Shown piece by piece: positions 1 through 64,000 of a stretch of DNA of 64,000 nucleotides; position 1 is the stretch's first letter; every line of letters starts with the position of its first letter. Both the position numbers and the translations under genes were made by a program. Source of the stretch: Nocardia carnea NBRC 14403 (lineage in GTDB: Bacteria > Actinomycetota > Actinomycetes > Mycobacteriales > Mycobacteriaceae); NCBI RefSeq assembly GCF_000308515.1, contig NZ_BAFV01000039.1:62001-126000 (forward strand). The letters run 5' to 3'. A model generated the notes under the pieces. The model worked only from the letters and a program-made list of their open reading frames with translations. It was not told where the DNA came from and searched no databases.

Positions 1-34
1 GGCCACCGACTTGATCGAGAACCTGCTCGCGTGA
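1..34 (+). CDS. 3' end of an unidentified CDS (partial)
   Basis: A reading frame enters from the left edge and ends with a TGA at 32-34, giving the C-terminal residues ATDLIENLLA. Only ten codons are visible, so the product cannot be identified. Codon use (gcc, acc, gac, atc, ctg, ctc) is typical of genes in this genome, which is the only support that it is real. Confidence 0.3.
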   Translation, partial: ATDLIENLLA

Positions 35-236
35 TCCGCATCGATCGGGGCCGGTCCATAAGCACGAAGCCCCACCGGCAGGTACGGGAGCATTGCCCGC
101 ATCCGCCACCGCGTGCCACGTTCCAGGGTCGACGACGAGTCGGTGAGACCGATTGCCCTGTCTGCGCCGGAAGCAGGTAGGCGAGGGCAGTCGGTCGCCG
201 AACGACAGAGAATCCCGTGACCGTGCGTCCGCGAGC

Positions 237-350
237 CCTGTTGTGGTCGGCATCCACGGGTCGTCCGGATCGATGGCCACACTCTGCTGGGCGGCACGGG
301 CCGACGGAACACTCCTGAGAACCGCACCCGTGCACGCCGATACACGGGCG
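237..350 (+). pseudogene. Universal stress protein N-terminal remnant
   Basis: A short in-frame stretch reads PVVVGIHGSSGSMATLCWAA, which matches the opening beta-strand and first helix of UspA-domain proteins (usual form VVVGxDGSxxSxxALxWAA). The conserved Asp is His here. No start codon with a ribosome site lies directly before it, and the similarity stops after about 35 residues, where the frame runs antisense into the dienelactone hydrolase gene. I read it as the decayed 5' end of a usp gene. The motif is seen directly; the decay is inferred. Confidence 0.4.
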
Positions 351-355
351 GCCGA

Positions 356-1174
356 TCAGCCGACTACGGAACCGTCTCCGCTTACCGAGTTGTCGGACAC
401 GCCCGGAGAGCGTCCCACGGGCAGGGTGCGGTCGAACAACGAGAACAGCTCACGGTAGTGCCGTTCGGCGGCCGCTGGGTCGTGGGCGGAGGTATCGGCC
501 TGGGTGAAGCCGTGCTGGGCGCCCTCGTAGACCTCGGTACGGAAGCGGACGCCGGCGGTGGCCAAGGCCTCGTCGAATCGGGCGATATGGTCCGGAGTCA
601 TATGGTCGTCTTCGCCGGCGTGGGCGAAATACAGTTCCCCGGAGATACTTCCGACCGTCAGATGCGGACTGTCCGGCGTATCGGTAACGAGCGGCCCGCC
701 GTGGAATCCGGCGACCGCCGCGACCCGATGGGGGAACACGGCGGCGATCAGCACCGCGAGGCGCGCACCCATGCAGTAACCGGTGACGCCGACTTTACCC
801 TCGGCCACCTGCGTTGCTGCCGACAGCCACTCGAGGTAGGCCGCCGCATCGGAACGCAGCAGATCCGGTGTGAGCTCGCGGATCATCGGGAATACCTGCT
901 GGAAGATCTCCGGCCGCTGCGCCGGGTCGATCAATTCCGGCAGTTCGATCACCGGCGCGCGTCCGTGCCGGTAGTAGGCATTCGGCAGCAGAACCGTATA
1001 ACCGTGGGCGGCGATACGGTCGGCCAGCGACCACAGACCGGGCCGCAGGCCGAACCCGTCCTGGATCACCAGCACGCCCGGATGGGGAGCGCCGTCGTCC
1101 GGGCAGGCGAGATACGCGTCGGCCACACCATCGGCTGTCCGCACGTCTACCGGCATTCCGTGTATTGCAACCAT
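356..1174 (-). CDS. Dienelactone hydrolase family protein
   Basis: A 272-residue alpha/beta hydrolase of the dienelactone hydrolase family, probably cytosolic. The catalytic triad of the family is visible: the Cys nucleophile in GYCMGAR (about residue 133), an Asp in HAGEDDHM and a His in GAQHGF. Family members hydrolyse dienelactones in chlorocatechol breakdown, but many paralogues act on other esters, so the substrate is open. The start at 1174 is chosen because the motif agaagga lies about 8 bases upstream. An in-frame ATG 13 codons earlier lacks such a site. It is divergent from the GlxA-type regulator, which may control it. Confidence 0.85.
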   Translation of the reverse strand: MVAIHGMPVDVRTADGVADAYLACPDDGAPHPGVLVIQDGFGLRPGLWSLADRIAAHGYTVLLPNAYYRHGRAPVIELPELIDPAQRPEIFQQVFPMIRELTPDLLRSDAAAYLEWLSAATQVAEGKVGVTGYCMGARLAVLIAAVFPHRVAAVAGFHGGPLVTDTPDSPHLTVGSISGELYFAHAGEDDHMTPDHIARFDEALATAGVRFRTEVYEGAQHGFTQADTSAHDPAAAERHYRELFSLFDRTLPVGRSPGVSDNSVSGDGSVVG

Positions 1175-1437
1175 CGTTGAATCCTTCTGTCGTAGTCGAT
1201 GTTCTGCGATCAACTCGACGAAGGCGGAGCACGGGCACTACCGCGGGATCCTCGACGACACAGCGGGCTTGCATCGGCCCGCGGGGCGCTCAGAACAGCG
1301 CCGGGTAACCCATCCGTGTGTGGCGAATCGCCGTCCCGGTAGTCATCACCGCCGACCTTAGCAATGTTGTGCCAATGGCGCGATCTGTGGGATGTATGTC
1401 GTTGACGCCATCCTCGGCAGGGCCGAAGGTGGGAAGT

Positions 1438-2412
1438 GTGCAGCAACGCCGCGTCGTATTCGTCGTCTTCGACGATTTCCAAGCGCTCGACCTGGTCGGT
1501 CCCTACGAGGTCTTCCGAGGTTCCGGCGAGTACGACTGCCGGGTCGTGGCCTCCTGTCCGGGCGGCGTGCGATCCGACAGCGGTTTACCGGTAGGAGTCG
1601 ACTGCGGCGTGGACGATCTGGACCCGGCTACCGTGGACACGCTCGTAGTCGTCGGCGGGCCCGGTGTCGAGGCCGCCCGCGACGATCCCCGCCTCAGGCA
1701 ATGGATCCGGTCGGCCGCCCGAGCCCGGCGCGTCGCCTCGGTATGCACCGGTGCGTTCCTGCTCGCGGCCGCGGGCCTACTGGACGGGAAACGGGTAACC
1801 ACGCATTGGGCGTTCACCGCACAGCTCGCCCGCGAGTATCCCCGGGTCGGCGTCGACCGCGACCCGATTTTCGTGCAGGACGGAAACATCTGGTCCTCGG
1901 CCGGCGTGACCGCCGGGATGGATCTCGCTCTGGCGCTCGTGGAAGATGACCTCGGCCGCCGGGCCGCCCTCGAATTAGCACGCTTCCTGGTGCTATTCCT
2001 GCGCCGTCCCGGCGGGCAGACCCAGTTCAGCACGGCGCTATGGCGACCGCAGCCCGCGACCGACCCCGTGCGGTCGGCGGTGGCCGCGATCCACGCCGAA
2101 CCTGGGGAGCAGCACAGTATCGGCGATCTCGCGGCACGGTCAGGTTTGAGTCCCCGTCACTTCCAGCGCCGCTTCACCGCCGAACTCGGCGTCGGCCCGG
2201 CAGCCTATGTCGAGCAAGTCCGGATCGAAGCAGCCCAGACCGCACTGATCGATGGCGATCCGGTGGACGCCGTCGCCCGTCGGTGTGGTTTCGGTACCGC
2301 CGAATCATTGCGCCGCGCCTTCCACCGCCGACTCGGGGTTTCGCCCGCGGAGTACCGGGACCGCTTCCGCTCCACCACTGCCACCACGGCGCAACCCGCC
2401 GCAACCGCCTGA
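1438..2412 (+). CDS. GlxA-family transcriptional regulator (DJ-1/PfpI plus AraC HTH)
   Basis: About 324 residues. The N-terminal half is a DJ-1/PfpI class-I amidotransferase-like domain with the conserved nucleophile-elbow region ASVCTGAFLLAAAGLLDG. The C-terminal 95 residues are an AraC double helix-turn-helix (IGDLAARSGLSPRHFQRRF and the matching second helix pair ending in SPAEYRDRF). Such regulators sense small metabolites and usually activate a neighbouring operon. I prefer the GTG at 1438 because aggtggg lies just upstream and the protein then starts directly at the first beta-strand. An ATG at 1396 would add 14 residues with poor codon use. It is transcribed away from the dienelactone hydrolase. 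Confidence 0.85.
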   Translation: MQQRRVVFVVFDDFQALDLVGPYEVFRGSGEYDCRVVASCPGGVRSDSGLPVGVDCGVDDLDPATVDTLVVVGGPGVEAARDDPRLRQWIRSAARARRVASVCTGAFLLAAAGLLDGKRVTTHWAFTAQLAREYPRVGVDRDPIFVQDGNIWSSAGVTAGMDLALALVEDDLGRRAALELARFLVLFLRRPGGQTQFSTALWRPQPATDPVRSAVAAIHAEPGEQHSIGDLAARSGLSPRHFQRRFTAELGVGPAAYVEQVRIEAAQTALIDGDPVDAVARRCGFGTAESLRRAFHRRLGVSPAEYRDRFRSTTATTAQPAATA

Positions 2413-2566
2413 CCGACACCGTCCTGTCGGCTCGACGACCTCGACCAGCCCCGCCCTCTCCCAGCTCAGCGATCTAGTCCGGCCCCGGCCCACACCGGCC
2501 CCCGGCCGTCCGCCGGCATGCGACAACGCACCTCTGCCGCATGTGCTTTCACCCCGAGGAGTTCCC

Positions 2567-3211
2567 ATGTCTATTGACCTACCGGCCACGCCCCTGGCGC
2601 GCGCGGCGCAGACCGTGATCGATACCGAACTGACCCCGGCCCTGCGCAATCACAGCGTCCGCTCGTTCCTGTTCGCCCGGGCCGCGGCCGCCGACCGCGG
2701 TATACGGGCAGGCACGGATTACGACGAGGAAATCGTGTACCTCGTCTGCGCTCTGCACGATATCGGCCTGGCCGAAATCGCCAACGGCGATCAGCGTTTC
2801 GAGATCGACGGCGCCGACTACGCCGCCGAATTCCTGGAGTCCCAGGGCGTGACCGACGAGCGCGTCGATATCGTCTGGGATGCCATCGCTGCCCACACCA
2901 CCGGCCTCAGCGACTCCCCCGTCTACCGTCGCCGCCGCCCCGCCGCCATCTGGGTCGCCGTCGACGGTATCGCCATCGATATCGGCGGCAACGCAGACAT
3001 GCTCCCCCCGGGATACGCCGACCGCGTACACATGGACTATCCGCGACTCGGCGGAATCCGCGCGCTGACCCGTCTCGTCGAAGAGCAGGCCGTAGCGAAT
3101 CCCGCCAAGGCACAACCGGGTTCACTACCCGGCGAAATCGTCCGCCTCACCCATCCAGAACTCGTCCCCACCTGGCAGGACATCATCGCCGCCGGCGGCT
3201 GGGGCGACTAG
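2567..3211 (+). CDS. HD-domain hydrolase, cyanamide-hydratase-like
   Basis: A 214-residue protein with the order HSVRSFLFARA, then CALHDIGL, then the distal helices. This matches the HD fold and specifically the small cyanamide-hydratase/YfbR-like branch. The HD pair (His-Asp of ALHDIG) and the upstream His of NHSVRS are predicted metal ligands. The substrate is unknown. The ATG at 2567 follows a cgaggag ribosome site, and earlier in-frame codons overlap the regulator gene and have poor codon use. It probably forms a two-gene unit with the membrane protein 64 bases downstream. Confidence 0.75.
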   Translation: MSIDLPATPLARAAQTVIDTELTPALRNHSVRSFLFARAAAADRGIRAGTDYDEEIVYLVCALHDIGLAEIANGDQRFEIDGADYAAEFLESQGVTDERVDIVWDAIAAHTTGLSDSPVYRRRRPAAIWVAVDGIAIDIGGNADMLPPGYADRVHMDYPRLGGIRALTRLVEEQAVANPAKAQPGSLPGEIVRLTHPELVPTWQDIIAAGGWGD

Positions 3212-3275
3212 CGACGCCCCAGCACGAATCCTTCGTCTCCCCTTCCCCACTGTTCAGAACAGTCAGGAGTCTGCC

Positions 3276-3731
3276 GTGACCGATCCCGGTGTCACCTTCA
3301 TCAACGTCATCGAACTCCTCGCCAAGGCAACCGGTAAGGCCGGATTCTTCCTGTTCCTCTACCTGGAAGTCCTCGACGCCTCCTTCTCGTTCGACGGCGT
3401 GATCGGCGCATTCGCCATCACCTCCGACCCGATCATCATCGCCCTGGGCCTGGGCCTCATCGGCGCAATGTTCGTCCGGTCGATCACGATCTACCTCGTC
3501 CGCAAGGGCACACTGAGCGAGTACGTCTTCCTCGAGCACGGCGCCCACTGGGCGATCGGCGCCCTGGCACTGATCCTGATGGTCTCCATCGGCGTGCACG
3601 TCAACGAGATCGTCACCGGCCTCATCGGTGTCGCCTTCATCGGCGCCGCCGTAATCTCCAGCATCCGCCGCAACCGCAACGAAGGCGAATCGGAGAAGAC
3701 GCTGACCTCGGAGCCCGTAACCGTGAGCTGA
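3276..3731 (+). CDS. Half-length TerC/DUF475-like integral membrane protein
   Basis: A 151-residue protein with about four hydrophobic segments. It contains LYLEVLDASFSFDGVIGAFA, GLIGAMFVRSITIYLV and LEHGAHWAIGALAL, the second half of the DUF475/TerC-type membrane family, whose members are usually over 300 residues. The N-terminal repeat with its own acidic membrane motif is absent, and no trace of it lies between 3211 and 3276. A GTG start preceded by caggag (3264-3269) suggests the short form can be translated. It may be a truncated paralogue that works as a homodimer, or a decaying fragment. Family members are linked to metal or oxyanion resistance; a role here is not established. Confidence 0.7.
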   Translation: MTDPGVTFINVIELLAKATGKAGFFLFLYLEVLDASFSFDGVIGAFAITSDPIIIALGLGLIGAMFVRSITIYLVRKGTLSEYVFLEHGAHWAIGALALILMVSIGVHVNEIVTGLIGVAFIGAAVISSIRRNRNEGESEKTLTSEPVTVS

Positions 3732-3759
3732 CTCCGATAGAAACGACCCCGGATATCCG

Positions 3760-3792
3760 CCATTGACAAATGGCACATTCATAACTGATTCT
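3760..3792 (+). promoter_or_regulatory. Candidate promoter of the SDR/di-iron/monooxygenase operon
   Basis: An AT-rich island in otherwise GC-rich DNA holds TTGACA at 3763-3768 within the small inverted repeat CCATT-GACA-AATGG. About 17 bases later is the weak -10 candidate TGATTC. It lies 65-95 bases before the start at 3858. The -35 match is clear and the -10 match is poor. Confidence 0.3.
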
Positions 3793-3857
3793 TACGGGTA
3801 TGAACAGGTCGACGAGGACCTCACCGCCGGTGTCCACGGCACGGAAGGTGGGCTGAC

Positions 3858-4748
3858 ATGCTCGGACTCGATATCTTCCGGCCGTTCGGGCCGCCGCGCA
3901 GCCGCGGCGCCCGGGCGGTCGTCACCGGCGCGGGCAGCGGTATCGGCCGGGCATTCGCCCATGAACTGGCGGCTCGCGGCGGCCGGATCGTGTGTGCCGA
4001 TATCGACGAGGATCGCGCGGCCGAAACGGTGGCATCGATCGGACGCGAGTATCCCGGCGTTGCCTACCCGTTCCGCTGCGATGTGGCGAAACGCGACGAT
4101 GTCGAGGTGCTGGCGCGCTATGCGGAATCCGTTTTCGACGGCCCCGCGACTCTGGTGATCAACAATGCGGGAGTCGGATCGGGCGGGCTGCCCGTCGGCG
4201 AAATCGGTTTCGCCGAATGGGAGCGCACCCTGGGTATCAACCTGTGGGGTGTGATCCACGGGTGCGAGATCTTCGCGCCGCGGCTGCGCGAGGCCGGCCA
4301 CGGCGGGATCATCAACGTCGCCTCGGCCGCGTCGTTCGGCACCGCACCGCGGATGGCCGCCTACAACACCGGAAAGGCCGGGGTGCTCGCGCTGTCGGAG
4401 ACGATGGCCGCGGAATTCGGCGGCACCGATATCGCGGTGACCGTCCTGTGCCCGACGTTTGTCCGCACGAATATCGCGCGCGACGCACCGGTCCCCGCGG
4501 GGCCCCGCGAACTCGCCGACACCCTGATGCGCTGGACCGGATTCTCCCCCGAAAGCATCGCCCGCACCACGCTCGACGCACACGACCGCGGCCGGTTACA
4601 CGTCGTCCCACAGCCCGACGCGCAACTCCTCTGGTTACTGAAAAGACTGTTCCCCGGCCAATACACAGCTGTGGCCGGCCTGCTCGCGCGACTGCTGCCC
4701 GCCGAGGAAGCAGCAGCGTCCACCACCCCGGAAAGAACTGGAGTCTGA
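3858..4748 (+). CDS. Short-chain dehydrogenase/reductase
   Basis: A 296-residue classical SDR. The cofactor motif GAGSGIG is near residue 23, NNAG near residue 99, and the catalytic pair is YNTGK with the preceding Ser in ASAASF. A C-terminal extension of about 40 residues with a hydrophobic stretch (LLWLLKRLF) may bind membrane or a partner, as in mycobacterial lipid-linked SDRs. It opens a tight run: the next gene starts one base after its stop. Co-transcription with a di-iron protein and a flavoprotein monooxygenase suggests that it oxidises or reduces an alcohol/ketone in the same oxidative path. The substrate is unknown. Confidence 0.85.
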   Translation: MLGLDIFRPFGPPRSRGARAVVTGAGSGIGRAFAHELAARGGRIVCADIDEDRAAETVASIGREYPGVAYPFRCDVAKRDDVEVLARYAESVFDGPATLVINNAGVGSGGLPVGEIGFAEWERTLGINLWGVIHGCEIFAPRLREAGHGGIINVASAASFGTAPRMAAYNTGKAGVLALSETMAAEFGGTDIAVTVLCPTFVRTNIARDAPVPAGPRELADTLMRWTGFSPESIARTTLDAHDRGRLHVVPQPDAQLLWLLKRLFPGQYTAVAGLLARLLPAEEAAASTTPERTGV

Positions 4749-4749
4749 T

Positions 4750-5673
4750 ATGGCGACCATGGACTTCGACGATATGCTCGGCAAGATCAAGGACCGGCAG
4801 TGGGCGCTGGCCGATATCGATTGGGACGCACCGGGCGCGGAAACGCTCACTCCCGAACAGCACGCCCGCCTGAAACCGTTCATGGCGGATCTGATGTGGA
4901 TCGAGAATGTGGGCGCGCGGGGTTTCGCGGCGATGGCGAAGAAAGCGCCCACCGAGACCCTGCGGGAGATCTACCGCTGGTTCCACGCCGAGGAACAGCG
5001 GCACGCCAATGCCGAACTCGCCCTGATGCGGCGCTGGGGAATGCTGGACGGCGACGAGATCCCGCAGCCGAATATCAATGTCAAACTCGTCATCGACTTC
5101 CTGGACAAATACTCCGACGATATGTCACTGTCGTTCCTGGGCACCGTGATCCCGATGCTGGAGGTCGCACTCGACGGCGCCCTGGTGAAGTTCATCATGG
5201 ACGAGATCGAAGACCCGGTCTGCCAGGAGACGTTCCGCCGGATCAATGCCGACGAATCCCGTCATCTCGCTGTCGATTTCGCGGTCATGGATGTGCTCGG
5301 GCATGCGGAACTGCGCAAACTGCTCATCGATCTGGTCGGCGGCTGGGTGAAACCGACGTTTCTCATCGGGGTGCTCAGCTATGTGCCGTTGCTGAACAAG
5401 ATGCGCGACAATATCGTCGCGATGGGCGTGGACGAGCAGAAGCTCTATACGGCCATGGAGCGCTACCGCAAGGTAGGCGAGCGTAGCGAATTCGTGCGCC
5501 GCCTCCCGATGTATCAGATCGTGAAACTGCAAGCGAATTGGGTTGTCGACCGCGGCCACCCCTATCACCTCCTCGCCGACGCGCTGGTGAAGATCACCGG
5601 GGCCATCCCGCGGCAGCTGCTGCGCAAGGATCCGACCTGGTCAAAAGAGCTGACCTACACCCCCGCTGCGTGA
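4750..5673 (+). CDS. Ferritin-like di-iron oxygenase/reductase family protein
   Basis: A 307-residue helical protein with two carboxylate-histidine metal motifs of ferritin-like di-iron enzymes: EEQRH (about residue 81) and DESRH (about residue 172), each preceded by a glutamate-bearing helix (WIENVGARG and IPMLEVALDG). This arrangement fits di-iron oxygenases of the AurF/metal-dependent hydroxylase type. Mycobacterial relatives are simply annotated as reductases. The ATG at 4750 follows actggag. Its place between an SDR and a Baeyer-Villiger-type monooxygenase suggests an O2-dependent step in one pathway, which is inference. Confidence 0.75.
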   Translation: MATMDFDDMLGKIKDRQWALADIDWDAPGAETLTPEQHARLKPFMADLMWIENVGARGFAAMAKKAPTETLREIYRWFHAEEQRHANAELALMRRWGMLDGDEIPQPNINVKLVIDFLDKYSDDMSLSFLGTVIPMLEVALDGALVKFIMDEIEDPVCQETFRRINADESRHLAVDFAVMDVLGHAELRKLLIDLVGGWVKPTFLIGVLSYVPLLNKMRDNIVAMGVDEQKLYTAMERYRKVGERSEFVRRLPMYQIVKLQANWVVDRGHPYHLLADALVKITGAIPRQLLRKDPTWSKELTYTPAA

Positions 5674-5684
5674 ACGAGGACATC

Positions 5685-7205
5685 ATGACCACCAACCATG
5701 CGGCGCCGCTCGACGTCGCCGTGATCGGTGCCGGCTTCGCCGGAATCGGCACCGCAATTCGTCTACGTCAGAGCGGTATCGGGAATTTCGCCGTATTCGA
5801 ACGGGGTTCCGCGATCGGCGGCACCTGGCGTGACAACACCTATCCGGGCGCTGCGTGCGATATTCCGTCGCGGCTGTATTCCTACAGTTTCGCACCCAAT
5901 CCGGAGTGGTCGCACACCTACTCCGGGAGTTCCGAAATCCTCGGCTATATCGAGTCGATCACGACGAAGTACGAGGTCACGCCGCATATTCGACTGCAGC
6001 ACAACGTCACCGGGATGTCGTTCGACGAAGAAGCCGGATTGTGGAATATCACGTTCGAGGGCCGCGAGCCTGTCCGGGCGCGGGCGGTGGTGCTGGCATC
6101 CGGGCCGCTCACCGAACCCGGTTTCCCCGATATTCCGGGGATCGACACCTTCACCGGGCACAGAATCCACAGTGCGCGGTGGGACCACGATTACGACTTC
6201 ACGGGTAAACGGGTCGCGGTGGTCGGTACCGGCGCGAGCGCGGTACAGATCATCCCCGAATTGGTTCGGGAGGCCGGTTCGGTCAAGGTTTTCCAGCGCA
6301 CGCCCGGCTGGGTGCTGCCCCGGGTCAACCGCCGCACCGGCTCGCTGGCCAAGGAGATCTACCGGCAGGTTCCGGGGGCGGAAACGCTGGCCCGGCAGGC
6401 CTGGTTCTACGGCCACGAATCGGTGGCGCTGGGCGTCGTCTGGAATACCCCGCTCACCCGGGTGGTCGAACTGGTCGGGCGCGCGCAGTTGCGGCGCCAG
6501 GTACGCGACCCGTGGCTGCGCCGCCAGCTCACCCCGGAATTCCGGGCCGGCTGCAAACGCCTGCTCATGTCCGACGACTACTACCCGGCACTGCAGCGCG
6601 ACAACTGCAAGCTGATCACGTGGCCGATCGCGCGAATAGCCCCGGACGGTATCCGCACGGCCGAGGGAATCGAGCACCGGGCCGACTGCATCGTGTTCGC
6701 GACCGGCTTCGATGTCTCCAAAAAAGGCACCCCGATACCGATCACAGGACGTGACGGCCGGGTTCTGGCCGACGAATGGCGGCGCGGCGCGTTCGCATAC
6801 CGCAGTGTGACCGTATCGGGCTACCCGAACCTCTTCCTCACCTTCGGTCCCAATTCCGGCCCCGGACACAATTCGGCGCTGGTGTATATGGAATCGCAGA
6901 TCGACTATCTGGTCCGCGCCGTCCGGATAATCCTGGACCGCGATCTGAAAACGCTCGAGGTCCGCCCGGATCGCCAGGAACGCTACAACGCGGAAATTCA
7001 GCGCCGGCTGGGCGCGACCACCTGGAATTCGGGCTGCCGGAGCTGGTATCTCACCGAGGACGGTTTCAACCCGACCATGTACCCGGGTTTCGCCACCCAG
7101 TACCGCCACCAGCTGCGCGATATCGACCTCGACGACTACACGGTGACGAGCGCCCGGGGCGAGCATTCCGCGGAGGTCGGTCCCCGCGTTCTGAGCGGCG
7201 GCTAG
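5685..7205 (+). CDS. Flavin-containing (Baeyer-Villiger-type) monooxygenase
   Basis: A 506-residue FAD/NADPH enzyme. It has an N-terminal FAD Rossmann motif (VIGAGFAG), the Baeyer-Villiger fingerprint FTGHRIHSARWD (FxGxxxHxxxW) and an NADPH Rossmann motif (VVGTGASAVQ). The sequence resembles MymA/EthA-class enzymes of mycobacteria, which insert oxygen into ketones or oxidise sulphur compounds. The ATG at 5685 lies 11 bases after the di-iron gene's stop and follows acgagga. A ketone made by the upstream SDR could be its substrate; this is inferred from gene order only. Confidence 0.88.
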   Translation: MTTNHAAPLDVAVIGAGFAGIGTAIRLRQSGIGNFAVFERGSAIGGTWRDNTYPGAACDIPSRLYSYSFAPNPEWSHTYSGSSEILGYIESITTKYEVTPHIRLQHNVTGMSFDEEAGLWNITFEGREPVRARAVVLASGPLTEPGFPDIPGIDTFTGHRIHSARWDHDYDFTGKRVAVVGTGASAVQIIPELVREAGSVKVFQRTPGWVLPRVNRRTGSLAKEIYRQVPGAETLARQAWFYGHESVALGVVWNTPLTRVVELVGRAQLRRQVRDPWLRRQLTPEFRAGCKRLLMSDDYYPALQRDNCKLITWPIARIAPDGIRTAEGIEHRADCIVFATGFDVSKKGTPIPITGRDGRVLADEWRRGAFAYRSVTVSGYPNLFLTFGPNSGPGHNSALVYMESQIDYLVRAVRIILDRDLKTLEVRPDRQERYNAEIQRRLGATTWNSGCRSWYLTEDGFNPTMYPGFATQYRHQLRDIDLDDYTVTSARGEHSAEVGPRVLSGG

Positions 7206-7264
7206 ACTCGATCACTCGAGCCGGGGGCAACCGGGCGGTAGGCGGGCGAGGAGGTGCGGCGGAT

Positions 7265-8038
7265 ATGCCGAGGTATCGGATCGACGATCTGGCCCGTGCC
7301 GCGGGCACCACCTCCCGCAATGTCCGCGCCTACCAGGAGCGCGGTCTGCTCCCGCCGCCCGCGGCCAAGGACGGCCGCGCCAGTATCTACGACGATTCCC
7401 ACCTCGAACGGCTACGCCTCATCGACGCGCTGCTGCAACGCGGATTCACCACCGCACATATCTCCGATTTCATCACCAGCTGGGAGACGGGTAAGGACCT
7501 CACCGAGGTACTCGGCCTGCAGCACGCCGTCACCGCCAACTGGTCCCAGGAGGAACCGTTCGAGGTCTCCCGGGAACTGCTCACCACCATTCTCGGCGCA
7601 CAATCCGAGGAACTGGTGGAGAAGCTGCGCCGGATGGACCTGGTCCGCACCGACGGCGATACCGTGACGATCACCGATACCCAGTTGCTCACCTCGTTCA
7701 CCGAACTCCACGAGTACGGGATCGACCTGGGCACGCTGATCTCGGTATACGCCGAGGTCGCGACCCGGATCGACGATATCAGCGGGATCCTGATCCGCGC
7801 CGCGAAGAAACATATCGTCGACGAACACGGGCCGGGCTGGCTCCCCGACACCAACGAGGAAATCGCCGAAACCACCCGCATGCTCAACACCATGCGCGAA
7901 CTCGGCGTCGCCGCCGTGCACAGCAGCCTGGCCCGTTCACTGGACGCGACGCTGGCCCGCGAACTCGGTGACTATCTCGCCACCGCCGCCGAACGCGAAC
8001 GCGAACGTAAGGCAGATCCCGCCCATCGCGGACGCTGA
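7265..8038 (+). CDS. MerR-family transcriptional regulator
   Basis: A 257-residue protein. Residues 1-70 form a MerR winged helix (YRIDDLARAAGTTSRNVRAY, then ERGLLPPP). The remaining part is an all-helical effector domain without the Cys clusters of metal or redox sensors. A strong aggaggtg site precedes the ATG at 7265. It lies 59 bases after the monooxygenase gene on the same strand and is the likely regulator of that operon. The effector may be the organic substrate. Confidence 0.85.
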   Translation: MPRYRIDDLARAAGTTSRNVRAYQERGLLPPPAAKDGRASIYDDSHLERLRLIDALLQRGFTTAHISDFITSWETGKDLTEVLGLQHAVTANWSQEEPFEVSRELLTTILGAQSEELVEKLRRMDLVRTDGDTVTITDTQLLTSFTELHEYGIDLGTLISVYAEVATRIDDISGILIRAAKKHIVDEHGPGWLPDTNEEIAETTRMLNTMRELGVAAVHSSLARSLDATLARELGDYLATAAERERERKADPAHRGR

Positions 8039-8179
8039 TCCCGCCGTCGATCGCCACCGTACGAGCAGTCCGGAATGTTCGGAGCCGAGCCCTGGTGTGT
8101 AGGTCTGTGCCACCCCGAGAGCTGTTGGGCGAGTTCATCTGCCTGCCCGGCATCGAGCGTCCACTTCCGGCCGATCTGT

Positions 8180-8211
8180 GGTTTCCGGCGTGCGCGATCA
8201 GGCCGGAAACC
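8180..8211. terminator. Bidirectional hairpin between merR-type gene and multicopper oxidase
   Basis: The 10-bp perfect stem GGTTTCCGGC / GCCGGAAACC has a 12-base loop that contains the stop codon of the leftward oxidase gene. It lies between two convergent genes. There is no T-run, as is common in high-GC actinobacteria. Confidence 0.5.
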
Positions 8212-10000
8212 GCAAGCGCAGCATCATGTCGTGGTCCTCGTGGTCGAGGATGTGGCAGTGCCAGACGTACCCGCGTAGGTCGGTGGAGTGGTCGTGGCCG
8301 TCGTGCACCTGGTGGCGGCCGGGGTGATGCCGGGAGCCGTGGCCGTTCCCCGGTGGGGCGTTGAGTCGGGGGAATGCGGCGTCGGGATCGAATCCCAGTT
8401 CCTCCGCCGTCGGGATGCGCACGATGATCCGGGTGACCGTTCCCCCGTCGGCCCGCACGATATCCTTCCAACCCCGCTCCCACGCCGGCGCCGGAACCGG
8501 GGGGCCGGCGAGAAACCCGTCGGCCGGTGGCGTCCACCGGGTACCGACCGGCGGCTGCGGGTGGGCGGCCTGATATTCCAGCGTACGCAGCGGGGTCCGG
8601 TCCAGCACCCGGAAGGTGACGAGGTGGATATGGATGGGATGGGGGTCGGGGGTGATATTGACGATATTCCACTGCTCGACCGTGCCCTGCCGCGGCATCT
8701 CGATATCGGGATCGGAATAGCGGAGATTGTTGAGCGTCATGATTGCCGGTGGCAGACGCGTGAAATCGTAGGGTTGGCTGAGAGTGATGTTGCGGACGAC
8801 CGTCGGTGTCAGCGGAGCGGGTATCACCGCGGGCTGCCGAGACCCGCCGCGTAACCCCTGCGGCACCGGGCCGGTGAACCCACGCCGCGGTTCGGCGCGG
8901 AACCGGCAGAACACCGGCATCGCCACCTGCCCGATCAGGCGCGCCTGGAAGACCGGCTGCTCGTCGTTGCAGAGTTCCACCGTCTCCCCCGGCGCCAGCC
9001 CGGAGAAATCGACCAGCAGGTCGATCCGCTCCCCCGCTGCCAGCCGGAAGTTCTGCACCGGCACCGGCGCATCGAGCAGGCCGTGTTCGTTGCCGATCAC
9101 CCAGAACCGCATCCCGTTGCCGAAGAACAGGTTCCAGGTGCTGAACGACGAGGCGTTGATCGTCCGGAAACGGTAGAGCCCCCGCGCGACCGGCAGTTCC
9201 GGCCAGACCTTCCCGTTCACCAGCCCGGTATCGCCGGCGCCACCGCCCTCCCAGCGCCCTTCCGGTACCACGATCGTGGATCGCAGACTCTGCTGCCCAT
9301 CGGGTCGGAAGATCTTCTCCTGCAGCACCAGAGGCATTTCGAACTCACCGGAAGGCAGGCCGAGCGGATTACCCTGTTCCCCCGTATCGAAATCGTCACG
9401 TAACAGCAGCATCCCGGCCAGGCCTGCGTAGACGTTGGCGCGCGTGATCGCCATCGGATGGTCGTGGTACCAGAGGGTCCCGGCGTCCTGCCGCAGCGGA
9501 TAGTGGTGATCCACGCTCTGCCCCGGCATGACCAGCTGTTCGGGATGCCCATCACTGTCCGGCGGTGTCACTCCACCGTGCAGGTGCAGCGAGGCCGGCG
9601 GGACACTCCGGTAGCTTTCCTGCACGCCGTGCAGGCTGGTGTCCAGATCGGCCGCGAACGGATGCGCGCCCAGATTGTTGGCGAACCGTACATGCAATTC
9701 CTGGTCGCGGTGGTGATCGATGGTCGGCCCCAAGTAGGTCTGCCCGTGATAGCCGAACGCCGGCGCCGCCGGCAGATCCCGATGGAACCGATGCATTGTT
9801 GTCGTGGCAGCAAGATCCAGCCGCTGACCGCGCACCACCGGAATCCGCGGCATCTCGTCGACGAACTTCGCCAGCTCCGGTGAATGGAAAAGCAGTGGAC
9901 TGTCGAACGGTTGCGCTGCCGCCCTGCCCGCCGCGAGTCCGCCCAGCGCACCCGCCACCGCCCCGCGCAGTACCGCGCGCCGCCCGATCGGCCTGTTCAT
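8198..10000 (-). CDS. Tat-exported multicopper oxidase (CotA/bilirubin oxidase-like)
   Basis: A 600-residue three-cupredoxin oxidase. The N-terminus has a twin-arginine signal (GRRAVLRGAVAGALGG) followed by an Ala-rich cleavage region. All copper motifs are present: HLHGG (about residue 137), WYHDHPM, HPIHIHL and the type-1 motif HCHILDHEDHDMM with its axial Met. It should oxidise phenols, bilirubin-like compounds or metal ions outside the cell. A His-rich loop lies just before the last copper motif. The start at 10000 follows gggagg. A palindrome 30 bases upstream is a candidate operator. Confidence 0.9.
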   Translation of the reverse strand: MNRPIGRRAVLRGAVAGALGGLAAGRAAAQPFDSPLLFHSPELAKFVDEMPRIPVVRGQRLDLAATTTMHRFHRDLPAAPAFGYHGQTYLGPTIDHHRDQELHVRFANNLGAHPFAADLDTSLHGVQESYRSVPPASLHLHGGVTPPDSDGHPEQLVMPGQSVDHHYPLRQDAGTLWYHDHPMAITRANVYAGLAGMLLLRDDFDTGEQGNPLGLPSGEFEMPLVLQEKIFRPDGQQSLRSTIVVPEGRWEGGGAGDTGLVNGKVWPELPVARGLYRFRTINASSFSTWNLFFGNGMRFWVIGNEHGLLDAPVPVQNFRLAAGERIDLLVDFSGLAPGETVELCNDEQPVFQARLIGQVAMPVFCRFRAEPRRGFTGPVPQGLRGGSRQPAVIPAPLTPTVVRNITLSQPYDFTRLPPAIMTLNNLRYSDPDIEMPRQGTVEQWNIVNITPDPHPIHIHLVTFRVLDRTPLRTLEYQAAHPQPPVGTRWTPPADGFLAGPPVPAPAWERGWKDIVRADGGTVTRIIVRIPTAEELGFDPDAAFPRLNAPPGNGHGSRHHPGRHQVHDGHDHSTDLRGYVWHCHILDHEDHDMMLRLRFPA

Positions 10001-10030
10001 GGTCGTGCCTCCCGCTCGCACCGGGCGCTG

Positions 10031-10050
10031 ACCATACCATCGAGTATGGT
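10031..10050. promoter_or_regulatory. 20-bp palindrome, candidate MerR-type operator of the multicopper oxidase
   Basis: ACCATACCATCGAGTATGGT contains the 7-bp perfect arms ACCATAC and GTATGGT around six bases. The ACC...GGT ends and 20-bp span are those of MerR-family operators such as CueR or SoxR sites. It sits 31-50 bases before the oxidase start codon. No copper sensor gene is in the window. Confidence 0.4.
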
Positions 10051-10068
10051 GTGGTGACCGCAGAATCG

Positions 10069-11091
10069 TCAGAAGGCGAGCCGGCAGAGCGTTTTCCCCA
10101 TGGTGAGCCCGGACAACATGGCCGGCAGTGCTGTGCTCGCCGACTCGATCCCGTCGAACACGGTTTCCCGGTAGACCAACCGGCCGTCCGCGAGGTAACT
10201 GCCCACTTCCCGGCGCATCGCTTCCTCGAGGTACGGGAAGGACCCCGCACGGAAACCGCGCATTCGCAGACCCTTCGACACCATGGTGAACAGGTTCGGC
10301 GGCCCCTGCGGCGCGGCACCGTCGTAACCGGAGACCGCACCGCACAGCGCGATCCGGCCGGACGGACGGAGGGCGTCCAAGGCGGCGGTGAGGTGGTCAC
10401 CGCCGACATTGTCGAAATAGGTGTCGATACCGGCGGGCGCGAGCGCTGCCAGCGATTCCGGTAGCGGGCCGTCGTGGTAATCGAAGGCGGGGATGCCGAG
10501 TTCGTCGCGCAGGAACGCGACCTTCGCGGGGCTTCCGGCAGACCCGATCACGGTGGCGCCGCGGATCTTCGCGAGTTGCGCGGCCAGCACACCGACAGCT
10601 CCCGCGGCGGAAGAAACCCACAGAGTGTCCTCTGCCTCGAGGTGCAGGATTTCGAACAGTCCGACATAGGCGGTGAGCCCGGCACTGCCGAGGGGACCGA
10701 GAAACCACTGGGGCGGTAGCGCTCCGGTGTCGATCCGGGATGCGGCGCCGTAGCCGCCGATGGTCTGCGTTCGAGCGCCGACCAGCGCATACTCCCGGTA
10801 ACCGAGGGTATGCGAAACCAGGTCACCGACGGCGAACCCCGGGCACCGGGAGTCGATCACGGTGCCGAGGGCGAGTCCGGACAATTCGTCGCCGGGTCGT
10901 AAGGGTGGGAGATACCCGTTCGGAGTGGTTTCGGCGAGCCGGATCCGAATCGATGGGTCGATCGATAACCAGGTGTTGCGAACCAGCGCCTCCCCCGGGC
11001 CCGGTTCCGGGATCGGCGCCTCGGCCAGCTCGAGGTCGGCGGCCACCAGTTTCCCGGCCGGGCGGCGGGCCAGCCGCACGTGACGATTCAA
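10069..11091 (-). CDS. Zinc-free MDR NADP-dependent oxidoreductase (leukotriene B4 dehydrogenase/curcumin reductase type)
   Basis: A 340-residue medium-chain reductase. The N-terminal region (NTWLSIDPSIRIRL) and the cofactor loop SSAAGAVGVLAAQLAK match the PTGR/curcumin-reductase branch, which reduces alpha,beta-unsaturated ketones with NADPH and lacks the zinc ligands of alcohol dehydrogenases. The closing GKTLCRLAF agrees with the family's usual C-terminus. It lies upstream of the multicopper oxidase on the same strand, but the palindrome between them suggests separate expression. The substrate is unknown. Confidence 0.85.
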   Translation of the reverse strand: MNRHVRLARRPAGKLVAADLELAEAPIPEPGPGEALVRNTWLSIDPSIRIRLAETTPNGYLPPLRPGDELSGLALGTVIDSRCPGFAVGDLVSHTLGYREYALVGARTQTIGGYGAASRIDTGALPPQWFLGPLGSAGLTAYVGLFEILHLEAEDTLWVSSAAGAVGVLAAQLAKIRGATVIGSAGSPAKVAFLRDELGIPAFDYHDGPLPESLAALAPAGIDTYFDNVGGDHLTAALDALRPSGRIALCGAVSGYDGAAPQGPPNLFTMVSKGLRMRGFRAGSFPYLEEAMRREVGSYLADGRLVYRETVFDGIESASTALPAMLSGLTMGKTLCRLAF

Positions 11092-11125
11092 CGACGGTTC
11101 CTTCCACTACGGTCCGCGACGCGTT

Positions 11126-11497
11126 TCAGCGCACGAACGCGATCTCGGGGGTCCGGGCGATGAGGAGGCGGCGCACCGCGCCGGTGGCGTCGAGCTGCGC
11201 GGTTGCGTTGAAGGAGGCCTCGAACGCGCCGTCGCGGGTGGTGCGACCCACGACCAGCTCGTATTCACCGGCCACGGTGCCGATATCGATGTGGTGGATC
11301 AGCGTGCTCTTTTCGCGTTGCGCCAGGTAGGCCACCAATCCTGCTCGATCGCCGACGAATTCGGCGCTCTGGCCGCCACCTTTGGAGAATTGCACGGACA
11401 TGGTGAAATCGTCGGCGATCATGCCGAGCACCCGGTCCGGGTCGTCGGAATCCATATAGCCGAACCACCGGGTGAGCACCGATACTGCCGTCGTCAT
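11126..11497 (-). CDS. SnoaL-like/NTF2-fold protein
   Basis: A 123-residue protein with the small alpha+beta layout of the SnoaL/NTF2 superfamily: an N-terminal helix pair (LTRWFGYMDSDDPDRVLGMI) followed by strands. It belongs to enzymes such as ketosteroid isomerase, polyketide cyclase and limonene epoxide hydrolase, but the reaction cannot be set from sequence. Its start codon overlaps the stop of the upstream SnoaL gene by four bases (ATGA), so the two are co-translated. A heterodimer or tandem isomerase/hydratase is plausible. It falls under the operator at 11877. Confidence 0.7.
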   Translation of the reverse strand: MTTAVSVLTRWFGYMDSDDPDRVLGMIADDFTMSVQFSKGGGQSAEFVGDRAGLVAYLAQREKSTLIHHIDIGTVAGEYELVVGRTTRDGAFEASFNATAQLDATGAVRRLLIARTPEIAFVR

Positions 11498-11877
11498 GCC
11501 CGCGCTCCTTCGGTCGAGGACTGTGCCGGTAAGAGCGCGAAATCCGCGCTGAACGAAACCTGATACCGGTCGATGAGGCCGTCGGCGCCGATATGCATGG
11601 CGGCGACGAACCAGCCGGTGGTCACGGAATCGTTCTCGGTGACCGCACCGTGCGCGAACTGCATATCGCCGTCGACGGCTACCCGCAGCATCCGGTGTTT
11701 GCGGTTCACCTTCGGCCTGCCGCTCAGGTAGTCGAACATGGCCGCACGACCGCGGTCCTGGTTGGCTCCGGTCGGCAGGATCATCGCGAACTCGACATCC
11801 TCGGCCAGCATGGCCGTCGCATCCCGCAGTCTGCCGCTGTCGACCGTCGCGTAGTAGTCCTCGATCACGTGGGTCAT
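11494..11877 (-). CDS. SnoaL-like/NTF2-fold protein
   Basis: A 127-residue relative of the protein encoded downstream, starting IEDYYATVDSGRLRDATAML and having the same predicted fold. It is the first gene of a leftward two-gene unit. The 18-bp island operator begins at the first base of its start codon, so a bound repressor would block its initiation region directly. Possible roles are double-bond isomerisation or hydration of an island intermediate. No catalytic residues can be assigned with certainty. Confidence 0.7.
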   Translation of the reverse strand: MTHVIEDYYATVDSGRLRDATAMLAEDVEFAMILPTGANQDRGRAAMFDYLSGRPKVNRKHRMLRVAVDGDMQFAHGAVTENDSVTTGWFVAAMHIGADGLIDRYQVSFSADFALLPAQSSTEGARA

Positions 11878-11894
11878 GAAATGAACTTAGTTCA
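11877..11894. promoter_or_regulatory. Island operator site a
   Basis: TGAAATGAACTTAGTTCA is a close copy of the 18-bp palindrome TGAANTGAATTCANTTCA that recurs across this catabolic island. Its inner part TGAACT-T-AGTTCA is a perfect inverted repeat. It covers the 5' end of the leftward SnoaL pair. Confidence 0.65.
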
Positions 11895-11941
11895 GCCCAC
11901 CTCTTCTTGTCGAGAGGTTCAGCCGCTAGGGTCGGCGTTAT

Positions 11942-11959
11942 CGAATTGAACTCAACTCA
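11942..11959. promoter_or_regulatory. Island operator site b
   Basis: CGAATTGAACTCAACTCA keeps the GAANTGAA and TCA blocks of the palindrome. It ends 10 bases before the start of the acyl-CoA dehydrogenase at 11970 and its centre is 65 bases from that of site a, so the two could control the divergent pair together. Confidence 0.55.
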
Positions 11960-11969
11960 AGGGGAGATT

Positions 11970-13112
11970 ATGCCTCCGACCTCGGCAGCACTCGTCGAAC
12001 ATCCCTGGCCGGGCTCGGAACCGCCGGGATTGTCCCCCGATCCCGAACAGGTTCAGCTGCGCGAATCGCTGCGGGGATTGCTCGGAAAATACAGCGATAT
12101 CGAACAGGTCCGGGCAGCCGCGAACACCGGCCTCGGCTACTCACCGCAACTGTGGCGGACACTCGTCGACGAGATGTCGGTGACCAGCCTGGCCGCACCG
12201 GAACACCACGGTGGCCTCGGCTACGGAACGGCCGAGCTGGCGGTCGTCCTCGAAGAATGCGGACGGGCACTGATCTGCGAACCCGTCTACAGCTCGGCAG
12301 TCCTCGGCACACACGCGCTGCTGACGGCACCGGAAGCCGAAGGTAATCCACTTCCGGACGTTCTGGCCGGGAACCTCGTCGCCACGATGAGTTCGCTCGA
12401 TCCGGCCACCGACGATCTGCGGGCCACGTCGAGCCCGCACGGTTGGCGGGTCGACGGCACGGTCACCCACCTCGTCGGCGGGCGCAGCGCCGATATCGTC
12501 ATCGCCTCGGCCGCGACGGCCGGCGGCCAGAGACTGTTCGCACTGCGACCACCGAATGATGCGGTGCGCACGGACCTGCGGGTACTCGACCCCACCAGGC
12601 GACAAGCCGATCTGACCGTGCGCGACTGCCCGGCCGTGGCACTCACCGCGCCCGAGGCCACCCCGGCGGTGCGCTCCCGCCTGCGCGACCTGGCGACGCT
12701 CGCCCTCGCCTGCGAAAACACCGGAATCGTCGAACGCCTGCTGGAAATGACCGTGGAGTACGCCGGTACCCGGCACCAGTTCGGCCGGGCCATCGGGTCG
12801 TTCCAGGCGGTCAAACACCGGCTGGCCGATCTGCTGGTATCGCTGGAACGCGCGCGCTCGGCATCGCGGTATGCGGCCGCACTCTATGCCGAGGACCCCG
12901 ATTCAGCCCGCCTGGCCGTCGCGGTGGCCGGTGCGGTGTGCACCGACGCCGCCGTTCACGCGGCGGCCGAGGCCGTGCAGCTACACGGCGGAGTGGGGTT
13001 CACCTGGGAACATCCCGCGCACTCCTATTTCCGCCGGGCATTGGGAAACGAAGCGGCGCAGGGTGATGCGCGCACGCACCGCGCCCGTATCGGTGCACTG
13101 ATCGGCGTGTGA
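11970..13112 (+). CDS. Acyl-CoA dehydrogenase (FadE-like)
   Basis: A 380-residue flavoprotein of the acyl-CoA dehydrogenase superfamily. The C-terminal domain has HQFGRAIGSFQAVKHRLADL and QLHGGVGFTWEHPAHSYFRRA, typical of mycobacterial FadE proteins that often act as one half of an alpha2beta2 enzyme. It lacks the usual GT(S)EIQ...AERVLG ending, which the dehydrogenase encoded at 15570 has, so the two may be partners. The ATG at 11970 follows aagggga. It is alone in its unit, read away from the SnoaL pair, with an island operator in front. Confidence 0.85.
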   Translation: MPPTSAALVEHPWPGSEPPGLSPDPEQVQLRESLRGLLGKYSDIEQVRAAANTGLGYSPQLWRTLVDEMSVTSLAAPEHHGGLGYGTAELAVVLEECGRALICEPVYSSAVLGTHALLTAPEAEGNPLPDVLAGNLVATMSSLDPATDDLRATSSPHGWRVDGTVTHLVGGRSADIVIASAATAGGQRLFALRPPNDAVRTDLRVLDPTRRQADLTVRDCPAVALTAPEATPAVRSRLRDLATLALACENTGIVERLLEMTVEYAGTRHQFGRAIGSFQAVKHRLADLLVSLERARSASRYAAALYAEDPDSARLAVAVAGAVCTDAAVHAAAEAVQLHGGVGFTWEHPAHSYFRRALGNEAAQGDARTHRARIGALIGV

Positions 13113-13170
13113 CCAGCCGCGACGTTCTCCGGAAATCCGTATTGACGCGCTTCGCGCCGTCGAGTACAAC

Positions 13171-13188
13171 TGAAGTGAATCCAGTTCA
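13171..13188. promoter_or_regulatory. Island operator site c
   Basis: TGAAGTGAATCCAGTTCA. It is identical base for base to site g, 17.9 kb away, although the surrounding sequence differs. It lies 25 bases before the first gene of the ten-gene operon. Confidence 0.7.
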
Positions 13189-13212
13189 GGAACTGATCCG
13201 AAAGAGGCTCCG

Positions 13213-14001
13213 ATGATCGACACCGACCACATCGTCCTGGAAAAAGACGGCGATATCGCACGCGTCTGGCTCAACCGCCCGCACAAGAAGAACGCAGTCA
13301 CGGTGGAACTGCTGCACCGGCTCGACGAGATCATCGTCGAGGTCGACAACGATCCCGAACTGAAAGTGCTGGTACTGCGGGGTCGCAACAACACCTTCTG
13401 CTCCGGTTTCGACCTCGACGAACTGCGCGAGAACTACGTCGGCAAGACCAACGCCATGGACGTCGCGGTGCTCTCCGCGAAGGTCTGCGACCGGCTCTAC
13501 TCGATGAACACCCCTTCGGTCGCGGTACTCGAAGGCTATGTCACCGCGGGCGGGTTCGAGCTCATGATCTCCTGCGATTTCGCGGTCGCCGCCGAGGACG
13601 CCAAGATCGGCGACTTCCACATCCGGCGGGCCCTCTTCGGCGGCGCCGGCCCGATCTACCGGCTCCCCCGGATGATCGGTATCCGCAAAACCAAGGAACT
13701 GATGCTCACCGGCAAGCTGCTGAACGGCCGTGAAGCCGCCGACTTCGATCTGATCAATGCCTCCGCCCCCGCCGCGGAACTGGATCAGCTCGTCGCCGAT
13801 TTCATCGCCCCGATCGTGGACAAGAGCCCGTTCGCCATGAAACTCACCAAGATGACCATCGATCGCGGTCTGGATGCCGATATCCAGTCGCTGATGGTGA
13901 TGGAACACCTCGCCGTCGGCAATGCCCTGCAGTCCGAGGACGCGCGCGAAGGCGTGAACGCCTTCCTGGAGAAGCGGGAACCGAAGTGGGTCGGGCGCTG
14001 A
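13213..14001 (+). CDS. Enoyl-CoA hydratase/isomerase family protein
   Basis: A 262-residue crotonase-fold protein. The oxyanion-hole region GRNNTFCSGFDLDEL and GYVTAGGFELMISCDF are clear. Aligned without gaps to classical hydratase, the first catalytic Glu (in FELM) is kept, but the second (in the usual PEILLG) is His here, in DFHIRRALFGG. Hydration may therefore be altered, and isomerase, hydrolase or retro-Claisen activity is possible. It is the first gene of the large operon behind operator c, with 35 bases to the next gene. An RBS-like aaagagg precedes the ATG. Confidence 0.85.
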   Translation: MIDTDHIVLEKDGDIARVWLNRPHKKNAVTVELLHRLDEIIVEVDNDPELKVLVLRGRNNTFCSGFDLDELRENYVGKTNAMDVAVLSAKVCDRLYSMNTPSVAVLEGYVTAGGFELMISCDFAVAAEDAKIGDFHIRRALFGGAGPIYRLPRMIGIRKTKELMLTGKLLNGREAADFDLINASAPAAELDQLVADFIAPIVDKSPFAMKLTKMTIDRGLDADIQSLMVMEHLAVGNALQSEDAREGVNAFLEKREPKWVGR

Positions 14002-14036
14002 ATTCCGGATAGCAGCGACGAATCGGAAGGGACGAC

Positions 14037-14411
14037 ATGGGTGAGCAGGTGAAACCGGTGCTGGAAGGCAGTAGGTGCGCGGGATGCGGCACGGTGGGTT
14101 ATCCGGCGAGCACGAACTGCGCGCGCTGCGCGGCACCGACCGCCGAACCGCTGGCGCTGAGCACCGAGGGCGTGGTGTGGGCGCATACCGTGCAACGGTT
14201 CGCACCGAAATCGCCGCCGTATGTCGTTCCCGCCGAAGGCTTCACGCCCTACGCGGTCGGCTATGTCGAACTTCCCGAGGGAATCCGGGTCGAGGCGATC
14301 CTCGACTGCGACGATTTCGCCGATCTGGACCGGGCACCGGTACACCTCGTCGCGGTAGCGCCGGTGCCGCGGTTCGCCACCACAACCCGTCAGCAGAGTG
14401 AGGTCCGGTGA
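14037..14411 (+). CDS. DUF35 OB-fold/zinc-ribbon protein, thiolase partner
   Basis: A 124-residue protein. An N-terminal zinc ribbon with CAGC and CARC (residues about 14-32) is followed by an OB-fold ending near RFATTTR. DUF35 proteins act as obligate partners of thiolase-fold enzymes, for example ChsH2-DUF35 with Ltp2 in steroid side-chain cleavage. The next gene, a thiolase-fold protein, starts inside its stop codon (GTGA overlap at 14408-14411), which fits a stoichiometric complex. The start at 14037 follows aaggga. Confidence 0.85.
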   Translation: MGEQVKPVLEGSRCAGCGTVGYPASTNCARCAAPTAEPLALSTEGVVWAHTVQRFAPKSPPYVVPAEGFTPYAVGYVELPEGIRVEAILDCDDFADLDRAPVHLVAVAPVPRFATTTRQQSEVR

Positions 14412-15559
14412 CCCAGCAGGTTTCGATCATCGGCAGCGGGCTGTCCCGCTTCGGCCGGCAGCCCGGGGTCACCGGAAGGCAACTCGCTGTCCACGCGATC
14501 GGTAATGCCCTCGCCGACGCCGGGCTGACCTGGCCCGATATCCAGGTTGCCTACGGCGGCAGCGACGGGTCCGGATTGGCCGATACCCTGGTGGCCGAAC
14601 TCGGCTTCACCGGCATCCCGTTCACCAATGTCAAGAACGGCTGCGCCACGGGCGGTAGCGCATTGTTCTCCGCGGTCAACGCGGTCCGCTCCGGCGCCGC
14701 GGAGATCGCCCTGGCCGTCGGTTTCGACAAACACCCGCGGGGCGCGTTCGATCCCGCCCCCGCCGATTGGGGCCTGCCCGAGGGGTACGGTTCGGCCGGG
14801 CTCATGGTGACAACCCAGTTCTTCGGCGCCAAGATCGGCCGCTATATGCGCGAGCACGGTATCTCCGCGGCGACGCTGGCCATGGTCGCCGAGAAGGCCT
14901 ACCGCAACGGCAGCCGCAATCCGAATGCCTGGCGGCGGGATCCGATCTCGGCGGAGCAGATCCTCTCGGCCGAGATGGTCAACGATCCGCTCACCAAGTT
15001 CATGTTCTGCTCTCCCGGTGAGGGCGGTGCGGCCGTGGTGGTCGCGAGTGCGGCCGCGGTCCGCCGTCTCGGCGGCCGGCCGGTCCGGCTGCGGGCCATC
15101 AGCCATCGCACCCGTCGATTCGGCTCCTTCGAGGTGTTCAGTCCCGCTGTCCAGGGCACCGGTGAACCGACCAGTGTCAGCGCGGATGCCGCCTCGGCGG
15201 CGTTCGAACAGGCCGGTATCGGACCGGCGGAGATCGGTGTCGCGCAACTCCAGGACACCGAGAGCGGCGCGGAGATCATGCATATGGCCGAATGCGGGTT
15301 CTGCGTTCCCGGGGCACAGGAGGAGATGATCGCGGCGGGCGCCACCGAGATCGACGGCCGGCTGCCGATCAATACCGACGGCGGGTGTATCGCCAACGGC
15401 GAACCCATCGGCGCCTCGGGGCTGCGGCAGGTGCACGAGATCGTGACCCAGCTGCGCGGCGAAGCCGGCGATCGACAGGTGCCCGGCGCGCCGAAAACCG
15501 GATTCACCCATGTGTACGGCGCCCCCGGGATCAGCGCCTGCACGGTTCTGTCGGTCTGA
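14408..15559 (+). CDS. Thiolase-fold protein (lipid-transfer/Ltp-type), probable retro-aldolase or ketothiolase with DUF35
   Basis: A 383-residue thiolase superfamily protein. The nucleophile region NGCATGGSAL keeps a Cys. The usual GHP motif reads NGEPIGASG, so the catalytic His is Glu, and the distal CxG loop reads YGAPGIS, so the second Cys is missing. Loss of these residues resembles the Ltp2 group, which performs retro-aldol rather than thiolytic cleavage with a DUF35 partner. Such a partner is encoded immediately upstream with a 4-base overlap. I infer C-C bond cleavage of a CoA thioester; the exact chemistry is open. Confidence 0.8.
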   Translation: MTQQVSIIGSGLSRFGRQPGVTGRQLAVHAIGNALADAGLTWPDIQVAYGGSDGSGLADTLVAELGFTGIPFTNVKNGCATGGSALFSAVNAVRSGAAEIALAVGFDKHPRGAFDPAPADWGLPEGYGSAGLMVTTQFFGAKIGRYMREHGISAATLAMVAEKAYRNGSRNPNAWRRDPISAEQILSAEMVNDPLTKFMFCSPGEGGAAVVVASAAAVRRLGGRPVRLRAISHRTRRFGSFEVFSPAVQGTGEPTSVSADAASAAFEQAGIGPAEIGVAQLQDTESGAEIMHMAECGFCVPGAQEEMIAAGATEIDGRLPINTDGGCIANGEPIGASGLRQVHEIVTQLRGEAGDRQVPGAPKTGFTHVYGAPGISACTVLSV

Positions 15560-15569
15560 GGTGGACACA

Positions 15570-16778
15570 GTGACAACACAGCAGCTTCCCGACCTCACCG
15601 AATTCACCGAGCAGGCCCGCGCCTGGCTCGCCGATACGGCGGCACCACGGACGGCATCCACCTGGGGTGCGGGGGACGATTCGGTGGCGGTTTTCGAGAA
15701 CTGGACCGCCGCGGAAGAACGCCGGCACACCGATCGCATCCGCGCCTACGAACAGGCCAAATTCGATGCGGGCTGGGGTGCGCTCACCTGGCCCGCCGAA
15801 TACGGCGGCCGGGGACTGCCGATGTCCTACACGCTGGCCTTCCGCCGCACCGAGGAAGAGTTCGAAATACCGCGGCGGACCGAGATGTTCTCGGTCACTC
15901 AGCAATTGGTGGCACCGACCATCGAGCAGTGGGGCACCGACGAGCAGCGGGAACGGTATGTGCGGGCGATGCTGCGTACCGATCTCATCGCGTGCCAGCT
16001 CTTCTCCGAAACCGAGGCCGGATCGGATCTGGCCGCGGTACGCACCAAGGCCACCCACAACGCCGACGGCACCTGGACCCTCGACGGGCACAAGGTGTGG
16101 ACCTCCGGGGCCCGGGTTGCCGACCTCGGGGTCGCGGTCTGCCGGACCGATTCCGCGGCACCGAAGCACGCGGGACTCACCGTCTTCCTGGTGCCGATGG
16201 ATGCACCGGGCGTCACCGTCCGGCCGATCCGGCAGATGACCGGCGGTACTTCGTTCAACGAGGTCTATCTCGACGGTGTGGTGCTCGGCGACGGGCTACG
16301 GCTCGGGCCGGTCGGAAAGGGCTGGCCGGTGGCGCTCACCGTGCTCGCCGCGGAACGGCTCGACGGCGCCGGGCTGGGGCTGGCGAATGCCGATCAGGCG
16401 GTGGAGCTGGCCCGTCACCTGGGCCGCGAACTGACGGAACTCGAACGCGACCGGGTCGCGGATCTGGTGACCCGCAGTTATGTGCAGCGGATCGCGGGAA
16501 TGCGGGTGGCCGCGGCGGTGGTCGCGGGCCGCGATCCCGGACCGGAGGCGTCGGTCGGCAAATTGCTCGCCACCGACACCATGGCCCGGACCTCCGAGGT
16601 CGTGCGGTTACTGCTCGGCCGGGAACTCACCGCGGATTCCGGACGCTGGGGTACTTACGCCTGGACCGAACACGTGCTGGGCGCGCCCGGGTACCGGATC
16701 GCGGGCGGGACCGACGAGATCCAGCACAACATCATCGCCGAGCGGGTGCTCGGCCTACCCAAGGAGCCGCGGCCATGA
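15570..16778 (+). CDS. Acyl-CoA dehydrogenase
   Basis: A 402-residue dehydrogenase. It contains CQLFSETEAGSDLAAVRTKA (FAD contact) and ends with the standard GGTDEIQHNIIAERVLGLP. It belongs to the long-N-terminus FadE group common in mycobacterial sterol and branched-acid pathways. The start is set at the GTG at 15570, seven bases after tgaggtgg; a GTG at 15561 is nine bases earlier. Its stop overlaps the next start (ATGA, 16775). It may pair with the dehydrogenase encoded at 11970. Confidence 0.88.
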   Translation: MTTQQLPDLTEFTEQARAWLADTAAPRTASTWGAGDDSVAVFENWTAAEERRHTDRIRAYEQAKFDAGWGALTWPAEYGGRGLPMSYTLAFRRTEEEFEIPRRTEMFSVTQQLVAPTIEQWGTDEQRERYVRAMLRTDLIACQLFSETEAGSDLAAVRTKATHNADGTWTLDGHKVWTSGARVADLGVAVCRTDSAAPKHAGLTVFLVPMDAPGVTVRPIRQMTGGTSFNEVYLDGVVLGDGLRLGPVGKGWPVALTVLAAERLDGAGLGLANADQAVELARHLGRELTELERDRVADLVTRSYVQRIAGMRVAAAVVAGRDPGPEASVGKLLATDTMARTSEVVRLLLGRELTADSGRWGTYAWTEHVLGAPGYRIAGGTDEIQHNIIAERVLGLPKEPRP

Positions 16779-17725
16779 CGCTGGAACAGCGTGTGCGTGA
16801 CCGGTTGCGCACCGACCTGGATATCGAGGTCACCGGATTCGAACCACTGCCCGGCGGACATTCGGGCCTCACCTACCGGGTAGCCACCACCGGCCCGGAG
16901 TTGGTGGCGAAGGCGGTGCCCGAGGGCCGTAAGCCGGTCGGCCGCCACGATATGCTGCGGCAGGCGCGGGTGATGCGCGCGCTGGCCCATACCGATGTGC
17001 CGGTGCCACGGATCGTGGCCGTCGACGAGGCCGAACCCGCTTGGTTCGCCATGGAATTCGTGACCGGGGAATCGCTCGAACCGGTCCTGGACGACCCCGC
17101 CGTCGAACCCGGCCTGGCGGCCGCAAGAATGCGGCGGGCCGCCGAGGTGCTGCCGCGGCTGCACGCGATCGACCCGGGCTCGGTGCCGGGCGTGGAAGCC
17201 GCACTGACACCCGCCGATGAACTCGCCCGCTGGGCGCGGACACTGGGCGCGGTGCCGCCCGAGCTGGTCGCGGGCGGTGACCGGTTGCTCGGCCTGCTGG
17301 GCAAGCGGATCCCCGAACCCGTGCCCCCCACGCTCGTCCACGGTGACTACCGGCTCGGCAATATCATTGCCGCCGGTACGGAACCGGTCGCGCTGATCGA
17401 CTGGGAGATCTGGAGCGCCGGTGATCCGCGCGTGGAACTCGGCTGGTTCCTGGTATTCGCCGACGGCACGAATTTCCCGGAGGTGGGCCGCACCGTACCG
17501 GGCCTGCCCGATCCCGCCGAACTCGTGGACCGCTACCGCGCGGGTGGCCCCGAACTGTCCGACCTGCCGTGGTTCGACGCGCTCGGACGGCTCAAGATGG
17601 CCGCCATCATGGGCCACAATCTGCGACGGCACCGAGAAGGCCGGCACCACGATCCGGATCAGGAAAAGCTGCCCGCCACCATCAATCGCCTCATCGAGAC
17701 CGGAACCGCGCTCCTCGCCGGTTGA
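16775..17725 (+). CDS. APH-fold phosphotransferase (ACAD10/11 or LvaA-like acyl-CoA kinase)
   Basis: A 316-residue aminoglycoside-phosphotransferase-fold kinase with the Brenner motif HGDYRLGN (about residue 188) and the metal motif DWEIW. Members encoded beside acyl-CoA dehydrogenases include LvaA of Pseudomonas, which phosphorylates 4-hydroxyvaleryl-CoA, and the N-terminal kinase domain of ACAD11. The next gene encodes an ACAD11-like dehydrogenase, so the same two-step logic (phosphorylate the gamma-hydroxyl, then eliminate) is likely. It is translationally coupled to the gene before it. A drug-resistance role is unlikely in this setting. Confidence 0.82.
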   Translation: MTLEQRVRDRLRTDLDIEVTGFEPLPGGHSGLTYRVATTGPELVAKAVPEGRKPVGRHDMLRQARVMRALAHTDVPVPRIVAVDEAEPAWFAMEFVTGESLEPVLDDPAVEPGLAAARMRRAAEVLPRLHAIDPGSVPGVEAALTPADELARWARTLGAVPPELVAGGDRLLGLLGKRIPEPVPPTLVHGDYRLGNIIAAGTEPVALIDWEIWSAGDPRVELGWFLVFADGTNFPEVGRTVPGLPDPAELVDRYRAGGPELSDLPWFDALGRLKMAAIMGHNLRRHREGRHHDPDQEKLPATINRLIETGTALLAG

Positions 17726-17753
17726 GGTCCTCCCCCGATTCAGGAGCCGTATC

Positions 17754-18956
17754 GTGGATTTCTCCTACTCCCCCCGCACTCGAGAGCTGCTCGACCGGCT
17801 CGGACAGTTCATGGAACAGCACGTCTACCCCGCCGAACGGGTGTACGACGAACAGATCGCCGCCGCGGACAATCCGCACGTTCAACCGCCGGTCATGCGC
17901 GAACTGCAAGCCGAGGCCCGGCGGCAGGGGCTGTGGAATCTGTTCATGACCCACGACGGCCTCGGTGCCGGGCTCACCAATCTCGAATACGCCCCGCTGG
18001 CCGAGATGGTGGGCCGTTCGATCATCGGCAACGAGACGATCAACTGTTCGGCGCCCGATACCGGCAATATGGAAATCCTGGCCATGTTCGGCACCGAACA
18101 GCAGCAGGACCGGTGGCTGAAACCGCTGCTGGACTGCGAGATCCGCTCGGCGTTCGCCATGACCGAACCCGCCGTCGCCAGCTCCGACGCCACCAATATC
18201 ACCTCCACCATCCGCCGCGACGGGGACCACTATGTCCTCAACGGCCGCAAATGGTACATCTCCGGAATCCTGGATCCGGACTGCAAACTGATCATCTTCA
18301 TGGGCAAATCCGATCCGGACGCCCCGGCGTACCGCCGGCAGAGCATGATCCTGGTGCCCGCCGACGCGCCGGGTATCGAGGTGCTGCGGGATCTGCCGAT
18401 GTTCGGATTCCACGACCGGCTGGGTCACGGCGAGGTGCAGTTCACCGATGTGCGTGTCCCGGCAGAGAACATGCTGGGCGCCGAAGGCGACGGTTTTGCG
18501 ATCGCCCAGGGTCGGCTCGGGCCCGGCCGGATGCATTACGCCATGCGTGCCATCGGAATGGCCGAACGCGCACTGGAACTCATGTGCCGGCGGTCGCTGG
18601 AACGGACCGCGTTCGGCGGACCGCTGGCCGACCGCGGGGTCGTACGCGAATGGATCGCGCGCAGCCGGATCGAAATCGATCAGATCCGGCTGCAGACCCT
18701 GCAGGCCTCCTGGCTGATGGATACCAAGGGCAACGCGGCGGCGCGTTCGGACGTCGCGGCCATCAAGGTCTCGGCGATGGAGGTCGCACACAAGGTGGTC
18801 GACCGCGCGGTCCAGACCTTCGGCGCGGCGGGGGTCAGCAACGACACCGTCCTGGCCCGGATGCACGCCATCACCCGCGCCCTGCAGATCGCCGACGGCC
18901 CCAACGAAGTACATCTGCGCACCATCGCGCGTCTCGAGGTGAAGAAGTACCGATGA
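17754..18956 (+). CDS. ACAD10/ACAD11-like acyl-CoA dehydrogenase
   Basis: A 400-residue protein of the ACAD11 branch, recognised by SAFAMTEPAVASSDATNI, NGRKWYISGILDPDCKL and the C-terminal IADGPNEVHLRTIARLE. In the 4-hydroxyacid route such enzymes act on the phosphorylated acyl-CoA made by an APH-type kinase, which is encoded 28 bases upstream. The GTG at 17754 follows caggag. Its stop overlaps the next start by four bases. Together with that kinase it makes a split version of the animal fusion protein. Confidence 0.85.
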   Translation: MDFSYSPRTRELLDRLGQFMEQHVYPAERVYDEQIAAADNPHVQPPVMRELQAEARRQGLWNLFMTHDGLGAGLTNLEYAPLAEMVGRSIIGNETINCSAPDTGNMEILAMFGTEQQQDRWLKPLLDCEIRSAFAMTEPAVASSDATNITSTIRRDGDHYVLNGRKWYISGILDPDCKLIIFMGKSDPDAPAYRRQSMILVPADAPGIEVLRDLPMFGFHDRLGHGEVQFTDVRVPAENMLGAEGDGFAIAQGRLGPGRMHYAMRAIGMAERALELMCRRSLERTAFGGPLADRGVVREWIARSRIEIDQIRLQTLQASWLMDTKGNAAARSDVAAIKVSAMEVAHKVVDRAVQTFGAAGVSNDTVLARMHAITRALQIADGPNEVHLRTIARLEVKKYR

Positions 18957-19708
18957 GCACAACGGATCTCAACGGCAAAGTTGCGCTGGTGACCGGCGCG
19001 AGCCGCGGACTGGGCCTGGCCATTGCGCGCGGACTACGCGACGCGGGCGCCACCGTAATCGTCTCCAGCCGCAAACTCGCGGCCTGCGAGGAGGCGGTCG
19101 CCGCGCTCGGCGACGGCCCCGGAAACGCGTACCCGCTGGACTTGCATGTGGGCCGGTGGGACACCCTCGAACCTGCCGTCGACGGGATCATCGAGCGCTT
19201 CGGCAGTCTCGACATCCTGGTCAACAATGCCGGGATCGCCCCGCTCGCCGAAAATCTCGCGTCGGTTACCGAAGGACTGTGGGACAAGACCATCGAGGTG
19301 AATCTGAAGGGCCCGTTCCGCCTCATGGCGGTCGCCGGGGCCCGGATGGCCGCCGCCGGCGGGGGTTCGATCATCAATATCTCGAGTATCGGCGCGGTGC
19401 GGCCGAGTCCGCCGGAGGCGATGTACGCCGCGGCCAAGAACGGGCTCAATGCCCTCACCATGGCTTTCGCGCAGGAGTACGCGCCGTCGGTGCGGGTGAA
19501 CTGTGTGATGCCGGGCGGGTTCGCCACCGATATGTCCGAGCACTGGGACGACGAATTCGTGGGCAAGATCATCGACCGGCTGCCCGCCGGACGGCTCGGC
19601 GATCCGGCCGAGATCGCCGGGCTGGTGACCCATCTCGCGAGCGATGCCGCCGGGTATACGACGGGTGCGCTGATCCCGGTCGACGGCGGCCGTACCGCGG
19701 TGTACTGA
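18953..19708 (+). CDS. Short-chain dehydrogenase/reductase
   Basis: A 251-residue classical SDR: GASRGLG near residue 16, NNAG near 92, Ser in ISSIGAV, and YAAAK as the catalytic pair. It ends with the usual LIPVDGGRTAVY. It is coupled to the ACAD11-like gene by an ATGA overlap, the position held by the SDR LvaD in the levulinate operon. It probably oxidises a 3-hydroxyacyl-CoA made later in the route; this is inference from position. Confidence 0.85.
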   Translation: MSTTDLNGKVALVTGASRGLGLAIARGLRDAGATVIVSSRKLAACEEAVAALGDGPGNAYPLDLHVGRWDTLEPAVDGIIERFGSLDILVNNAGIAPLAENLASVTEGLWDKTIEVNLKGPFRLMAVAGARMAAAGGGSIINISSIGAVRPSPPEAMYAAAKNGLNALTMAFAQEYAPSVRVNCVMPGGFATDMSEHWDDEFVGKIIDRLPAGRLGDPAEIAGLVTHLASDAAGYTTGALIPVDGGRTAVY

Positions 19709-19720
19709 GAGGCAGCGCAG

Positions 19721-20491
19721 ATGAATACACCGGTTTTGCAGGATCTTTTCGGACTGGACGGCCGGGTCGCCGTCGTCACCGGAGCATCCTCCGGTCTCGG
19801 CGCCGGTTTCGCGCGGGCGCTCGCCGGGGCGGGAGCCACCGTCTACGCGGCCGCCCGCCGGGTGGACCGGGTACAGGCGCTCGCCGCGGACGAACCGCGA
19901 ATCATCCCGGTACGCTGCGATGTCACCGACCCCGGGGACCGCGCCGAACTCGTCGACCGCTGCTACGAGCAGTCCGGACGCCTCGACATCCTGGTCAACA
20001 ACGCGGGCCGGGCCGGGCCGCCGAATGCGGAGCAAGAGACCGACGCCGAGTTCCGCGCCATCCTGGACCTGAATCTCCTGGCGGGATTCCACCTGGCGAC
20101 CTGTGCGGCGTGCAGGCTCCCTGAGGGGGAACGCGCGTCGTATATCAATATCTCCTCGGTGATCGGTCTCGTATCGACCGCGCCGATCGGTGGCGCCAGC
20201 TATGCCGCGTCCAAAGCCGGAACCCTGGGATTGACCCGCGAACTGGCCGGACAGTGGGGCCGCCGCGGTATCCGGGTGAACGCCGTGGTCCCGGGCTGGT
20301 TCGATACCGAGATGACCGACGGACTGTTCACCAATGAGAAATCCGCGGGCTGGGTGCGGCGCAACACCATGCTCGGCCGGGGCGGCCGGGCGGGTGAGGT
20401 GGACGGGGCCGTGGTTTTCCTCGCCTCGGACGCGTCCTCGTATGTGACCGGACAGGCGCTCGTCGTCGACGGCGGCTGGACGGCACGCTGA
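19721..20491 (+). CDS. Short-chain dehydrogenase/reductase
   Basis: A 256-residue SDR with GASSGLG (about residue 21), NNAG (about 94), ISSVIG and YAASK. It lies 12 bases after the preceding SDR gene but is not a close copy of it, so two distinct alcohol/ketone steps are likely. Its last base is the first base of the next start codon (TGATG). Confidence 0.85.
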   Translation: MNTPVLQDLFGLDGRVAVVTGASSGLGAGFARALAGAGATVYAAARRVDRVQALAADEPRIIPVRCDVTDPGDRAELVDRCYEQSGRLDILVNNAGRAGPPNAEQETDAEFRAILDLNLLAGFHLATCAACRLPEGERASYINISSVIGLVSTAPIGGASYAASKAGTLGLTRELAGQWGRRGIRVNAVVPGWFDTEMTDGLFTNEKSAGWVRRNTMLGRGGRAGEVDGAVVFLASDASSYVTGQALVVDGGWTAR

Positions 20492-21531
20492 TGCTGGCCG
20501 TTCAACTCACTGCCTGGGGCGCCGAACCCGAGCTCCGCGAGATCCCCACACCCCGGCCGCGGGGCGAAGAACTGCTCGTCCGGGTGACGGCGGCCGGTCT
20601 GTGCCGTTCCGACCTCCACGTCATGGACGCCGCGGCGGGCAGTTTCGACTATCCGCTGCCGCTCACCCTGGGCCACGAAGTGGCAGGGACCGTGGTGGAC
20701 GCGGGACCGGCCGCCGACCGCGACTGGCTCGGGGAACACGTTGTCGTGCACGGAATCTGGGGTTGCGGCGGCTGCCGTAACTGCCTGCGTGGCCGGGAGA
20801 ACTACTGCCTGCGCCTGCGACCGCGCGACGGTCGCGGCGCACCGATCGGCAACGGACTCGGTTATCCGGGCGGCCTGGCCGAAGCGGTGATCGTCCCCGC
20901 GGCCCGGTTCCTGGTGCGTTCGGCCGGTGTCGACCCGGTGCTCTGCGCCCCGCTGGCCGACGCCGGCCTGACCGCCTATCACGCGGTCCGCGAACATCGC
21001 GATCTCCTGGACGCGCACAGTGTCTGCGTGGTGATCGGGGTCGGTGGCCTGGGACATCTCGCGCTCCAGATACTGCGCGATTTCGGCGCCGGACGCATCG
21101 TCGCGGTCGATACCCGCTCGGACGCGCGGGATATGGCCCGGCGGCTGGGCGCCGACGCCGTATTCGGCGATATCGGTTCCGCAGCCGTGGCATTGAGTGA
21201 GGGCGCGGATCTGATCCTGGATTTCGCCGGTGCGCCGGATACGGTCGCCCCGGCAGCCGCCGCCCTGGCGCCCGGCGGTCGGCTGTCGGTGGTCGGTAGC
21301 GCCGGTGGACGGCTCGAGGCCGGTAAGGACGTGGGCCTGGCGGCCGGTTGGACGATGACGGCCCCGTTCTGGGGACCACGCGCCGACCTGGCGGCGGTGG
21401 TCGATATGGCCCGGCGGGGCGCGCTGCACGTCACCGCGCAGACCTACCCCCTGACAGCGGCGATCGAGGTCTACCGGCAGCTGCGGTCGGGCGCGATCAC
21501 CGGCCGCGCAGTTCTGGTCCCACCACCGTGA
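20491..21531 (+). CDS. Zinc-dependent alcohol dehydrogenase (MDR family)
   Basis: A 346-residue medium-chain dehydrogenase. The catalytic zinc motif (GLCRSDLH and GHEVAG) and the structural zinc Cys cluster (CGGCRNCLRGRENYC) are complete, and GVGGLG binds NAD(P). It should oxidise a secondary or primary alcohol, or work in reverse. It is coupled to the SDR gene upstream by a one-base overlap and followed 71 bases later by the CoA ligase gene. Confidence 0.88.
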   Translation: MLAVQLTAWGAEPELREIPTPRPRGEELLVRVTAAGLCRSDLHVMDAAAGSFDYPLPLTLGHEVAGTVVDAGPAADRDWLGEHVVVHGIWGCGGCRNCLRGRENYCLRLRPRDGRGAPIGNGLGYPGGLAEAVIVPAARFLVRSAGVDPVLCAPLADAGLTAYHAVREHRDLLDAHSVCVVIGVGGLGHLALQILRDFGAGRIVAVDTRSDARDMARRLGADAVFGDIGSAAVALSEGADLILDFAGAPDTVAPAAAALAPGGRLSVVGSAGGRLEAGKDVGLAAGWTMTAPFWGPRADLAAVVDMARRGALHVTAQTYPLTAAIEVYRQLRSGAITGRAVLVPPP

Positions 21532-21602
21532 CCGGCACAAACCGCCCCGCGGCGGAGGGGCAGGGAGTAAACAGAGAGCACAGCGGCACGAGGAACGGGT
21601 GA

Positions 21603-23120
21603 ATGAAAGCACTGGCGCAGGAGATGCTCGAACGAGCCGGGCGGGCACCGGCGGACATCGCCGTCATCGACGAGCTCGGACAGCACACCGTGGGCGAAAT
21701 CATGGCGACGGCGAACGCGCTCGCCGAACGTATCGCGGCCATCGACAGCCGGGGCCCGACCGTGATCATCCAGGCGGACAACACCTGGCATACGCTCGCC
21801 GCGGCGCTGGCGGTCGGCCTGCGGGGCGGGGTGGTCGCCGTGTTCAGCCCGCATGCCACCGAATCGGAGTTCCGGCTCGCGGTCGAGGATATCGACCCAG
21901 ATCTGGTGATCGGCGAACCCGCTGCCCTGGGTCGATGGGATGTGCCCGCGGCGGAATTCCCCGTCGCCGCCACCGCCTTCGGCGACCATCTGCTGCGTTC
22001 TCGCGGCATGCCGTTCGGCCCGGTACAGCGGTGGCGGGGCGGCAACGCCATCGCCATGACCTCCGGCTCCACCGGCCGGCCCAAATGCGTGGTCCAATCC
22101 GAGGACGCCATTCGCTACGCCTGCCGCAGCACCATCGATACCGTCGGCCTGCGGCCGGGTGAATCGGTGGGTGCGTTCGTACCGCTGTCGTCGGTCGCCG
22201 CGTTCTGCTTCGGTATGTATCTGCCGGCTTTCCTGGGCGGCACCATGGTCACCATCGGCAAATGGACCCCGTCCGCGGCGCTCGACGCCATGGCCGAACA
22301 CCGGGTCGCGTGGACCATGCTGGTGCCGACCATGGCCCTGCAGCTCTCGGTCACCGGCGACAGCGCCGGGCGACTGGCCGCTATGCGGGCCATGACCGTG
22401 GGCGGCGGCCCGATGAACCAGCGGGCCCTGGCCGAGGCCGAGACCAAGCTGGGCACCACCTTCCTCCGAGTCTTCGGGATGTCGGAATGTCTCGGCCACA
22501 CCACCCCGCGACCGGACGACTCCCCGGAAATCCGGCTGGGGCGTGACGGCCGCCCCTTCCCCGGCACTGTCGTCCGCGCGGTCGACGAATCGGGTGCCCG
22601 GCTGCCCACCGGGGCGATCGGCGACGCGCAGGTGAAGGGGCCTTCGTTGTTCGTGGGTTACGCCCGCGGCGGTGTCCCGGTCATGCCCGATCTCACCGCG
22701 GACGGATTCCTGCCCACCGGCGATCTCGTGGAGGTGGCCGCGGACGGTTCCATCCGGGTGATGGGCCGGCAGAAACAGATCATCATCCGCGGTGGCCGCA
22801 ATATCGATATCAACGAGATGGAGTCGGCGATCGCGGCGGTGCCCGGGATCGTGCAGGTCTGCGTGGTCCCGGTCCCCGACGACATACTGGGCGAGCGCGC
22901 GGCGGCGCTCGTTGTCGCCGACGGCAGCGCGCCGACGCTGGACAGCGTGACCGACCAGCTGGCCGCGGCGGATTTTCCGAAGTTCAAATGGCCGGAATAT
23001 CTTTTCCCGGTCGCCGACCTGCCGCAGAACCGGGTCGGGAAACTGTCCCGCCCCGACGCGATCCGACTCGCCACCCGACTCGCCGAAGCTGACTCGAATT
23101 CATCTCAGGTCGGGTTGTAG
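21603..23120 (+). CDS. AMP-forming acyl-CoA synthetase
   Basis: A 505-residue ANL-superfamily enzyme. The P-loop motif TSGSTGRPK is near residue 155. The A8 hinge region has GRQKQIIIRGGRNID, and a C-terminal Lys lies in PQNRVGKLSR. It activates a carboxylic acid as a CoA thioester and is the only ligase of the island, so it probably performs the entry step. It is the last gene of the ten-gene operon. An island operator lies inside its final codons and serves the TetR gene. Confidence 0.88.
   Translation: MKALAQEMLERAGRAPADIAVIDELGQHTVGEIMATANALAERIAAIDSRGPTVIIQADNTWHTLAAALAVGLRGGVVAVFSPHATESEFRLAVEDIDPDLVIGEPAALGRWDVPAAEFPVAATAFGDHLLRSRGMPFGPVQRWRGGNAIAMTSGSTGRPKCVVQSEDAIRYACRSTIDTVGLRPGESVGAFVPLSSVAAFCFGMYLPAFLGGTMVTIGKWTPSAALDAMAEHRVAWTMLVPTMALQLSVTGDSAGRLAAMRAMTVGGGPMNQRALAEAETKLGTTFLRVFGMSECLGHTTPRPDDSPEIRLGRDGRPFPGTVVRAVDESGARLPTGAIGDAQVKGPSLFVGYARGGVPVMPDLTADGFLPTGDLVEVAADGSIRVMGRQKQIIIRGGRNIDINEMESAIAAVPGIVQVCVVPVPDDILGERAAALVVADGSAPTLDSVTDQLAAADFPKFKWPEYLFPVADLPQNRVGKLSRPDAIRLATRLAEADSNSSQVGL
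23090..23107. promoter_or_regulatory. Island operator site d
   Basis: TGACTCGAATTCATCTCA; on the other strand it reads TGAGATGAATTCGAGTCA. It keeps the TGAATTC core and the outer TGA/TCA. It lies within the last codons of the CoA ligase and 58 bases before the TetR start, the position expected for autoregulation. Confidence 0.6.
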
Positions 23121-23164
23121 AGTTGACCGATCCACACACAGCCGATATTGGGGGCACGTAACTC

Positions 23165-23788
23165 ATGACCGTTGACACGGGAGCCCGGCGCGAAAGCCCG
23201 CGGTCGAAACGCAGCAGCATCCTCACGGCTGCCATCGAGCAGTTCGGGCGAATCGGTTACGAACATACGAAATGGGCCTCCATCGCCGACGAGGTCGGTA
23301 TCGGCCAGACCGCTCTCTACCACTACTTCGAGTCCAAGGCCCACTGCCTGCTCACGATCATGCGCCTGGAACTGGCCGATTCGGTGGATCGTTTCGTCTC
23401 GGCAACCGAGAACGAGACAGATCCCGAGAAGGCCCTGCGCGCCGCGGTGGCCGCCGCCCTGCGCGCGGAGCCGATCGACGCACTGCAACGCCGCATTCTG
23501 CAGAACCATATGGATCTGCTGGCCCAGCCGCGCCAATCGGAGAAAGAGGAAGCCGAACGGCTGCGGTCGCGGGAACTGGTCCAGGAGATCGAACAGAACT
23601 GGACCGAGCTGATCGAGCGTGGTATCGAGGCGGGCGTCTTCACCGGCGGCGATCCCAAGATCCTCGGCCGGATGGTGCTGGCCGTGGTGATCAGCGTCTG
23701 GCGCTGGTATCGCCCGGACGGCACGCTGACCTTGGCCGAGATCACCGAAACCGTCACCGATACCGCGGTACGGATGGTGCGCGCCTGA
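23165..23788 (+). CDS. TetR-family regulator, proposed repressor of the catabolic island
   Basis: A 207-residue TetR protein. The N-terminal helix-turn-helix reads ILTAAIEQFGRIGYEHTKWA, then VGIGQTALYHYFESKAHCL. The C-terminal helical domain would bind a ligand, likely an acyl-CoA or the free substrate. Operator d precedes it, and six more copies of the same palindrome precede the other units of the island, so it is the natural candidate for their shared repressor. The binding specificity is inferred, not shown. It is the only regulator gene between 11 and 36 kb. Confidence 0.88.
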   Translation: MTVDTGARRESPRSKRSSILTAAIEQFGRIGYEHTKWASIADEVGIGQTALYHYFESKAHCLLTIMRLELADSVDRFVSATENETDPEKALRAAVAAALRAEPIDALQRRILQNHMDLLAQPRQSEKEEAERLRSRELVQEIEQNWTELIERGIEAGVFTGGDPKILGRMVLAVVISVWRWYRPDGTLTLAEITETVTDTAVRMVRA

Positions 23789-23901
23789 CGCAGGCTCCGG
23801 CACGACGCCGGGCCACCGGTTCCGCACACCCGGGTGGGGACGTATCTACGCCTGGCCTCCGGGGCGGCACCCGGCCGGCGCCGTCGCTTACCCTACATAA
23901 C

Positions 23902-23919
23902 CGAACAGAATTCAGTTAG
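23902..23919. promoter_or_regulatory. Island operator site e
   Basis: CGAACAGAATTCAGTTAG. The GAATTCA core and the GTT arm match the consensus. The site overlaps the ribosome-binding sequence taggagag of the EthD gene, so the bound protein would cover the promoter-proximal region completely. Confidence 0.55.
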
Positions 23920-23927
23920 GAGAGATC

Positions 23928-24263
23928 GTGTACAACCTCATCGTGCTCGCATCCCGGCCCAGCGATTGGTCGCACGAGCAGTTCATCGAATGGTGGCGCG
24001 GCGAACACGCCGAGGTGACCTACCCGCTGCCCGGCCTGCTGCGCTGGCAGCACACCGAACTCCTCGACACCTTCGACGACAAATCGGCCGGCTGGGACGG
24101 CCTGTCGATCCTGAGCTTCGAATCCCGCGAGGCGCTCGAGGCCGCACTGGCCAGTCCCGAGTGGAAAGCGGCCGTAAAGCATGTCGGCGCGATGCGCGGC
24201 CGCCGCATGATCTGGTTCGGCGAAGAACAGACCATGGTGCCCCTGGGCGGCAGCGGCGAATGA
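23928..24263 (+). CDS. EthD-domain protein
   Basis: A 111-residue ferredoxin-like-fold protein of the EthD/dimeric alpha-beta barrel family, with the characteristic start YNLIVLASRPSDWSHEQFIE and a nearby WWRGEHA. EthD proteins accompany catabolic oxygenases, and some relatives are decarboxylases or lactone-forming enzymes. The GTG start at 23928 has a strong taggagag site. It overlaps the next gene by four bases and is the first gene behind operator e. Confidence 0.8.
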   Translation: MYNLIVLASRPSDWSHEQFIEWWRGEHAEVTYPLPGLLRWQHTELLDTFDDKSAGWDGLSILSFESREALEAALASPEWKAAVKHVGAMRGRRMIWFGEEQTMVPLGGSGE

Positions 24264-25279
24264 GCACGCACTGGGCCGAGCCCGGCTGCTACCCCGTCGC
24301 CGACGGAATCCACCGTATTCCGCTGCAACTACCGCAGGACGGATTACGCGCGGTGAACGTCTACGCGCTGGAAACCGATACCGGCATCGTCCTGATCGAC
24401 GGGGGCTGGCACCGCCCGGACACTTACCGCGAGCTCACCGCCGGTCTCGCACGGATCGGCCGCTCCCCCGACGATATCCACGATGTCCTGGTCACCCATA
24501 TCCACCGCGACCACTACACCTTCGCGGTGGAACTGCGGCGCCGCCACGGCTGCCGCGTTCATCTCGGCGCCGCCGAATCCGCCGGGCTCGCGGCGATCCG
24601 CGCACTCGGCAACAATGTGCCCACCAGTTCCCTGCGCGAACTACGCCGCGCCGGCGCCACCGGTCTCGCGGCGCGCGCGTACGCCGACAGTATCGGCGAA
24701 CCCTTCGACCTCGCCGACTGGGCAGCCCCCGACCGCTGGCTGCAGCCCGGGACACTCACCCTCGGCGGGTACGAACTCGAAGTCCGCGCCACACCCGGGC
24801 ACACCAAGGGACACTTGGTCTTCCAGGACCGCGCCCGGCGCCTGCTGTTCACCGGCGACCATCTGCTGCCGACCATCACACCCTCCATCGGCTTCGAACT
24901 GGGCACCTGGGAACTCCCGCTGGACAATTTCCTGAACTCGCTCGCGCTGCTCCGCGACGACGATGATCAGACCATGCTGCCCGCCCACGGCCCGGACGGT
25001 GGCAACGCCGGCCGGCGAGCCCGGGACCTACTGGATCACCACGATCGGCGATTCGAGCAGATCCGCACTGCCGTCACCGAACTCGCCCCCTGCACGGGCC
25101 TCGAGGTCGCCCGCGCGCTGACCTGGACGCGCCGGGAGCGCCCGTTCGACACCCTCGATACGTTCAATCAGATGGTGGCCACCTGCGAAACGATGGCACA
25201 CCTCGACGTTCTGGTCGCCCGGAACGTTCTGACCGGCGAAACAGACTCCGGCATCGATATTTTCGCCCCCGCGCACTGA
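24260..25279 (+). CDS. Metallo-beta-lactamase-fold hydrolase
   Basis: A 339-residue MBL-fold enzyme. The metal motif is THIHRDHY, the expected HxHxDH, and further ligands lie in TPGHTKGH, TGDHLL and PAHGPD. A C-terminal helical domain of about 90 residues resembles that of lactonase or thioesterase-like members. It probably hydrolyses a lactone, thioester or ester intermediate of the island. It is co-translated with the EthD protein (ATGA overlap). Confidence 0.85.
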   Translation: MSTHWAEPGCYPVADGIHRIPLQLPQDGLRAVNVYALETDTGIVLIDGGWHRPDTYRELTAGLARIGRSPDDIHDVLVTHIHRDHYTFAVELRRRHGCRVHLGAAESAGLAAIRALGNNVPTSSLRELRRAGATGLAARAYADSIGEPFDLADWAAPDRWLQPGTLTLGGYELEVRATPGHTKGHLVFQDRARRLLFTGDHLLPTITPSIGFELGTWELPLDNFLNSLALLRDDDDQTMLPAHGPDGGNAGRRARDLLDHHDRRFEQIRTAVTELAPCTGLEVARALTWTRRERPFDTLDTFNQMVATCETMAHLDVLVARNVLTGETDSGIDIFAPAH

Positions 25280-25386
25280 CCTCCCGGCGCCTGCCCGACA
25301 GGACCCAGCCCGTCCACGGGCCGGTACCGGCGCGCTACTACCGCCCATGCCGTGGCTGCGGGCCCGGTCGGGATGAACAGACTGCT

Positions 25387-25423
25387 GGGGTTGTCTCCGC
25401 CCTCATCCAGTGGAGACAACCCC
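25387..25423. terminator. Bidirectional terminator hairpin
   Basis: The 12-bp perfect stem GGGGTTGTCTCC / GGAGACAACCCC has a 13-base loop and lies between the convergent MBL and SDR genes. It is the clearest hairpin terminator in the left half of the window. Confidence 0.75.
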
Positions 25424-25436
25424 GGCTTCCGCGCCG

Positions 25437-26201
25437 TCAGGCGCAGGTCCAGCCCCCGTCCACGTAGAGTTCGCTGCCGGTGACGAATGTCGAGTCGTCT
25501 CCGGCCAGGAACGCTACCGCGGCGGCTACTTCCTCGGCCCGGCCGAGCCGGTCCATCGGGGTGTTCGCCAGCATCGCGCGATACCGGTCGGTGCCTTCGT
25601 AGCGTTCGAGCAGTTGTCCGGTTTCGATGAAGCCGGGATGGATCGAGTTGACCCGCACGCCTTTCGCCGCCCAGTGCAGGGCGGCGTTCTTCGTCATGGT
25701 CCGTACCGCGCCCTTGGCGGCCGCGTAGGCGAGACTGTTACCCAATCCGCCGACTGTGCCGAGGATCGAGCAGAGGTTGACGATTGCGCCGCCCCCGCTC
25801 TGCTCGATCAGGGCTCCGGCATGTTTCATACCCAGCCAGGTGCCGGTTTGACTCACCTCGATCACACGGTTGTAGCGGTCGAGGTCTTCGTCGACCACCG
25901 AGGCCAGGCTGCCGATGGCGCCGTTGTTGACCAGGGCGTCCAAGCGCCCGTAGCGGTCGCGCACCGCGCTCACCGTGGCGCCCCATTCTTCTTCGCGGGC
26001 GATATCGAGGGGCCGGGCGAGATGGTTGTCCGGCCGGTCCAGGGTGGCGACGAGATCGGCGCAGGCTGCCTCGCCGAGGTCGGTCACCACCAGCACGGCG
26101 CCTTCGGCGGCGAGGCGGCGCACGATCTCCACTCCGATACCGCCGGTCGCACCGGTCACCAAAACCACCTTGTCGCTCAACCGCGAGGGACCCGTAGCCA
26201 T
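25437..26201 (-). CDS. Short-chain dehydrogenase/reductase
   Basis: A 254-residue SDR with GATGGIG (about residue 19), NNGA instead of NNAG (near residue 90), a Ser in LCSILG and YAAAK. It ends with ELYVDGGWTCA. It is the last gene of the leftward operon that starts with the binding protein at 30970, placed 46 bases after the permease gene. The start at 26201 follows aaagg. Confidence 0.85.
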   Translation of the reverse strand: MATGPSRLSDKVVLVTGATGGIGVEIVRRLAAEGAVLVVTDLGEAACADLVATLDRPDNHLARPLDIAREEEWGATVSAVRDRYGRLDALVNNGAIGSLASVVDEDLDRYNRVIEVSQTGTWLGMKHAGALIEQSGGGAIVNLCSILGTVGGLGNSLAYAAAKGAVRTMTKNAALHWAAKGVRVNSIHPGFIETGQLLERYEGTDRYRAMLANTPMDRLGRAEEVAAAVAFLAGDDSTFVTGSELYVDGGWTCA

Positions 26202-26247
26202 GGCAGGCCTTTCTGTTTCGAGGGAAAGTGTGCGGGCCGGCCGCCGT

Positions 26248-27945
26248 TCACAACTTGTTCAGCACATTCCGGCCGCCGACGAGCATCGCAACACCCACCC
26301 CCACGGTGGTGACCGCGGTCATCAACAGCGCCATCGCGGCCACCAGCGGATAGGAGCCGTTCTGCCACAGATCGAACAACAGCGTGCCCATCACCTGGGT
26401 GGTCGAGGCGCGCACCAGCAGCGAAGCGGCGAATTCGTGCGTCAGCAGGATGAACATCAGGGCGACGGCGCTGAGGATGGTGGGCCGCATCAACGGCAGC
26501 ATCACCCGCAGATTCGTCACCAGCGGCGACGCGCCACTGGTCGCCGACGCCTCGCTGTAGGTGTTGCCGAGCGAGAGCATGGCGGTCATCTGCATCCGGG
26601 TCGCGTACGGCAGCATCAGCACGATATAGACCAGGATGATCACGGCCTGGGTGCCGTACAGGATGAGCGGCGGCTCGGTATAGGTGAGCAGAAAGCCGAC
26701 ACCGAAGATGACCGCCGGAATGCCCAGGGGCAGCGCGGTGATCAGATCGGCCAGCAGCGCCATGATTTTGAACTGCCGGCCGCGGACCAGCAGGGTGGCC
26801 ATCAGGTAGCCCAGCGGTACGCAGATCAGCACGGCGGCCAGCGAGGTCGACACACTGGTGAGTACGGAGCTCACGATGGCGCTGTCGGCGGCCAGGGCAC
26901 GGAAGTTGTCCAGCGTGAGCAGATCCCAGGACAGCGACCCGGACCAGTACGGGGTCAGCGCGACGATGATCAGTCCGATCAGTGGGATGATCAGCGCCAA
27001 CAGGGCGTACACCACAATGGTCACCGTGGCCCACAGCGAGCGGCCCCCGGCCGGAGCGAAGGATTTCCCGCCATGGGTGACGAAGCGGGATTGGTTGCCC
27101 AGCAGACCTTTCTGGATCAGCACCAGCACCAACCCGAAGATCACCAGTGGTGAACCGGCGGCGGCCGCCGCGGCGAAATCCGACGGTGATTCCGAGACCC
27201 GCCGATACATCTCGGTCGTCAGCACTTTCACGCCGTAGTTCTGGCCGAGCAGCAGCGGGCCGGTGAACTGGCCGAGCCCGAGCAGCAGCGCGATACCGCC
27301 GCCGTAGATCAGTGACGGCCGCAGCAGCGGCAGGACGACCCGGAAGAACACTCCGACGGTGGAGGATCCGCTGACCTGCGCGGCCTCCAGATGTTCGGCA
27401 CCGATGTTCTGCATGCCGGCGCTGACGAACAGGTACACGAACGAGGTGAGCCCGAAACCGGTCAGGATGATGATCCACGGCACGGTGTACACGTCGATCG
27501 GCCCGGAATCCGTGCCGCTCCACCAGGGCAGCTTCCGGAGCAGAACGTTCAGGTAGCCCGGCCCGGGTGAGAGCAGGAATGCCCAGCCCACGATGTTGGC
27601 GACCGCGGGCATCACGATCGGCAGGATCGGGATGATCCGCAGGAACCCGAATCGTTGCGGCAGCCGGCTCGCCGCGAACGCGAGCAGCGTGCCGAGCACC
27701 ATGGCGATCACCAGCGACCCCAGCGCGAGCGCGATGGTGGTCCCGATGGTTTCGCCGATATCGAAGCGGGTGTACTGCGCCCGGTAACCGCGGGCACCGT
27801 CCTCGAAGGCCAGCGACTGCAACCGGATCATCGGCAGCACCACGAGATATGCCAGCACGGCCAGCAGGGCGAAATACCCGAGCCGGGTCCGCCATTGCGC
27901 CGGTATGGCGAAGGTGCGGTTCACGGCGGTGGTGACGGTGGCCAT
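26248..27945 (-). CDS. ABC transporter permease, fused double domain (FbpB/PotBC type)
   Basis: A 565-residue membrane protein with about 12 transmembrane segments in two halves. Each half has an EAA-type loop (EHLEAAQVSGSSTVGVFFRVVLP in part, and YSEASATSGASPLV with LPLMRP). Fused permeases of this kind serve type-2 binding proteins for ferric iron, thiamine, aminophosphonates or organic acids. Its start overlaps the stop of the ATPase gene by one base. Because it sits in a catabolic regulon, I favour an organic substrate over iron. Confidence 0.88.
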   Translation of the reverse strand: MATVTTAVNRTFAIPAQWRTRLGYFALLAVLAYLVVLPMIRLQSLAFEDGARGYRAQYTRFDIGETIGTTIALALGSLVIAMVLGTLLAFAASRLPQRFGFLRIIPILPIVMPAVANIVGWAFLLSPGPGYLNVLLRKLPWWSGTDSGPIDVYTVPWIIILTGFGLTSFVYLFVSAGMQNIGAEHLEAAQVSGSSTVGVFFRVVLPLLRPSLIYGGGIALLLGLGQFTGPLLLGQNYGVKVLTTEMYRRVSESPSDFAAAAAAGSPLVIFGLVLVLIQKGLLGNQSRFVTHGGKSFAPAGGRSLWATVTIVVYALLALIIPLIGLIIVALTPYWSGSLSWDLLTLDNFRALAADSAIVSSVLTSVSTSLAAVLICVPLGYLMATLLVRGRQFKIMALLADLITALPLGIPAVIFGVGFLLTYTEPPLILYGTQAVIILVYIVLMLPYATRMQMTAMLSLGNTYSEASATSGASPLVTNLRVMLPLMRPTILSAVALMFILLTHEFAASLLVRASTTQVMGTLLFDLWQNGSYPLVAAMALLMTAVTTVGVGVAMLVGGRNVLNKL

Positions 27946-29108
27946 CAGGCATGACCTCCCGCGCTCACGGCAACGGGTTCCTGGGCGGCGGCGGGCTCGT
28001 CCCCCGGAATCGCGAAGACCCGCAGGCTCGCCGGGGAGAAGCTCACGACCAGCGGCGCACCCGGGCGGCTGCCACGCAGGGCCGCACTGTGCTGGGCGGC
28101 CGGTGCCCGCAGGATCAGTTGCTCACCACCGGTTTCGACGGTGACATCGAAGTACCGCCCACCGTATTCGTAGGTCACCAGTTCGGCGTGCAGGGCGACA
28201 TTGCCCAGCGGCACCTCATCGGCCCCGGCGTGTAACAGCACATCGTCGGGCCGTAGCCGGGCCACCGCGGTGGTGTGCCGGTCGGCGGAATCGCGGACCA
28301 CGGCATGGGTGAGGTCGATCGGGTCGCCGGCGGAGGTCTCCCAGCCGTCGTGTCCACGCCGCAGCGATAATTTGTTGCTCATCCCGATGAAGGCGGCGAC
28401 ATAGTCCGATACCGGGTTCTCGAAGACCTGTTCGGGCGCGTCGTACTGTTCGATTTTGCCGGCCTTCATGATGGCGAGCCGGTCGCCGAGGGCGAAGGCC
28501 TCGGACTGGTCATGCGTGACGAATACCGCCGTGAACCCGAGCTTCTGATGCAGCTGGTGGATCTGTGTGCGCACCTGATCGCGTAACCGCGCGTCGAGAT
28601 TGCTCAGTGGTTCGTCGAACAACACCAGATCGGGCCGCGCCACCAGACCGCGGGCCACAGCCACGCGCTGTTGCTGCCCGCCGCTGAGTTGCGACGGATA
28701 CCGGTCGAGCAACTGCCCGCAGTCGACCATATCGGCGGCGGCCTCCACTGCGCCCTCGGCGAGGGCTTCCTTCATCTTCCGCACCTTCAGCGGGTAGCGG
28801 ATGTTGTTGCGGACGGTCATATGCGGCCACAGCGCGTACGACTGGAACACCATCCCGATATTGCGTTTGTGCGCGGGCATATTCAGCCGTGCGTCGGCGT
28901 CGAAAACGGGCCGGTCCTTGAATGCGATCGCACCGCCCTGGGGTGTTTCCAACCCGGCGAGACAACGCAGCGTCGTGGTTTTCCCGCACCCGCTCGGACC
29001 GAGCAGCACCAGGAATTCGCCCTCCTCGATGGTGAGGTCGAGCCGGTCGACGACAACGTTGCTGCCATAGGTCTTGGTCAGGCCGGAAACGGTGAATTGC
29101 GACGTCAT
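27945..29108 (-). CDS. ABC transporter ATP-binding protein (PotA/FbpC type)
   Basis: A 387-residue ATPase. Walker A is GPSGCGKTTT (about residue 36), the Q-loop is VFQSYALWPHM, the signature is LSGGQQQRVAVARG, Walker B is LVLFDEPLSNLD and the H-loop is THDQSEA. A C-terminal TOBE-type regulatory domain follows. It energises the fused permease encoded next. The ATG at 29108 is chosen because the protein then starts just before the first strand and the gene lies one base after the SDR stop. Confidence 0.9.
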   Translation of the reverse strand: MTSQFTVSGLTKTYGSNVVVDRLDLTIEEGEFLVLLGPSGCGKTTTLRCLAGLETPQGGAIAFKDRPVFDADARLNMPAHKRNIGMVFQSYALWPHMTVRNNIRYPLKVRKMKEALAEGAVEAAADMVDCGQLLDRYPSQLSGGQQQRVAVARGLVARPDLVLFDEPLSNLDARLRDQVRTQIHQLHQKLGFTAVFVTHDQSEAFALGDRLAIMKAGKIEQYDAPEQVFENPVSDYVAAFIGMSNKLSLRRGHDGWETSAGDPIDLTHAVVRDSADRHTTAVARLRPDDVLLHAGADEVPLGNVALHAELVTYEYGGRYFDVTVETGGEQLILRAPAAQHSAALRGSRPGAPLVVSFSPASLRVFAIPGDEPAAAQEPVAVSAGGHA

Positions 29109-29109
29109 C

Positions 29110-29892
29110 TCATGCCTTCTGGGTCGATAGTTTCGGAGTGCGGACGCCGGCGGCGGTTCCGCCGTCGACGAGAAGATCGGTTCCGGTGACATAGCTGCTC
29201 TCGGCGCCGGCCAGAAAAGCGATCACCGAGGCCACTTCGGCGGGGGCGCCGCGGCGCTGCATCGGAATACTGCGGATATATGCCGCTACGTCGTCGGCGG
29301 CGAAACCGGGGGCCGCGGTGATCTCGGTGGTGATACTGCCGGGGCATACCGAATTCACCCGGATGCCCTTTTCGGCCAGTTCCAGTGCGGCGACCTTGGT
29401 CAGCGCGCGCACACCGAATTTGGCGGCGCCGTACGCGCCGAGTTCGGCGGTGGCGAGCACACCGCGTAGCGAGGAGATATTCACGACCGACCCGCCCTCG
29501 GTCATCGCCGCGGCCGCGGTTCGCAATCCGAGGAATGTCCCGACCAGATGCTGGTCGATCATCCGGCGGAACTCGTCGAGCGTGGTCTGCGCCAACGTCG
29601 CTTTCATAGCAGTCCCAGCACTGTTGACCAGCACATTCATCCGATGCCCGGACTGCCGCATTGCGTCGGTCACCGCGTACCAGGCGGTTTCGTCGGTGAC
29701 GTCGAGGTGACGGTAGTGGGCGCGTGGGCCCAGCGCCCGCGCCCGTTCCCGGCCGGCGATATCGTCGATATCGGTGAGGTAGACCGTCGCGCCCTTCGCG
29801 GCGAACAGTTCGGCGGTTGCCCCGCCTATCCCCCCGGATGCCCCGGTCACCAGTACGTGGGTGCCGTGCCAGGGCTCGGCCGTATCGTCCAT
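29110..29892 (-). CDS. Short-chain dehydrogenase/reductase
   Basis: A 260-residue SDR with GASGGIGG (about residue 17), NSAG near residue 94, ISSLRGV and YGAAK. It lies inside a transport operon between the binding protein and ATPase genes, so import and first oxidation or reduction are probably expressed together. The start at 29892 follows aaggatagg. The ending LLVDGG is normal; a 14-residue tail follows. Confidence 0.85.
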   Translation of the reverse strand: MDDTAEPWHGTHVLVTGASGGIGGATAELFAAKGATVYLTDIDDIAGRERARALGPRAHYRHLDVTDETAWYAVTDAMRQSGHRMNVLVNSAGTAMKATLAQTTLDEFRRMIDQHLVGTFLGLRTAAAAMTEGGSVVNISSLRGVLATAELGAYGAAKFGVRALTKVAALELAEKGIRVNSVCPGSITTEITAAPGFAADDVAAYIRSIPMQRRGAPAEVASVIAFLAGAESSYVTGTDLLVDGGTAAGVRTPKLSTQKA

Positions 29893-29932
29893 GCCTATCC
29901 TTCGTCGATGTATCGGGAACGGTGGAGCCGGA

Positions 29933-30970
29933 TCAGCTCTGGAAACGCCGGGCCCATTCCTGGGAGTACTGCGCAACCTTGTCGGGTGTCAGGTCACGGG
30001 TGTCGGGCACGGCGATATCCTGCGCCCGCACAACGGCACCCGGGATATCCGGTAGCGCCGCGGCGTACCCGTCGTTGAGCGCTGTCTGCCCCTCGCGAGT
30101 CGCCAGGAAATCGACGAGCACCTGAGCGGCGTTCGGATGCGGCGCAACACTCACCACGTGGCTGTACCAGGGTGTTCCCCACGGCTGCGACGGAAGGGAC
30201 CAGCCGACCGGAGCACCCGCAGCCACTTCGGTCACCAGCGGCTGCACCGACGGGGTCACCGCGATTTCACCCGAGGTGAGGGCCTGTGCGATACCGAGTG
30301 CGCTCGGATATATCCGAGGTTTCAACTCGGCCATCCGCTCCCAGTAGTCGGCGCCGTAGGTGTCGGCGTAATACCGATAGAGATCGACATACGACGCGAT
30401 ACCGGTGGGATTGACGATGCCGATCTTGCCGGTGTACTTCGGGTCGAGGATATCGCGCGGTGAGGTCAGGCCGGCGGGCACTGCTTCGGTGTTCCAGCCC
30501 AGGGCGAACACGGCCGCGCTGCTGAGCGCGAATCGGTTCTCCAGCACGCTGGTCTCCGGTCGATATTCTGGTGCCCGAATATTCGGACCGATCAGTTCGG
30601 TCGAATAGTTTCCCGATTGGGCGGCATTGGTGATCCATGTGGCGTCGGTGAGCATATGGACGTCCGCGGTACCGCGCCCGGTCCGGTTCTCGGTTTCCAC
30701 GCGGGGATTGATATCGGCGTCGGTGCCCCGGACGAATTCGAGTTCGATGCGGGGATACGCCGTTTCGAAGGCCATTTCCAGCTGCTCGAGATTGGCCGGT
30801 TTCTGGCTCGAGTAGAGCAGGACGCTGCCTTCGTTCTCGGCGGCGGCGACCACTTCGGCCCAGGCTCCCGAGACCGGGGCCGTGGTTCCGGGGCTCGCGC
30901 CACAGGCGGTGAGGAAGGAGGTGACAGCGAGGGCCGCGACGGCGGCCGTGGCCTGGAACAGCAACTTCAT
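29933..30970 (-). CDS. Type-2 extracellular solute-binding lipoprotein (Fbp-like)
   Basis: A 345-residue binding protein. A signal peptide ends in the lipobox LTAC at about residue 22. The mature part starts with GSVLLYSSQK, the hallmark of the ferric/aminophosphonate-like family, and holds the ligand region SYVDLYRYYADTYG. It is a paralogue of the protein encoded at 33142: both share PVSG-W-E-VAAA near the N-terminus. It is first in the leftward transport operon behind operator f. A GTG at 30985 is the alternative start; ribosome signals are weak for both. Confidence 0.85.
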   Translation of the reverse strand: MKLLFQATAAVAALAVTSFLTACGASPGTTAPVSGAWAEVVAAAENEGSVLLYSSQKPANLEQLEMAFETAYPRIELEFVRGTDADINPRVETENRTGRGTADVHMLTDATWITNAAQSGNYSTELIGPNIRAPEYRPETSVLENRFALSSAAVFALGWNTEAVPAGLTSPRDILDPKYTGKIGIVNPTGIASYVDLYRYYADTYGADYWERMAELKPRIYPSALGIAQALTSGEIAVTPSVQPLVTEVAAGAPVGWSLPSQPWGTPWYSHVVSVAPHPNAAQVLVDFLATREGQTALNDGYAAALPDIPGAVVRAQDIAVPDTRDLTPDKVAQYSQEWARRFQS

Positions 30971-30997
30971 AGTGCGAATACCCACATCCCGCAGAAC

Positions 30998-31015
30998 TGA
31001 ACTGATGTCAGTTTG
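30998..31015. promoter_or_regulatory. Island operator site f
   Basis: TGAACTGATGTCAGTTTG has well-kept left (TGAACTGA) and inner right (TCAGTT) arms with a TG centre. It lies 28 bases before the leftward binding-protein start and 49 bases from site g, so the two flank the divergent promoters. Confidence 0.55.
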
Positions 31016-31063
31016 AAACTATGCCATACCCATTGTGGTGTCAATCACCTTGTGGCAATAATA

Positions 31064-31081
31064 TGAAGTGAATCCAGTTCA
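31064..31081. promoter_or_regulatory. Island operator site g
   Basis: TGAAGTGAATCCAGTTCA is an exact copy of site c. Its last base is the first base of the aaggagg ribosome site of the next gene. Confidence 0.7.
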
Positions 31082-31092
31082 AGGAGGAACTC

Positions 31093-33036
31093 TTGGTCTC
31101 CCCTCGCCTGTCGACCCCGCTGCGGATAGGCGGCCTCGAGCTGCGTAATCGCCTGGTCGCGACCGCGCACGGCTCCGGCGTAGTCAGCGCCGGAGCCGCT
31201 CAGCCAGGCGACGACGACTACTGGCGACGCTGCGCGGCCGGAGGTGCGGCCATGGTGATCGCGGGCGGAACGGTGGTCGGATCGGACTCCGGCAACCGGA
31301 CAGGAAACATCACCGACGCCTCGCTACCCGATGCCGTCCCGGGTCTGCGCCGGCGCGCACGGGCGATCGCCGAAGGCGGCGCGATACCGGCCTGCCAGCT
31401 CGTCCATCTGGGACGCGAAACCTTGGGCGCCGAGATCTGGGAACATCCGATCGCGCCGTCGGCGGTCCGGTCACCGCGCGAACCGGTCCGCGCACGGGTA
31501 CTGTCGGACAGCGATATCGACCGGGTGATCACCGATTTCGTCCGCAGTTCCCGCCACGCCGCCGAGGCAGGTTTCGCCGCCGTGGAACTGCACGCCGCCC
31601 ACGGATATCTGCTGGCGCAATTCCTCTCCCCGATCACGAATCTCCGGGCCGATGCCACGACTTCCGCCGGCCGGGTCGCAATCCTGCACCGGATACACGC
31701 CGCGATCACCGAATCCTGCCCCGGACTCGTTGTCGGCGTGCGACTTTCGCTCGACGGCGCCGAGGAAGCGGGACTGGATAGCGATGGCCTCTGCGAACTG
31801 CTACCGCTGCTGGACATGTTCGGGTATGTCAATGTCACGGCGGGCGTGCGCACCACCTACGTCCGCGATATGGCCACCGCCGAGCCGCCGCTGCTCCCGC
31901 TACTGGACCGGCTGCGCGCGGCGACCACCCGCCCGCTGCTGGTATCCCAGGCGTTCCGGTCGCGGCCGGAGATCGAAGGCGCCCTCGCCGCCGGCGCGGA
32001 CCTGGTCGGGATGGCGCGACCCTTCATCGCCGACCCGGATATCGCGGCGAAACTCCTGCGTGGCGAGGACTCCCGGATACGGCCCTGTGTGTCCTGTAAC
32101 GAAGATTGCCGTTCGTTCACCCCCGTATTGCTGTGCACGGTGAACCCGGTCTTGGCGCCGCCCGGCCACTCGGCCCGCCCGGCGCGGCCCATGCGCTTCG
32201 GCCGGCCGCGCGACCGAGCGGGCCGGGTCGCCGTCGTCGGCTCCGGACCGGCGGGCCTGGAAGCCGCCCTCCGGCTGACACCGTCGCACGATGTCACACT
32301 CTTCGACGCGAAGTTTCGGATCGGCGGCCAGCTGCGCACTGCCGCGCAGGCACCGAACCGGGCGGGCTGGATGGCACTGTTGCGCTACTACCAGGACAAC
32401 CTGGACGGTGTCCGGACGGAACTGGGACACCGGGTGGCTCCGGCGGACCTCGCCGATTTCGACGAGGTCATCGTGGCGACCGGCGCCACCGAAACCGAAA
32501 CTCCCCGCGCCGTGACGACCACCTCGATCCTGACCGATCCGCGGCAGATCCGGCCCGGTAACCACGTGGTAGTGGTCGACGACGGGTTCGGTTACTGGCC
32601 CGCCCTCGGCGCCGTGGAAGCGGCGCTGACCGTAGGTGCCTGCCGGGTCACCGTGCTCGTCCCCGGCCCGGCGATCGCGGCGGGGGTACCGGCGGAAAGC
32701 CGGGTGCAATTGCTGCGCCGGCTGGCGGGCCGCCCGGTGGATTTCGTCGTCCAGGCCGCGTCGGTCGAGGTGCACGACGGCGGACCGGGCACCGTCGTGG
32801 GCTACCGCAACGCGTTGTCGGGTGAGTTGCGCAAGCTGGCCTGCGATCGAGTGGTCGTCACGGGTGAACGGATCGCCACCGACTGGCGGCCCTTTCCGGA
32901 GCGACTGCCGCAGACAAGGGTGCAGGTCATCGGTGACGCCCTCGTCCCCCGGCGGGTGTCCCACGCCGTCGCCGAAGGTTACGCGGCCGCGGAAACGATT
33001 CTCGGCAGCGTGGGAGTGCCCGTACAAGTCGGGTGA
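31093..33036 (+). CDS. OYE-type NADH:flavin oxidoreductase with FAD/NAD domain (2,4-dienoyl-CoA reductase/BaiCD-like)
   Basis: A 647-residue multidomain flavoenzyme. Residues 1-360 form an FMN-binding TIM barrel (ELHAAHGYLLAQFLSP). A 4Fe-4S motif follows (CVSCNEDC with a later Cys in LLCTVNP), then an FAD domain (VVGSGPAGLEAALRL) and a second nucleotide-binding fold. Homologues reduce C=C bonds conjugated to a carbonyl, as in 2,4-dienoyl-CoA reductase, or dehydrogenate bile-acid enones. The start is TTG at 31093, backed by aaggagg five bases upstream. No ATG or GTG fits. It is first in the rightward operon behind operator g. Confidence 0.87.
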   Translation: MVSPRLSTPLRIGGLELRNRLVATAHGSGVVSAGAAQPGDDDYWRRCAAGGAAMVIAGGTVVGSDSGNRTGNITDASLPDAVPGLRRRARAIAEGGAIPACQLVHLGRETLGAEIWEHPIAPSAVRSPREPVRARVLSDSDIDRVITDFVRSSRHAAEAGFAAVELHAAHGYLLAQFLSPITNLRADATTSAGRVAILHRIHAAITESCPGLVVGVRLSLDGAEEAGLDSDGLCELLPLLDMFGYVNVTAGVRTTYVRDMATAEPPLLPLLDRLRAATTRPLLVSQAFRSRPEIEGALAAGADLVGMARPFIADPDIAAKLLRGEDSRIRPCVSCNEDCRSFTPVLLCTVNPVLAPPGHSARPARPMRFGRPRDRAGRVAVVGSGPAGLEAALRLTPSHDVTLFDAKFRIGGQLRTAAQAPNRAGWMALLRYYQDNLDGVRTELGHRVAPADLADFDEVIVATGATETETPRAVTTTSILTDPRQIRPGNHVVVVDDGFGYWPALGAVEAALTVGACRVTVLVPGPAIAAGVPAESRVQLLRRLAGRPVDFVVQAASVEVHDGGPGTVVGYRNALSGELRKLACDRVVVTGERIATDWRPFPERLPQTRVQVIGDALVPRRVSHAVAEGYAAAETILGSVGVPVQVG

Positions 33037-33141
33037 CCGGCGCCCCCACAGAACTGCGCCGGCCACCGGCGTGATCGGCGGGCAGGCCCGGATGTCTCAG
33101 ATCGGGCGCGGGCCGTTCGCCACGGAAAGGATGAGGTAAGT

Positions 33142-34185
33142 ATGCGGAAACCCCTTCGAACGAGGGTTCTGGGGACGGTAGCGGTGCTGGGGGCGATCAC
33201 CCTGACTCTCGCCGGATGCGGTGGTTCCACCGCGATATCCCGGCCGGTCTCCGGATCGTGGGACGAACTGGTGGCGGCGGCGAACGAAGAAGGCTCCGTC
33301 ACGCTCTACTCGACACAAGCCCAACCGGTGCTCGCGGAGCTCGAACGAGATTTCGAAAAGGCCTATCCCCGTATCGATCTGACCGTGGTTCGAGGCGTGG
33401 ACTCCGACCTGCTCTTCCGTGTGGATATCGAAGCCCGCACGGGCAAGGGCGCCGGGGATGTCGCGGTGATCACCGATGCGGCCTGGATGCAGGCGGCCGC
33501 AGATACGGACAAGGCGGTGGAGGTGATCGGTCCCGCGTTCGACGCGCCCGAGTACCGGCGCGCCGACAGCATGGTCGACGGGAAGTTCTTCCTCGAGGGC
33601 GCGGTGGTCCTCGGCTTCGGCTGGAACACCACCGCCTATCCCCAAGGCATCCGGACGGCCCAGGATCTGCTCGACCCGGCACTGAAAGGCAAGGTCGGGA
33701 TCGTCACGCCGGCCACCTCGCCGACCTACATCGACTACTACGACCACATCGAGGAGCACTACGGCGGCCGCGAATTCCTCGACCGACTGGCACAGAATGC
33801 GCCGCGTATCTACCCGAGCTCGCAACCACTCGGGCAGGCACTGGCTTCGGGCGAAATCGTGGCCGCGCTGATGTGCAACCCGATGCTGCCGGAACAGGCC
33901 GCCGGCGCGCCCGTCGGCTGGACCGCCGGACCCGCGCTCTGGGGCGCCCGCTGGTACGGCCTGGCGCTGGGTTCGGCCCCCCACCCCAACGCGGCGCAGG
34001 TACTCGCGGATTTCATGGTGAGCCGGCCGGGCCAGCAGGCGACATCACCCGGATACGGATCTGTCCTGCCCGATATCGAGGGTGCGCTGGCAGTGGCGCA
34101 GGACATTCCCGACCAGAACCTCGAGGTGACCATCGGCGAAGGCGCCGAAAAGTACCGCAACGACTGGGAAAACATCTTCCAGTGA
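33142..34185 (+). CDS. Type-2 extracellular solute-binding lipoprotein (Fbp-like)
   Basis: A 347-residue lipoprotein with lipobox LAGC (about residue 26) and the family opening GSVTLYSTQA. It is clearly related to the protein encoded at 29933, but the ligand-cleft region differs (TYIDYYDHIEEHYGG instead of SYVDLYRYYADTYGA). It has no ATPase or permease of its own in this operon, so it probably shares the leftward ABC genes. Two receptors for one transporter would widen the substrate range. The ATG at 33142 follows aggatgagg. Confidence 0.85.
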   Translation: MRKPLRTRVLGTVAVLGAITLTLAGCGGSTAISRPVSGSWDELVAAANEEGSVTLYSTQAQPVLAELERDFEKAYPRIDLTVVRGVDSDLLFRVDIEARTGKGAGDVAVITDAAWMQAAADTDKAVEVIGPAFDAPEYRRADSMVDGKFFLEGAVVLGFGWNTTAYPQGIRTAQDLLDPALKGKVGIVTPATSPTYIDYYDHIEEHYGGREFLDRLAQNAPRIYPSSQPLGQALASGEIVAALMCNPMLPEQAAGAPVGWTAGPALWGARWYGLALGSAPHPNAAQVLADFMVSRPGQQATSPGYGSVLPDIEGALAVAQDIPDQNLEVTIGEGAEKYRNDWENIFQ

Positions 34186-34220
34186 GCACCGAGCCCACCA
34201 CCACACAAGAGGAGACAACC

Positions 34221-35009
34221 GTGCCGGAACAGCAGTTCGACGGGAAGGTGGCGCTCGTTACCGGCGCCGGATCGGGAATCGGTGCCGCCACCGCGCGGCT
34301 GCTCGCGCAGCGCGGGGCGACGGCCGTGTACCTCTGCGATATCGACGGGCGGGCGGCGGCCGCGGTGGCGGCCGATATCGTCGGCGGCGTCCCGGTCGAA
34401 CTGGATGTGGCCGTTTCGGCTCAGGTCGATCAGGCCTTCGCCGCAGCTCTGACCGAGCACGGCCGGGTCGATATCGTGGTCCACGCGGCCGGTGTCGACG
34501 ATCCGCGCAGTAAACAGCGCATCTACGAGGCCGCCGAACAGAACCGGCCGCCGGAAGTACTGGCCCATCTCGAGGACACCGACTGGCGGCGGATCCTGTC
34601 CATCAACCTGGACGGCACATTCCATGTCTTGCGCGCCGCGGTCCGCGCGATGCAGGACACCGGCGGGGGCGCCATCGTCACCGTGGGTTCGTCCGCGGCG
34701 TTCGACACCCTGGCCGGCTATCCGCACTACGCGGCATCCAAGTCCGGTGTGCACGCGCTCAGCCAGTCGGTGGCGAAAGAGGTGGCCCATCTCGGGATCC
34801 GGGTGAACACCGTCGCGCCGGGCCCGGTCGATACGGGGATGGCCCAGCGCACGCCGCCGCATCTGCGCGCGGCCATGTCCGAAGGCACCACCCGCGGTTA
34901 CGCCACCGCCGAGGAACTGGCCGACAACATCCTGTATCTCGCCGCACCGTCCGCCGCCAATGTCGTGGGCGCGGTGCTGTTGAGCAACGGCGGCCGGTTC
35001 ACGGTCTGA
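34221..35009 (+). CDS. Short-chain dehydrogenase/reductase
   Basis: A 262-residue SDR: GAGSGIG (about residue 16), HAAG in place of NNAG, VGSSAA, and YAASK as the catalytic pair. The start is set at the GTG at 34221 because agaggaga lies six bases upstream. A GTG at 34182 that overlaps the binding-protein stop would add 13 unconserved residues. The final GGRF lacks the usual VDGG Asp. It is followed 29 bases later by the FAD dehydrogenase gene. Confidence 0.83.
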   Translation: MPEQQFDGKVALVTGAGSGIGAATARLLAQRGATAVYLCDIDGRAAAAVAADIVGGVPVELDVAVSAQVDQAFAAALTEHGRVDIVVHAAGVDDPRSKQRIYEAAEQNRPPEVLAHLEDTDWRRILSINLDGTFHVLRAAVRAMQDTGGGAIVTVGSSAAFDTLAGYPHYAASKSGVHALSQSVAKEVAHLGIRVNTVAPGPVDTGMAQRTPPHLRAAMSEGTTRGYATAEELADNILYLAAPSAANVVGAVLLSNGGRFTV

Positions 35010-35038
35010 ATCACCGGATCAGCAACAAGGGAGCAAGA

Positions 35039-36394
35039 ATGCAGAGGATCGAAACCGATGTCCTGGTGATCGGCGCGGGGATGGCCGGCCTCACCGCCGC
35101 GGCCCGCTCGCTCGACCGCGGGGCTTCGGTCGTCGTGATCGAGCAGGCCGATACCGTCGGCGGCTCGGCGCGCTTTGCCGGATACGCCTGGACCGCACCC
35201 GACCGGGCGGTGATGGACGAGATCAACCCGAACGGCGACCCGGTGCTGCGCAACGCACTCGTGGACGGATTCGCCGACGGTATCGCATGGATCCGAGCGC
35301 TCGGCGTGCACTGCGCCGATCCGGTTCCGATCCTGCGCTACGGCCGCGGCCACCAGTTCGACACCAATCAGTACCTCGACGAATGCCGGCGTCGGGTAAG
35401 TGCCGGCGGGCAACTGTTCACCGGCACGGAAACTCTGGCCCTGCACACCGCAGACGGTGCGGTAACCGGTGCCCGAGTACGCAGGCCGGACGGCACCGAA
35501 CTCGAGATACACAGTGCCGCCGTAATTCTCGCTACCGGCGGATTCCAGGCCGACAGCGCACTCGTCGCCGAGCACATCCATCCCCGCGCCGCCGGAATAC
35601 AGGTGCGGGCCAACCCGGTGAGCGCGGGAGCCGGTCTGCGCCTGGCCGAAAGCGTGGGCGCCGCGACCGGGAATACATGCTCCGGTTTCTACGGACACCT
35701 GGTGCCGACGCAGGTACCGTTCCGCGATCCCGCCGATTTCGTGGCATTGTCGCTGTACTACAGCGAGCACGCACTGCTGTTCAACCTCGACAACCAGCGC
35801 TTCACCGATGAGACCCAGGGTGATCACCTCACCGCGATGCACCTACTCGACCAGCCGGAATCCCGCGGTTTGCTCGTCGCCGACGAACGGGTCTACCAGG
35901 AATGGGTCCTCGGCAGCTATGTCGAGGGGGCGATCGCGGTGGACAAGTTCGAGCTCACCCAGCGCCGCGGTGGCCGTTGCGGGGTCGCGGAGACCCTGGA
36001 GGATTTCGCCTATCTGCCGCCGGAGTGGGGTTACGACGGGGCGGCCGTCGCCGAACAGATCAGGCAGGTCAACGCCGCCGGGGCCGCGGTCCGGCCCACC
36101 AGGACCCACGACGACCAGCCCCTGGACAAGGGCCCGTACTACCTCATCGAAACCTGCCCCGCACTGACCTTCCCGTTCCACGGCATCCGCATCGACGCCA
36201 CCGCACGGGTCCGGTCCGCGACCGGCGGCACGATTGCCGGGCTTTTCGCCGCGGGATCCGATATCGGGGGCCTCTACGACTACGCCTATGCCGGTGGGAT
36301 CGCGCCCGCGCTCGTCTTCGGTCTGGCGGCCGCCGAGGCCGCGGCCGGGGACCGGCCGGCCGGTTCGAACGTTACCGCGGCAAACATCGGATAG
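35039..36394 (+). CDS. FAD-binding dehydrogenase (fumarate reductase/3-ketosteroid dehydrogenase family)
   Basis: A 451-residue flavoprotein of the succinate dehydrogenase/fumarate reductase flavoprotein superfamily. It has an N-terminal Rossmann motif (VIGAGMAGLTAAARS), a GG doublet in TVGGSARFAG, ILATGGFQ in the middle and the C-terminal AGSDIGGLYDYAYAGGIAPA. Relatives include 3-ketosteroid dehydrogenases and tricarballylate dehydrogenase, which introduce or reduce C=C bonds next to a carbonyl. It closes the operon, with a strong hairpin right after it. The substrate is unknown. Confidence 0.85.
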   Translation: MQRIETDVLVIGAGMAGLTAAARSLDRGASVVVIEQADTVGGSARFAGYAWTAPDRAVMDEINPNGDPVLRNALVDGFADGIAWIRALGVHCADPVPILRYGRGHQFDTNQYLDECRRRVSAGGQLFTGTETLALHTADGAVTGARVRRPDGTELEIHSAAVILATGGFQADSALVAEHIHPRAAGIQVRANPVSAGAGLRLAESVGAATGNTCSGFYGHLVPTQVPFRDPADFVALSLYYSEHALLFNLDNQRFTDETQGDHLTAMHLLDQPESRGLLVADERVYQEWVLGSYVEGAIAVDKFELTQRRGGRCGVAETLEDFAYLPPEWGYDGAAVAEQIRQVNAAGAAVRPTRTHDDQPLDKGPYYLIETCPALTFPFHGIRIDATARVRSATGGTIAGLFAAGSDIGGLYDYAYAGGIAPALVFGLAAAEAAAGDRPAGSNVTAANIG

Positions 36395-36398
36395 GCAC

Positions 36399-36441
36399 TG
36401 CCTGTGCTGGGCCACCGATGAGGGGTGGTTCAGCACAGGCA
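36399..36441 (+). terminator. Terminator hairpin at the end of the catabolic island
   Basis: The 11-bp stem TGCCTGTGCTG / CAGCACAGGCA carries an inner CCACC/GGTGG extension. It begins five bases after the FAD dehydrogenase stop. It marks the right border of the regulon. Confidence 0.75.
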
Positions 36442-36548
36442 CCTTGTCGATCGACAACCCTCTGCCAACGGCGAGCCTCCACGTCGACCGCCGCGCGCAA
36501 ACCGGCTCGTTGGGCTCTTCCGGGCCGTCGCGGCACTATCCTGCACGG

Positions 36549-36998
36549 ATGACGGAATCTCCCCGGTCACCCGGCCGCACCGGTGACATCGATATCGCGG
36601 CCGAAATCGAGCGGGTCCACGACCTGCTGGCGACCTGGCTGGGTTCGGCCGCGTCGCCGCGAGTCCTGGATACATTCGCCGCCGCCCACGACGAGGATTT
36701 CTCGATGGTCACGGCCGTCGGCACGGTGGTACGTAAACGCGAACTGTTGACCGGGCTGCACCGGGCACGTAACAGCCGGCCCGGCCTGGTGATCGAGATC
36801 TCCGAGGTCGAAACATTGTGCGCGACAGGAGATACTGCCGTGGTCCGCTTCGTCGAATACCAGCGCGACGAGTCAGGGCCGGAGTACCAGCGGACGACCG
36901 CAGTCGTCCGGATCGATCCGGAACAATCCTGTCAGTGGCTGGCACTGCAAGAGACCGCGGTGACCGATCCGGAAGGAATTTCCGATACTGACGACTGA
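36549..36998 (+). CDS. Small NTF2-like/DUF4440-type protein
   Basis: A 149-residue protein with an N-terminal acidic helix (IAAEIERVHDLLATWLG) followed by strands such as DEDFSMVTAVGTVVRKRELL, the pattern of the DUF4440/SnoaL-like group. No catalytic residues can be named. It has no island operator and lies beyond the terminator, so it is probably a separate single gene. The ATG at 36549 is the first plausible start before the domain; earlier in-frame codons overlap the FAD gene. Confidence 0.6.
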   Translation: MTESPRSPGRTGDIDIAAEIERVHDLLATWLGSAASPRVLDTFAAAHDEDFSMVTAVGTVVRKRELLTGLHRARNSRPGLVIEISEVETLCATGDTAVVRFVEYQRDESGPEYQRTTAVVRIDPEQSCQWLALQETAVTDPEGISDTDD

Positions 36999-37110
36999 GA
37001 CACCATCGGAATCCCGCTCGCGAAGACGGCCGGAGCCATCGGCGCACCGATCGCGCGGATCCGAGCCGCTGGCAGGACCTCGGAGAAGATCGCGAAACAG
37101 TGGGCCGGTG

Positions 37111-38331
37111 TCAGACGCGTGAAGCCACTCCGCGCCGGGCGGCCCACACCGTGACGGTGAAGAGCAGGACCCCCAGGAGGGCGAGTCCGGCACCGACGAC
37201 GGCAGGTGCCGTGTAGCCGTAGCCCGCGGCGATCACCAGCCCGCCGAGCCAGGCGCCGGCCGCGTTCGCGATATTCAGGGCGGCGTGGTTGAGCGCCGCC
37301 GCCAAGGTCTGCGCGTCGGCGGCCACGTCCATGAGCCGGGTCTGCAATCCGGGCGCCAGGGCGGCCCCCGCCGCCCCGACCAGCAGCGCGCCGATCCCGG
37401 CGGTGACCGGATTGTGCGCGGCGGCCACGAACACCGTCAGGATCACCATCATCGCGCCCATGGCCAGGAAGATCGACCGGTCCACACCACGATCGGCCAG
37501 GACACCGCCGACGATATTGCCCAGCACCATGCCGACCCCGAACAGCATCAGCACCACCGGCACCAGCCCGGTGCTCAAGCCGGCCACATCGGTGAGGGTC
37601 GTGCTCACATACGTGTAGACCGCGAACATGCCACCGAACCCGATGGCGCCCACGGCCAGCGTGAGCAGCACCTGGGGTCGGCGCAGCGCACCCAGTTCGG
37701 TGAGCGGATTGGTGATCGCGATCCCGGTCAGCACCGGCACGTAGCGCACCAGGGCCACGACAGTGGCCACTCCGATCACCCCGACCAGAACGAACGCACT
37801 GCGCCAGCCGAGATGCTGCCCCAGCCAGGTCGCGGCGGGAACGCCCACAACGTTGGCGGTGCTCAACCCGAGCATCACCGCCGCCACCGCTTTCGCCCGC
37901 TGCCCTGCCGGCGCCAGCGTCGCCGCGGCCAGCGATGCGACCCCGAAATACGCGCCGTGCGGCAGGCCGGCCACGAAACGTGCGCCGACGAGGGTCGCGA
38001 AGTTCGGCGCGAAAGCCGAGGCCAGATTGCCGACCGTGAACGCCACCATGAGCACGACCAGGAGACGTTTGCGCGCCACCGACGCACAGGCCGCCGCAAT
38101 CACCGGCGCACCGACCACCACCCCGAGCGCATAAGCGGAGACGGCATGCCCGGCGGCGGGCTCGGACACCGCGAACGCATCCGCAATATCGGGCAGCAGC
38201 CCCATCGTCACGAATTCGGTGGTGCCGATCCCGAAGCCGCCCAGCGCCAGCGCCAGCATCGCCGGGATATGCCAGGTTGTGCGAGCGGCGGGTCCCGGAG
38301 TCGTGGCTGTGCCGGTAGCGGTAGAAGTCAC
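37111..38331 (-). CDS. MFS transporter (AraJ/CmlR-type drug-proton antiporter)
   Basis: About 406 residues and 12 predicted transmembrane segments. The first helix reads LALGGFGIGTTEFVTMGLLP, the signature of the AraJ/chloramphenicol-efflux branch. The motif-A-like loop and GLPHGAYFGVASL are also present. It likely exports a small toxic compound or sugar. The GTG at 38331 is used; a TTG four codons upstream is also possible and neither has a strong ribosome site. It converges on the small NTF2-like gene. Confidence 0.85.
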   Translation of the reverse strand: MTSTATGTATTPGPAARTTWHIPAMLALALGGFGIGTTEFVTMGLLPDIADAFAVSEPAAGHAVSAYALGVVVGAPVIAAACASVARKRLLVVLMVAFTVGNLASAFAPNFATLVGARFVAGLPHGAYFGVASLAAATLAPAGQRAKAVAAVMLGLSTANVVGVPAATWLGQHLGWRSAFVLVGVIGVATVVALVRYVPVLTGIAITNPLTELGALRRPQVLLTLAVGAIGFGGMFAVYTYVSTTLTDVAGLSTGLVPVVLMLFGVGMVLGNIVGGVLADRGVDRSIFLAMGAMMVILTVFVAAAHNPVTAGIGALLVGAAGAALAPGLQTRLMDVAADAQTLAAALNHAALNIANAAGAWLGGLVIAAGYGYTAPAVVGAGLALLGVLLFTVTVWAARRGVASRV

Positions 38332-38343
38332 GCTCTCGTGCAA

Positions 38344-38973
38344 CAGGCGGGCCGGGAACAGGTTTCCTGATCCGGGCTGTGAGCTCGCCCACCGGAGCCG
38401 TCCGGCCGATCACCGGCCCGCCGAGTCACCTCCCCGGTGCACAGTGATCTGCGCGACTCGACAGCACCGGCACGGAACCGGGCCGCGGCTGGTCCCGGTC
38501 CCGCACGGACCGCGAGGTCGGAGCTTGGCGTGGCGCTCCTCCTGTGAACGGACTCGGCGAGCAGCCGGCCGTTCCGATACGAAGTTCCAGCGGGGCCGCG
38601 CTCTCCGTGATCCGCAGTCGGTGGTCCGCCGGCGGCAATCCGCAGCCGACCGGTCGCGGCACGAGCGGCAGCCGGCGGTGCGCGGGCAGTCCCACGCTGT
38701 ATGGCTTCTCCTATGAAAGGTCCTGGCCGGAGGACGGCACCACGGTCACCGTCACGTGGCTCGCCCGGAGGCCGGAGGGCGATCGGCCGGGTTCGCCGCG
38801 GCGTCGACCAGCTGACCGACCTCACCGGCCGCTCCGCTGTCGGCGCGATACCATCGCCGTGGTCTGCGAGGTATCCGGCACCTGCCGACTCCGATGCCGA
38901 GCGGCGAATATCCCGGGTGCCTCCCGGCCTGCCCGAAGCTCGCACGCCATAGATCCATAGATGAGGATGGCGG
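38344..38973. other. 630-bp stretch without a convincing gene
   Basis: Several overlapping frames are open here, but none gives a recognisable protein or the strand-consistent codon pattern of its neighbours. One forward fragment near 38700-38800 reads LYGFSYERSWPEDGTTVTVT, which looks more protein-like than the rest and may be a remnant of a lost gene. I see no repeats or RNA structure. Confidence 0.4.
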
Positions 38974-39822
38974 ATGAACGACCCACAGGTCTGGGACCGG
39001 ACGCTCGACGGGCGCCGCGGCGCGGTCCCGATCCGGGAATATCTGCCCGCGGACCCCGATCCGGCGGCAGACCCGCTGTTGTGGATCCACGGGGGTGCGT
39101 TCGTTTCCGGCGGGCTCGATCAGCACGAATCCCATGCGGTGGCGTTGCGGGTGGCCGCGGCCGGCCGGCGGGTACGCACCGTCGACTATGCGCTGGTGCC
39201 GCGGTTCCGGCTCTGGGGTCCGCCGGTTCTGCGGCCCTCGGGCAACCGCTATCCGGCGCCGTTGGACGATGTCCTCGCCGCCGCCACCGACCTCATGGCG
39301 GGAGGACGACGGATCGTGATCGGTGGTGCGAGCGCGGGCGCCTGCCTGGCCGCCTCGGGCGCGCTGCGGTTGCGTGACCGGTCGGCGGTGGTGCCGGTCG
39401 GAATAATCCTCGCGTACGCGACCCTGCACGCCGAACTGCCGCCGCTACCGGATTCCGTCCGGGCACGGGTGCGGGGCCGGCGCCGGATCGCCACCTACAC
39501 GCCGCACATGATCCGAAGGATGAACCTCAACTATGTGGGGTCGCCGGAACTGCTCGCGGATCCGGAGGTGTTCCCGGGCGGCGGTAAACTCGCCAGCCTG
39601 CCGCCGGTACTGCTGCTCGATGCCGCCTACGACACATTGAGCGCCTCGAGTACCACTTTCGCCGGTGAACTCACCGAGGCCGGGGTGCCGGCCGAACATC
39701 GCGTGGTCCCGGGCACGCGGCACGGTTTCCTCGACCGCCCCGATTCGCCCGGATTCCGGGCCGGAACCGATGCGATCCTCGATTGGCTCGGCCGGACCGC
39801 GGGCAACGGTCGGCCGGGATAA
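38974..39822 (+). CDS. Alpha/beta-hydrolase, hormone-sensitive-lipase-type esterase
   Basis: A 282-residue esterase. The HSL oxyanion motif HGGAF (about residue 39), the nucleophile elbow GASAGAC (about residue 114) and a terminal His in GTRHGF are all visible, with an Asp in LLDAAYD. It probably hydrolyses short esters. The ATG at 38974 follows gaggatgg. It is a single gene, convergent with the cupin gene on its right. Confidence 0.83.
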   Translation: MNDPQVWDRTLDGRRGAVPIREYLPADPDPAADPLLWIHGGAFVSGGLDQHESHAVALRVAAAGRRVRTVDYALVPRFRLWGPPVLRPSGNRYPAPLDDVLAAATDLMAGGRRIVIGGASAGACLAASGALRLRDRSAVVPVGIILAYATLHAELPPLPDSVRARVRGRRRIATYTPHMIRRMNLNYVGSPELLADPEVFPGGGKLASLPPVLLLDAAYDTLSASSTTFAGELTEAGVPAEHRVVPGTRHGFLDRPDSPGFRAGTDAILDWLGRTAGNGRPG

Positions 39823-40000
39823 CCACAAACGCAGCGACAGCGGATGGCTGTCGATCGGCCGCCGAATCCGAGCGCGCTCCGGAGCGGGCACAACGGTCGG
39901 CCACCGAACGTGAGGAAGCAACCCGGGAAGCTCCGGACCGAATTGCAGCGGCGCGCCGAATACACGCCGGCGCACAGCCACGCTCCGGCCGGAACCCCAC

Positions 40001-41050
40001 TCAGCGCGCGGTAACCGGCTGCCCTTCGGCCGGATGGACCCCGTATCGGTCGGTTTCCATCAGATGTGCGATATCCCGGCCGGCCGGTGTCATCGTCAAC
40101 GAGGACCGGGTTTCCAGTAGCCACGCCCGGTAGCCGGGCTGGACGTTCTCTTCCGGGCCCTGGTGCAGGATGCCCTTCGGGGTCCAGGTGACCGTGCCGG
40201 GTGTATCGACCGACCCCCACGGCGAGGGGCCCATGCCGTAGCAGATGACCTCGTCGAAATCGGCGTTGTGATGAACCGGGGGCCGGGCGCTGTGGCGGCT
40301 ACCGACGCCGAAGATGTAGTCACGGCCGGAGGTGCTGCTCATCAGCTGGGCGGGCGCCAGTCCGCCCTCGGCGACAGCGAGCCCCTGCACATTCTCGATA
40401 TTGAACCGGACCACGAGCGGGGCACCGATGACATCGAGACACGGGATCGGGTCGACATCGTAGAAGTAGGAGGTGAACCTGTCGCCGGTGCGGACCACGA
40501 CCTCGTATTCGTCGTCCACCGATTGCCCGGGCCGGCCGTGCGGGGTGGGGCGATCGAGGTGGAGGTCGGGGTTGAATGTGGCGGGTGCACCCTCGGGGTC
40601 CAGGCGTAGTTCACTGGTGGTGACCACGATGAATTCGTTGATCTCTTCGGCGATTTCGCCCCAGCGGTAGGTCACGGCGCGCGGAATGAGCACGAAATCG
40701 CCGGTACGGACCTCGAGTGTGCCGACCTCGGTATCGAGTTGGCCGCGCCCGGAGACGATGTAGTGCAGTTCATCGGCCCACACGTTGACGTAGCCGAAGG
40801 ACATGGCGGCGGCGCGGCGGTTCAGCTCGAGACCGATACCCTCGCCCTCCAGGATCGGCACGGGGAGGGCTTTGGGTTCGGCGAAAACCTCGGCCGGCAG
40901 GTCCCAGGTGTGGAAACGACGCGGTAGGTATTCGCCGCGAGCACGCAGGAAACGAGGCCGGTACTGGGCCCGGACGATGGTGGTGTTCGGACCCGCGAAA
41001 CCGTTACGGGAGAAGAGCTCGATATTGGGCGCCAGGACTTCGTCCGGCAT
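40001..41050 (-). CDS. Homogentisate 1,2-dioxygenase-like cupin protein
   Basis: A 349-residue bicupin related to homogentisate dioxygenase (typically 380-440 residues), with YIVSGRGQLDTEVGTLEVRTGDFVLIP in part and the distal region PPVHHNADFDEVICYG, then a His in KGILHQGP. Homologues of this shorter type occur in many actinobacteria and may open rings of other gentisate- or homogentisate-like catechols. No fumarylacetoacetase or maleylacetoacetate isomerase gene is adjacent, so a standard tyrosine pathway is not supported here. The start at 41050 follows ggaggt. Confidence 0.75.
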   Translation of the reverse strand: MPDEVLAPNIELFSRNGFAGPNTTIVRAQYRPRFLRARGEYLPRRFHTWDLPAEVFAEPKALPVPILEGEGIGLELNRRAAAMSFGYVNVWADELHYIVSGRGQLDTEVGTLEVRTGDFVLIPRAVTYRWGEIAEEINEFIVVTTSELRLDPEGAPATFNPDLHLDRPTPHGRPGQSVDDEYEVVVRTGDRFTSYFYDVDPIPCLDVIGAPLVVRFNIENVQGLAVAEGGLAPAQLMSSTSGRDYIFGVGSRHSARPPVHHNADFDEVICYGMGPSPWGSVDTPGTVTWTPKGILHQGPEENVQPGYRAWLLETRSSLTMTPAGRDIAHLMETDRYGVHPAEGQPVTAR

Positions 41051-41176
41051 GCAGCACCTCCGAAAATCGTTGTGCCACAGATCCTAGACAAGAGACACCG
41101 TGTCCGCGCACTTTTGCGAACTCACTATTCCAGAGTTAACTGGTACCGAAAGTACACTCGCCCTGGCGAATCCGGG

Positions 41177-42028
41177 TCATTCCCGGAACGGCGGCACCGG
41201 CAGATCCGTACCGAAGATATCGGGGGTATCACGCAGCACACTGTCGGGGAACTGCGCCGCCCGCTTCTCCAGGAACGACGAAACACCTTCCTGCGCATCG
41301 GCACTTGCCCCACGGCTGCGGATACCCCGGGATTCGACCCGGTGCGCGATCATCGGATGATCGGCGCCCAACCCGCGCCACAGCATCTGCCGCGACAACC
41401 CCACCGACACCGGCGCCGAATGCTCGGTGATGCGGCGGGCCAGGGTATCGGCCTCGTCCAGCAGGCTTTCCGGTGAATACAGCCCGTAGAACAACCCCGC
41501 CTCGTACGCTTCCGCCGCATCGACGAGCCGCCCGGAATACACCCAGTCCAGCGCCTTCTGCATGGACACCAGCCGCGGCAGGAACCAGCTGGAACAGGAT
41601 TCGGGGACGATACCGCGCCGATTGAAGACGAAACCGATCCGGGCGCCCTCGACCGCCAGCCGGAAATCGGCGGCGAGGGTCATGGTGATACCGACGCCCA
41701 CGGCGGGCCCGTTTATTGCGGCAATGATGGGTTTACGCGATTCGAACATCCGTAGCACCACTTCCCCACCGCCGTCGCGGAAGGATTCCGGGTCCCCGTC
41801 CTCCGGCGCGACGAAGGTCTGTCCACCGGCGGAGAGGTCGGCGCCGGCGCAGAAAGCCCGGCCGGCGCCGGTGACGATGATCGCGCGCACACCGTCGTCG
41901 CGGTCGCAGGTGTCGAACGCCTCGATCAGCTCCTCTCCCATTGCGGTGGTGAACGCATTGAGTTGAGCCGGGCGGTCCAGGGTGATGGTGGCAACGGAAT
42001 CGGAAACAGCGAGGCGGATATCGGCCAT
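41177..42028 (-). CDS. Enoyl-CoA hydratase/isomerase family protein
   Basis: A 283-residue crotonase-fold protein. GAGRAFCAGADL forms the oxyanion hole. At the two positions of the hydratase glutamates it has Thr (in VGITMTLA) and Phe (in RIGFVFNRRG), but a Glu occurs slightly later in IVPESCSSWFLPRL, a hallmark of a distinct crotonase subgroup. The reaction may be isomerisation or hydrolysis rather than hydration. The start at 42028 skips 14 upstream codons that have no homology. Confidence 0.8.
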   Translation of the reverse strand: MADIRLAVSDSVATITLDRPAQLNAFTTAMGEELIEAFDTCDRDDGVRAIIVTGAGRAFCAGADLSAGGQTFVAPEDGDPESFRDGGGEVVLRMFESRKPIIAAINGPAVGVGITMTLAADFRLAVEGARIGFVFNRRGIVPESCSSWFLPRLVSMQKALDWVYSGRLVDAAEAYEAGLFYGLYSPESLLDEADTLARRITEHSAPVSVGLSRQMLWRGLGADHPMIAHRVESRGIRSRGASADAQEGVSSFLEKRAAQFPDSVLRDTPDIFGTDLPVPPFRE

Positions 42029-42198
42029 AGGCGACAGCATGCCACGTGTGTCCCGGACAGTCCGCTCCAATGGATTGCTTCGTCATACGCGACACACCAC
42101 GGCGCAGATCCCGGCTCTGGACGCACGTCACGTCCGGCAGAGTTCACGCCCACCCGAACTCGTGGGACGCCGCGACGGCCCATGCCACGTAGGGGGGC

Positions 42199-43104
42199 TC
42201 AGGTCCTGGTGGCGCACTGTACGAGTAGGTCCGCCGCGCCGGCCGGTGGCGTCGCTCGACGCCAGATCACCCGGAACTGCCGATCGAGGACCACCGCGTC
42301 CGCGAGCGCCACCCGGCGCAGCGCACCGGTCGCGAGTTCGGGCGCGGCAACAAGCGAACTGAGCACCGCCGGGGCCATTCCGGTCCGGGCGGCCGCGACG
42401 ATCGCGACCGCGGAACCCAGTTCGGCGGCCGGCGGGGCGGGCGGTCCGTACCCACTCAGGATTTCCCAGACGGTGTCGCGGGTACCGGATCCCGGTTCGC
42501 GCCACAGCAGCGGTGTCGCGACCAGCTCACGCAACGAAACCGGCTCGGCCCGGTCCGCCCACGGATGCGTAGATCCCACCACCAGCAACAACTCGTCGGC
42601 GCCGAGCGCCCGGCCACCGAGGTCCGGCGGCGGATGGGGGCCTTCCACGAAGCCGAGGTCGGCGTCACCCGCGCGCACCATGGCTTCGACATGGGTGGTG
42701 TTGTCCACCTCCAGCGATACCGCGATATCCGGCCGGATGCCGCGCAGCGCCGCCAGCCATTGCGGGATCCGGTGATCGGCGATGGTTTTCGAAGCAGCGA
42801 TCCGGAGTCGCGGTGCGTCGGTGCTGTGCAGCGCGGCGACGGTGTCGTTGAACGACCGGGCCGCCTCCAGCACCATCCGCGCGGCGGCGACCACAGTGCG
42901 GCCGGAGTCGGTGAGGGTGGAACCGGTGGGGCCGCGGTCGAGCAGTTGGATGCGCAGCCGCCGTTCGAGCGCACTGATCCGCATACTCGCTGCGGGCTGA
43001 CTCATGCCGTGACGGCGTGCCGTCGCACCCAGACTGCCCGTATCCGCGACCGAGACCAGCAGGTCCAGCACGGCGAGGTCGGGGGTTCCGGGTGGCAGGG
43101 TCAC
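42199..43104 (-). CDS. LysR-family transcriptional regulator
   Basis: A 301-residue LysR protein. Residues 10-65 form the winged helix (DTGSLGATARRHGMSQPAAS). The rest is a periplasmic-binding-like effector domain (LRIAASKTIADHRIPQWLAAL). It is divergent from a YeiH-type transporter, an arrangement typical of CysB-like or YeiE-like control of sulfur-compound exporters. The GTG at 43104 leaves a usable promoter region; the GTG at 43146 would nearly abut the neighbour's longest start. Confidence 0.85.
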   Translation of the reverse strand: MTLPPGTPDLAVLDLLVSVADTGSLGATARRHGMSQPAASMRISALERRLRIQLLDRGPTGSTLTDSGRTVVAAARMVLEAARSFNDTVAALHSTDAPRLRIAASKTIADHRIPQWLAALRGIRPDIAVSLEVDNTTHVEAMVRAGDADLGFVEGPHPPPDLGGRALGADELLLVVGSTHPWADRAEPVSLRELVATPLLWREPGSGTRDTVWEILSGYGPPAPPAAELGSAVAIVAAARTGMAPAVLSSLVAAPELATGALRRVALADAVVLDRQFRVIWRRATPPAGAADLLVQCATRT

Positions 43105-43221
43105 AGGGTCGATTATGGGCTGCCGGCGAATAGACCCGACCAGCACCCATCAGCTCCGCTTATGACCTCCTCCCGATTTGCTCGCTACCGGGACCGGGCA
43201 GGGTCCGACAAGGTCGGACTG

Positions 43222-44226
43222 GTGAACGAGGTGTATCGCAGAATTCCGGGCCTCGGCCTCGCCGCCGTCCTCGCGACCGTGGCAACGCTGCTCGGCACGC
43301 TCGTGCCGGTCGCCGGCGCGCCCGTCCTTGCCCTGGTCGCCGGCGCCGCGGTCGGTATGCGCGCCGAGGCCCAGGTGGCGGATTCCGGCCGGTTCGGTCC
43401 GGGGTTGACCTGGGCGCGGCAGCATCTGCTGGGCGCGGCGATCGTGCTGCTCGGCCTCGGACTCCCGATGGGGGCGGTATTCACAGTCGGGCGCGAAACC
43501 GCCGTGGTCCTGCTCGGGACCCTGTGCGTGGGCACGGTGACAGCGCTGGTCGTCGGCCGATTGCTGGCGCTGCATCGCGAATCGGTGATCCTGATCGCCG
43601 CCGGGACCACGATCTGCGGCGCCTCCGCCATCGCTGCCACCACGGCGGTGCTGAAACCGGACCGCGAACGCGTCGCCTATGCGCTCGGGACCATTTTCGT
43701 CTTCAACATCGTCGCGGTCCTCGCCTATCCCCCGCTGGGCCGGGCCCTCGGAATGTCGGAGGAGGCATTCGGACTGTGGGCCGGGACCGCGATCAACGAC
43801 ACCTCGTCCGTACTCGCGGCCGGTATCGCTTTCGGGCCGGCGGCCGCGAGTTTCGCGGTGATCGTGAAACTGGTGCGGAGCCTGATGATCGTCCCGCTGT
43901 GCGTCGGCCTGCATTTCGCCGGCCACCGCGCCGGCACCGGCGATCTCGCCAGGACTCCCCTGTGGCGCACCATCCCCCTGTTCGTCGTGCTGTTCCTCGC
44001 CGCCTCGGTCGTCGCCGGAACCGGCGTCCTGCCGTCGTCCTGGACCGCACACCTCACCGACCTCAGTTCCTGGTTGGTCGCCGCCGTACTCGCCGCGATC
44101 GGCACATCGCTCACCTGGCGGCGACTACGGTCGGCCGGCTCGCGGCCACTACTGTTCGGCGGCGTGCTCGCGGTGACCCTCGCCCTGTCGGCGCTGGCCC
44201 TCCAGTGGTCCACCGGCTGGCGCTGA
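43222..44226 (+). CDS. YeiH-family putative sulfate/sulfonate exporter
   Basis: About 334 residues with 9-11 hydrophobic segments. The conserved core ICGASAIAATTAVLKPDRERVAYALGTIF (seen in parts) and AGTAINDTSSVLAAG are hallmarks of the YeiH/UPF0324 family. Family members are linked to sulfate, thiosulfate or taurine-derived sulfonate export under LysR control, and a LysR gene is divergent here. I chose the GTG at 43222 because the 20 codons after the ATG at 43162 use rare T/A-ending codons and leave almost no intergenic space. The longer form (354 residues) remains possible. Confidence 0.8.
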   Translation: MNEVYRRIPGLGLAAVLATVATLLGTLVPVAGAPVLALVAGAAVGMRAEAQVADSGRFGPGLTWARQHLLGAAIVLLGLGLPMGAVFTVGRETAVVLLGTLCVGTVTALVVGRLLALHRESVILIAAGTTICGASAIAATTAVLKPDRERVAYALGTIFVFNIVAVLAYPPLGRALGMSEEAFGLWAGTAINDTSSVLAAGIAFGPAAASFAVIVKLVRSLMIVPLCVGLHFAGHRAGTGDLARTPLWRTIPLFVVLFLAASVVAGTGVLPSSWTAHLTDLSSWLVAAVLAAIGTSLTWRRLRSAGSRPLLFGGVLAVTLALSALALQWSTGWR

Positions 44227-44287
44227 GCGCACCGTCGGCCGATCGCCGAACCGGCTCCCCGAGCAGCGGCCGTGTGACGAAACCGAT

Positions 44288-44624
44288 TCAGGCTGCTGCG
44301 ACCTGCCGAAGCGCGTCGGCGGTGGCTGCCGGTTCGGTGATCATCAGGTCGTGGCCGTGTCGATATCCCACAGCCGGCTCGCGCTTTGCGCTTCGGCGAT
44401 CAACGCCGGGTCTCTGGTAGCGAGGGTGGCGGTGCAGACGATGCGGAACTGCGGTATCGCCCACAGAGCCACCTCGTCGCGCAGCTCGAGTTTGTCCTCG
44501 AAACAGCGCCATGGATGCGCCGTGAGCCGTTCGGCCATCCACGCGAGTCCGCGGGTTCGGTGATGCCGTAGAGCATTCCGGAATCCTGGTCCGGTGCGAG
44601 GACAAGTTCCACACCGCCGACAAG
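44288..44624 (-). pseudogene. Frameshifted alpha/beta-hydrolase C-terminal remnant
   Basis: Three reading frames in order give one hydrolase C-terminus: ELVLAPDQDSGMLYGITEP, then GLAWMAERLTAHPWRCFEDK through ASRLWDIDT, then GHDLMITEPAATADALRQVA and a stop at 44288. The second break needs a single missing G in the gacacg-gccacgac region; the first break is near 44548. The catalytic His lies in the GHD. The 5' part of the gene, with the nucleophile, is absent beyond the hairpin at 44625. It is a decayed gene. Confidence 0.7.
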
Positions 44625-44660
44625 GCGCTGCCCGTCCCGGCGGACCGGGACGGGCAGCGC
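44625..44660 (-). terminator. Strong terminator hairpin
   Basis: The 16-bp perfect stem (GCGCTGCCCGTCCCGG and its complement) has a 4-base cgga loop. It lies 12 bases after the stop of the Gly-rich exported protein and separates it from the hydrolase remnant. Confidence 0.8.
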
Positions 44661-44672
44661 GCACTGTTCGTA

Positions 44673-45407
44673 TTACGGGGTCGTCGGCCGGCACGCCGGA
44701 TGTTCCGGCGGGCACGGGGACAGGATGGTCGAGAAGTACTGGAAGGCCGCGAAAACAGCGACCGGTCCACCGATCAGGAACGCACCGATGATGCCACCGG
44801 CCGCACCCAGCGTCGCGGCACCGGCGACACAGCCGCCGATGGTGGCGCCGACGAACGGGACCAGCAGCAGGGCGATGGGGCTGGATACCAGCGCACCGGT
44901 CGCGGCGCCGAGCACACAGCCCAGGCCGCCGCCGATCACGGCGCCGACCGCGCCCGCGATCGCCGCGCTCATCGTCGCCCGTTGCGCGAACACCCCCAGG
45001 GCCTGCATATCGCGTGGCGTGAACTGTTCGGCCACTTCCTGGGCCGCCTGCTCGGGCGTGACCACGGGTGCGCTGACCGGCGCGACCGGCACACCACCCG
45101 CACGTTGCGGGGTCAGTACCGCCGTGCCACCGTCGATCTTCGCGGCGATGGGGAAGGCGATATTGTCCTTGCGATAGGTGAGCGGCACCGTGGTGAGCAG
45201 CGTGTCGTCGATGGCCTGCAGGATGAGCTGATCACCCGCCACCTGCCATTTTCCGTTCGTCTCGACCACGGCGCTGTCACCGGAGTGCGTGATCTCGTAG
45301 GTGAGTTCCCGCGGTGCGGGCGCGGGTTCCGCGGAGGCGGGGGCGGCGGTGGCACCGAGGGCCGCTACCGCGAGCGCCGCGGTAGCGACACTGGTTCGGA
45401 GTTTCAT
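44673..45407 (-). CDS. Exported protein with Gly/Ala-rich hydrophobic C-terminal half
   Basis: A 244-residue protein. The signal peptide ends in APASA-EP near residue 26. Residues 30-110 look like a beta-rich soluble domain. Residues 145-225 are a long Gly/Ala-rich hydrophobic stretch with glycine-zipper patterns (AGAVGAVIGGGLGCVLGAAT and similar) and Cys residues. It ends in a Pro/Cys-rich tail. Similar proteins are widespread in Nocardia without known function; pore formation or membrane association is a guess. The ATG at 45407 follows gagga. It trails the liv operon by 73 bases. Confidence 0.7.
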   Translation of the reverse strand: MKLRTSVATAALAVAALGATAAPASAEPAPAPRELTYEITHSGDSAVVETNGKWQVAGDQLILQAIDDTLLTTVPLTYRKDNIAFPIAAKIDGGTAVLTPQRAGGVPVAPVSAPVVTPEQAAQEVAEQFTPRDMQALGVFAQRATMSAAIAGAVGAVIGGGLGCVLGAATGALVSSPIALLLVPFVGATIGGCVAGAATLGAAGGIIGAFLIGGPVAVFAAFQYFSTILSPCPPEHPACRPTTP

Positions 45408-45480
45408 GGTTGTGTCCTCATCGGTTGATATCGAGGCGGCCGTCGGCGCCGGAATGCGCCGCGGACGTTTTCGGGGGCAG

Positions 45481-46734
45481 TCACCGGCCGGAGGTGTCGA
45501 CCAGGTCACCGGCGAGCACCCAGCGGTCTCCTTCGAAGCGCTGGATCTGCATGGCCTCCATCGGATAGCCGTCGCCTTCACCGGTTTGCAGAGTGATCCC
45601 GGGCAGCAGCAGATCGATCTCCACACCGTCGAGCGAACGCATCGCATCGCGCAGCCCTTCACGGGTTTTGCACGTCGCGGCGTCGAAGGTCTTGTGGAAA
45701 CTCTGCGCCATCGCCCAGCCGACGAGGGTGTATCCGTCGGACGGGTCGGCGCCGGGGACGTACTGTGCGAGTTTGTCGCGGTAGAGCTGCATCCCGGGAT
45801 CGTCGGTCCACTGCGGGTCGGCCGGGTCCTTCACGAAGACCGAGGTGACGACGTTCTGCACGTTCTCGAACCCGACCGGCTCGAGCACACTCATGGTGCT
45901 GGAAACCTGGGTGAGGATATGCAGCGGATTCCATTCGGGATTGCGGGCATCCGCCGCCAGCGTCTGCGCGGCGAATTTCGGGGTGGCGAAGTTCAGCAGC
46001 ACATCGGCTTTCGAGTTGGCCAGGTTGCGCAACTGGGGGTCGACTGTGGGGTCGGTGACCTCGTAACTCTGTTCGGCGATCACCCGTACCCCGCTGCCGG
46101 CGGTGGCCTCGGTGAAACTGGCCAGCAGATCCTTGCCGAAATCGTCGTTCTGGTACAGGACCGCGACGGTGGCGTCCGGTTTCTGCTCGGTGACGTACCG
46201 GGCGAACACCTGCCCCTCGGCGTGGTAGCTGGGCTGCCAGCCGATGGTCCACGGATGTCCGTCGCCGATACCCCACTGGGTCGCCCCACCGGCGACGAAG
46301 ATCTGGGGCACCTCGCGCTGGTTCAGATAGTCCCAGACCGCCGCCGAGGTGGGGGTGCCGAGCGTGGACAGGACGGCGAACACCTGATCCTGTTCGACCA
46401 GCCGACGAGTCTCCTCCACGGTTTTCGGGGGCTGATAACCGTCGTCGCGCAGCAGGTACTCGACCTTACGGCCGTCGATACCGCCCTGTTCATTGTTCAC
46501 GTATTCGAAGTAGGCCTGCATCCCCTTCGGGAGTTCGGCGTAGGCGGATGCCGGGCCGGACAGCGGGAATACGCCGCCCAGTTTCATCGTGCTGTCGGTG
46601 AGTCCGGTCGTCTGCTGGCCTTGGCAGTCGCCGGAGGCCGTATCGCCGGCGGCGTCGTCGCGACCCCCGCAGCCGGCGGCGGCGACGACAACCGCGGCGG
46701 CGGCGAACGCCGCCTGTATCGCTCTAGTGCACAT
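45481..46734 (-). CDS. Branched-chain amino acid/amide-type ABC substrate-binding lipoprotein
   Basis: A 417-residue type-1 periplasmic-binding-fold protein. The lipobox is AAAGC (about residue 22), and the mature part has MKLGGVFPLSGPASAYAELP, the opening of the Leu/Ile/Val- and amide-binding family. It delivers its ligand to the LivHM permease. The start at 46734 follows ggaaagaag and lies 11 bases inside the permease coding end, so translation is coupled. The ligand could be an amino acid, urea, an amide or an aromatic acid. Confidence 0.87.
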   Translation of the reverse strand: MCTRAIQAAFAAAAVVVAAAGCGGRDDAAGDTASGDCQGQQTTGLTDSTMKLGGVFPLSGPASAYAELPKGMQAYFEYVNNEQGGIDGRKVEYLLRDDGYQPPKTVEETRRLVEQDQVFAVLSTLGTPTSAAVWDYLNQREVPQIFVAGGATQWGIGDGHPWTIGWQPSYHAEGQVFARYVTEQKPDATVAVLYQNDDFGKDLLASFTEATAGSGVRVIAEQSYEVTDPTVDPQLRNLANSKADVLLNFATPKFAAQTLAADARNPEWNPLHILTQVSSTMSVLEPVGFENVQNVVTSVFVKDPADPQWTDDPGMQLYRDKLAQYVPGADPSDGYTLVGWAMAQSFHKTFDAATCKTREGLRDAMRSLDGVEIDLLLPGITLQTGEGDGYPMEAMQIQRFEGDRWVLAGDLVDTSGR

Positions 46735-47782
46735 CGGTTCTTCCTTTCCGGGCCCGGTGTCCGAGCCAGTGCGCCGCCCGGCCGACGAGTCCGGCCAATC
46801 CATTCGGCGCGAGGTACATGACCGCGATGATGAGGAGCCCGAAGACGACCCCCGGTGCGGCTTGGTTGATGTCCTGGGCGACGGTCGGCACGTACATGAC
46901 GAACAGGCCGCCCAGCAGCGGGCCCCACTGTCCGCCGAGTCCGCCGACGACCAGTCCGGCCAGCAGGGTTATAGAGAAGGTGAGGGTGAAGGAGTCCGGG
47001 GACACGTACCCGATCACCCAGATGTAGATGCAGCCGGCGGCCCCTGCGAACATGGCACCCCAGGCGAAGGCCAGGGTCTTGTAGAACGCCGGCCGCACAC
47101 CGGTGACCTCGGCGGCGACCTCGTTGTCCCGCACCGCGTGCAGCGCCCGCCCCACCCGCGACCGCAGCAGCCCGGCGACCAGCAGATAGCTCACCGCGGT
47201 GACCGCGAGAACCAGGAAATACAACCACTGATCCTCGGCCAGCCCGGTCCAGGCCGGTGGCTCCGGTTTGTCCAGGGTCAGGCCCATGGAGCCGCCTGTC
47301 ACGGATTCGAAGCGTTTCAGCAGCGGCACCAGGAATATCGCGATGGCCAGGGTCACCAGTGCGAGATAGAGCCCGCGTAACCGCAAGGCCGGGATACCCA
47401 GGCCGATGCCGAGTACGAACGCGACCGCCGCCGCGACCGGCAGGGTCATCGGGTAGGGCGTGTCCCAGCGGTCCATCATGATCGCCGTGGTGTAGGCACC
47501 CACCGCGAAGAATGCCCCGTGTCCGAGAGATATCTGCCCGGTATGCCCCACGAGCAGGTTCAGTCCGAGCAGGGCGACCGCGTAGATCATTGCCAGCGAC
47601 AGCTGGAAGGTGTGGAAGGGCGCCAGTTCGAACGGCGCCCAGCAGGCCACGACCAGTAACACGGCCACCGCGGCCCACGACCGGTCGAACCGCCGGAACC
47701 GCGCTCGTGGCCGGACCGATTCGGCGGCGGGAGGGTGCTTTTCCGGTGCTGTCCTGGTGTCCGGGATTCCCATATCGCTCAT
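46724..47782 (-). CDS. livM: Branched-chain-type ABC permease LivM
   Basis: A 352-residue inner-membrane permease with about nine transmembrane segments. GLNLLVGHTGQISLGHGAFFAVGAY and the cytoplasmic loop AVRDNEVAAEVTGVRPAFYKTLAFAWG (each seen in parts) are typical of LivM. It has a charged N-terminal extension of about 35 residues. The start overlaps the livH stop by four bases. Confidence 0.9.
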   Translation of the reverse strand: MSDMGIPDTRTAPEKHPPAAESVRPRARFRRFDRSWAAVAVLLVVACWAPFELAPFHTFQLSLAMIYAVALLGLNLLVGHTGQISLGHGAFFAVGAYTTAIMMDRWDTPYPMTLPVAAAVAFVLGIGLGIPALRLRGLYLALVTLAIAIFLVPLLKRFESVTGGSMGLTLDKPEPPAWTGLAEDQWLYFLVLAVTAVSYLLVAGLLRSRVGRALHAVRDNEVAAEVTGVRPAFYKTLAFAWGAMFAGAAGCIYIWVIGYVSPDSFTLTFSITLLAGLVVGGLGGQWGPLLGGLFVMYVPTVAQDINQAAPGVVFGLLIIAVMYLAPNGLAGLVGRAAHWLGHRARKGRTDVH

Positions 47783-48666
47783 ACCCTTTCCACCGCCGGC
47801 GTGCCGAACAGGCCCTGCGGCCGGATCAGCAGCACGCCGAGGATGATCACCAGTGGCACACCGATCTTCAGTTCGGTGCCGATGACGTCGAGATACGCGC
47901 CGGCCAGAGTTTCCGCGACCCCGACGATCAGCCCCCCGGCCACCGCACCACCGGGACTGTCGAAACCGCCCAGGGTGGCCGCCGCGAAGGCGTAGATGAG
48001 TACCCCGCCCATCATGTTGGGTTCGAGGAACAGCAGGGGCGCCGACAGGACACCGGAGACGGCGCCCACGGCGGCGGCCAGCCCCCAGCCGAGCGCGAGC
48101 ACGGTGCCGACACCGATCCCTACCAGCCGCGCCGATTGCGGGTTGGCGGCCACCGCACGCATCGCCAACCCTGTCCGGGTGTAACGGAACAGCACGTACA
48201 GCAGCGCCATCACGACCGCGACCACGGCGAGAATGCCCAGATTGCCGTATCCGGCGGTGACCCCACCGGCCCGTAACGCACCTTCCGGGAAGGGGTTCGG
48301 GAAACTCTTCAACTGATACGACCAGATCCAGCCCGCGGCCGCGTTGACGAAGAAGAACAAACCGACGGTGACGATGACCAGCGTGAGTTCCGGAGCCCCC
48401 TCGACCGGCCGGATCACGATCCGCTCGATCAGCATGCCGCCGGCGAAGGAGATGGCGAGGGTCACCGGGAGTGCCAGCCAGAACGGTGTTCCGCTCTGCA
48501 CCAGCTGCCAGGCCAGGAACGCCGAGAACATGGCCAGCTCGCCCTGGGCGAAGTTGACGATCCCGGTGAACCGGTAGATGAGCACGAGAGCGAGAGCCAT
48601 ACCGGCGTAGAGGGCACCGGCGCTGAGGCCCTCGATGATCTGCTGCGCGAATCCGGACACGGTCAC
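47779..48666 (-). CDS. livH: Branched-chain-type ABC permease LivH
   Basis: A 295-residue permease with LSAGALYAGMALALVLIYRF near the start, NFAQGELAMFSAF and the loop MRAVAANPQSARLVGI, all diagnostic of LivH. It pairs with LivM to form the membrane channel. The GTG start at 48666 overlaps the livF stop (GTGA). Confidence 0.9.
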   Translation of the reverse strand: MTVSGFAQQIIEGLSAGALYAGMALALVLIYRFTGIVNFAQGELAMFSAFLAWQLVQSGTPFWLALPVTLAISFAGGMLIERIVIRPVEGAPELTLVIVTVGLFFFVNAAAGWIWSYQLKSFPNPFPEGALRAGGVTAGYGNLGILAVVAVVMALLYVLFRYTRTGLAMRAVAANPQSARLVGIGVGTVLALGWGLAAAVGAVSGVLSAPLLFLEPNMMGGVLIYAFAAATLGGFDSPGGAVAGGLIVGVAETLAGAYLDVIGTELKIGVPLVIILGVLLIRPQGLFGTPAVERV

Positions 48667-49484
48667 ACCCGGTATCCGAGGTAGGACCGGGCGACCTGTT
48701 CGTCGGCGGCGATATCGGCCGCGGCTCCGGACAGGACGATCCGCCCGCTTTCCAGCACATGTGCCCGGTGCGCGGTGCGCAGCGCCAGCTGAGCGTTCTG
48801 CTCGACGACGATCACGGTGGTGTGTTCCTCCGAGTTGATGGCGTGGACGATGCGGAAGAGTTCCCGGGTGACCATCGGCGCGAGCCCCAGCGACGGTTCG
48901 TCCAGGAGCAGTAGCCGCGGGCGGGACAGCAGTGCCCGGCCGAGAGCCAGCATCTGCTGCTCACCGCCGGAGAGCCGGCCTGCCTTTTCGTGCAGTTTGT
49001 CGCGCAGGACCGGGAAGTAGTCGTAGACGCGGCGCAGGTCGGTATCGAGGCCACCGCGGGCATGTCGATGTCCCGCGCTACCGTCTCCGCGGCTGTCTCC
49101 CCCTCCGCGACCGCGGCCGAATCCGTTTCTGCCGCCCTCACGGTGAAATCGGGCATTACCGCGGGAGTAGGCGCCCAAGCGCAGGTTTTCCTCGACAGTG
49201 AGCGGCGCGAAGGTGCCGCGGCCTTCCGGAACATGCGCAACCCCCGCCCGGGCGATCTTCTCCGGTGCGCGCCCGCCGATTTCGGATCCCGCCAGGGTGA
49301 CCGATCCGCGCACCCGGACCAGACCGCTCAACGCCCGCAGCAGCGTGGTCTTACCGGCACCGTTGGGACCGAGCACAGCGCATATCTCGCCGGCGGCCAC
49401 GGAGAAATCGATCCCGTGCAGCACCTCGCCGGCGCCGTACCCCGCCGTGAGACCGGTTACGGCGAGCAGAGGTTCACCGCTCAT
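48663..49484 (-). CDS. livF: Branched-chain-type ABC ATPase LivF with an inserted Gly/Arg-rich segment
   Basis: A 273-residue ATPase: Walker A GPNGAGKTTL, signature LSGGEQQMLALGR, Walker B LLLLDEPSLGL. LivF is normally about 235 residues. Here a low-complexity run rich in Gly, Arg, Asp and His (about residues 109-147, DNA 49044-49160) is inserted between ENLRLGAYSR and the conserved RRVYDYFPVL. The ATG at 49484 is used; upstream in-frame codons lack a domain. Confidence 0.88.
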   Translation of the reverse strand: MSGEPLLAVTGLTAGYGAGEVLHGIDFSVAAGEICAVLGPNGAGKTTLLRALSGLVRVRGSVTLAGSEIGGRAPEKIARAGVAHVPEGRGTFAPLTVEENLRLGAYSRGNARFHREGGRNGFGRGRGGGDSRGDGSAGHRHARGGLDTDLRRVYDYFPVLRDKLHEKAGRLSGGEQQMLALGRALLSRPRLLLLDEPSLGLAPMVTRELFRIVHAINSEEHTTVIVVEQNAQLALRTAHRAHVLESGRIVLSGAAADIAADEQVARSYLGYRV

Positions 49485-49552
49485 AAGACGTCCTTTCGAA
49501 AGACTTGCCGGCCCATCGCCTTCCAGGGCCCGCCTGCCGGTAGATCCGGTGC

Positions 49553-50311
49553 TCATGCCGCCGTCCCCAGATAGGCCTCGATCACGGCGGGGGCGCGCTG
49601 AACCTCGTCGGGCGTCCCATCGGCGATGACCCGGCCGAATTCGAGGCAGACCACGCGATCACAGAGGCCCATGACGAAGCCCATATGGTGTTCGACCACC
49701 ACCACGGTCAGATCGAAATCCACTCGCAGGCCGGCGAGCAGTTCGGCGAATTCGCCGACTTCCCCGTGGCTGAGCCCGTTGACCGGTTCGTCGAGCAGCA
49801 GCAGGCGGGGTCCGGCGGCCAGGGCCCGCGCCAGTTCGATCCGTTTCAACGTGCCGAACGGCAGACCGGTGGCCGGGTGGTCGGCGATATCGACCAGGTC
49901 GAGGCGTTCGAGCAAGCCGTCGACCTGGGTGCGCAGCCGGCGTTCTTCGGCGCGCACCGGCGGCAGGAACAGGCCTGCCGCGAGAAATCCGGCGCGCGCC
50001 CGGTGGTGCGCGCCGACGAGTACGTTGTCCCGGACGGACATACCGGTGAACAGGCCGAGATTCTGGAAGGTCCGCGCGATTCCGAGCCGGGCCATGAGAT
50101 CGGGCCGTACCGCCAGCAGATCGGTTCCGAGGTAGCGCAACGCGCCGGCGGTCGGGACGCAGCGCCTGGTCAGGCAGTTGAACAGCGTGGTCTTACCTGC
50201 CCCGTTGGGGCCGATCAGACCGGTCATTTCGCCGGACGCCACGGCGAACCCGACATCGTCGAGGGCCGTGATACCGCCGAATCGAACGGTCAGGCCGGAT
50301 ATCTCGAGCAT
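49553..50311 (-). CDS. livG: Branched-chain-type ABC ATPase LivG
   Basis: A 252-residue ATPase with Walker A GPNGAGKTTLFNCL, the LivG marker GIARTFQNLGLF, Walker B LLLLDEPVNGL and VEHHMGFVM. The signature region is divergent (LPFGTLKRIELARAL instead of the common LSYGQQRR). It is the first gene of the leftward liv operon, divergent from the PucR regulator gene. Confidence 0.9.
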   Translation of the reverse strand: MLEISGLTVRFGGITALDDVGFAVASGEMTGLIGPNGAGKTTLFNCLTRRCVPTAGALRYLGTDLLAVRPDLMARLGIARTFQNLGLFTGMSVRDNVLVGAHHRARAGFLAAGLFLPPVRAEERRLRTQVDGLLERLDLVDIADHPATGLPFGTLKRIELARALAAGPRLLLLDEPVNGLSHGEVGEFAELLAGLRVDFDLTVVVVEHHMGFVMGLCDRVVCLEFGRVIADGTPDEVQRAPAVIEAYLGTAA

Positions 50312-50541
50312 GAATCCTCCGGGTCGCGTCGTCGCGGTCGAAATGCTGTGGGGCAGCGCACAGTCCGTCGTACCGGCTATGGGTCAGGCCAGCGTAAGAG
50401 CGGTACGAATGAAACACATCAGCCCATGCGTCCCAATTATCGCGACCATCTTTGTCCCCGGAGTACAAGCGAGCAGGTCATAATTTGATACATACACGGT
50501 CGAATGTTGACATTGCTCGTCAGGGCGTGGACCATCCGACT

Positions 50542-51840
50542 ATGTCTGCTGGATCACATCCGCTCGCCGCAGCGCTTCCCGAACCGGTACAGCTCGCGCG
50601 CACCCGGGTCGCCGGCATCGTCTACGACCGCGCCGAGGAAATCGCCGAACAGGGCAGCACCGCCATCCTCGCCCAGGTCCCCGGCTACGCCGGCCGCGAC
50701 AGCGAATTCCGCGCCGACGTCCACGACCAGGTGGCCCGGCTGTGCCGCACCGGACTGGGCGCACTACTGGACCAGCGCCGGGTCACCGCGACGGATCTCG
50801 CCCATACCCGCCGGGCGGCGGTGCGGCGCGCCCGATCCGGACTCCCACTGGCCGATTACATCACCGCGTTCCGGCTCGGCCAGCAGACCGTCTGGAAGAA
50901 CCTGATCGCGCACGCCGGCGATTCACCCACCGCCCGGGACGCGACACTGTCGCTGGTACTCCCGCTCACCCGGTACTGCGATCTGATCAGCACCGAAGCC
51001 ACGCAGGCGTACCTGGATTTCCAGCAGCATCAATCGGCCGAAGCCGGTCGCGAGGAGCACGATCTGGCCCAAGCGCTGCTCGGCGGCACGCTCCCCGAAC
51101 GTGGGCCGCTCCCGGCGGCCGCGGCCGCCCACGGTATCGGCCCTGCCCCCGGGGAACGCTTCGTCGTCATCGCGGCGGCCGTCCTGGACAGCAGTGAACG
51201 CAGTGCGCATTCCGCTACCGAAGCGCCGCATATCGTTTCGTCGGCGCTGGCACGCACCGGGGTCAACGGGCACCGCACCTTGGCCGTCGCCCGTGATACC
51301 GATATCGTCGCCGTCGCCGGGCTCGGCCGCGCCACGGCCGGCGAACTGTGCTCCAGACTGCGACGTACCCGCGACACCCTCCTCGCGGAAGGCATCACCA
51401 CCGCGTTCGGGATAAGCACAGTAGTCACCGGTGTGGAACAACTCCCCCGCGGCCGGCAGGAAGCGGTCTCGGCACTGGACCTGCTGCCCGACAGCGGCGG
51501 CGTCCTGGCGCTGCCCGAACTCACCCCGTTCCGGTATCTCGTCCTCAGTTCGGACGAGACCGCACGCAGCCTCGTCGACCCGCGAATCGCTCGCGCCCTC
51601 GCCGACGACCAGGCCAAGGGCGGGGTACTCGCCGATACCATCCGGGCCTTCATCGCTGCCGATACGAATCTGCGCGAGGCGGCGGACGCCCTGCGCATCC
51701 ACCACAACACCGCCAAATACCGGTTACGCCGAATCCAGCAACTGACCGGCCGCAATATCCGCACCGTCACCGATCTCGTCGAGCTCCTGGTTGCGATCGA
51801 ACTCCGGCAGGTACCGGTCCCGGTACGACACGAACGCTGA
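50542..51840 (+). CDS. PucR-family transcriptional regulator
   Basis: A 432-residue regulator. A long N-terminal helical domain is followed by a central GGDEF-like fold and a C-terminal PucR helix-turn-helix (NLREAADALRIHHNTAKYRL and RIQQLTGRN). PucR-type proteins activate purine, amino acid or aromatic catabolism genes. Its divergent placement 230 bases from livG suggests that it controls the transporter. The ATG at 50542 is chosen; the GTG at 50527 is an alternative. A TTGACA lies at 50507-50512. Confidence 0.85.
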   Translation: MSAGSHPLAAALPEPVQLARTRVAGIVYDRAEEIAEQGSTAILAQVPGYAGRDSEFRADVHDQVARLCRTGLGALLDQRRVTATDLAHTRRAAVRRARSGLPLADYITAFRLGQQTVWKNLIAHAGDSPTARDATLSLVLPLTRYCDLISTEATQAYLDFQQHQSAEAGREEHDLAQALLGGTLPERGPLPAAAAAHGIGPAPGERFVVIAAAVLDSSERSAHSATEAPHIVSSALARTGVNGHRTLAVARDTDIVAVAGLGRATAGELCSRLRRTRDTLLAEGITTAFGISTVVTGVEQLPRGRQEAVSALDLLPDSGGVLALPELTPFRYLVLSSDETARSLVDPRIARALADDQAKGGVLADTIRAFIAADTNLREAADALRIHHNTAKYRLRRIQQLTGRNIRTVTDLVELLVAIELRQVPVPVRHER

Positions 51841-52021
51841 TCCGCCCCCGCCTATCCCGTGGCGACCCGCAGCGCGCCGAGGTCCCGCACGGCCACCCCA
51901 CACGTGGGTATCATTTGCGGCCGTACGCGAAACGTGTACCGGCCGAGCATTTTCGAGCAGGTAGTTCCGGCCGTTCCGGACTGCGCCCGGAGTGCCGGCG
52001 CACAACCGCAGGGGGTATCAG

Positions 52022-53281
52022 GTGACAGGGCAGTCCCGACCGGCGTCCACGCAACGTCGCGGTAGCACCGTCACACCGGCGGATTCCACCGGTTCCCGAA
52101 TCCCGCTCTACTCTCGCGAATTCGCGACCGACCCACACGGGTTCTACCAGTGGATGCGACGGCGTTTCGGCACGCTGGTCCCGGTCGACCTCGCGCCCGG
52201 GGTGCCCGCCACCCTCGTGGTGGACGACCGGACGGCGCGGCGAATCCTCGACGATCCCGGCCATTTCCCGTCCGATCCCCGCGCCTGGCAGCAGAAAGCA
52301 CCGGCCGGACTGCCGATCGTGCCGATGATGCACTGGCGGCCCAATCCGCTGCGCACGCACGGCCCGGACCATGACCGTTATCGGGCCGCCACGGTGGACG
52401 CACTGGCCGGCGTGGACCCGAATTCGCTGCGTACCACTGTTTCGCGTATCGCCATGGATCTGATCAACCGGTTCTGCTCCGAAGGCACCGCCGATCTGCT
52501 CGACCGGTACGTGGTGCCACTGGTGTTCCGGACGATGGACGATATCCTCGGCTGCCCGCCCGAACTCGGCGACCGGCTGTATCTCGCACTGACCGAGATG
52601 ATCGACGGCGCCGCAGACGACGGTTCCGAGCCCCGGATCCAGCGGCTCCTCGGCGAGCTGATCGCGGTCAAACGTGCCGAACCCGGCGACGATGTCACCA
52701 GCCGCCTGATCCGGCACCCGGCGAACCTGTCCGACGAGGAGCTCGTTCACCAACTACTGGGCCTGTACTGGACCGGGATCGAACCGCCCCGCAATCTGAT
52801 CGCCAATACGCTGCTGCTGACCCTCACCGACCCGCGGTTCACCAGTGATCACACCGGTTTCGCGCCACCCGCGCGCGACGCACTCGACGAGGTGCTGGCG
52901 AGCGACCCGCCGCTGGCGAATCACAGCATCAGCTATCCCCCGCTTCCCGTAATGGTCGACGATGTCCTGCTACCCGCGGATCAGCCGGTACTCATCGGCG
53001 CGACCGCCTGCCACGGCGACCCCGACCGGTCGACCACACCCGTTCCCGATGAGGACCGGAACCTGGCCTGGGGCCGCGGAGCGCACGCGTGCCCGGTGCA
53101 GGCCCGCACGATTTCCCGGCTGCTCGCCGAGGAGGCGGTCGATCAACTACTCGACGCGCTCCCCGATCTGAGTCCCGCGTTCGACCCGGGCCGGACGATC
53201 TGGCGGCCGGGCCCGTTCCATCGCGCGCTCATCGCGCTCCCGGTTCGGTTCCCGCCCGCACCGGGGATGCCGCTGGGCTGA
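52022..53281 (+). CDS. Atypical cytochrome P450 (conservon CYP156/157-like)
   Basis: A 419-residue P450-fold protein. The heme region reads LAWGRGAHACPVQ: Trp replaces Phe and Pro follows the Cys ligand. The K-helix, normally ExxR, reads EVLA, so the Arg is missing, and the I-helix acid-alcohol pair is replaced by TGIEPP. These changes match the P450s of Streptomyces conservons (cvnE type), some of which lack ExxR. The partner conservon genes (kinase, roadblock, DUF742 and GTPase) are not adjacent. The GTG at 52022 follows aggggg. Catalysis may be lost or unusual. Confidence 0.82.
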   Translation: MTGQSRPASTQRRGSTVTPADSTGSRIPLYSREFATDPHGFYQWMRRRFGTLVPVDLAPGVPATLVVDDRTARRILDDPGHFPSDPRAWQQKAPAGLPIVPMMHWRPNPLRTHGPDHDRYRAATVDALAGVDPNSLRTTVSRIAMDLINRFCSEGTADLLDRYVVPLVFRTMDDILGCPPELGDRLYLALTEMIDGAADDGSEPRIQRLLGELIAVKRAEPGDDVTSRLIRHPANLSDEELVHQLLGLYWTGIEPPRNLIANTLLLTLTDPRFTSDHTGFAPPARDALDEVLASDPPLANHSISYPPLPVMVDDVLLPADQPVLIGATACHGDPDRSTTPVPDEDRNLAWGRGAHACPVQARTISRLLAEEAVDQLLDALPDLSPAFDPGRTIWRPGPFHRALIALPVRFPPAPGMPLG

Positions 53282-53398
53282 TCACCCGCAGCGGGCGCAC
53301 CGGTCCCGGCGACAGGACACCGGCCCCTAACGCCGGGCACCCGGTCGGCGATTATCCCGGTGTAGGTGCTCGTCGATCCAGCTGTATGGAGGCTACCG

Positions 53399-53509
53399 AT
53401 GCTCACTCCGGCCGTCGTCCCGTCCAACCCCGTTCAAGGCCTGATCATGGAACTGAGCCGGCTGTTGTGCACTCTGTCGTCGGGCGAGGGTTGCATGGTC
53501 ATCATGTAG
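53399..53509 (+). CDS. Possible 36-residue peptide between P450 and kinase
   Basis: An ATG at 53399 with tggagg six bases upstream opens a 36-codon frame to a TAG at 53507. The peptide has a hydrophobic middle (NPVQGLIMELSRLLCTLSS) and two Cys. It resembles nothing I know. Support is only the ribosome site and the gap it fills, so it may be chance. Confidence 0.25.
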   Translation: MLTPAVVPSNPVQGLIMELSRLLCTLSSGEGCMVIM

Positions 53510-53579
53510 GCGGCCGGGCCGGTAGGGGGTTGGTGTAAGCTGGCGAAGTCGCCGTTCGGCAACTCCTCCGCATCCCAAA

Positions 53580-53608
53580 AGTATCTGTAACCGCCAGTTA
53601 CAGATACT
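53580..53608. promoter_or_regulatory. Perfect 12-bp inverted repeat, candidate operator before the kinase
   Basis: AGTATCTGTAAC and GTTACAGATACT flank the five bases cgcca. Such a long perfect, AT-leaning palindrome stands out in this GC-rich DNA. It is typical of TetR-type operators. It lies 64 bases before the kinase start; no TetR gene is near. Confidence 0.55.
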
Positions 53609-53671
53609 GCTGGAGTTTCGCACTCGCCGATCCACCTGTTTCCGGGCCTCTCCCAGCGTTACCATGCGCAG

Positions 53672-56037
53672 ATGGGGCAACCCGCCACACCACGCGCGGA
53701 CACCCTCGGGCGATTGCACGGCGATCAGCTCGCGGAAACCCTGCGCCGGTTCACCGCGGCGTGGCAGGATTCGCCCCCACCTCCCGATCTCGCCCGGTAC
53801 CTGCCCGGGCCCACCGCCCTCCGGCGCGTGGCACTCATCGAATTGATCAAGATCGACCTCGTCCAGCGCCGGCGATGCACCGGACAGGACAAACGCCTCG
53901 CCGAGTATCTGGCCGAAATCCCGGAACTGGGCGATCGGCCGCTACCCCCGGATCTCGTCTACGAGGAATACCACCAGCGTCGCGCCGCGGGAAAATCGGT
54001 CGACCCCGACGAATACACGGCCGAGTACCCGGAGCAGGCCGCGGAGCTGTCCGAACTCCTGGCGACCGGCGAGTACCGCAGCACGCTGTTCGGAAGCGCA
54101 ACCGGCGAAAAACCGGCAACCGTCGACCATATCGAGGCCGGTACCCGGATCGACGATTTCGATCTGCTCACCCTGCTCGGCCGCGGCGCCTTCGCCCAGG
54201 TCTTCCTGGCCCGGCAGCGCACCATGCAGCGGCTGGTCGCGGTGAAGATCTCCGCCGATTCCGGCACCGAACCGCAGACGCTCACCCAGCTCGACCACGA
54301 CTACATCGTGCGGGTCTTCGATCGGCACACCCTGCCCGCACCACGGCTTCGACTCCTGTACATGCAGTACATCCCCGGCGGGACCCTGCTGACCGTACTC
54401 GGCAAAGTCCGCGACACCCCGCCGCCCGATCGCACCGGGACACTCCTGCTGACCGCGATCGACGAAGTCCTCGAGGACAAAGGCGAGATCCGCCCCGCCG
54501 AATCCGCTGCCCGCACCGAACTGTCGGCGCCGACCTGGCCCGAGACCGTGGCCTGGCTGGGCACCCGGCTGGCCCGGGCCCTGGACCACGCGGACCGGGC
54601 CGGTGTCCTGCATCGCGACGTCAAACCGGCGAACGTCCTGCTCACCGCGGAAGGAATACCGAAGCTCGCCGACTTCAACATCAGTTTCGGGGCAACTGTG
54701 GCGGGGTCGAGTCCGGTGGCGTATTTCGGCGGGTCACTCGCCTATATGTCGCCCGAACAACTCGCCGTCATCCACCCCGGCCTCCCGGGCGCCGGCCGTT
54801 CGATGACACCGCCACCGCCACCGATCCCGCCACACACCACCCGGAAACCACCGCGGCGAGACCAGTCCTGCATTCATCGGAGCCGGCCGTTCCCGAAGAC
54901 ACGGCCGCCGGAGCGCCACCCGCACCGGCAGGCCCCGCGCCCACCGAATCGCCCCCGCAGCCGCCCCCTGGAGACCGGACCACCCTCGAAGCCATGCTCT
55001 CGTTGCGGCGCCGCGGCGCCCGGGCCCTCCCCTACTCCGACCTTCCGCCGGAATGTCCCGCTGCGCTGCGCCGCACGCTCGTGCGAGCCCTCGATCCCGA
55101 TCCGGTCGGGCGCTGGGACCACGGCGCCGATATGGCGCGGCAACTGCAGATCTGCCTGGACCCCCGCGCACGAGATCTGGTGGACCCGCCGCGGGGCAGC
55201 CTCCGGCGCCGGGCCCGCGCGCTCCTGCATCCGATCATGTTCCTGTCCATCGCGGTACCGAACGCACTCGCCATCGGGTACAGCTACTATCACAATCGAG
55301 TCCTCATCATCGACGATCTGGATACCGGGGCGCACCAGATCTTCCAGCGGGTCGCGCCGATCACCTACGGTCTCGCATTTCTGGCCGGTTTCGTTGTCAC
55401 CACCGTGCTCACCGCGCATCTGGGTTCCGTGCTGCGCGGCCTCCGCCGCGGCGGGAGCGGCCGGAACAGTCGCAGCTACGACAACGCCACGCTGGCCCGC
55501 GCCCGCCGCGATACCCTGCTGCTGAGCAGTCGTACCGTGCTTGCCTGTTTCCTGCTCTGGGCGATCACCGGAATCGCCGTTCCGATCACGGTGCAGGCGT
55601 CCGGTAGCACGCTGGGTGTGGCGGCGTCCGCGCATTTCTTCGGGACCCAGATCGTCTGCGGCGCGATGGCCATGGCATATCCGTATTTCCTGGTCGGAAG
55701 CTATGCGGTGCGGTCGTTGTATCCGGCGTTCCTGCCGTTGGGTGGTGCGTTCGGCAGCGATGTGGGACAGTTGCGCGCATTGGATCGGCGCAGTACCTAT
55801 TTCCTGCTGCTCGCCGCGGCGGTCCCGCTACTCGGTGCGGCCGGTGCGACCTTCCTGCCGGCCGCCGATATCGCTGAGGTCCGGCCCGCACTGCGGGTGC
55901 TGTTGCTGGGTAGCGCACTCGCTTTCGCGGGGGCGTACCTGCTGTTCCGGACGCTCGAACGCGATATCGCCACACTCGAACGTGTGGTCGCCCGCGGAAT
56001 CGCCCCACACGCCGCGGATTCGGCGAGTACGGTATAG
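53672..56037 (+). pseudogene. Disrupted membrane-anchored Ser/Thr protein kinase (internal deletion with frameshift)
   Basis: The 5' part encodes an acidic N-terminal linker (EYLAEIPELG, EYHQRRAAGKSVDPDEYTAEYP) like that of planctomycete and actinobacterial kinases. A kinase domain follows: glycine loop GRGAFAQVF, AVKIS, LHRDVKPAN, DFN in place of DFG, and YMSPEQL. At about 54780-54795 the frame changes. The next frame continues with GRRPFDD, a Pro-rich linker, the C-lobe ending (LVRALDPDPVGRWDHGADMA) and six membrane segments. About 25 residues with the structural Asp and LYSLG...LWELLTG are missing. The original frame runs on as nonsense to 55525. The kinase is probably inactive. Confidence 0.75.
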
Positions 56038-56091
56038 CCACCGCATTGCTGCGGGGTGAATCGAAGCGGTGGGAAAGGCGGGGCACAGGAT

Positions 56092-58620
56092 ATGCACGAT
56101 CCGGGATCGCCGGGTATCGGATTCGTTCCATCGCAGGCCGATAGGTCCGCACCGGTATCGGGTGCCGGTCAGCTGCCCAGGTATCTACGCGGCGGATATC
56201 GCGATGCCACACCGTTGCTGACGGGCGCCCCGCGGCCGTCTACGGGACCGCGGCACAGCGCGGAACCGGCACCGCAGCGCCGCACGCTCGCCGCGCGCTA
56301 CCGCAGCGCCGATCCGATCGATCTCGACGGCGCCACGGTATATCCCATGTACAGCGAACAGTTGCCGACTCCGGCATCGGCACTGACGATGACCTTGCTG
56401 TCGGCGACACCACCGGCCGGATTGGCCGCCGTCGGTATCGGCCTGTCGGTGATCGACGGCTATATCGACCTCGACGACCGGCACCTGGCCGGCGTCGATA
56501 TCTGGCGCGATGCACTCGAACGCGGGATCACCTTCGACCTGGCGGCGGACTCCCCGGACGCCCTGTTCGCGCTCACGCCGGTGTGGTCGAATGCCGCGGG
56601 CGAACCCCAATCGTGGTCCGGTAACTACGGAATCGTCGTCGAACGCACAGAAACGGGCCGGACCGTCCTGTGGTGCAGTATGGGCGAAGGCCCACCCCAT
56701 TTCGCCGATCTGGTGATCGAGGTACGCAGCACTCCGCTCGACCCGCACCCCCACCTGTTCATGTCCGGGGCCATTCCCACCGTATCCACGGCCACGCCCC
56801 CGGAGCGCCCGAGCAATCGGCACCACTGGATGGAAAGCGACGATCCCGACTCGGACGATCCCGAATTCGACCCGTGGGCAGCGCATTACGAACCCGCCGC
56901 GGACGACTCGGCGCCGTCTGCCGACGAATCCCCCATCGAGCCGACCGCAGTCGAAGCCCTGGCGATATCGGCCGTGGACGACTCCCCCGCGGCACCGCTC
57001 ACCGACGATCCTGCAACGGGATCCACCACACCCGAATCCGGGCCGGCACCGGTTGTACACGAGCCCGAGTGGAAGCCCACCGCAGCCGATTCCGAGCCCG
57101 AACCCACCACGTCGGCGCCCACCCTGTCGGCGCCCGCTGTGTCCACGCCCGCTGTGTCGACGCCCAGCGCAGCCGACCCTCCAGCCCCACCCACCGTATG
57201 GGCGCACATCACAATCGACCCGCTGCCCACCCCCACCCCATCGGCACACACCACGATCGGTTCTCTGCCTGCACTCACCGCGGCAGCGCACACCACAATC
57301 GGTGCTCTGTCCGAAATCACCTCGTCGGCACACACCACAACCGACCCGCTGCCCACACCCACCACCTCGGCACACACCACGATCGGCGCTGTCCCTCCAC
57401 TTACCGCGCCGGAGCACACCACAGTCGGCGCGCCGGCTGTATCGGTACCGGCCACAACCAACCCCGCGGCCGCACCCACGGTATCGACGCCCACCACCGG
57501 CGACCTCGCCTCCGCACCTCAGGCACTCGCCCCCCTGACAGCGACCACAACCCGCAACTCCCCGCCGGCACCGAGAATCCACAACTCGCTGACGGCCCCC
57601 GCAGACAGCGACCATTCGGGCACACCCGCAGTCGAGTCCGCTGCAATCGCCCGCCATTCACCGGCGGCACACAGCGCAGCGAAACGGTTGACGACGCCCC
57701 CGGCACCCGATTCTCCGACCGAATCACCTGTCGGCAAAACTGTGTGGACATCCGGCGCAGCCGATTCCGTGACCGAATCCGCGGAGGACGATGCCGAGAT
57801 ACAGGGTTATCCCTGCAGTTTCGCCGATATCCAACTGTCCGCCCCGGCATACGCGGACGAACCGGACCACACCGCTGACCTGGAGGCCACCGCACCGCAC
57901 CGCGCACTGGCCGACGATTTCACCGGCTACGACGATCCGCTCACGGGAACAGAGGCGGGCCGCCGCTACTCGGACGACGCGGATTCCCCTCCGGACACCG
58001 GGCGGTACGGATGGGCCGAGAACCCGGAACTCACAGGCCTCGTACCGGTCATCCGTGATGCCGGATTCACCGACTACGGCCCCGAGCCGTCCCGCCCCGC
58101 GGCGACCGATTCCATCGCCAGTACGTCCCCGTACTGCACACCACTGCTTTCCGGAGACGACATGGGCACGGAATACGCTGTGCGCGACGATCATTCGATG
58201 GTGGATACCCTCGCCGACGGTTCGCTCGCGCCGGTGCCGCCCGTTGATCTGCCGTATACCGACGACGAGATCGACCCGGCTCGCCTCCATTCGCTCGGCG
58301 CGGTGGCGCACGCCCAGGGTGACGACGACCGCGCACACCTGCTGTGGACCCGCGCCGCGCGGGCCGGGCACCTGGGCGCCACCTACGATCTCGGCGCGTT
58401 ATCGCTGCATCGGAACGATCCCCGCGCCGCGGAACGCTGGTGGCGGGCCGCGGCCGGCCGGCGGATGATCCCCGCCATGGCCGAACTCGCGGTGCTCCTG
58501 GAACAGCGCGGCGCCGTCGCGGAGGCTCATATGTGGCGCACCCAAGCGGTGGCCGAAGAGGTGATCGCCACCGCGACGCGTCGCCCGGCCGCCGGCGAAA
58601 TACTCACCGGCATGCACTGA
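56092..58620 (+). CDS. Large Pro/Thr-rich disordered protein with C-terminal Sel1-like repeats
   Basis: An 842-residue protein. Residues about 75-215 form an unidentified folded domain (LTMTLLSATPPAGLAAVGIG to VIEVRSTPL). A long acidic and Pro/Thr/Ala-rich region follows, holding six 14-residue tandem repeats. The last 110 residues contain Sel1/TPR-like helices (LHSLGAVAHAQGDDDRAHLL, TYDLGALSLHRNDPRAAERW). It follows the kinase gene by 54 bases and may have been its substrate or scaffold; this is inference. The ATG at 56092 is used, with a GTG at 56056 as alternative. I do not recognise the family. Confidence 0.7.
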   Translation: MHDPGSPGIGFVPSQADRSAPVSGAGQLPRYLRGGYRDATPLLTGAPRPSTGPRHSAEPAPQRRTLAARYRSADPIDLDGATVYPMYSEQLPTPASALTMTLLSATPPAGLAAVGIGLSVIDGYIDLDDRHLAGVDIWRDALERGITFDLAADSPDALFALTPVWSNAAGEPQSWSGNYGIVVERTETGRTVLWCSMGEGPPHFADLVIEVRSTPLDPHPHLFMSGAIPTVSTATPPERPSNRHHWMESDDPDSDDPEFDPWAAHYEPAADDSAPSADESPIEPTAVEALAISAVDDSPAAPLTDDPATGSTTPESGPAPVVHEPEWKPTAADSEPEPTTSAPTLSAPAVSTPAVSTPSAADPPAPPTVWAHITIDPLPTPTPSAHTTIGSLPALTAAAHTTIGALSEITSSAHTTTDPLPTPTTSAHTTIGAVPPLTAPEHTTVGAPAVSVPATTNPAAAPTVSTPTTGDLASAPQALAPLTATTTRNSPPAPRIHNSLTAPADSDHSGTPAVESAAIARHSPAAHSAAKRLTTPPAPDSPTESPVGKTVWTSGAADSVTESAEDDAEIQGYPCSFADIQLSAPAYADEPDHTADLEATAPHRALADDFTGYDDPLTGTEAGRRYSDDADSPPDTGRYGWAENPELTGLVPVIRDAGFTDYGPEPSRPAATDSIASTSPYCTPLLSGDDMGTEYAVRDDHSMVDTLADGSLAPVPPVDLPYTDDEIDPARLHSLGAVAHAQGDDDRAHLLWTRAARAGHLGATYDLGALSLHRNDPRAAERWWRAAAGRRMIPAMAELAVLLEQRGAVAEAHMWRTQAVAEEVIATATRRPAAGEILTGMH
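57202..57453 (+). repeat. Six 42-bp in-frame tandem repeats (14-residue AHTTIG units)
   Basis: Consecutive 14-codon units begin AHITID, AHTTIG, AHTTIG, AHTTTD, AHTTIG and EHTTVG. The variation between units is mostly in the last eight residues. The repeat keeps the reading frame throughout, so copy number can change without breaking the gene. Confidence 0.8.
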
Positions 58621-59001
58621 GGCGGCACCAGGCCGTCGGGGCCCGAAAATCACTTGAAGGCGCGACCGGTTCCGGCAACGATATCTCTACCACCATGGAT
58701 ACGGCCGCCAAGTTGTGCCGCCGATCGTTGCACCACCGTCTTCGCCGACGGCAGAGCGGTTGTCGCGGTCGGTATCGGCGACGGATTCGGCAGTCTGCCG
58801 GCGGCTCCGGAATCGGATGATTCGTACCGGGAGCCGGTTGAGTGTGCGGTTGTTCGACGGCTGATCACTACTGCGCGGCCGGCGGATGCAGTTACCGGGA
58901 ACGACACCGGCCGGGTTGCCGTGCGACTCCACGCGGAGGCAGGTCCGATGAGTTTCGGGCGCGACGACGGTCCAAGGTGGTGATGCCCACCCGGTCGCCA
59001 C
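58621..59001. other. 380-bp non-coding stretch
   Basis: Between the Sel1-repeat gene and the MFS gene there are only short overlapping frames with no recognisable product. I see no repeat or strong hairpin. The right end leads into the candidate promoter of the MFS gene. Confidence 0.4.
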
Positions 59002-59024
59002 TTGACCTAAACCATTGTCGAGGT
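59002..59024 (+). promoter_or_regulatory. Candidate MerR/SoxR-type promoter of the MFS gene
   Basis: TTGACC at 59002-59007 overlaps the partial palindrome ACCTAAACCATTGTCGAGGT (59005-59024), which has the ACCT...AGGT ends of SoxR-like operators. It ends 10 bases before the start codon, so a short or leaderless transcript would result. The -10 region is poor. Confidence 0.3.
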
Positions 59025-59034
59025 TGTTGAGTTC

Positions 59035-60588
59035 ATGAGTATGGAAGCCCCGAATCGGCCTGCCGCCGCGACCGGCACCCGCCTCGACCTCGCCGACCCG
59101 ACCGTCCGGACTTTCGCTCAGCTGCTGGTGAATGTGCTGCTCGTATCGTTCATCAACTTCACGGTCTGGTTCGGCATCACCTTCTTCGTCTACCTGGAGA
59201 CCCGCTCCGTTTTCGCGACCGGGATGATCGCCGGGATCTTCCTGGTCGCGATGGCCGGCACCGGCGTGTGGTTCGGCAGTATCGTCGACCACCATCGCAA
59301 GAAGTCGGTGATGCAGGCGTCCGCGCTGGTGTCCCTCGCGATCTATGTGGTCGCCTTGGCGTTCTACCTGGCCACTCCGGCCGAGGAATGGCGCGATCCG
59401 GCCGGGATCCGCCTGTGGGTGCTCATCGTGCTGGTGATGGCGGGCGTGATCACCGGCGGTCTGCGCACGATCGCCCTGCCGACCGTGGTCACCGCCATGT
59501 TCGATCCCCGTATCCGCGATCGGGCCAACGGCCTGGTCGGTACGACCACCGGTATATCGCAGCTGGCGACATCGGTGGCCAGTGCGCTGCTCGTCGGCTG
59601 GAACGGAATGCTGGGTGTGCTGGTGATGGCGGTCGTCGTCCTCACGGGCGCCGTCCTGCACCTGCAACGTCTCACCCTCCCGGACGCGCTGTCCCATGCC
59701 GCCGCCGCGGGCGAACCCAAACGGGTCGATCTGCGCGGGACGGTGCGGGTCATCCGGGGAATTCCGGGCATGATCCCGCTGATCGCCTTCGCGGCGTTGA
59801 ACAACCTCCTTTTCGGCGGGTTGATGGCCCTGATGGACCCGTACGCCCTGTCGATGATGTCGGTGCAGGCCTGGGGCATCATCTGGGGCGCGCTCAGCGC
59901 GGTGATGATCGTCGGCGGTCTGCTCGTGGCCAGAACCGGTACCTCGTCGAATCCGGTGCGGTTGATCCTGCTGATCAATCTGGCGCTGTGGGCGGTGATG
60001 CTGATCTTCCCGCTGCGGGATTCGGTGCTGCTGCTGGTGGCCGGAATGGCAGTGTTCATGGTGCTCATGCCGTTCACGGAGGCCGCCGAACAGACTGTGC
60101 TGCAGAAAGTCGTCCCGTACGAACGACAGGGCCGGGTGTTCGGTTTCGCGCAGAGTGTGGAACAGGCAGCCTCCCCGCTGACCGCCTTTTTGATCAGCCC
60201 GCTGGCGCAGTTCTTCTTCATTCCGTTCATGACCGACGGGTCGGGTGCCCGCTGGATCGGCGGCTGGTTCGGCACCGGCGAAGCTCGCGGTATGGCGCTG
60301 GTTTTCGTCCTGCTGGGCGTGCTCGGCGTGCTGTTCACCGGTTATGCCCTCGGCAGCAGGCATTACCGCTACCTGAGCCGCAGCTACCGCACGGGCGGCC
60401 CGAGCGTGGAGGATTCGGCACCCGGCATGGAGAAGACAGATCCGGATATCGCGGCGCCCCTTGGTGCCCCGGGCGCCGATTCACCCTTTTCCGACCTGCC
60501 CACGGACGATCTCGATGCCGAACTGACCGGATTGACACCGGACCAGCGATGCGACACGACGGGATGTGAACCCGCGGGAGTGCGGTGA
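59035..60588 (+). CDS. MFS transporter
   Basis: A 517-residue transporter with about 12 membrane segments. The motif-A loop reads GSIVDHHRKKSVM. The family is that of enterobactin-exporter/multidrug-like MFS proteins (VWFGITFFVYLETRSVFATG). A hydrophilic tail of about 70 residues rich in Asp and Pro follows the last helix. The ligand is unknown. ATGs at 59035 and 59041 are both possible starts. Confidence 0.85.
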   Translation: MSMEAPNRPAAATGTRLDLADPTVRTFAQLLVNVLLVSFINFTVWFGITFFVYLETRSVFATGMIAGIFLVAMAGTGVWFGSIVDHHRKKSVMQASALVSLAIYVVALAFYLATPAEEWRDPAGIRLWVLIVLVMAGVITGGLRTIALPTVVTAMFDPRIRDRANGLVGTTTGISQLATSVASALLVGWNGMLGVLVMAVVVLTGAVLHLQRLTLPDALSHAAAAGEPKRVDLRGTVRVIRGIPGMIPLIAFAALNNLLFGGLMALMDPYALSMMSVQAWGIIWGALSAVMIVGGLLVARTGTSSNPVRLILLINLALWAVMLIFPLRDSVLLLVAGMAVFMVLMPFTEAAEQTVLQKVVPYERQGRVFGFAQSVEQAASPLTAFLISPLAQFFFIPFMTDGSGARWIGGWFGTGEARGMALVFVLLGVLGVLFTGYALGSRHYRYLSRSYRTGGPSVEDSAPGMEKTDPDIAAPLGAPGADSPFSDLPTDDLDAELTGLTPDQRCDTTGCEPAGVR

Positions 60589-60667
60589 GCGACGGAAGGG
60601 TGCTGGTGTCGCCGGCAAGATCGCCGGTGAGACCAGCGCCGACCGCGGAATCCTTTTCGAATCCGCC

Positions 60668-60706
60668 CGAAAACCGTTGGACGGGTCTCCACGAGCCATC
60701 TTAAAG
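60668..60706 (+). promoter_or_regulatory. Candidate WhiB7-type promoter of erm
   Basis: The AT-rich GAAAACC lies directly before the -35-like TTGGAC (60677-60682). The -10 candidate TTAAAG lies about 18 bases later (60701-60706). An A/T tract just upstream of the -35 is the layout of WhiB7-dependent promoters that drive macrolide-resistance genes in mycobacteria and relatives. The match is by eye. Confidence 0.35.
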
Positions 60707-60714
60707 TGAGCGGC

Positions 60715-60813
60715 ATGGGAACTTTGTGCACCAGCGGAGTGTGCGCGGGCGCGTACTACCTCCGCCTGCGCACGGCAGCTCGGACTCTGCCGGCGCACCT
60801 CGCACTCCGCTGA
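60715..60813 (+). CDS. Candidate erm leader peptide (32 residues)
   Basis: A small frame from the ATG at 60715 to a TGA at 60811 gives a 32-residue Arg-rich peptide containing YYLRLRTAARTL. The R-L-R element is the +X+ motif at which macrolide-bound ribosomes stall in Erm leaders such as ErmDL. The upstream aagtgag is a modest ribosome site. A GGTCCC-gctgaa-GGGACC hairpin (60825-60842) follows the stop, and erm starts 168 bases after it. Attenuation control is inferred. Confidence 0.45.
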   Translation: MGTLCTSGVCAGAYYLRLRTAARTLPAHLALR

Positions 60814-60981
60814 CGCCGCCGGGTGGTCCCGCTGAAGGGACCTCTCGGCCGTAATAGATTCCGGTCCATCCGGCCGGTTTCTCGTCGCGATCATCCGGCG
60901 CTTCGGCGCCGCGTACAGCACCGGCATGGGTCCGGGCGAATCAGCGCACCTCGATTCGGCCCACTTCTCCGGAGGACCCCC

Positions 60982-61824
60982 ATGTCCCGCTCGACGGCAC
61001 GCCCGCGTACCCATACACCTGCGACCCGCAAAAGGCTGTCACAGAATTTCCTGACCGAATCCGCCACCGCCCACCGCATCGTGGCCGCCGCCGATATCGG
61101 CCGATCCGACCTCGTCCTGGAGATCGGATCCGGCGACGGTATGCTCACCCGTCACCTCGTCCGATATGCGGGACAGGTAGTGGCCTATGAAAAAGATCCG
61201 TATTATGCCCGCCGGCTTTCCCTGCGGCACGCCGGAAACGACCGAATCCGTGTGGTGAACAAGGATTTCCGCTTCGCGGAATCGCCGGAACAGCCGTTCG
61301 CCGTCGTCGGCAACATTCCATTCGGTGCGAGCACGGATATTCTGCGCTGGTGCCTGGCGGCGCCCCGGCTCACCGCGGCCACGCTGCTCACCCAATACGA
61401 ATTCGCCCGGAAATACAGCGGCGATTACGGACGATGGACAAAAACGACCGTCACCCACTGGCCGGATTGGGTACCGGTCCTGGGCGAACGCATCGCTCGC
61501 GGTGAATTCTTCCCGGTGCCCCGGGTCGACGGCGCGATACTGCGGATAGTGCGCCGCCCGGTCCCGCTGTTATCGGCCGGTGCCCGCGGTGATTACCGGC
61601 AAATGGTGGAACTGGGCTTCTCGGGAGTCGGCGGGTCACTCGCCGCGTCACTCCGGCGCGCGCATCCGGCCCGGGCGGTAACCCGGGCCTGTGCGGCGGC
61701 CGGTATCGCGACCGGCCTGCCGGTGGGACTGGTTCCACCGGCAGCATGGCTCACCCTGTACCACCGGTTGCACGAGACCGCATCGCCGGGATACGACCGA
61801 CCGGCACCCCGGCGACGCCGCTGA
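60982..61824 (+). CDS. erm: Erm-family 23S rRNA (adenine-N6)-methyltransferase
   Basis: A 280-residue SAM-dependent methylase. It has RKRLSQNFLTE at the N-terminus, motif I LEIGSGDGMLTRHL (about residue 45), the acidic EKDPYYARRL and the catalytic motif IV GNIPFGAST. The NIPF form and KRLSQNF mark Erm enzymes rather than the housekeeping KsgA. It should methylate A2058 of 23S rRNA and give macrolide-lincosamide-streptogramin B resistance. The ATG at 60982 follows ggagga. The basic C-terminal tail (APRRRR) is typical of actinobacterial Erm proteins. Confidence 0.88.
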   Translation: MSRSTARPRTHTPATRKRLSQNFLTESATAHRIVAAADIGRSDLVLEIGSGDGMLTRHLVRYAGQVVAYEKDPYYARRLSLRHAGNDRIRVVNKDFRFAESPEQPFAVVGNIPFGASTDILRWCLAAPRLTAATLLTQYEFARKYSGDYGRWTKTTVTHWPDWVPVLGERIARGEFFPVPRVDGAILRIVRRPVPLLSAGARGDYRQMVELGFSGVGGSLAASLRRAHPARAVTRACAAAGIATGLPVGLVPPAAWLTLYHRLHETASPGYDRPAPRRRR

Positions 61825-61837
61825 CCCCGGACACGAC

Positions 61838-61871
61838 GACGGGGACGAACCCTGCGGGATTCGTCCCCGTC
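61838..61871. terminator. Bidirectional terminator between erm and ectD
   Basis: The stem GACGGGGACGAA pairs with TTCGTCCCCGTC, extended by CCC/GGG after one bulged A and closed by a TGC loop. It lies between two convergent genes. Confidence 0.8.
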
Positions 61872-61892
61872 GCCATGGGCGAGAAGTCCCTT

Positions 61893-62762
61893 CTACACCG
61901 CCGTGAAGTCGCGACTCGCGATATATTCCGGTCGACGCGCCGGTGCCGCGAACGGCTCCTCCAGCGTGTTCTCCACACTGTTGAACACGAGGAAGATATT
62001 CGACCGCGGGAACGGCGTGATGTTGTTCGCCGACGCGTGCATGATATTCGAATCGAACAGTAGCGCCGACCCGGCCGGGCCGGTGAACTGCTCGATCCAG
62101 TACTTATAGGCCAGTTCGGTGATATCGGCCCGGCTCGGTACTCCGATCTCCTGCTCACGCAGTGATTCGCGGTAGTTGTCCGCCGGTGTTTCGCCCTGGC
62201 AGGGGACGAAAGTGCGATGCGATCCGGGCATCACCATCAGGCTGCCGTTGTACGGGTAGTTGTCCGTCAACGCGATGGACAGACTCACCGCCCGCGGCGT
62301 GGGCATTCCATCCTCGGCGTGCCAGGTCTCGAAATCGGAATGCCAGTAGAAGCCGGTACCGAATCCGGGAAGATAATTGACCCGGCTCTGGTGGATGTAC
62401 ACATCCGAACCCAGAACCTGTCGGGCCAAGTCCACAACCCGCGATTCGCGTACCAGCTCCTTCACCGCCGGGCTCAGCGTGTGCACATCGAATACCGAGC
62501 GCACCTGCTGCGACGTCTTCTCCACGATGAGCCGGTCGTCACCCCGCAAATCCGGATCGTTTGCCAGCCGATCGATTTCGGCCGCGAACTCGGCCACCTC
62601 TTCGGGGCTGAGCAAACGATCCAGAATTGCGTAACCGTCGGTATCGAACGCAGCCAGCTCCGCGTTACCGATCCGGCCCCACACCGTCGCGTCGTGTCGC
62701 TCCTGAAGCGCCAGCCGCTCGGCGGTTCTGGTCGGATAGCGATCGATCCGATTGTCAACCAA
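61893..62762 (-). CDS. ectD: Ectoine 5-hydroxylase EctD
   Basis: A 289-residue Fe(II)/2-oxoglutarate dioxygenase that converts ectoine to 5-hydroxyectoine. The iron ligands appear in FYWHSDFETWH (HxD, about residues 145-147) and in the distal IMHASANN. The EctD signature stretch between GTGFYWHSD and TPRAVSLSIALTDN is intact. The start is a TTG at 62762 with gaggaagga upstream. It lies 18 bases after ectC and ends at a strong hairpin. Confidence 0.93.
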   Translation of the reverse strand: MVDNRIDRYPTRTAERLALQERHDATVWGRIGNAELAAFDTDGYAILDRLLSPEEVAEFAAEIDRLANDPDLRGDDRLIVEKTSQQVRSVFDVHTLSPAVKELVRESRVVDLARQVLGSDVYIHQSRVNYLPGFGTGFYWHSDFETWHAEDGMPTPRAVSLSIALTDNYPYNGSLMVMPGSHRTFVPCQGETPADNYRESLREQEIGVPSRADITELAYKYWIEQFTGPAGSALLFDSNIMHASANNITPFPRSNIFLVFNSVENTLEEPFAAPARRPEYIASRDFTAV

Positions 62763-62780
62763 CGTCGTTCGTCCTTCCTC

Positions 62781-63176
62781 TCAGTCGGCCGGAACGGCGA
62801 TCAACGGATAAACGCCGTTCTCGTCGTGCACCTCCTGCCCCGTGACAGGAGGATTGAACACGCACAGCATCCGCATCCGTGTCCGTGTCCGCACCTCGTG
62901 CTTCTCGTGCCCGTCGAGCAGGTACATGGTGCCCGGGGCGAGATCGTAGGTGCGGTCGTTGGTCAGATCGGTGAGGGTGCCTTCACCCTCGACCAACCAG
63001 ACCGCTTCCACATGGTTCTGATAGTGGAAGACGTGGGAGGTGCCGGCCTCGATGGTGGTCTCGTGGAACGAGAACCCCACACCATCACCGCCCAGCACGA
63101 TCCGTTTGCTACGCCAATCCTCCGCACCGACATCGCGGTGGGTGCCGGTGATCTCGTCGGTGGTGCGCACGATCAT
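62781..63176 (-). CDS. ectC: Ectoine synthase EctC
   Basis: A 131-residue cupin that cyclises N-acetyl-diaminobutyrate to ectoine. It shows MIVRTTDEITGTHRDV at the start, the cupin signature HYQNHVEAVWLVEGEG and LLDGHEKHEVR. The ATG at 63176 follows aaagga and lies 14 bases after the ectB stop. Length and motifs are those of the family. Confidence 0.95.
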   Translation of the reverse strand: MIVRTTDEITGTHRDVGAEDWRSKRIVLGGDGVGFSFHETTIEAGTSHVFHYQNHVEAVWLVEGEGTLTDLTNDRTYDLAPGTMYLLDGHEKHEVRTRTRMRMLCVFNPPVTGQEVHDENGVYPLIAVPAD

Positions 63177-63190
63177 TGATGTAGTTCCTT

Positions 63191-64000
63191 TCAGCTGCAC
63201 ACGGTTTCGACGGCATCGCCCAGGATGCGCAAACCGTGGTCCAGTTCGTCGTCGGCGATGGTCAGCGGCGGCAGCAGTTTCACAACTTCATCCGATGCCC
63301 CGGAGGTCTCGGCCAGCAGGCCACGTTCGAACGCGACCTGGCAGACTTTCCCGGCCTGCGAGGCATCGTCGAAGACCAGGCCGTGCACCAAACCGCGGCC
63401 CCGAGTCGAGATTCCCGGTGCGGCCACGGCGATATCGTTCAACGCCGCGGCCACCCGCTTACCCTTGGTGCCGGTGGACTTCTCCAATACATCATCGGAC
63501 CAATAATGCTCGAGCGCCACCTGCGCGGTCACGAAGGACGGATTGTTACCCCGGAAGGTGCCGTTGTGTTCGCCCGGTGACCACACATCGTGCTCCGGCT
63601 TGAACAGCACCAGCGCCATCGGCAGGCCGTAGCCGCCGATCGACTTGGACAGGGTCACGATATCGGGGGTGATACCGGCCGCTTCGAAGGAGAAGAACGG
63701 GCCGGTGCGACCGCAGCCCATCTGCACATCGTCGACGATGAGCAGAATGCCGCGGGCGGCGCACAGCGAGGCCAGATGCCGCAACCATTCGGCGCGGGCC
63801 AGGTTCACCCCGCCCTCGCCCTGCACGGTTTCCACGATCACGGCGGCCGGGCGGTCCAGGCCCGAGGAGGAATCGTCGAGCACCCGCTCCATCCACTGGA
63901 AGTCCGCGGTGGTGCCGTCGAAATAGCCGTCGTAGGGCATGGGGGTCGCATGGTGCAGCGGCACACCGGCACCGGCTCGCTTCATCGCGTTACCGGTCAC
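63191..64000 (-). CDS. ectB: Diaminobutyrate-2-oxoglutarate transaminase EctB (5' end beyond window)
   Basis: The C-terminal 269 residues or so of a class-III PLP aminotransferase are visible. The PLP Lys lies in TLSKSIGGYG, the cofactor Asp in LIVDDVQMGCGRTG, and FRGNNPSFVTA is typical of EctB. It forms L-2,4-diaminobutyrate from aspartate semialdehyde. The gene runs off the right edge, where ectA would be expected upstream. The order ectB-ectC-ectD on one strand indicates a standard osmoprotectant operon. Confidence 0.93.
   Translation of the reverse strand: MTGNAMKRAGAGVPLHHATPMPYDGYFDGTTADFQWMERVLDDSSSGLDRPAAVIVETVQGEGGVNLARAEWLRHLASLCAARGILLIVDDVQMGCGRTGPFFSFEAAGITPDIVTLSKSIGGYGLPMALVLFKPEHDVWSPGEHNGTFRGNNPSFVTAQVALEHYWSDDVLEKSTGTKGKRVAAALNDIAVAAPGISTRGRGLVHGLVFDDASQAGKVCQVAFERGLLAETSGASDEVVKLLPPLTIADDELDHGLRILGDAVETVCS

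Follow-up and report, generated by a model that had tools for sequence, protein, structure and literature searches.

Which genes of the catabolic island of Nocardia carnea NBRC 14403 are switched together, and by which regulator? The question is raised by seven copies of an 18-bp palindrome (consensus TGAACTGAATTCAGTTCA) in a 64,000-nucleotide stretch of contig NZ_BAFV01000039.1, here called the window. A first-pass annotation had read these copies as the marks of a single TetR-type regulon. With good confidence, the palindromes are predicted here to be operators of the TetR protein encoded at 23165-23788, a putative ligand-released repressor of seven units with 26 genes. Comparison across genomes supports the single regulon, whereas its extent had been drawn too small, the left unit reaching 10069. 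The 26 genes, delimited by strand and spacing only, occupy 10069-36394 and appear to serve the uptake and breakdown of an acid.

10069..11091, minus strand: ADH_N_2/zinc-binding-dehydrogenase-type oxidoreductase closing the left unit, with an uncertain 5' start (in congeners L039, L043 and L046 this gene type adjoins the SnoaL genes)
11126..11497, minus strand: SnoaL_b, conserved partner of the SnoaL protein; without a Pfam hit, named by position
11494..11877, minus strand: SnoaL_a, a SnoaL_2 protein; opens the left unit
11970..13112, plus strand: ACAD1, acyl-CoA dehydrogenase; nearest NCBIfam families IpdE2 and PimD, both under cut-off
13213..14001, plus strand: enoyl-CoA hydratase; opens the main unit
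14037..14411, plus strand: OB-fold (ChsH2 C-terminal type) partner protein (OB)
14408..15559, plus strand: SCP2-thiolase-like protein; nucleophile Cys kept, QDTE for HDCF and GEP for GHP
15561..16778, plus strand: ACAD2, acyl-CoA dehydrogenase; nearest NCBIfam family PimC, under cut-off
16775..17725, plus strand: APH-family kinase, related to the ACAD11 kinase domain
17754..18956, plus strand: ACAD3, flavoenzyme of the ACAD10/11-LvaC subgroup
18953..19708, plus strand: SDR1
19721..20491, plus strand: SDR2
20491..21531, plus strand: zinc-type alcohol dehydrogenase (ZnADH)
21603..23120, plus strand: acyl-CoA ligase (AMP-binding)
23165..23788, plus strand: TetR-family regulator, proposed repressor (Pfam TetR_N and TetR_C_24, orthologues, alignment, model)
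23928..24263, plus strand: EthD-domain protein
24260..25279, plus strand: metallo-beta-lactamase-fold hydrolase (MBL)
25437..26201, minus strand: SDR3; last gene of the transporter unit
26248..27945, minus strand: ABC transporter permease, two permease stretches
27945..29108, minus strand: ABC transporter ATPase, PhnT/UgpC/PotA-like; none of the 25 best NCBIfam matches listed reaches its cut-off
29110..29892, minus strand: SDR4
29933..30970, minus strand: substrate-binding protein 1 (SBP1); first gene of the transporter unit
31093..33036, plus strand: old-yellow-enzyme/2,4-dienoyl-CoA-reductase-type flavoenzyme (OYE); opens the right unit
33142..34185, plus strand: substrate-binding protein 2
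34221..35009, plus strand: SDR5
35039..36394, plus strand: FAD_binding_2 enzyme, fumarate-reductase/ketosteroid-dehydrogenase superfamily

All seven palindromes were recovered in the window by pattern search and leave-one-out matrix. Each lies within about 60 bases of a first start codon, as had been claimed, at distances from a one-base overlap to 57 bp.

Operator 1, 11877..11894, TGAAATGAACTTAGTTCA: shares one base with the ATG of the minus-strand SnoaL gene; contains a minus-strand TAAGTT -10-like element
Operator 2, 11942..11959, CGAATTGAACTCAACTCA: 10 bp upstream of the ACAD1 ATG
Operator 3, 13171..13188, TGAAGTGAATCCAGTTCA: abuts TTGACG-N17-TACAAC; 24 bp upstream of the hydratase gene
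Operator 4, 23090..23107, TGACTCGAATTCATCTCA: within the 3' end of the ligase gene; 57 bp from the nearest start, with the TAGAGT -10-like element of the TetR gene about 10 bp downstream
Operator 5, 23902..23919, CGAACAGAATTCAGTTAG: weaker copy, 8 bp upstream of the EthD gene; without an assigned promoter element
Operator 6, 30998..31015, TGAACTGATGTCAGTTTG: weaker copy, immediately 3' of TTGACA-N17-TAGTTT of the minus-strand transporter unit; 27 bp from the nearest start
Operator 7, 31064..31081, TGAAGTGAATCCAGTTCA: its first base is also the final base of a TAATAT -10-like element; 11 bp upstream of the OYE gene

With the first-pass pattern at up to three mismatches, the window search matched five of the seven sites (11877, 11942, 13171, 23090 and 31064) and no other position, against 0.04 matches expected by chance; five was attained in 0 of 100 shuffles. 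Sites 23902 and 30998 each carry four mismatches to that pattern, those of 30998 counted by eye on the sequence. In the leave-one-out scan, the matrix omitted the tested site and any identical copy of it; all seven sites ranked first outside the remaining sites at 16.1-21.8 bits, compared with 9.8-12.4 bits for the best position elsewhere. The reported identity of sites 13171 and 31064 over 18 bp was borne out. Clustering of genome-wide matches in the island, which had been suggested as a check, was found with the degenerate pattern YGAMNHGAWBYYANYTHR, fitted to the same seven sites: seven forward and no reverse matches in 7,492,940 bases (the 7.49-Mb genome), every one of them within the island; the reversed pattern, run as a control, gave 1 and 0. 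Allowing one mismatch gave 31/25 matches vs 29/20 in the control, which is little excess. The first-pass pattern at up to three mismatches matched eight places in the genome, five in the island and three elsewhere (control, 1). Of these three, one separates the genes of another TetR protein and a desaturase, one precedes the gene of a globin/NAD-binding protein, and one falls within a peptidase gene.

Promoter elements were read by eye from promoter alignments. Elements resembling a -10 box overlap or abut operators 1, 3, 6 and 7, and operators 3 and 6 also have a -35-like element at the usual spacing; a protein bound at these four, on or just after the -10-like element, should thus block polymerase. 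Operators 2, 4 and 5 do not sit on any -10-like element: operator 2 starts 9 bp downstream of its best one (TAGGGT, 11927), and operator 4 lies upstream of its own (TAGAGT, 23118). On this visual reading, four operators touch or overlap a -10-like element, a fifth spans the place where a -35 would be expected and the remaining two are less clear.

The regulon was compared across genomes with a matrix trained on the window sites only and applied to 80 TetR-orthologue loci (1,605,708 bases). This yielded 229 sites of at least 18 bits, vs 1.0 in shuffled DNA, with at least one in 75/80 loci and at least two in 67/80; three of the 80 loci had no 16-bit site. At 23 more distant TetR loci (26-34% identity, 81,304 bases) there was no site of at least 15 bits. 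Sites of at least 16 bits stand near the start of the hydratase gene in 24/24 loci, OYE in 16/16, SBP1 in 20/26, SnoaL_a in 2/3, EthD in 37/65 and ACAD1 in 5/17. None precedes the operon-internal genes OB (0/60), thiolase-like (0/63), ACAD2 (0/64), kinase (0/57), ACAD3 (0/65), SDR1 (0/43), SDR2 (0/70), MBL (0/62) or permease (0/38). Few loci have one before other genes internal in the window: ZnADH 2/41, ligase 2/64, ATPase 3/36, SDR4 2/30, SDR3 6/64, SDR5 1/9 and FAD_binding_2 5/14. One such arrangement was inspected, in the further genome L050, where the FAD_binding_2 gene is preceded by its own site. The sites accompany the TetR orthologue across genera, mostly before unit starts, and are conserved while their flanks change. 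The site noted before the TetR gene itself is present in the window (23090) and reaches 16 bits before only 36/80 orthologues; with 44/80 lacking it, autoregulation is not general.

Within the family, the exact site occurs in 16/151 genomes, all of them among the 20 carriers of a TetR orthologue, and in these 16 the site and the TetR gene share one contig, 7.8-11.6 kb apart. The four carriers without it are G118, G173, G177 and G207; of the 131 family genomes without a TetR orthologue, none has the exact site. When up to two mismatches are allowed, 31/60 genomes match, including many congeners without TetR. Two congeners also have sites at a remote unit, on either side of a gene for an SBP1 homologue (61-62% identity).

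The regulator has Pfam TetR_N (45.3 bits) and TetR_C_24 (68.2 bits) domains, and its model (ten helices, pLDDT 91.7) combines the N-terminal helix-turn-helix and all-helical ligand domain of TetR proteins. Its recognition-helix region is near-invariant in an alignment of the window protein with 22 of the 80 orthologues, the most distant at 56% identity. The nearest folds are TetR proteins, PfmR, DarR, KstR2, AibR and FadR among others; FadR, PfmR and AibR belong to acyl-CoA metabolism, and the matched entries are titled for AibR with isovaleryl-CoA and operator DNA and for T. thermophilus FadR with dodecyl-CoA. Assignment as Bacillus FadR (NCBIfam NF053878) was rejected at 46.3 bits, far under the 200-bit family cut-off.

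By sequence comparison, the regulon resembles a known kind, such as those of KstR2 or BkaR, with an operator consensus of its own. KstR2, a TetR repressor controlling cholesterol catabolism in mycobacteria and Rhodococcus, has a few palindromic operators close to its own gene, placed ahead of divergently oriented catabolic operons; of six starts listed in the portion of the source used, five have the operator at 22-82 bp (PMC3068626). The island shares this layout, and KstR2 is among the nearest folds and sequences of the regulator (E 3.8e-11; 23-24% identity in the fold alignment). However, the island was rejected as a KstR2 regulon: its 18-bp operators do not match the 14-bp motif AnCAAGnnCTTGnT given there (PMC3068626). 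BkaR, an autoregulatory TetR repressor of branched-chain keto-acid genes in mycobacteria, likewise has a conserved palindrome before genes near its own, but in the text available the operator is GTTA(N)T(N4)A(N)TAAC and the genes are others (PMC3920632). The T. thermophilus FadR operator also differs, being reported as TTRNACYNRGTNYAA in the section consulted (PMC5597230).

In the proposed mechanism, the ligand-free TetR dimer would occupy or adjoin the core promoters of the seven units and so block RNA polymerase. A pathway intermediate, most likely an acyl-CoA that the ligase of the island produces, would free it from DNA and switch on all 26 genes, its own included. The set would comprise an ABC importer with two binding proteins, the CoA ligase, two acyl-CoA dehydrogenases, the hydratase, the thiolase-like/OB-fold pair, the kinase/ACAD11-like pair and several reductases. 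The sites, their placement, their conservation and their occurrence together with this TetR are observed; that TetR binds them, that it represses instead of activating, that its ligand is an acyl-CoA and that the genes form these operons are predictions. It is very likely, judging from sequence, that one repressor controls the whole pathway, because many related bacteria carry this switch next to the same regulator gene.

TetR and the island travel together, so that co-occurrence alone cannot prove TetR to be the binder: any regulator shared by the carriers would be compatible, and TetR could be a passenger in a regulon governed from elsewhere. This is improbable. No second regulator was recognised among the annotated island ORFs, a subset of all ORFs, the exact site is missing from the 131 family genomes without TetR, and the alignment shows TetR to be most conserved in its DNA-binding region. 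N. harenae, from which the island and the neighbouring ligase gene are absent, still has a 15.1-bit site in front of TetR, and R. ruber L091, with no 16-bit site and no close island homologues, has a TetR altered at otherwise near-constant positions. That TetR activates, or represses some promoters and is needed at others, has precedent in FasR, named an activator, and would suit the non-uniform geometry at operators 2, 4 and 5; the -10-like elements at operators 1, 3, 6 and 7 make this improbable too. Chance or compositional matches, or promoter elements shared without any regulator, might be suspected from the two copies with four mismatches and the three genomic matches elsewhere. The excess in the window, the confinement of all seven fitted-pattern matches to the island, conservation over genera and the empty distant TetR loci leave this a negligible probability, and a chance or compositional origin was judged already refuted by the orthologue-locus, gene-start and family-genome counts.

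The most interesting leads within the predicted TetR regulon are the kinase/ACAD11-type pair and the thiolase-like enzyme. ACAD3 best matches the putative dehydrogenase 4hr3 (2e-128), followed by ACAD11 chains 8v3u/8v3v (about 1e-123) and human ACAD11 (2wbi, 1e-117); the next other family appears only at 1e-42. For the kinase, two APH-type chains are closer than the ACAD11 kinase domain, which is matched at 3.3e-12. An ACAD10/11-subgroup dehydrogenase thus lies beside an APH-type kinase (16775-18956), as in the LvaA/LvaC and ACAD10/ACAD11 modules (4-hydroxyacyl-CoA to 2-enoyl-CoA), compared here via ACAD11 chains. R626, H634 and R637 of ACAD11 bind phosphate and D753 is catalytic, according to the part of the source used (PMC12440821). 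The island pair retains both catalytic Asp residues and the Arg626 and Arg637 equivalents; unlike ACAD11, it has Tyr for His634 in ACAD3 and Gln for the helix-C Glu in the kinase, so that the same reaction is not assured. Tyr occupies the His634 place in 62/65 locus copies (at least 45% identity), and the three copies with His are second, non-island pairs of Dietzia loci.

SCP2-type thiolases are marked by a nucleophile Cys and by HDCF and GHP motifs, whose letters are visible in 6hsj aligned with the thiolase-like protein. The island protein keeps the Cys and lacks both motifs. Among copies of at least 55% identity, with two more distant ones set apart, Cys is found in 63/63, QDTE at the HDCF place in 63/63 and GEP at the GHP place in 64/64.

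The operator offers a handle on a pathway otherwise without a name. Among the many paralogous dehydrogenases and reductases, it singles out those that probably act together; it extends the regulon to non-island genes in some species, and it provides promoters that could serve in reporter screening for the substrate. More tentatively, and with somewhat less than even confidence, operator and TetR may mark a degradation route not yet described, which has stayed together as a block in genera from Nocardia to Streptomyces. Its substrate would enter through the polyamine/phosphonate-type ABC importer, and the variant kinase/ACAD11-type pair (Gln for the helix-C Glu and, in most lineages, Tyr for the phosphate-binding His) as well as the thiolase-fold enzyme without HDCF and GHP would perform chemistry unlike that of their known relatives. 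If active, the variant pair and the unusual thiolase-like enzyme would represent new reactions for bacterial acyl-CoA metabolism.

The seven 18-bp palindromes that the first-pass annotation had claimed by eye are all present, at 11877, 11942, 13171, 23090, 23902, 30998 and 31064 (operators 1 to 7). The annotation's own pattern, allowing up to three mismatches, matched five of the seven in the window against 0.04 expected, and the copies at 23902 and 30998 each carry four mismatches to it. With leave-one-out matrices, each site was the top-scoring window position outside the remaining sites. A scan of the own genome for equally good matches elsewhere, using a degenerate pattern, returned the seven sites alone in 7.49 Mb (reversed control, 1 match); this pattern had been derived from those same seven sites, and the result thus speaks to the lack of look-alikes elsewhere and is not an independent prediction of the sites. 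At one mismatch, genome matches barely exceeded the reversed control, and on this basis nothing outside the island is counted as a member. A sequence model of the 18-bp sites, which are too short for sensitivity, recovered from the own genome the two identical sites alone among the matches listed (E about 2), an outcome that speaks neither for nor against the regulon. Across the whole genome, the annotation's pattern at up to three mismatches reached three extra off-island places, which were excluded from membership:

between a different TetR gene and a fatty-acid desaturase gene
before a gene for a globin/NAD-binding protein
within a peptidase gene

At locus L145 (4885-6894), a TetR gene other than the proposed repressor shares with a fatty-acid desaturase gene a palindrome of similar but weaker sequence (17.5 bits), perhaps the own operator of that other TetR.

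Read by strand and spacing, the island is predicted to comprise seven transcription units with 26 genes (10069-36394). The range first proposed, 11877-36394, misses the left unit, which extends to 10069 and whose three genes are kept together in congeners (L039, L043, L046). Pfam, NCBIfam and PDB comparisons place at the left end an ADH_N_2 protein, a small protein without a Pfam match (SnoaL_b), a SnoaL_2 protein (SnoaL_a) and the acyl-CoA dehydrogenase-type protein ACAD1, followed rightward by a hydratase, an OB-fold protein, a thiolase-like protein, ACAD2, an APH kinase and ACAD3. Two SDRs, a zinc ADH, an acyl-CoA ligase, TetR, EthD and a metallo-beta-lactamase-fold hydrolase come next, then SDR3, an ABC permease, an ATPase, SDR4 and binding protein 1 (SBP1), and at the right end an old-yellow-enzyme-type flavoenzyme (OYE), binding protein 2 (SBP2), SDR5 and a FAD_binding_2 enzyme. 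By NCBIfam, ACAD1 is closest to IpdE2/PimD and ACAD2 to PimC, both under the family cut-offs.

The proposed repressor gene (23165-23788, forward strand) encodes a TetR protein 97-99% identical to Nocardia carnea and N. flavorosea copies, which places the window near these two species. Within a set of 60 genomes (own included, 35 congeners), orthologues of 77-99% identity occur in six other genomes, and the next full-length matches lie at about 30% identity. The matrix was carried to 80 loci of 55-99% TetR identity from named genomes, the best 80 of 118; this set was counted unthinned and contains near-duplicates, several from N. carnea and N. flavorosea and many from Streptomyces. Of 11 core island genes, 63 of these loci have 8 or more at 40% identity or above, and 13 have none. 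A matrix built from the window only gave 229 sites of at least 18 bits in the 80 loci, against 1.0 in dinucleotide shuffles, with one or more such sites in 75/80. Loci L084 and L090, from R. jostii and R. opacus, have island genes as well as sites. The 23 control loci, whose TetR genes are 26-34% identical, gave no site of 15 bits; they are short (3.0-3.6 kb, 81 kb in total). One record, L076, is labelled Kitasatospora arboriphila, and its island matches the window at identities similar to those seen for Williamsia (L064, L066); it is possibly mislabelled or contaminated.

The position of the sites relative to genes was counted for homologues of at least 40% identity with a near-complete 5' end and a full flank. 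A site precedes the hydratase gene in 24/24 usable loci and the OYE gene in 16/16, SBP1 in 20/26, EthD in 37/65, TetR in 36/80, ACAD1 in 5/17 and SnoaL_a in 2/3. Nine operon-internal genes have no upstream site (0/38 to 0/70 loci), and neither do SnoaL_b (0/23) or SBP2 (0/7). Genes internal in the window occasionally carry one: the zinc ADH (2/41), ligase (2/64), ATPase (3/36), SDR4 (2/30), SDR3 (6/64), SDR5 (1/9) and FAD_binding_2 (5/14) genes; ADH_N_2 has one in 2/7. In the genome G019 (L050), the FAD_binding_2 gene has its own site of 24.8 bits, and no SBP2 or SDR5 homologue was found between it and the OYE gene. The congeners G030 and G019 have additional sites elsewhere in the genome (L143, L144), which flank an SBP1 homologue of 61-62% identity. 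Thus, where gene order changes, the sites move along with the genes. Beyond the remote sites, on both sides, lie DUF1254/DUF1214 genes, and through these remote units (L143, 2312-7135; L144, 3318-8098) the domain pair may be linked to the island pathway.

Co-occurrence across genomes supports TetR as the binder of the sites, short of proof, since TetR and island are inherited together. Exact TGAANTGAATYCANTTCA is found in 16 of 151 family genomes (own included). Every one of them belongs to the 20 TetR carriers (match at E ≤1e-60) and has site and TetR gene on one contig, no more than 12 kb apart; the exact site is absent from 4/20 carriers and present in 0/131 non-carriers. The hypergeometric calculation gives 3e-18, a figure not to be read as a true probability, as the genomes are related. 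In the 60-genome set, exact sites occur in the TetR carriers G000, G003, G013, G019, G029 and G030, and also in G014; this genome is 78% complete, and the contig with its site bears island genes (L142). The genome G020 has TetR without a nearby island; no site within two mismatches was found in that genome, and its TetR gene is preceded by a site of 15.1 bits. Matches at up to two mismatches reach 31/60 genomes, so only close matches are informative.

The protein itself is consistent with a constant operator. The TetR region VGIGQTALYHYFESKAHC is constant in 23 aligned proteins, down to 56% identity, bar one position in one sequence, and such near-invariance is expected with a constant operator. 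The exception, from Rhodococcus ruber (L091), comes without a 16-bit site and without a close island homologue. Promoter-like elements were read by eye in alignments, some rows of which carry misplaced starts (e.g., L118). TTGACA-N17-TAGTTT lies directly upstream of operator 6 and TTGACG-N17-TACAAC directly upstream of operator 3; operator 7 begins at the last base of TAnnnT, operator 1 contains TAAGTT, and operator 2 starts 9 bp past TAGGGT. TAGAGT lies about 10 bp past operator 4, which thus covers the expected -35 region, and operator 5 was given no promoter element. A TetR dimer on these promoter-adjacent operators would hinder the polymerase. Between operators 1 and 2, TTCTTGTCGAG (11904-11914) does not vary among the five aligned sequences, and may hold the -35 elements of divergent promoters. 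The proposed ligand is an acyl-CoA: the TetR model (pLDDT 91.7) is nearest to PfmR, DarR, KstR2, AibR and FadR entries, of which AibR and one FadR structure contain acyl-CoA, and a ligase lies within the regulon.

By sequence, ACAD3 groups with ACAD11 (1e-117 to the human protein, against 1e-42 for the next other family) and the adjacent kinase with the matching ACAD11-type kinase. According to PMC12440821 and PMC11342911, pairs of this kind attach a phosphate to 4-hydroxyacyl-CoA and then remove it, leaving 2-enoyl-CoA. The His634-equivalent position of ACAD3 is Tyr in 62/65 copies of at least 45% identity; the other three, from additional pairs outside the island in the Dietzia loci L097, L112 and L113, keep His. 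Helix-C Glu is Gln in 64/64 kinases of at least 45% identity, while the 10 more distant kinases at these loci all have Glu. The second Dietzia pairs retain both Glu and His, unlike the island pair (16775-18956). The two changes do not always go together: L127, L128 and L130 combine an ACAD of only 38-39% identity that keeps His with kinases of the Gln group. The predicted pathway probably, though not certainly, runs through a 4-hydroxy (or 4-keto) acyl-CoA. The thiolase-like protein (14408-15559), beside its OB-fold partner, retains Cys in 63/63 and has QDTE in place of HDCF and GEP in place of GHP (orthologues of at least 55% identity). It is not a standard thiolase, and judged by the YDHF motif published for Ltp2-type aldolases (PMC12329534) it is not one of these either. 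Abscisic and jasmonic acid were guessed at as substrates; no support for either appeared among the matches listed from the open literature.

The predicted regulon resembles the KstR2 and BkaR regulons (PMC3068626, PMC3920632) in its mode of working but differs from them in having another operator and other genes. Among the matches listed from the open literature, with subscription journals mostly outside, no paper on the operator or gene cluster was found; of 96 papers containing one or more of four motif strings, the 15 listed look unrelated, judging by the title and the opening of the abstract. The interest of this predicted regulon lies in the pathway it would control, which lacks an assignment.

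Follow-up and report, generated by a model that had tools for sequence, protein, structure and literature searches.

A kinase and an ACAD11-like dehydrogenase encoded by adjacent genes in Nocardia carnea NBRC 14403 probably form a two-protein hydroxyl-removal machine within a catabolic operon. The operon was analyzed in a window of 64,000 nt (contig NZ_BAFV01000039.1, positions 62,001–126,000). The pair most likely phosphorylates an acyl-CoA hydroxyl, probably the gamma hydroxyl, and eliminates the phosphate to give an enoyl-CoA, and the pathway is probably one for the catabolism of a larger acid, cyclic or branched. Kinase-dehydrogenase systems of this type are already known from animals (ACAD10/11) and Pseudomonas (lva), where they take a hydroxyl off acids that can then be used as fuel. 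What appears to be new here, as judged from sequence comparison, are the variant residues and the clade of 'K/Q' kinases.

Operon organization

The operon consists of 11 genes on the plus strand (positions 11970–23120) and begins approximately 4.8 kb upstream of the kinase gene. The first gene encodes an acyl-CoA dehydrogenase of the small subunit type that is IpdE2-like (11970–13112), and the fifth encodes one of the large subunit type (15570–16778), both assigned by profile matches. Between them are an enoyl-CoA hydratase (13213–14001), whose conservation is the highest in the operon (94–99% within the genus), and an OB-fold ChsH2/DUF35-type protein (14037–14411), both assigned by profile match. 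The latter is the partner of an SCP2-thiolase/BbsB-like protein (14408–15559, motif columns). The stop codon of the large subunit gene overlaps the ATG of the kinase gene (16775–17725, 316 aa). The ACAD10/11-LvaC-type dehydrogenase (17754–18956, 400 aa) starts with a GTG preceded by AGGAG. It is followed, with an ATGA overlap, by SDR1 (18953–19708, Pfam SDR), whose position is equivalent to that of LvaD, and then by SDR2 (19721–20491, Pfam SDR), a zinc-dependent alcohol dehydrogenase (20491–21531, profile match) and an AMP-forming acyl-CoA ligase (21603–23120, Pfam AMP-binding 1.1e-45). The genes listed in the initial annotation, with a kinase start at 16775 and a ligase end at 23120, are all present; SDR2, the alcohol dehydrogenase and the upstream start at 11970 had been missed.

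Downstream on the same strand is a TetR-type regulator (23165–23788), named from an annotated Rhodococcus orthologue that is 72% identical. Two co-conserved genes follow, one for an EthD-domain protein (23916–24263) and one for a metallo-beta-lactamase-fold hydrolase (24260–25279), each identified by profile match and conservation. The hydrolase could be a lactonase or thioesterase; a class search gave no specific class for it. Divergent to the operon, on the minus strand, are a SnoaL-like protein (11494–11877, profile match and conservation) and, beside it, a small co-conserved protein with no match in a Pfam search (11126–11497).

The thiolase-like protein retains the Cys, but both catalytic His residues are replaced, i.e., HDxF reads QDTE and GHP reads GEP, and it thus lacks the histidines of classical thiolases (HDxF/NEAF, GHP). 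Gln and Glu are found at these positions in all 77 operon copies. The heteromeric dehydrogenase pair and the OB-fold plus thiolase-like pair resemble the IpdE2, BbsAB and ChsH2-Ltp2 modules, although the NCBIfam matches to these are below the curated cut-offs and the loss of both His residues is a difference from them. Such a dehydrogenase pair, with its IpdE2-like subunit, and OB proteins of the ChsH2 kind are known from the breakdown of cyclic substrates.

ACAD11-like dehydrogenase

Comparison of the dehydrogenase with solved ACAD11 and with M. abscessus 4hr3 gives E values of 1e-123 to 1e-128, whereas the next acyl-CoA dehydrogenases are at only 1e-42. The label 'ACAD11-like' given initially is therefore correct. 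Pfam identifies the three acyl-CoA dehydrogenase domains. In a tree constructed without the LvaC sequence itself, the protein belongs to a clade (100/100) within a group (99/99) that includes mouse and human ACAD11. The equivalents of R626, R631, R637 and D753 are retained. The catalytic Asp (D753, in the ADGP motif) is present where the usual acyl-CoA dehydrogenases have Glu, and R626 and R637, which bind the 4-phosphate, are invariant across the clade.

A departure from ACAD10/11 and LvaC, to which the protein had been likened, is found at the essential His634. The HCMR motif reads YAMR (in LGPGRMHYAMR), a change of His to Tyr. This position is Tyr in 136 sequences, a count that includes duplicates and many sequences chosen by motif, and His in 65 others; Tyr is also present in orthologues found through similarity alone. 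The change is fixed in the operon clade and has a second origin in a mostly gammaproteobacterial lineage. In ACAD10/11, replacement of His634 by Ala or Leu ranks with the substitutions that disrupt the enzyme most (PMC12440821, PMC11342911).

Kinase

The kinase was identified by Pfam (APH, 1.9e-29), motif columns, trees and a structural model. Its motif set is K46, Q63, D148-E149, HGDYRLGN and DWE; HGD, the catalytic Asn, DWE and the metal-binding Asp are retained. Three other positions set the operon-type kinases apart in a sample of 113 sequences, in which the same genes are counted more than once and the majority of loci had been selected through the dehydrogenase motif. The ATP position is Lys in 113/113 vs Arg in 38/38 others, and the helix-C Glu, present in 37/38 others, is Gln in 113/113. 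Where ACAD11 has R176, which is modelled as touching CoA, the operon-type kinases have D, G, E or A, compared with Arg in 37 of the 38 others. The proposed likeness to LvaA/ACAD11 kinases does not hold at R176 or at the helix-C Glu.

In the kinase tree the operon kinases form a sister clade (100/99) to the LvaA/ACAD11-type kinases. The other side (93/87) contains the mouse ACAD11 kinase, 3dxp and lva-like kinases; here lva-like loci from proteobacterial plasmids stand in for LvaA, and the LvaA and 25-hydroxysteroid kinase sequences were left out. The phylogeny therefore places the dehydrogenase within the ACAD10/11 family as expected, but the kinase only as a sister. The model (pLDDT 91.5) has 3dxp as its best fold match, followed by Rv3168 and the 25-hydroxysteroid kinase, and 3dxp is nearest by sequence and fold alike. 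No antibiotic or choline kinases are among the PDB matches, even up to E 10, and the antibiotic and thiamine kinase models score far below cut-off (35 bits for APH(3') vs a cut-off of 205). Identity as an antibiotic or choline kinase, which would have spoken against the original proposal, is ruled out by these matches and scores.

Co-inheritance and distribution

All 113 recovered kinases directly adjoin a clade dehydrogenase on the same strand, with duplicates counted and most loci motif-picked. In a reverse search, the genus genomes with a kinase of at least 76% were precisely the 14 with a dehydrogenase of at least 86%. At least three more loci have a related K/Q kinase next to an ACAD11-type dehydrogenase or no more than 1 kb away from one.

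A further 13 genomes of the genus, two Rhodococcus plasmids and additional actinomycete genera have the identical gene order. Among soil actinomycetes, the operon core, with order kept, is found in Nocardia, Rhodococcus, Gordonia, Williamsia, Dietzia, Nocardioides, Aeromicrobium, Streptomyces, Amycolatopsis, Lentzea, Actinoplanes, Sphaerisporangium and Arthrobacter. This recurrence is far beyond chance. SDR2 is kept by every lineage that retains the operon; in Streptomyces and some others a different SDR, about 35% identical to SDR1, takes the place of SDR1, and only some lineages have the zinc alcohol dehydrogenase. Adjoining the operon in Streptomyces and Nocardioides is a mutase whose translation resembles isobutyryl-CoA mutase.

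Proposed function and alternatives

From the gene set and order, the family and residue signatures and the co-inheritance, we infer the following order of reactions. The ligase would form an acyl-CoA, and an SDR would set or keep a hydroxyl, probably on C4, which is the likely position. The kinase would phosphorylate this hydroxyl, and the dehydrogenase would eliminate the phosphate with its Asp base and FAD to produce a 2-enoyl-CoA, as ACAD10/11 do. The hydratase would then add water, and the OB-fold/thiolase-like pair would cleave the chain, a retro-aldol reaction being more likely than a classical thiolytic one. The heteromeric dehydrogenase pair would desaturate a bulky or branched chain in the ordinary way. 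Removal of a hydroxyl by the pair is favored by the place of the dehydrogenase inside the ACAD10/11 family with R626, R631, R637 and D753, by the retained HGD, catalytic Asn and DWE of the kinase, and by the co-inheritance of the two; His634 to Tyr, the loss of R176 and the Gln at the helix-C Glu count against it. The initial proposal of an ACAD10/11-type pair in a CoA-thioester catabolic operon is upheld. Key residues of the kinase and of the dehydrogenase are unlike those of the studied enzymes, so the substrate is probably a compound not yet identified.

The lost R176 is also compatible with a kinase that phosphorylates a bulky terpenoid- or steroid-like hydroxyl not recognized via CoA, the ACAD11-like protein eliminating the phosphate later or from a position other than C4. 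The 25-hydroxysteroid kinase, which acts on a tertiary alcohol, is a precedent. It and Rv3168 are predicted fold neighbors after 3dxp, and the dehydrogenase pair with its IpdE2-like subunit, the ChsH2-like OB protein and the mutase-like neighbor in Streptomyces and Nocardioides point in the same direction. We consider this rather unlikely: the operon includes a CoA ligase, the dehydrogenase retains the residues that set the phosphate beside the CoA thioester chain, and loss of one modelled contact is not loss of CoA binding. The H634Y change, fixed in the clade and with its second origin, could instead indicate that the ACAD11-like protein is now an ordinary acyl-CoA dehydrogenase, or one for another gamma-substituent, with the kinase in a separate step. 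This is quite improbable, in that an ordinary dehydrogenase needs neither the phosphate-binding Arg pair and Asp base, which are invariant, nor the kinase partner with which it is co-inherited.

Acquisition of a levulinate operon by actinomycetes is highly improbable. The split kinase and dehydrogenase, adjacent SDR and CoA ligase are as in the Pseudomonas lva operon (LvaA, LvaC, LvaD, LvaE), but this set, correctly noted at the outset, extends to only about half of the operon. The kinase clade differs from the lva-like loci on proteobacterial plasmids, and the dehydrogenase does not group with them. Seven further genes are present, including the extra dehydrogenase pair, hydratase, OB/thiolase-like pair and second SDR, and SDR1 and the alcohol dehydrogenase are not conserved across lineages. 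Neither the small partner LvaB nor the sigma-54 regulator LvaR was found at the locus, where a TetR-type regulator is present instead. Because the kinase and dehydrogenase genes are separated by 28 bases with no gene in between, there is no position for LvaB. Its absence, reported earlier as separating the locus from lva, is thus real, but it cannot serve to tell the two apart: the P. citronellolis lva cluster likewise lacks LvaB (PMC6692424), and recombinant ACAD10 or ACAD11 is reported to carry out the conversion alone (PMC12440821). The trees, regulator and extra genes rule out a plain lva copy, in agreement with the initial annotation.

Comparison with known systems

The pair shares with animal ACAD10/ACAD11 (PDB 8v3u, 8v3v, 2wbi) the dehydrogenase family, the catalytic Asp, R626, R631 and R637, and a kinase and dehydrogenase as a single functional unit. 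It differs in having two separate proteins, YAMR for HCMR, and a sister-clade kinase in which R176 has no counterpart, Lys replaces Arg at the ATP position and the helix-C Glu is Gln. The 25-hydroxysteroid kinase of Sterolibacterium (PDB 9fsg, 9ft5) also has the APH fold and phosphorylates a hydroxyl so that the phosphate can leave, but it is only 17–19% identical to the operon kinase in the fold alignment, and no phosphate lyase candidate is near its gene (PMC8449060). A literature search for the gene set found nothing, and reports of an assay on any member of the kinase/dehydrogenase clade were likewise not found.

It was only in 2024–2025 that a flavoprotein was shown to remove hydroxyls in animals by eliminating phosphate. 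The operon is a natural variant, conserved over many actinomycete families, in which the essential His is Tyr and the kinase lacks the modelled CoA contact; the use of FAD and the role of the HCMR motif are therefore testable. It is also a lead to a catabolic pathway for a substrate yet to be named. Tentatively, the operon may represent a second, undescribed lineage of phospho-elimination systems, a possibility that we hold with some doubt. A new K/Q kinase subfamily would have swapped partners with ACAD10/11-type dehydrogenases, the phosphate pocket would have been altered (H634Y), and the widespread actinomycete operon would free a cyclic or isoprenoid acid of an otherwise blocking hydroxyl, after which a non-classical thiolase would cleave the chain.

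The substrates considered were a steroid, levulinate, a gamma-lactone and isoprenoids of the abscisic acid type. For abscisic acid, a Rhodococcus route that shortens the side chain has been described.

Operon organization

The initial annotation described a split kinase-dehydrogenase module with an SDR and a CoA ligase at 16775–23120. Gene calls bear out this span, with the kinase start at 16775 and the ligase end at 23120. The operon begins at 11970 with genes for a dehydrogenase small subunit, a hydratase (13213–14001), an OB-fold protein (14037–14411), a thiolase-like protein and a dehydrogenase large subunit. The upstream dehydrogenase gene overlaps the kinase gene at ATGA, and 28 bases containing AGGAG separate the kinase gene from the ACAD11-like gene (17754–18956). 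The latter overlaps the first SDR gene (SDR1, 18953–19708) at ATGA. SDR2 (19721–20491) follows after 12 bases and overlaps the alcohol dehydrogenase gene (20491–21531) by one base; the ligase gene (21603–23120) lies 71 bases further on. These overlaps and short gaps show that the genes are tightly coupled. On the 3' side are TetR, EthD and metallo-beta-lactamase-fold genes, the last of which could encode a lactonase.

Kinase

In a sequence search of solved structures, the kinase (16775–17725) matches 3dxp (9e-22), 9o56 (1e-15), ACAD11 (3e-12), Rv3168 (7e-11) and 9fsg (6e-7), named in the fold search as the 25-hydroxysteroid kinase; solved structures represent that enzyme in the comparisons. 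The fold search (model pLDDT 91.5) also places 3dxp at the top, followed by Rv3168 and the 25-hydroxysteroid kinase, with antibiotic kinases further down.

The ATP position is Lys in 113/113 operon-type kinases vs Arg in 38/38 comparison kinases, and the helix-C position is Gln in the 113 vs Glu in 37/38 (K/Q and R/E types); both sets include duplicates. At the R176 position D, G, E or A replaces the Arg found in 37/38 comparison kinases. The HGD Asp, the Asn and the metal Asp are invariant in both sets. The Arg adjoining the helix-C Glu position is kept; the published R86 is not exactly matchable by number.

In the tree, the operon kinases and five relatives form one K/Q clade (100/99). The neighbouring clade (93/87) holds mouse ACAD11, 3dxp, 9o56 and lva-like kinases. 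For LvaA, and for LvaC among the dehydrogenases, plasmid loci of lva-like type from Azoarcus and Burkholderia served as proxies. The proposed kinship with ACAD11 and Lva kinases thus stands in part: no antibiotic or choline kinase matched up to E 10 in the solved-structure search, but the kinase lies beside the ACAD11/lva-like clade, not within it.

Dehydrogenase and proposed reaction

The 400-residue dehydrogenase matches 4hr3 (2e-128) and mouse ACAD11 (1e-123) among solved structures, and any other dehydrogenase at only 1e-42 or weaker. By the residue positions of published ACAD11 (PMC12440821), R626, R631, R637 and D753 are retained; H634 is Tyr, so that the HCMR motif becomes YAMR. The pattern R-R-Y-R-D is present in 136 operon-type sequences, a set with some genes present twice and many selected by motif, and R-R-H-R-D in 65 others, animals among them. 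Tyr634 is not a motif-search artefact, because orthologues retrieved by similarity alone, including plasmid copies, also carry it. The operon-type dehydrogenases form a single group (100/100) inside the ACAD10/11 family, in which two relatives, of Mesorhizobium and Pseudofrankia origin, are nested. A second, separately arisen Tyr634 lineage of ACAD11-type dehydrogenases is mostly from Pseudomonadota (loci L083, L099, L101, L107, L118, L169, L182 and L184).

In the ACAD10/11 family, the kinase forms a 4-phosphoacyl-CoA, and the dehydrogenase, with a redox-active FAD, eliminates phosphate to give a 2-enoyl-CoA (PMC12440821, PMC11342911). The operon pair probably carries out the same overall phosphorylation-elimination reaction, since both Arg residues that bind the phosphate are retained, as is the Asp base, and kinase and dehydrogenase genes are co-inherited.

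The thiolase-like protein (14408–15559, + strand) keeps Cys79, and Q282 and E332 replace the catalytic His residues in 77/77 operon copies. With both His replaced, it is doubtful that the protein catalyses a classical thiolase reaction; a retro-aldol step would be a compatible alternative. A candidate substrate class is a branched or cyclic acid, favoured by the heteromeric dehydrogenase pair and by the pairing of OB and thiolase-like proteins, as well as by the IcmF-like mutase that some lineages have. This fused mutase adjoins the operon in Streptomyces and Nocardioides (L010, 2727–6512; L229, 15553).

Distribution and apparent partner exchange

Among 150 relatives, the dehydrogenase is found at 86–100% identity in 14 genomes of the genus, and all others are at 62% or less; the kinase is found at 76% or more in the same 14. 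Operon and flanking genes are syntenic in the genus genomes compared, one of which covers the operon only by a 3.8 kb contig, and in two Rhodococcus plasmids. In a scan of named genomes, the Tyr634 (HY) motif occurs at no fewer than 118 loci spread over many actinomycete families; the majority represent this operon. In 11 further genera, inspected over 14–20 kb per locus, the invariable core is hydratase, OB, thiolase-like, large dehydrogenase, kinase, ACAD11-like, an SDR and SDR2.

Streptomyces, Amycolatopsis, Lentzea, Nocardioides and Allosalinactinospora have a second kinase and ACAD11-type pair next to the operon or close by (L010, 22801–25034; likewise L229, L230, L240, L241 and L243), suggesting that a single pathway includes two steps of hydroxyl removal. 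The Streptomyces second-pair dehydrogenase examined keeps His634.

Three K/Q relatives (L247, L248, L249) have a dehydrogenase of ACAD11 type with HHAMR next to them or no more than about 1 kb away. Two others (L245, L246) are in clusters with a 37–39% identical ACAD11-type gene plus thiolase-like genes. In L245, from another genome of the genus, positions 8632–18600 hold a paralogous operon with K/Q kinase, large dehydrogenase, SDR, OB and thiolase-like genes; its ACAD11-type gene is 39% identical and has HHAMR. The closest relatives of the HY dehydrogenase (59–62% identical) accompany R/E-type kinases, and kinases and dehydrogenases therefore seem to have exchanged partners.

Neighbouring genes and other kinases

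At 25437–30985 (- strand) and 33142–34185 (+ strand), genes for SDRs and for an ABC importer made up of a permease, an ATPase and two solute-binding proteins are syntenic with the Rhodococcus plasmid cluster; the importer probably serves uptake for the operon's pathway. Also encoded near the operon is a 2,4-dienoyl-CoA reductase-type FMN/FAD oxidoreductase of 647 residues (31093–33036, + strand); its counterpart in the plasmid cluster is no more than distantly related (35%). Elsewhere in the genome, APH-fold kinase genes are adjacent to acyl-CoA dehydrogenase genes on contigs C5, C56 and C9, and others lie 2–5 kb from such genes (contigs C5, C56, C9, C74 and C87 in all). Kinase-dehydrogenase pairing is common in Nocardia carnea NBRC 14403.
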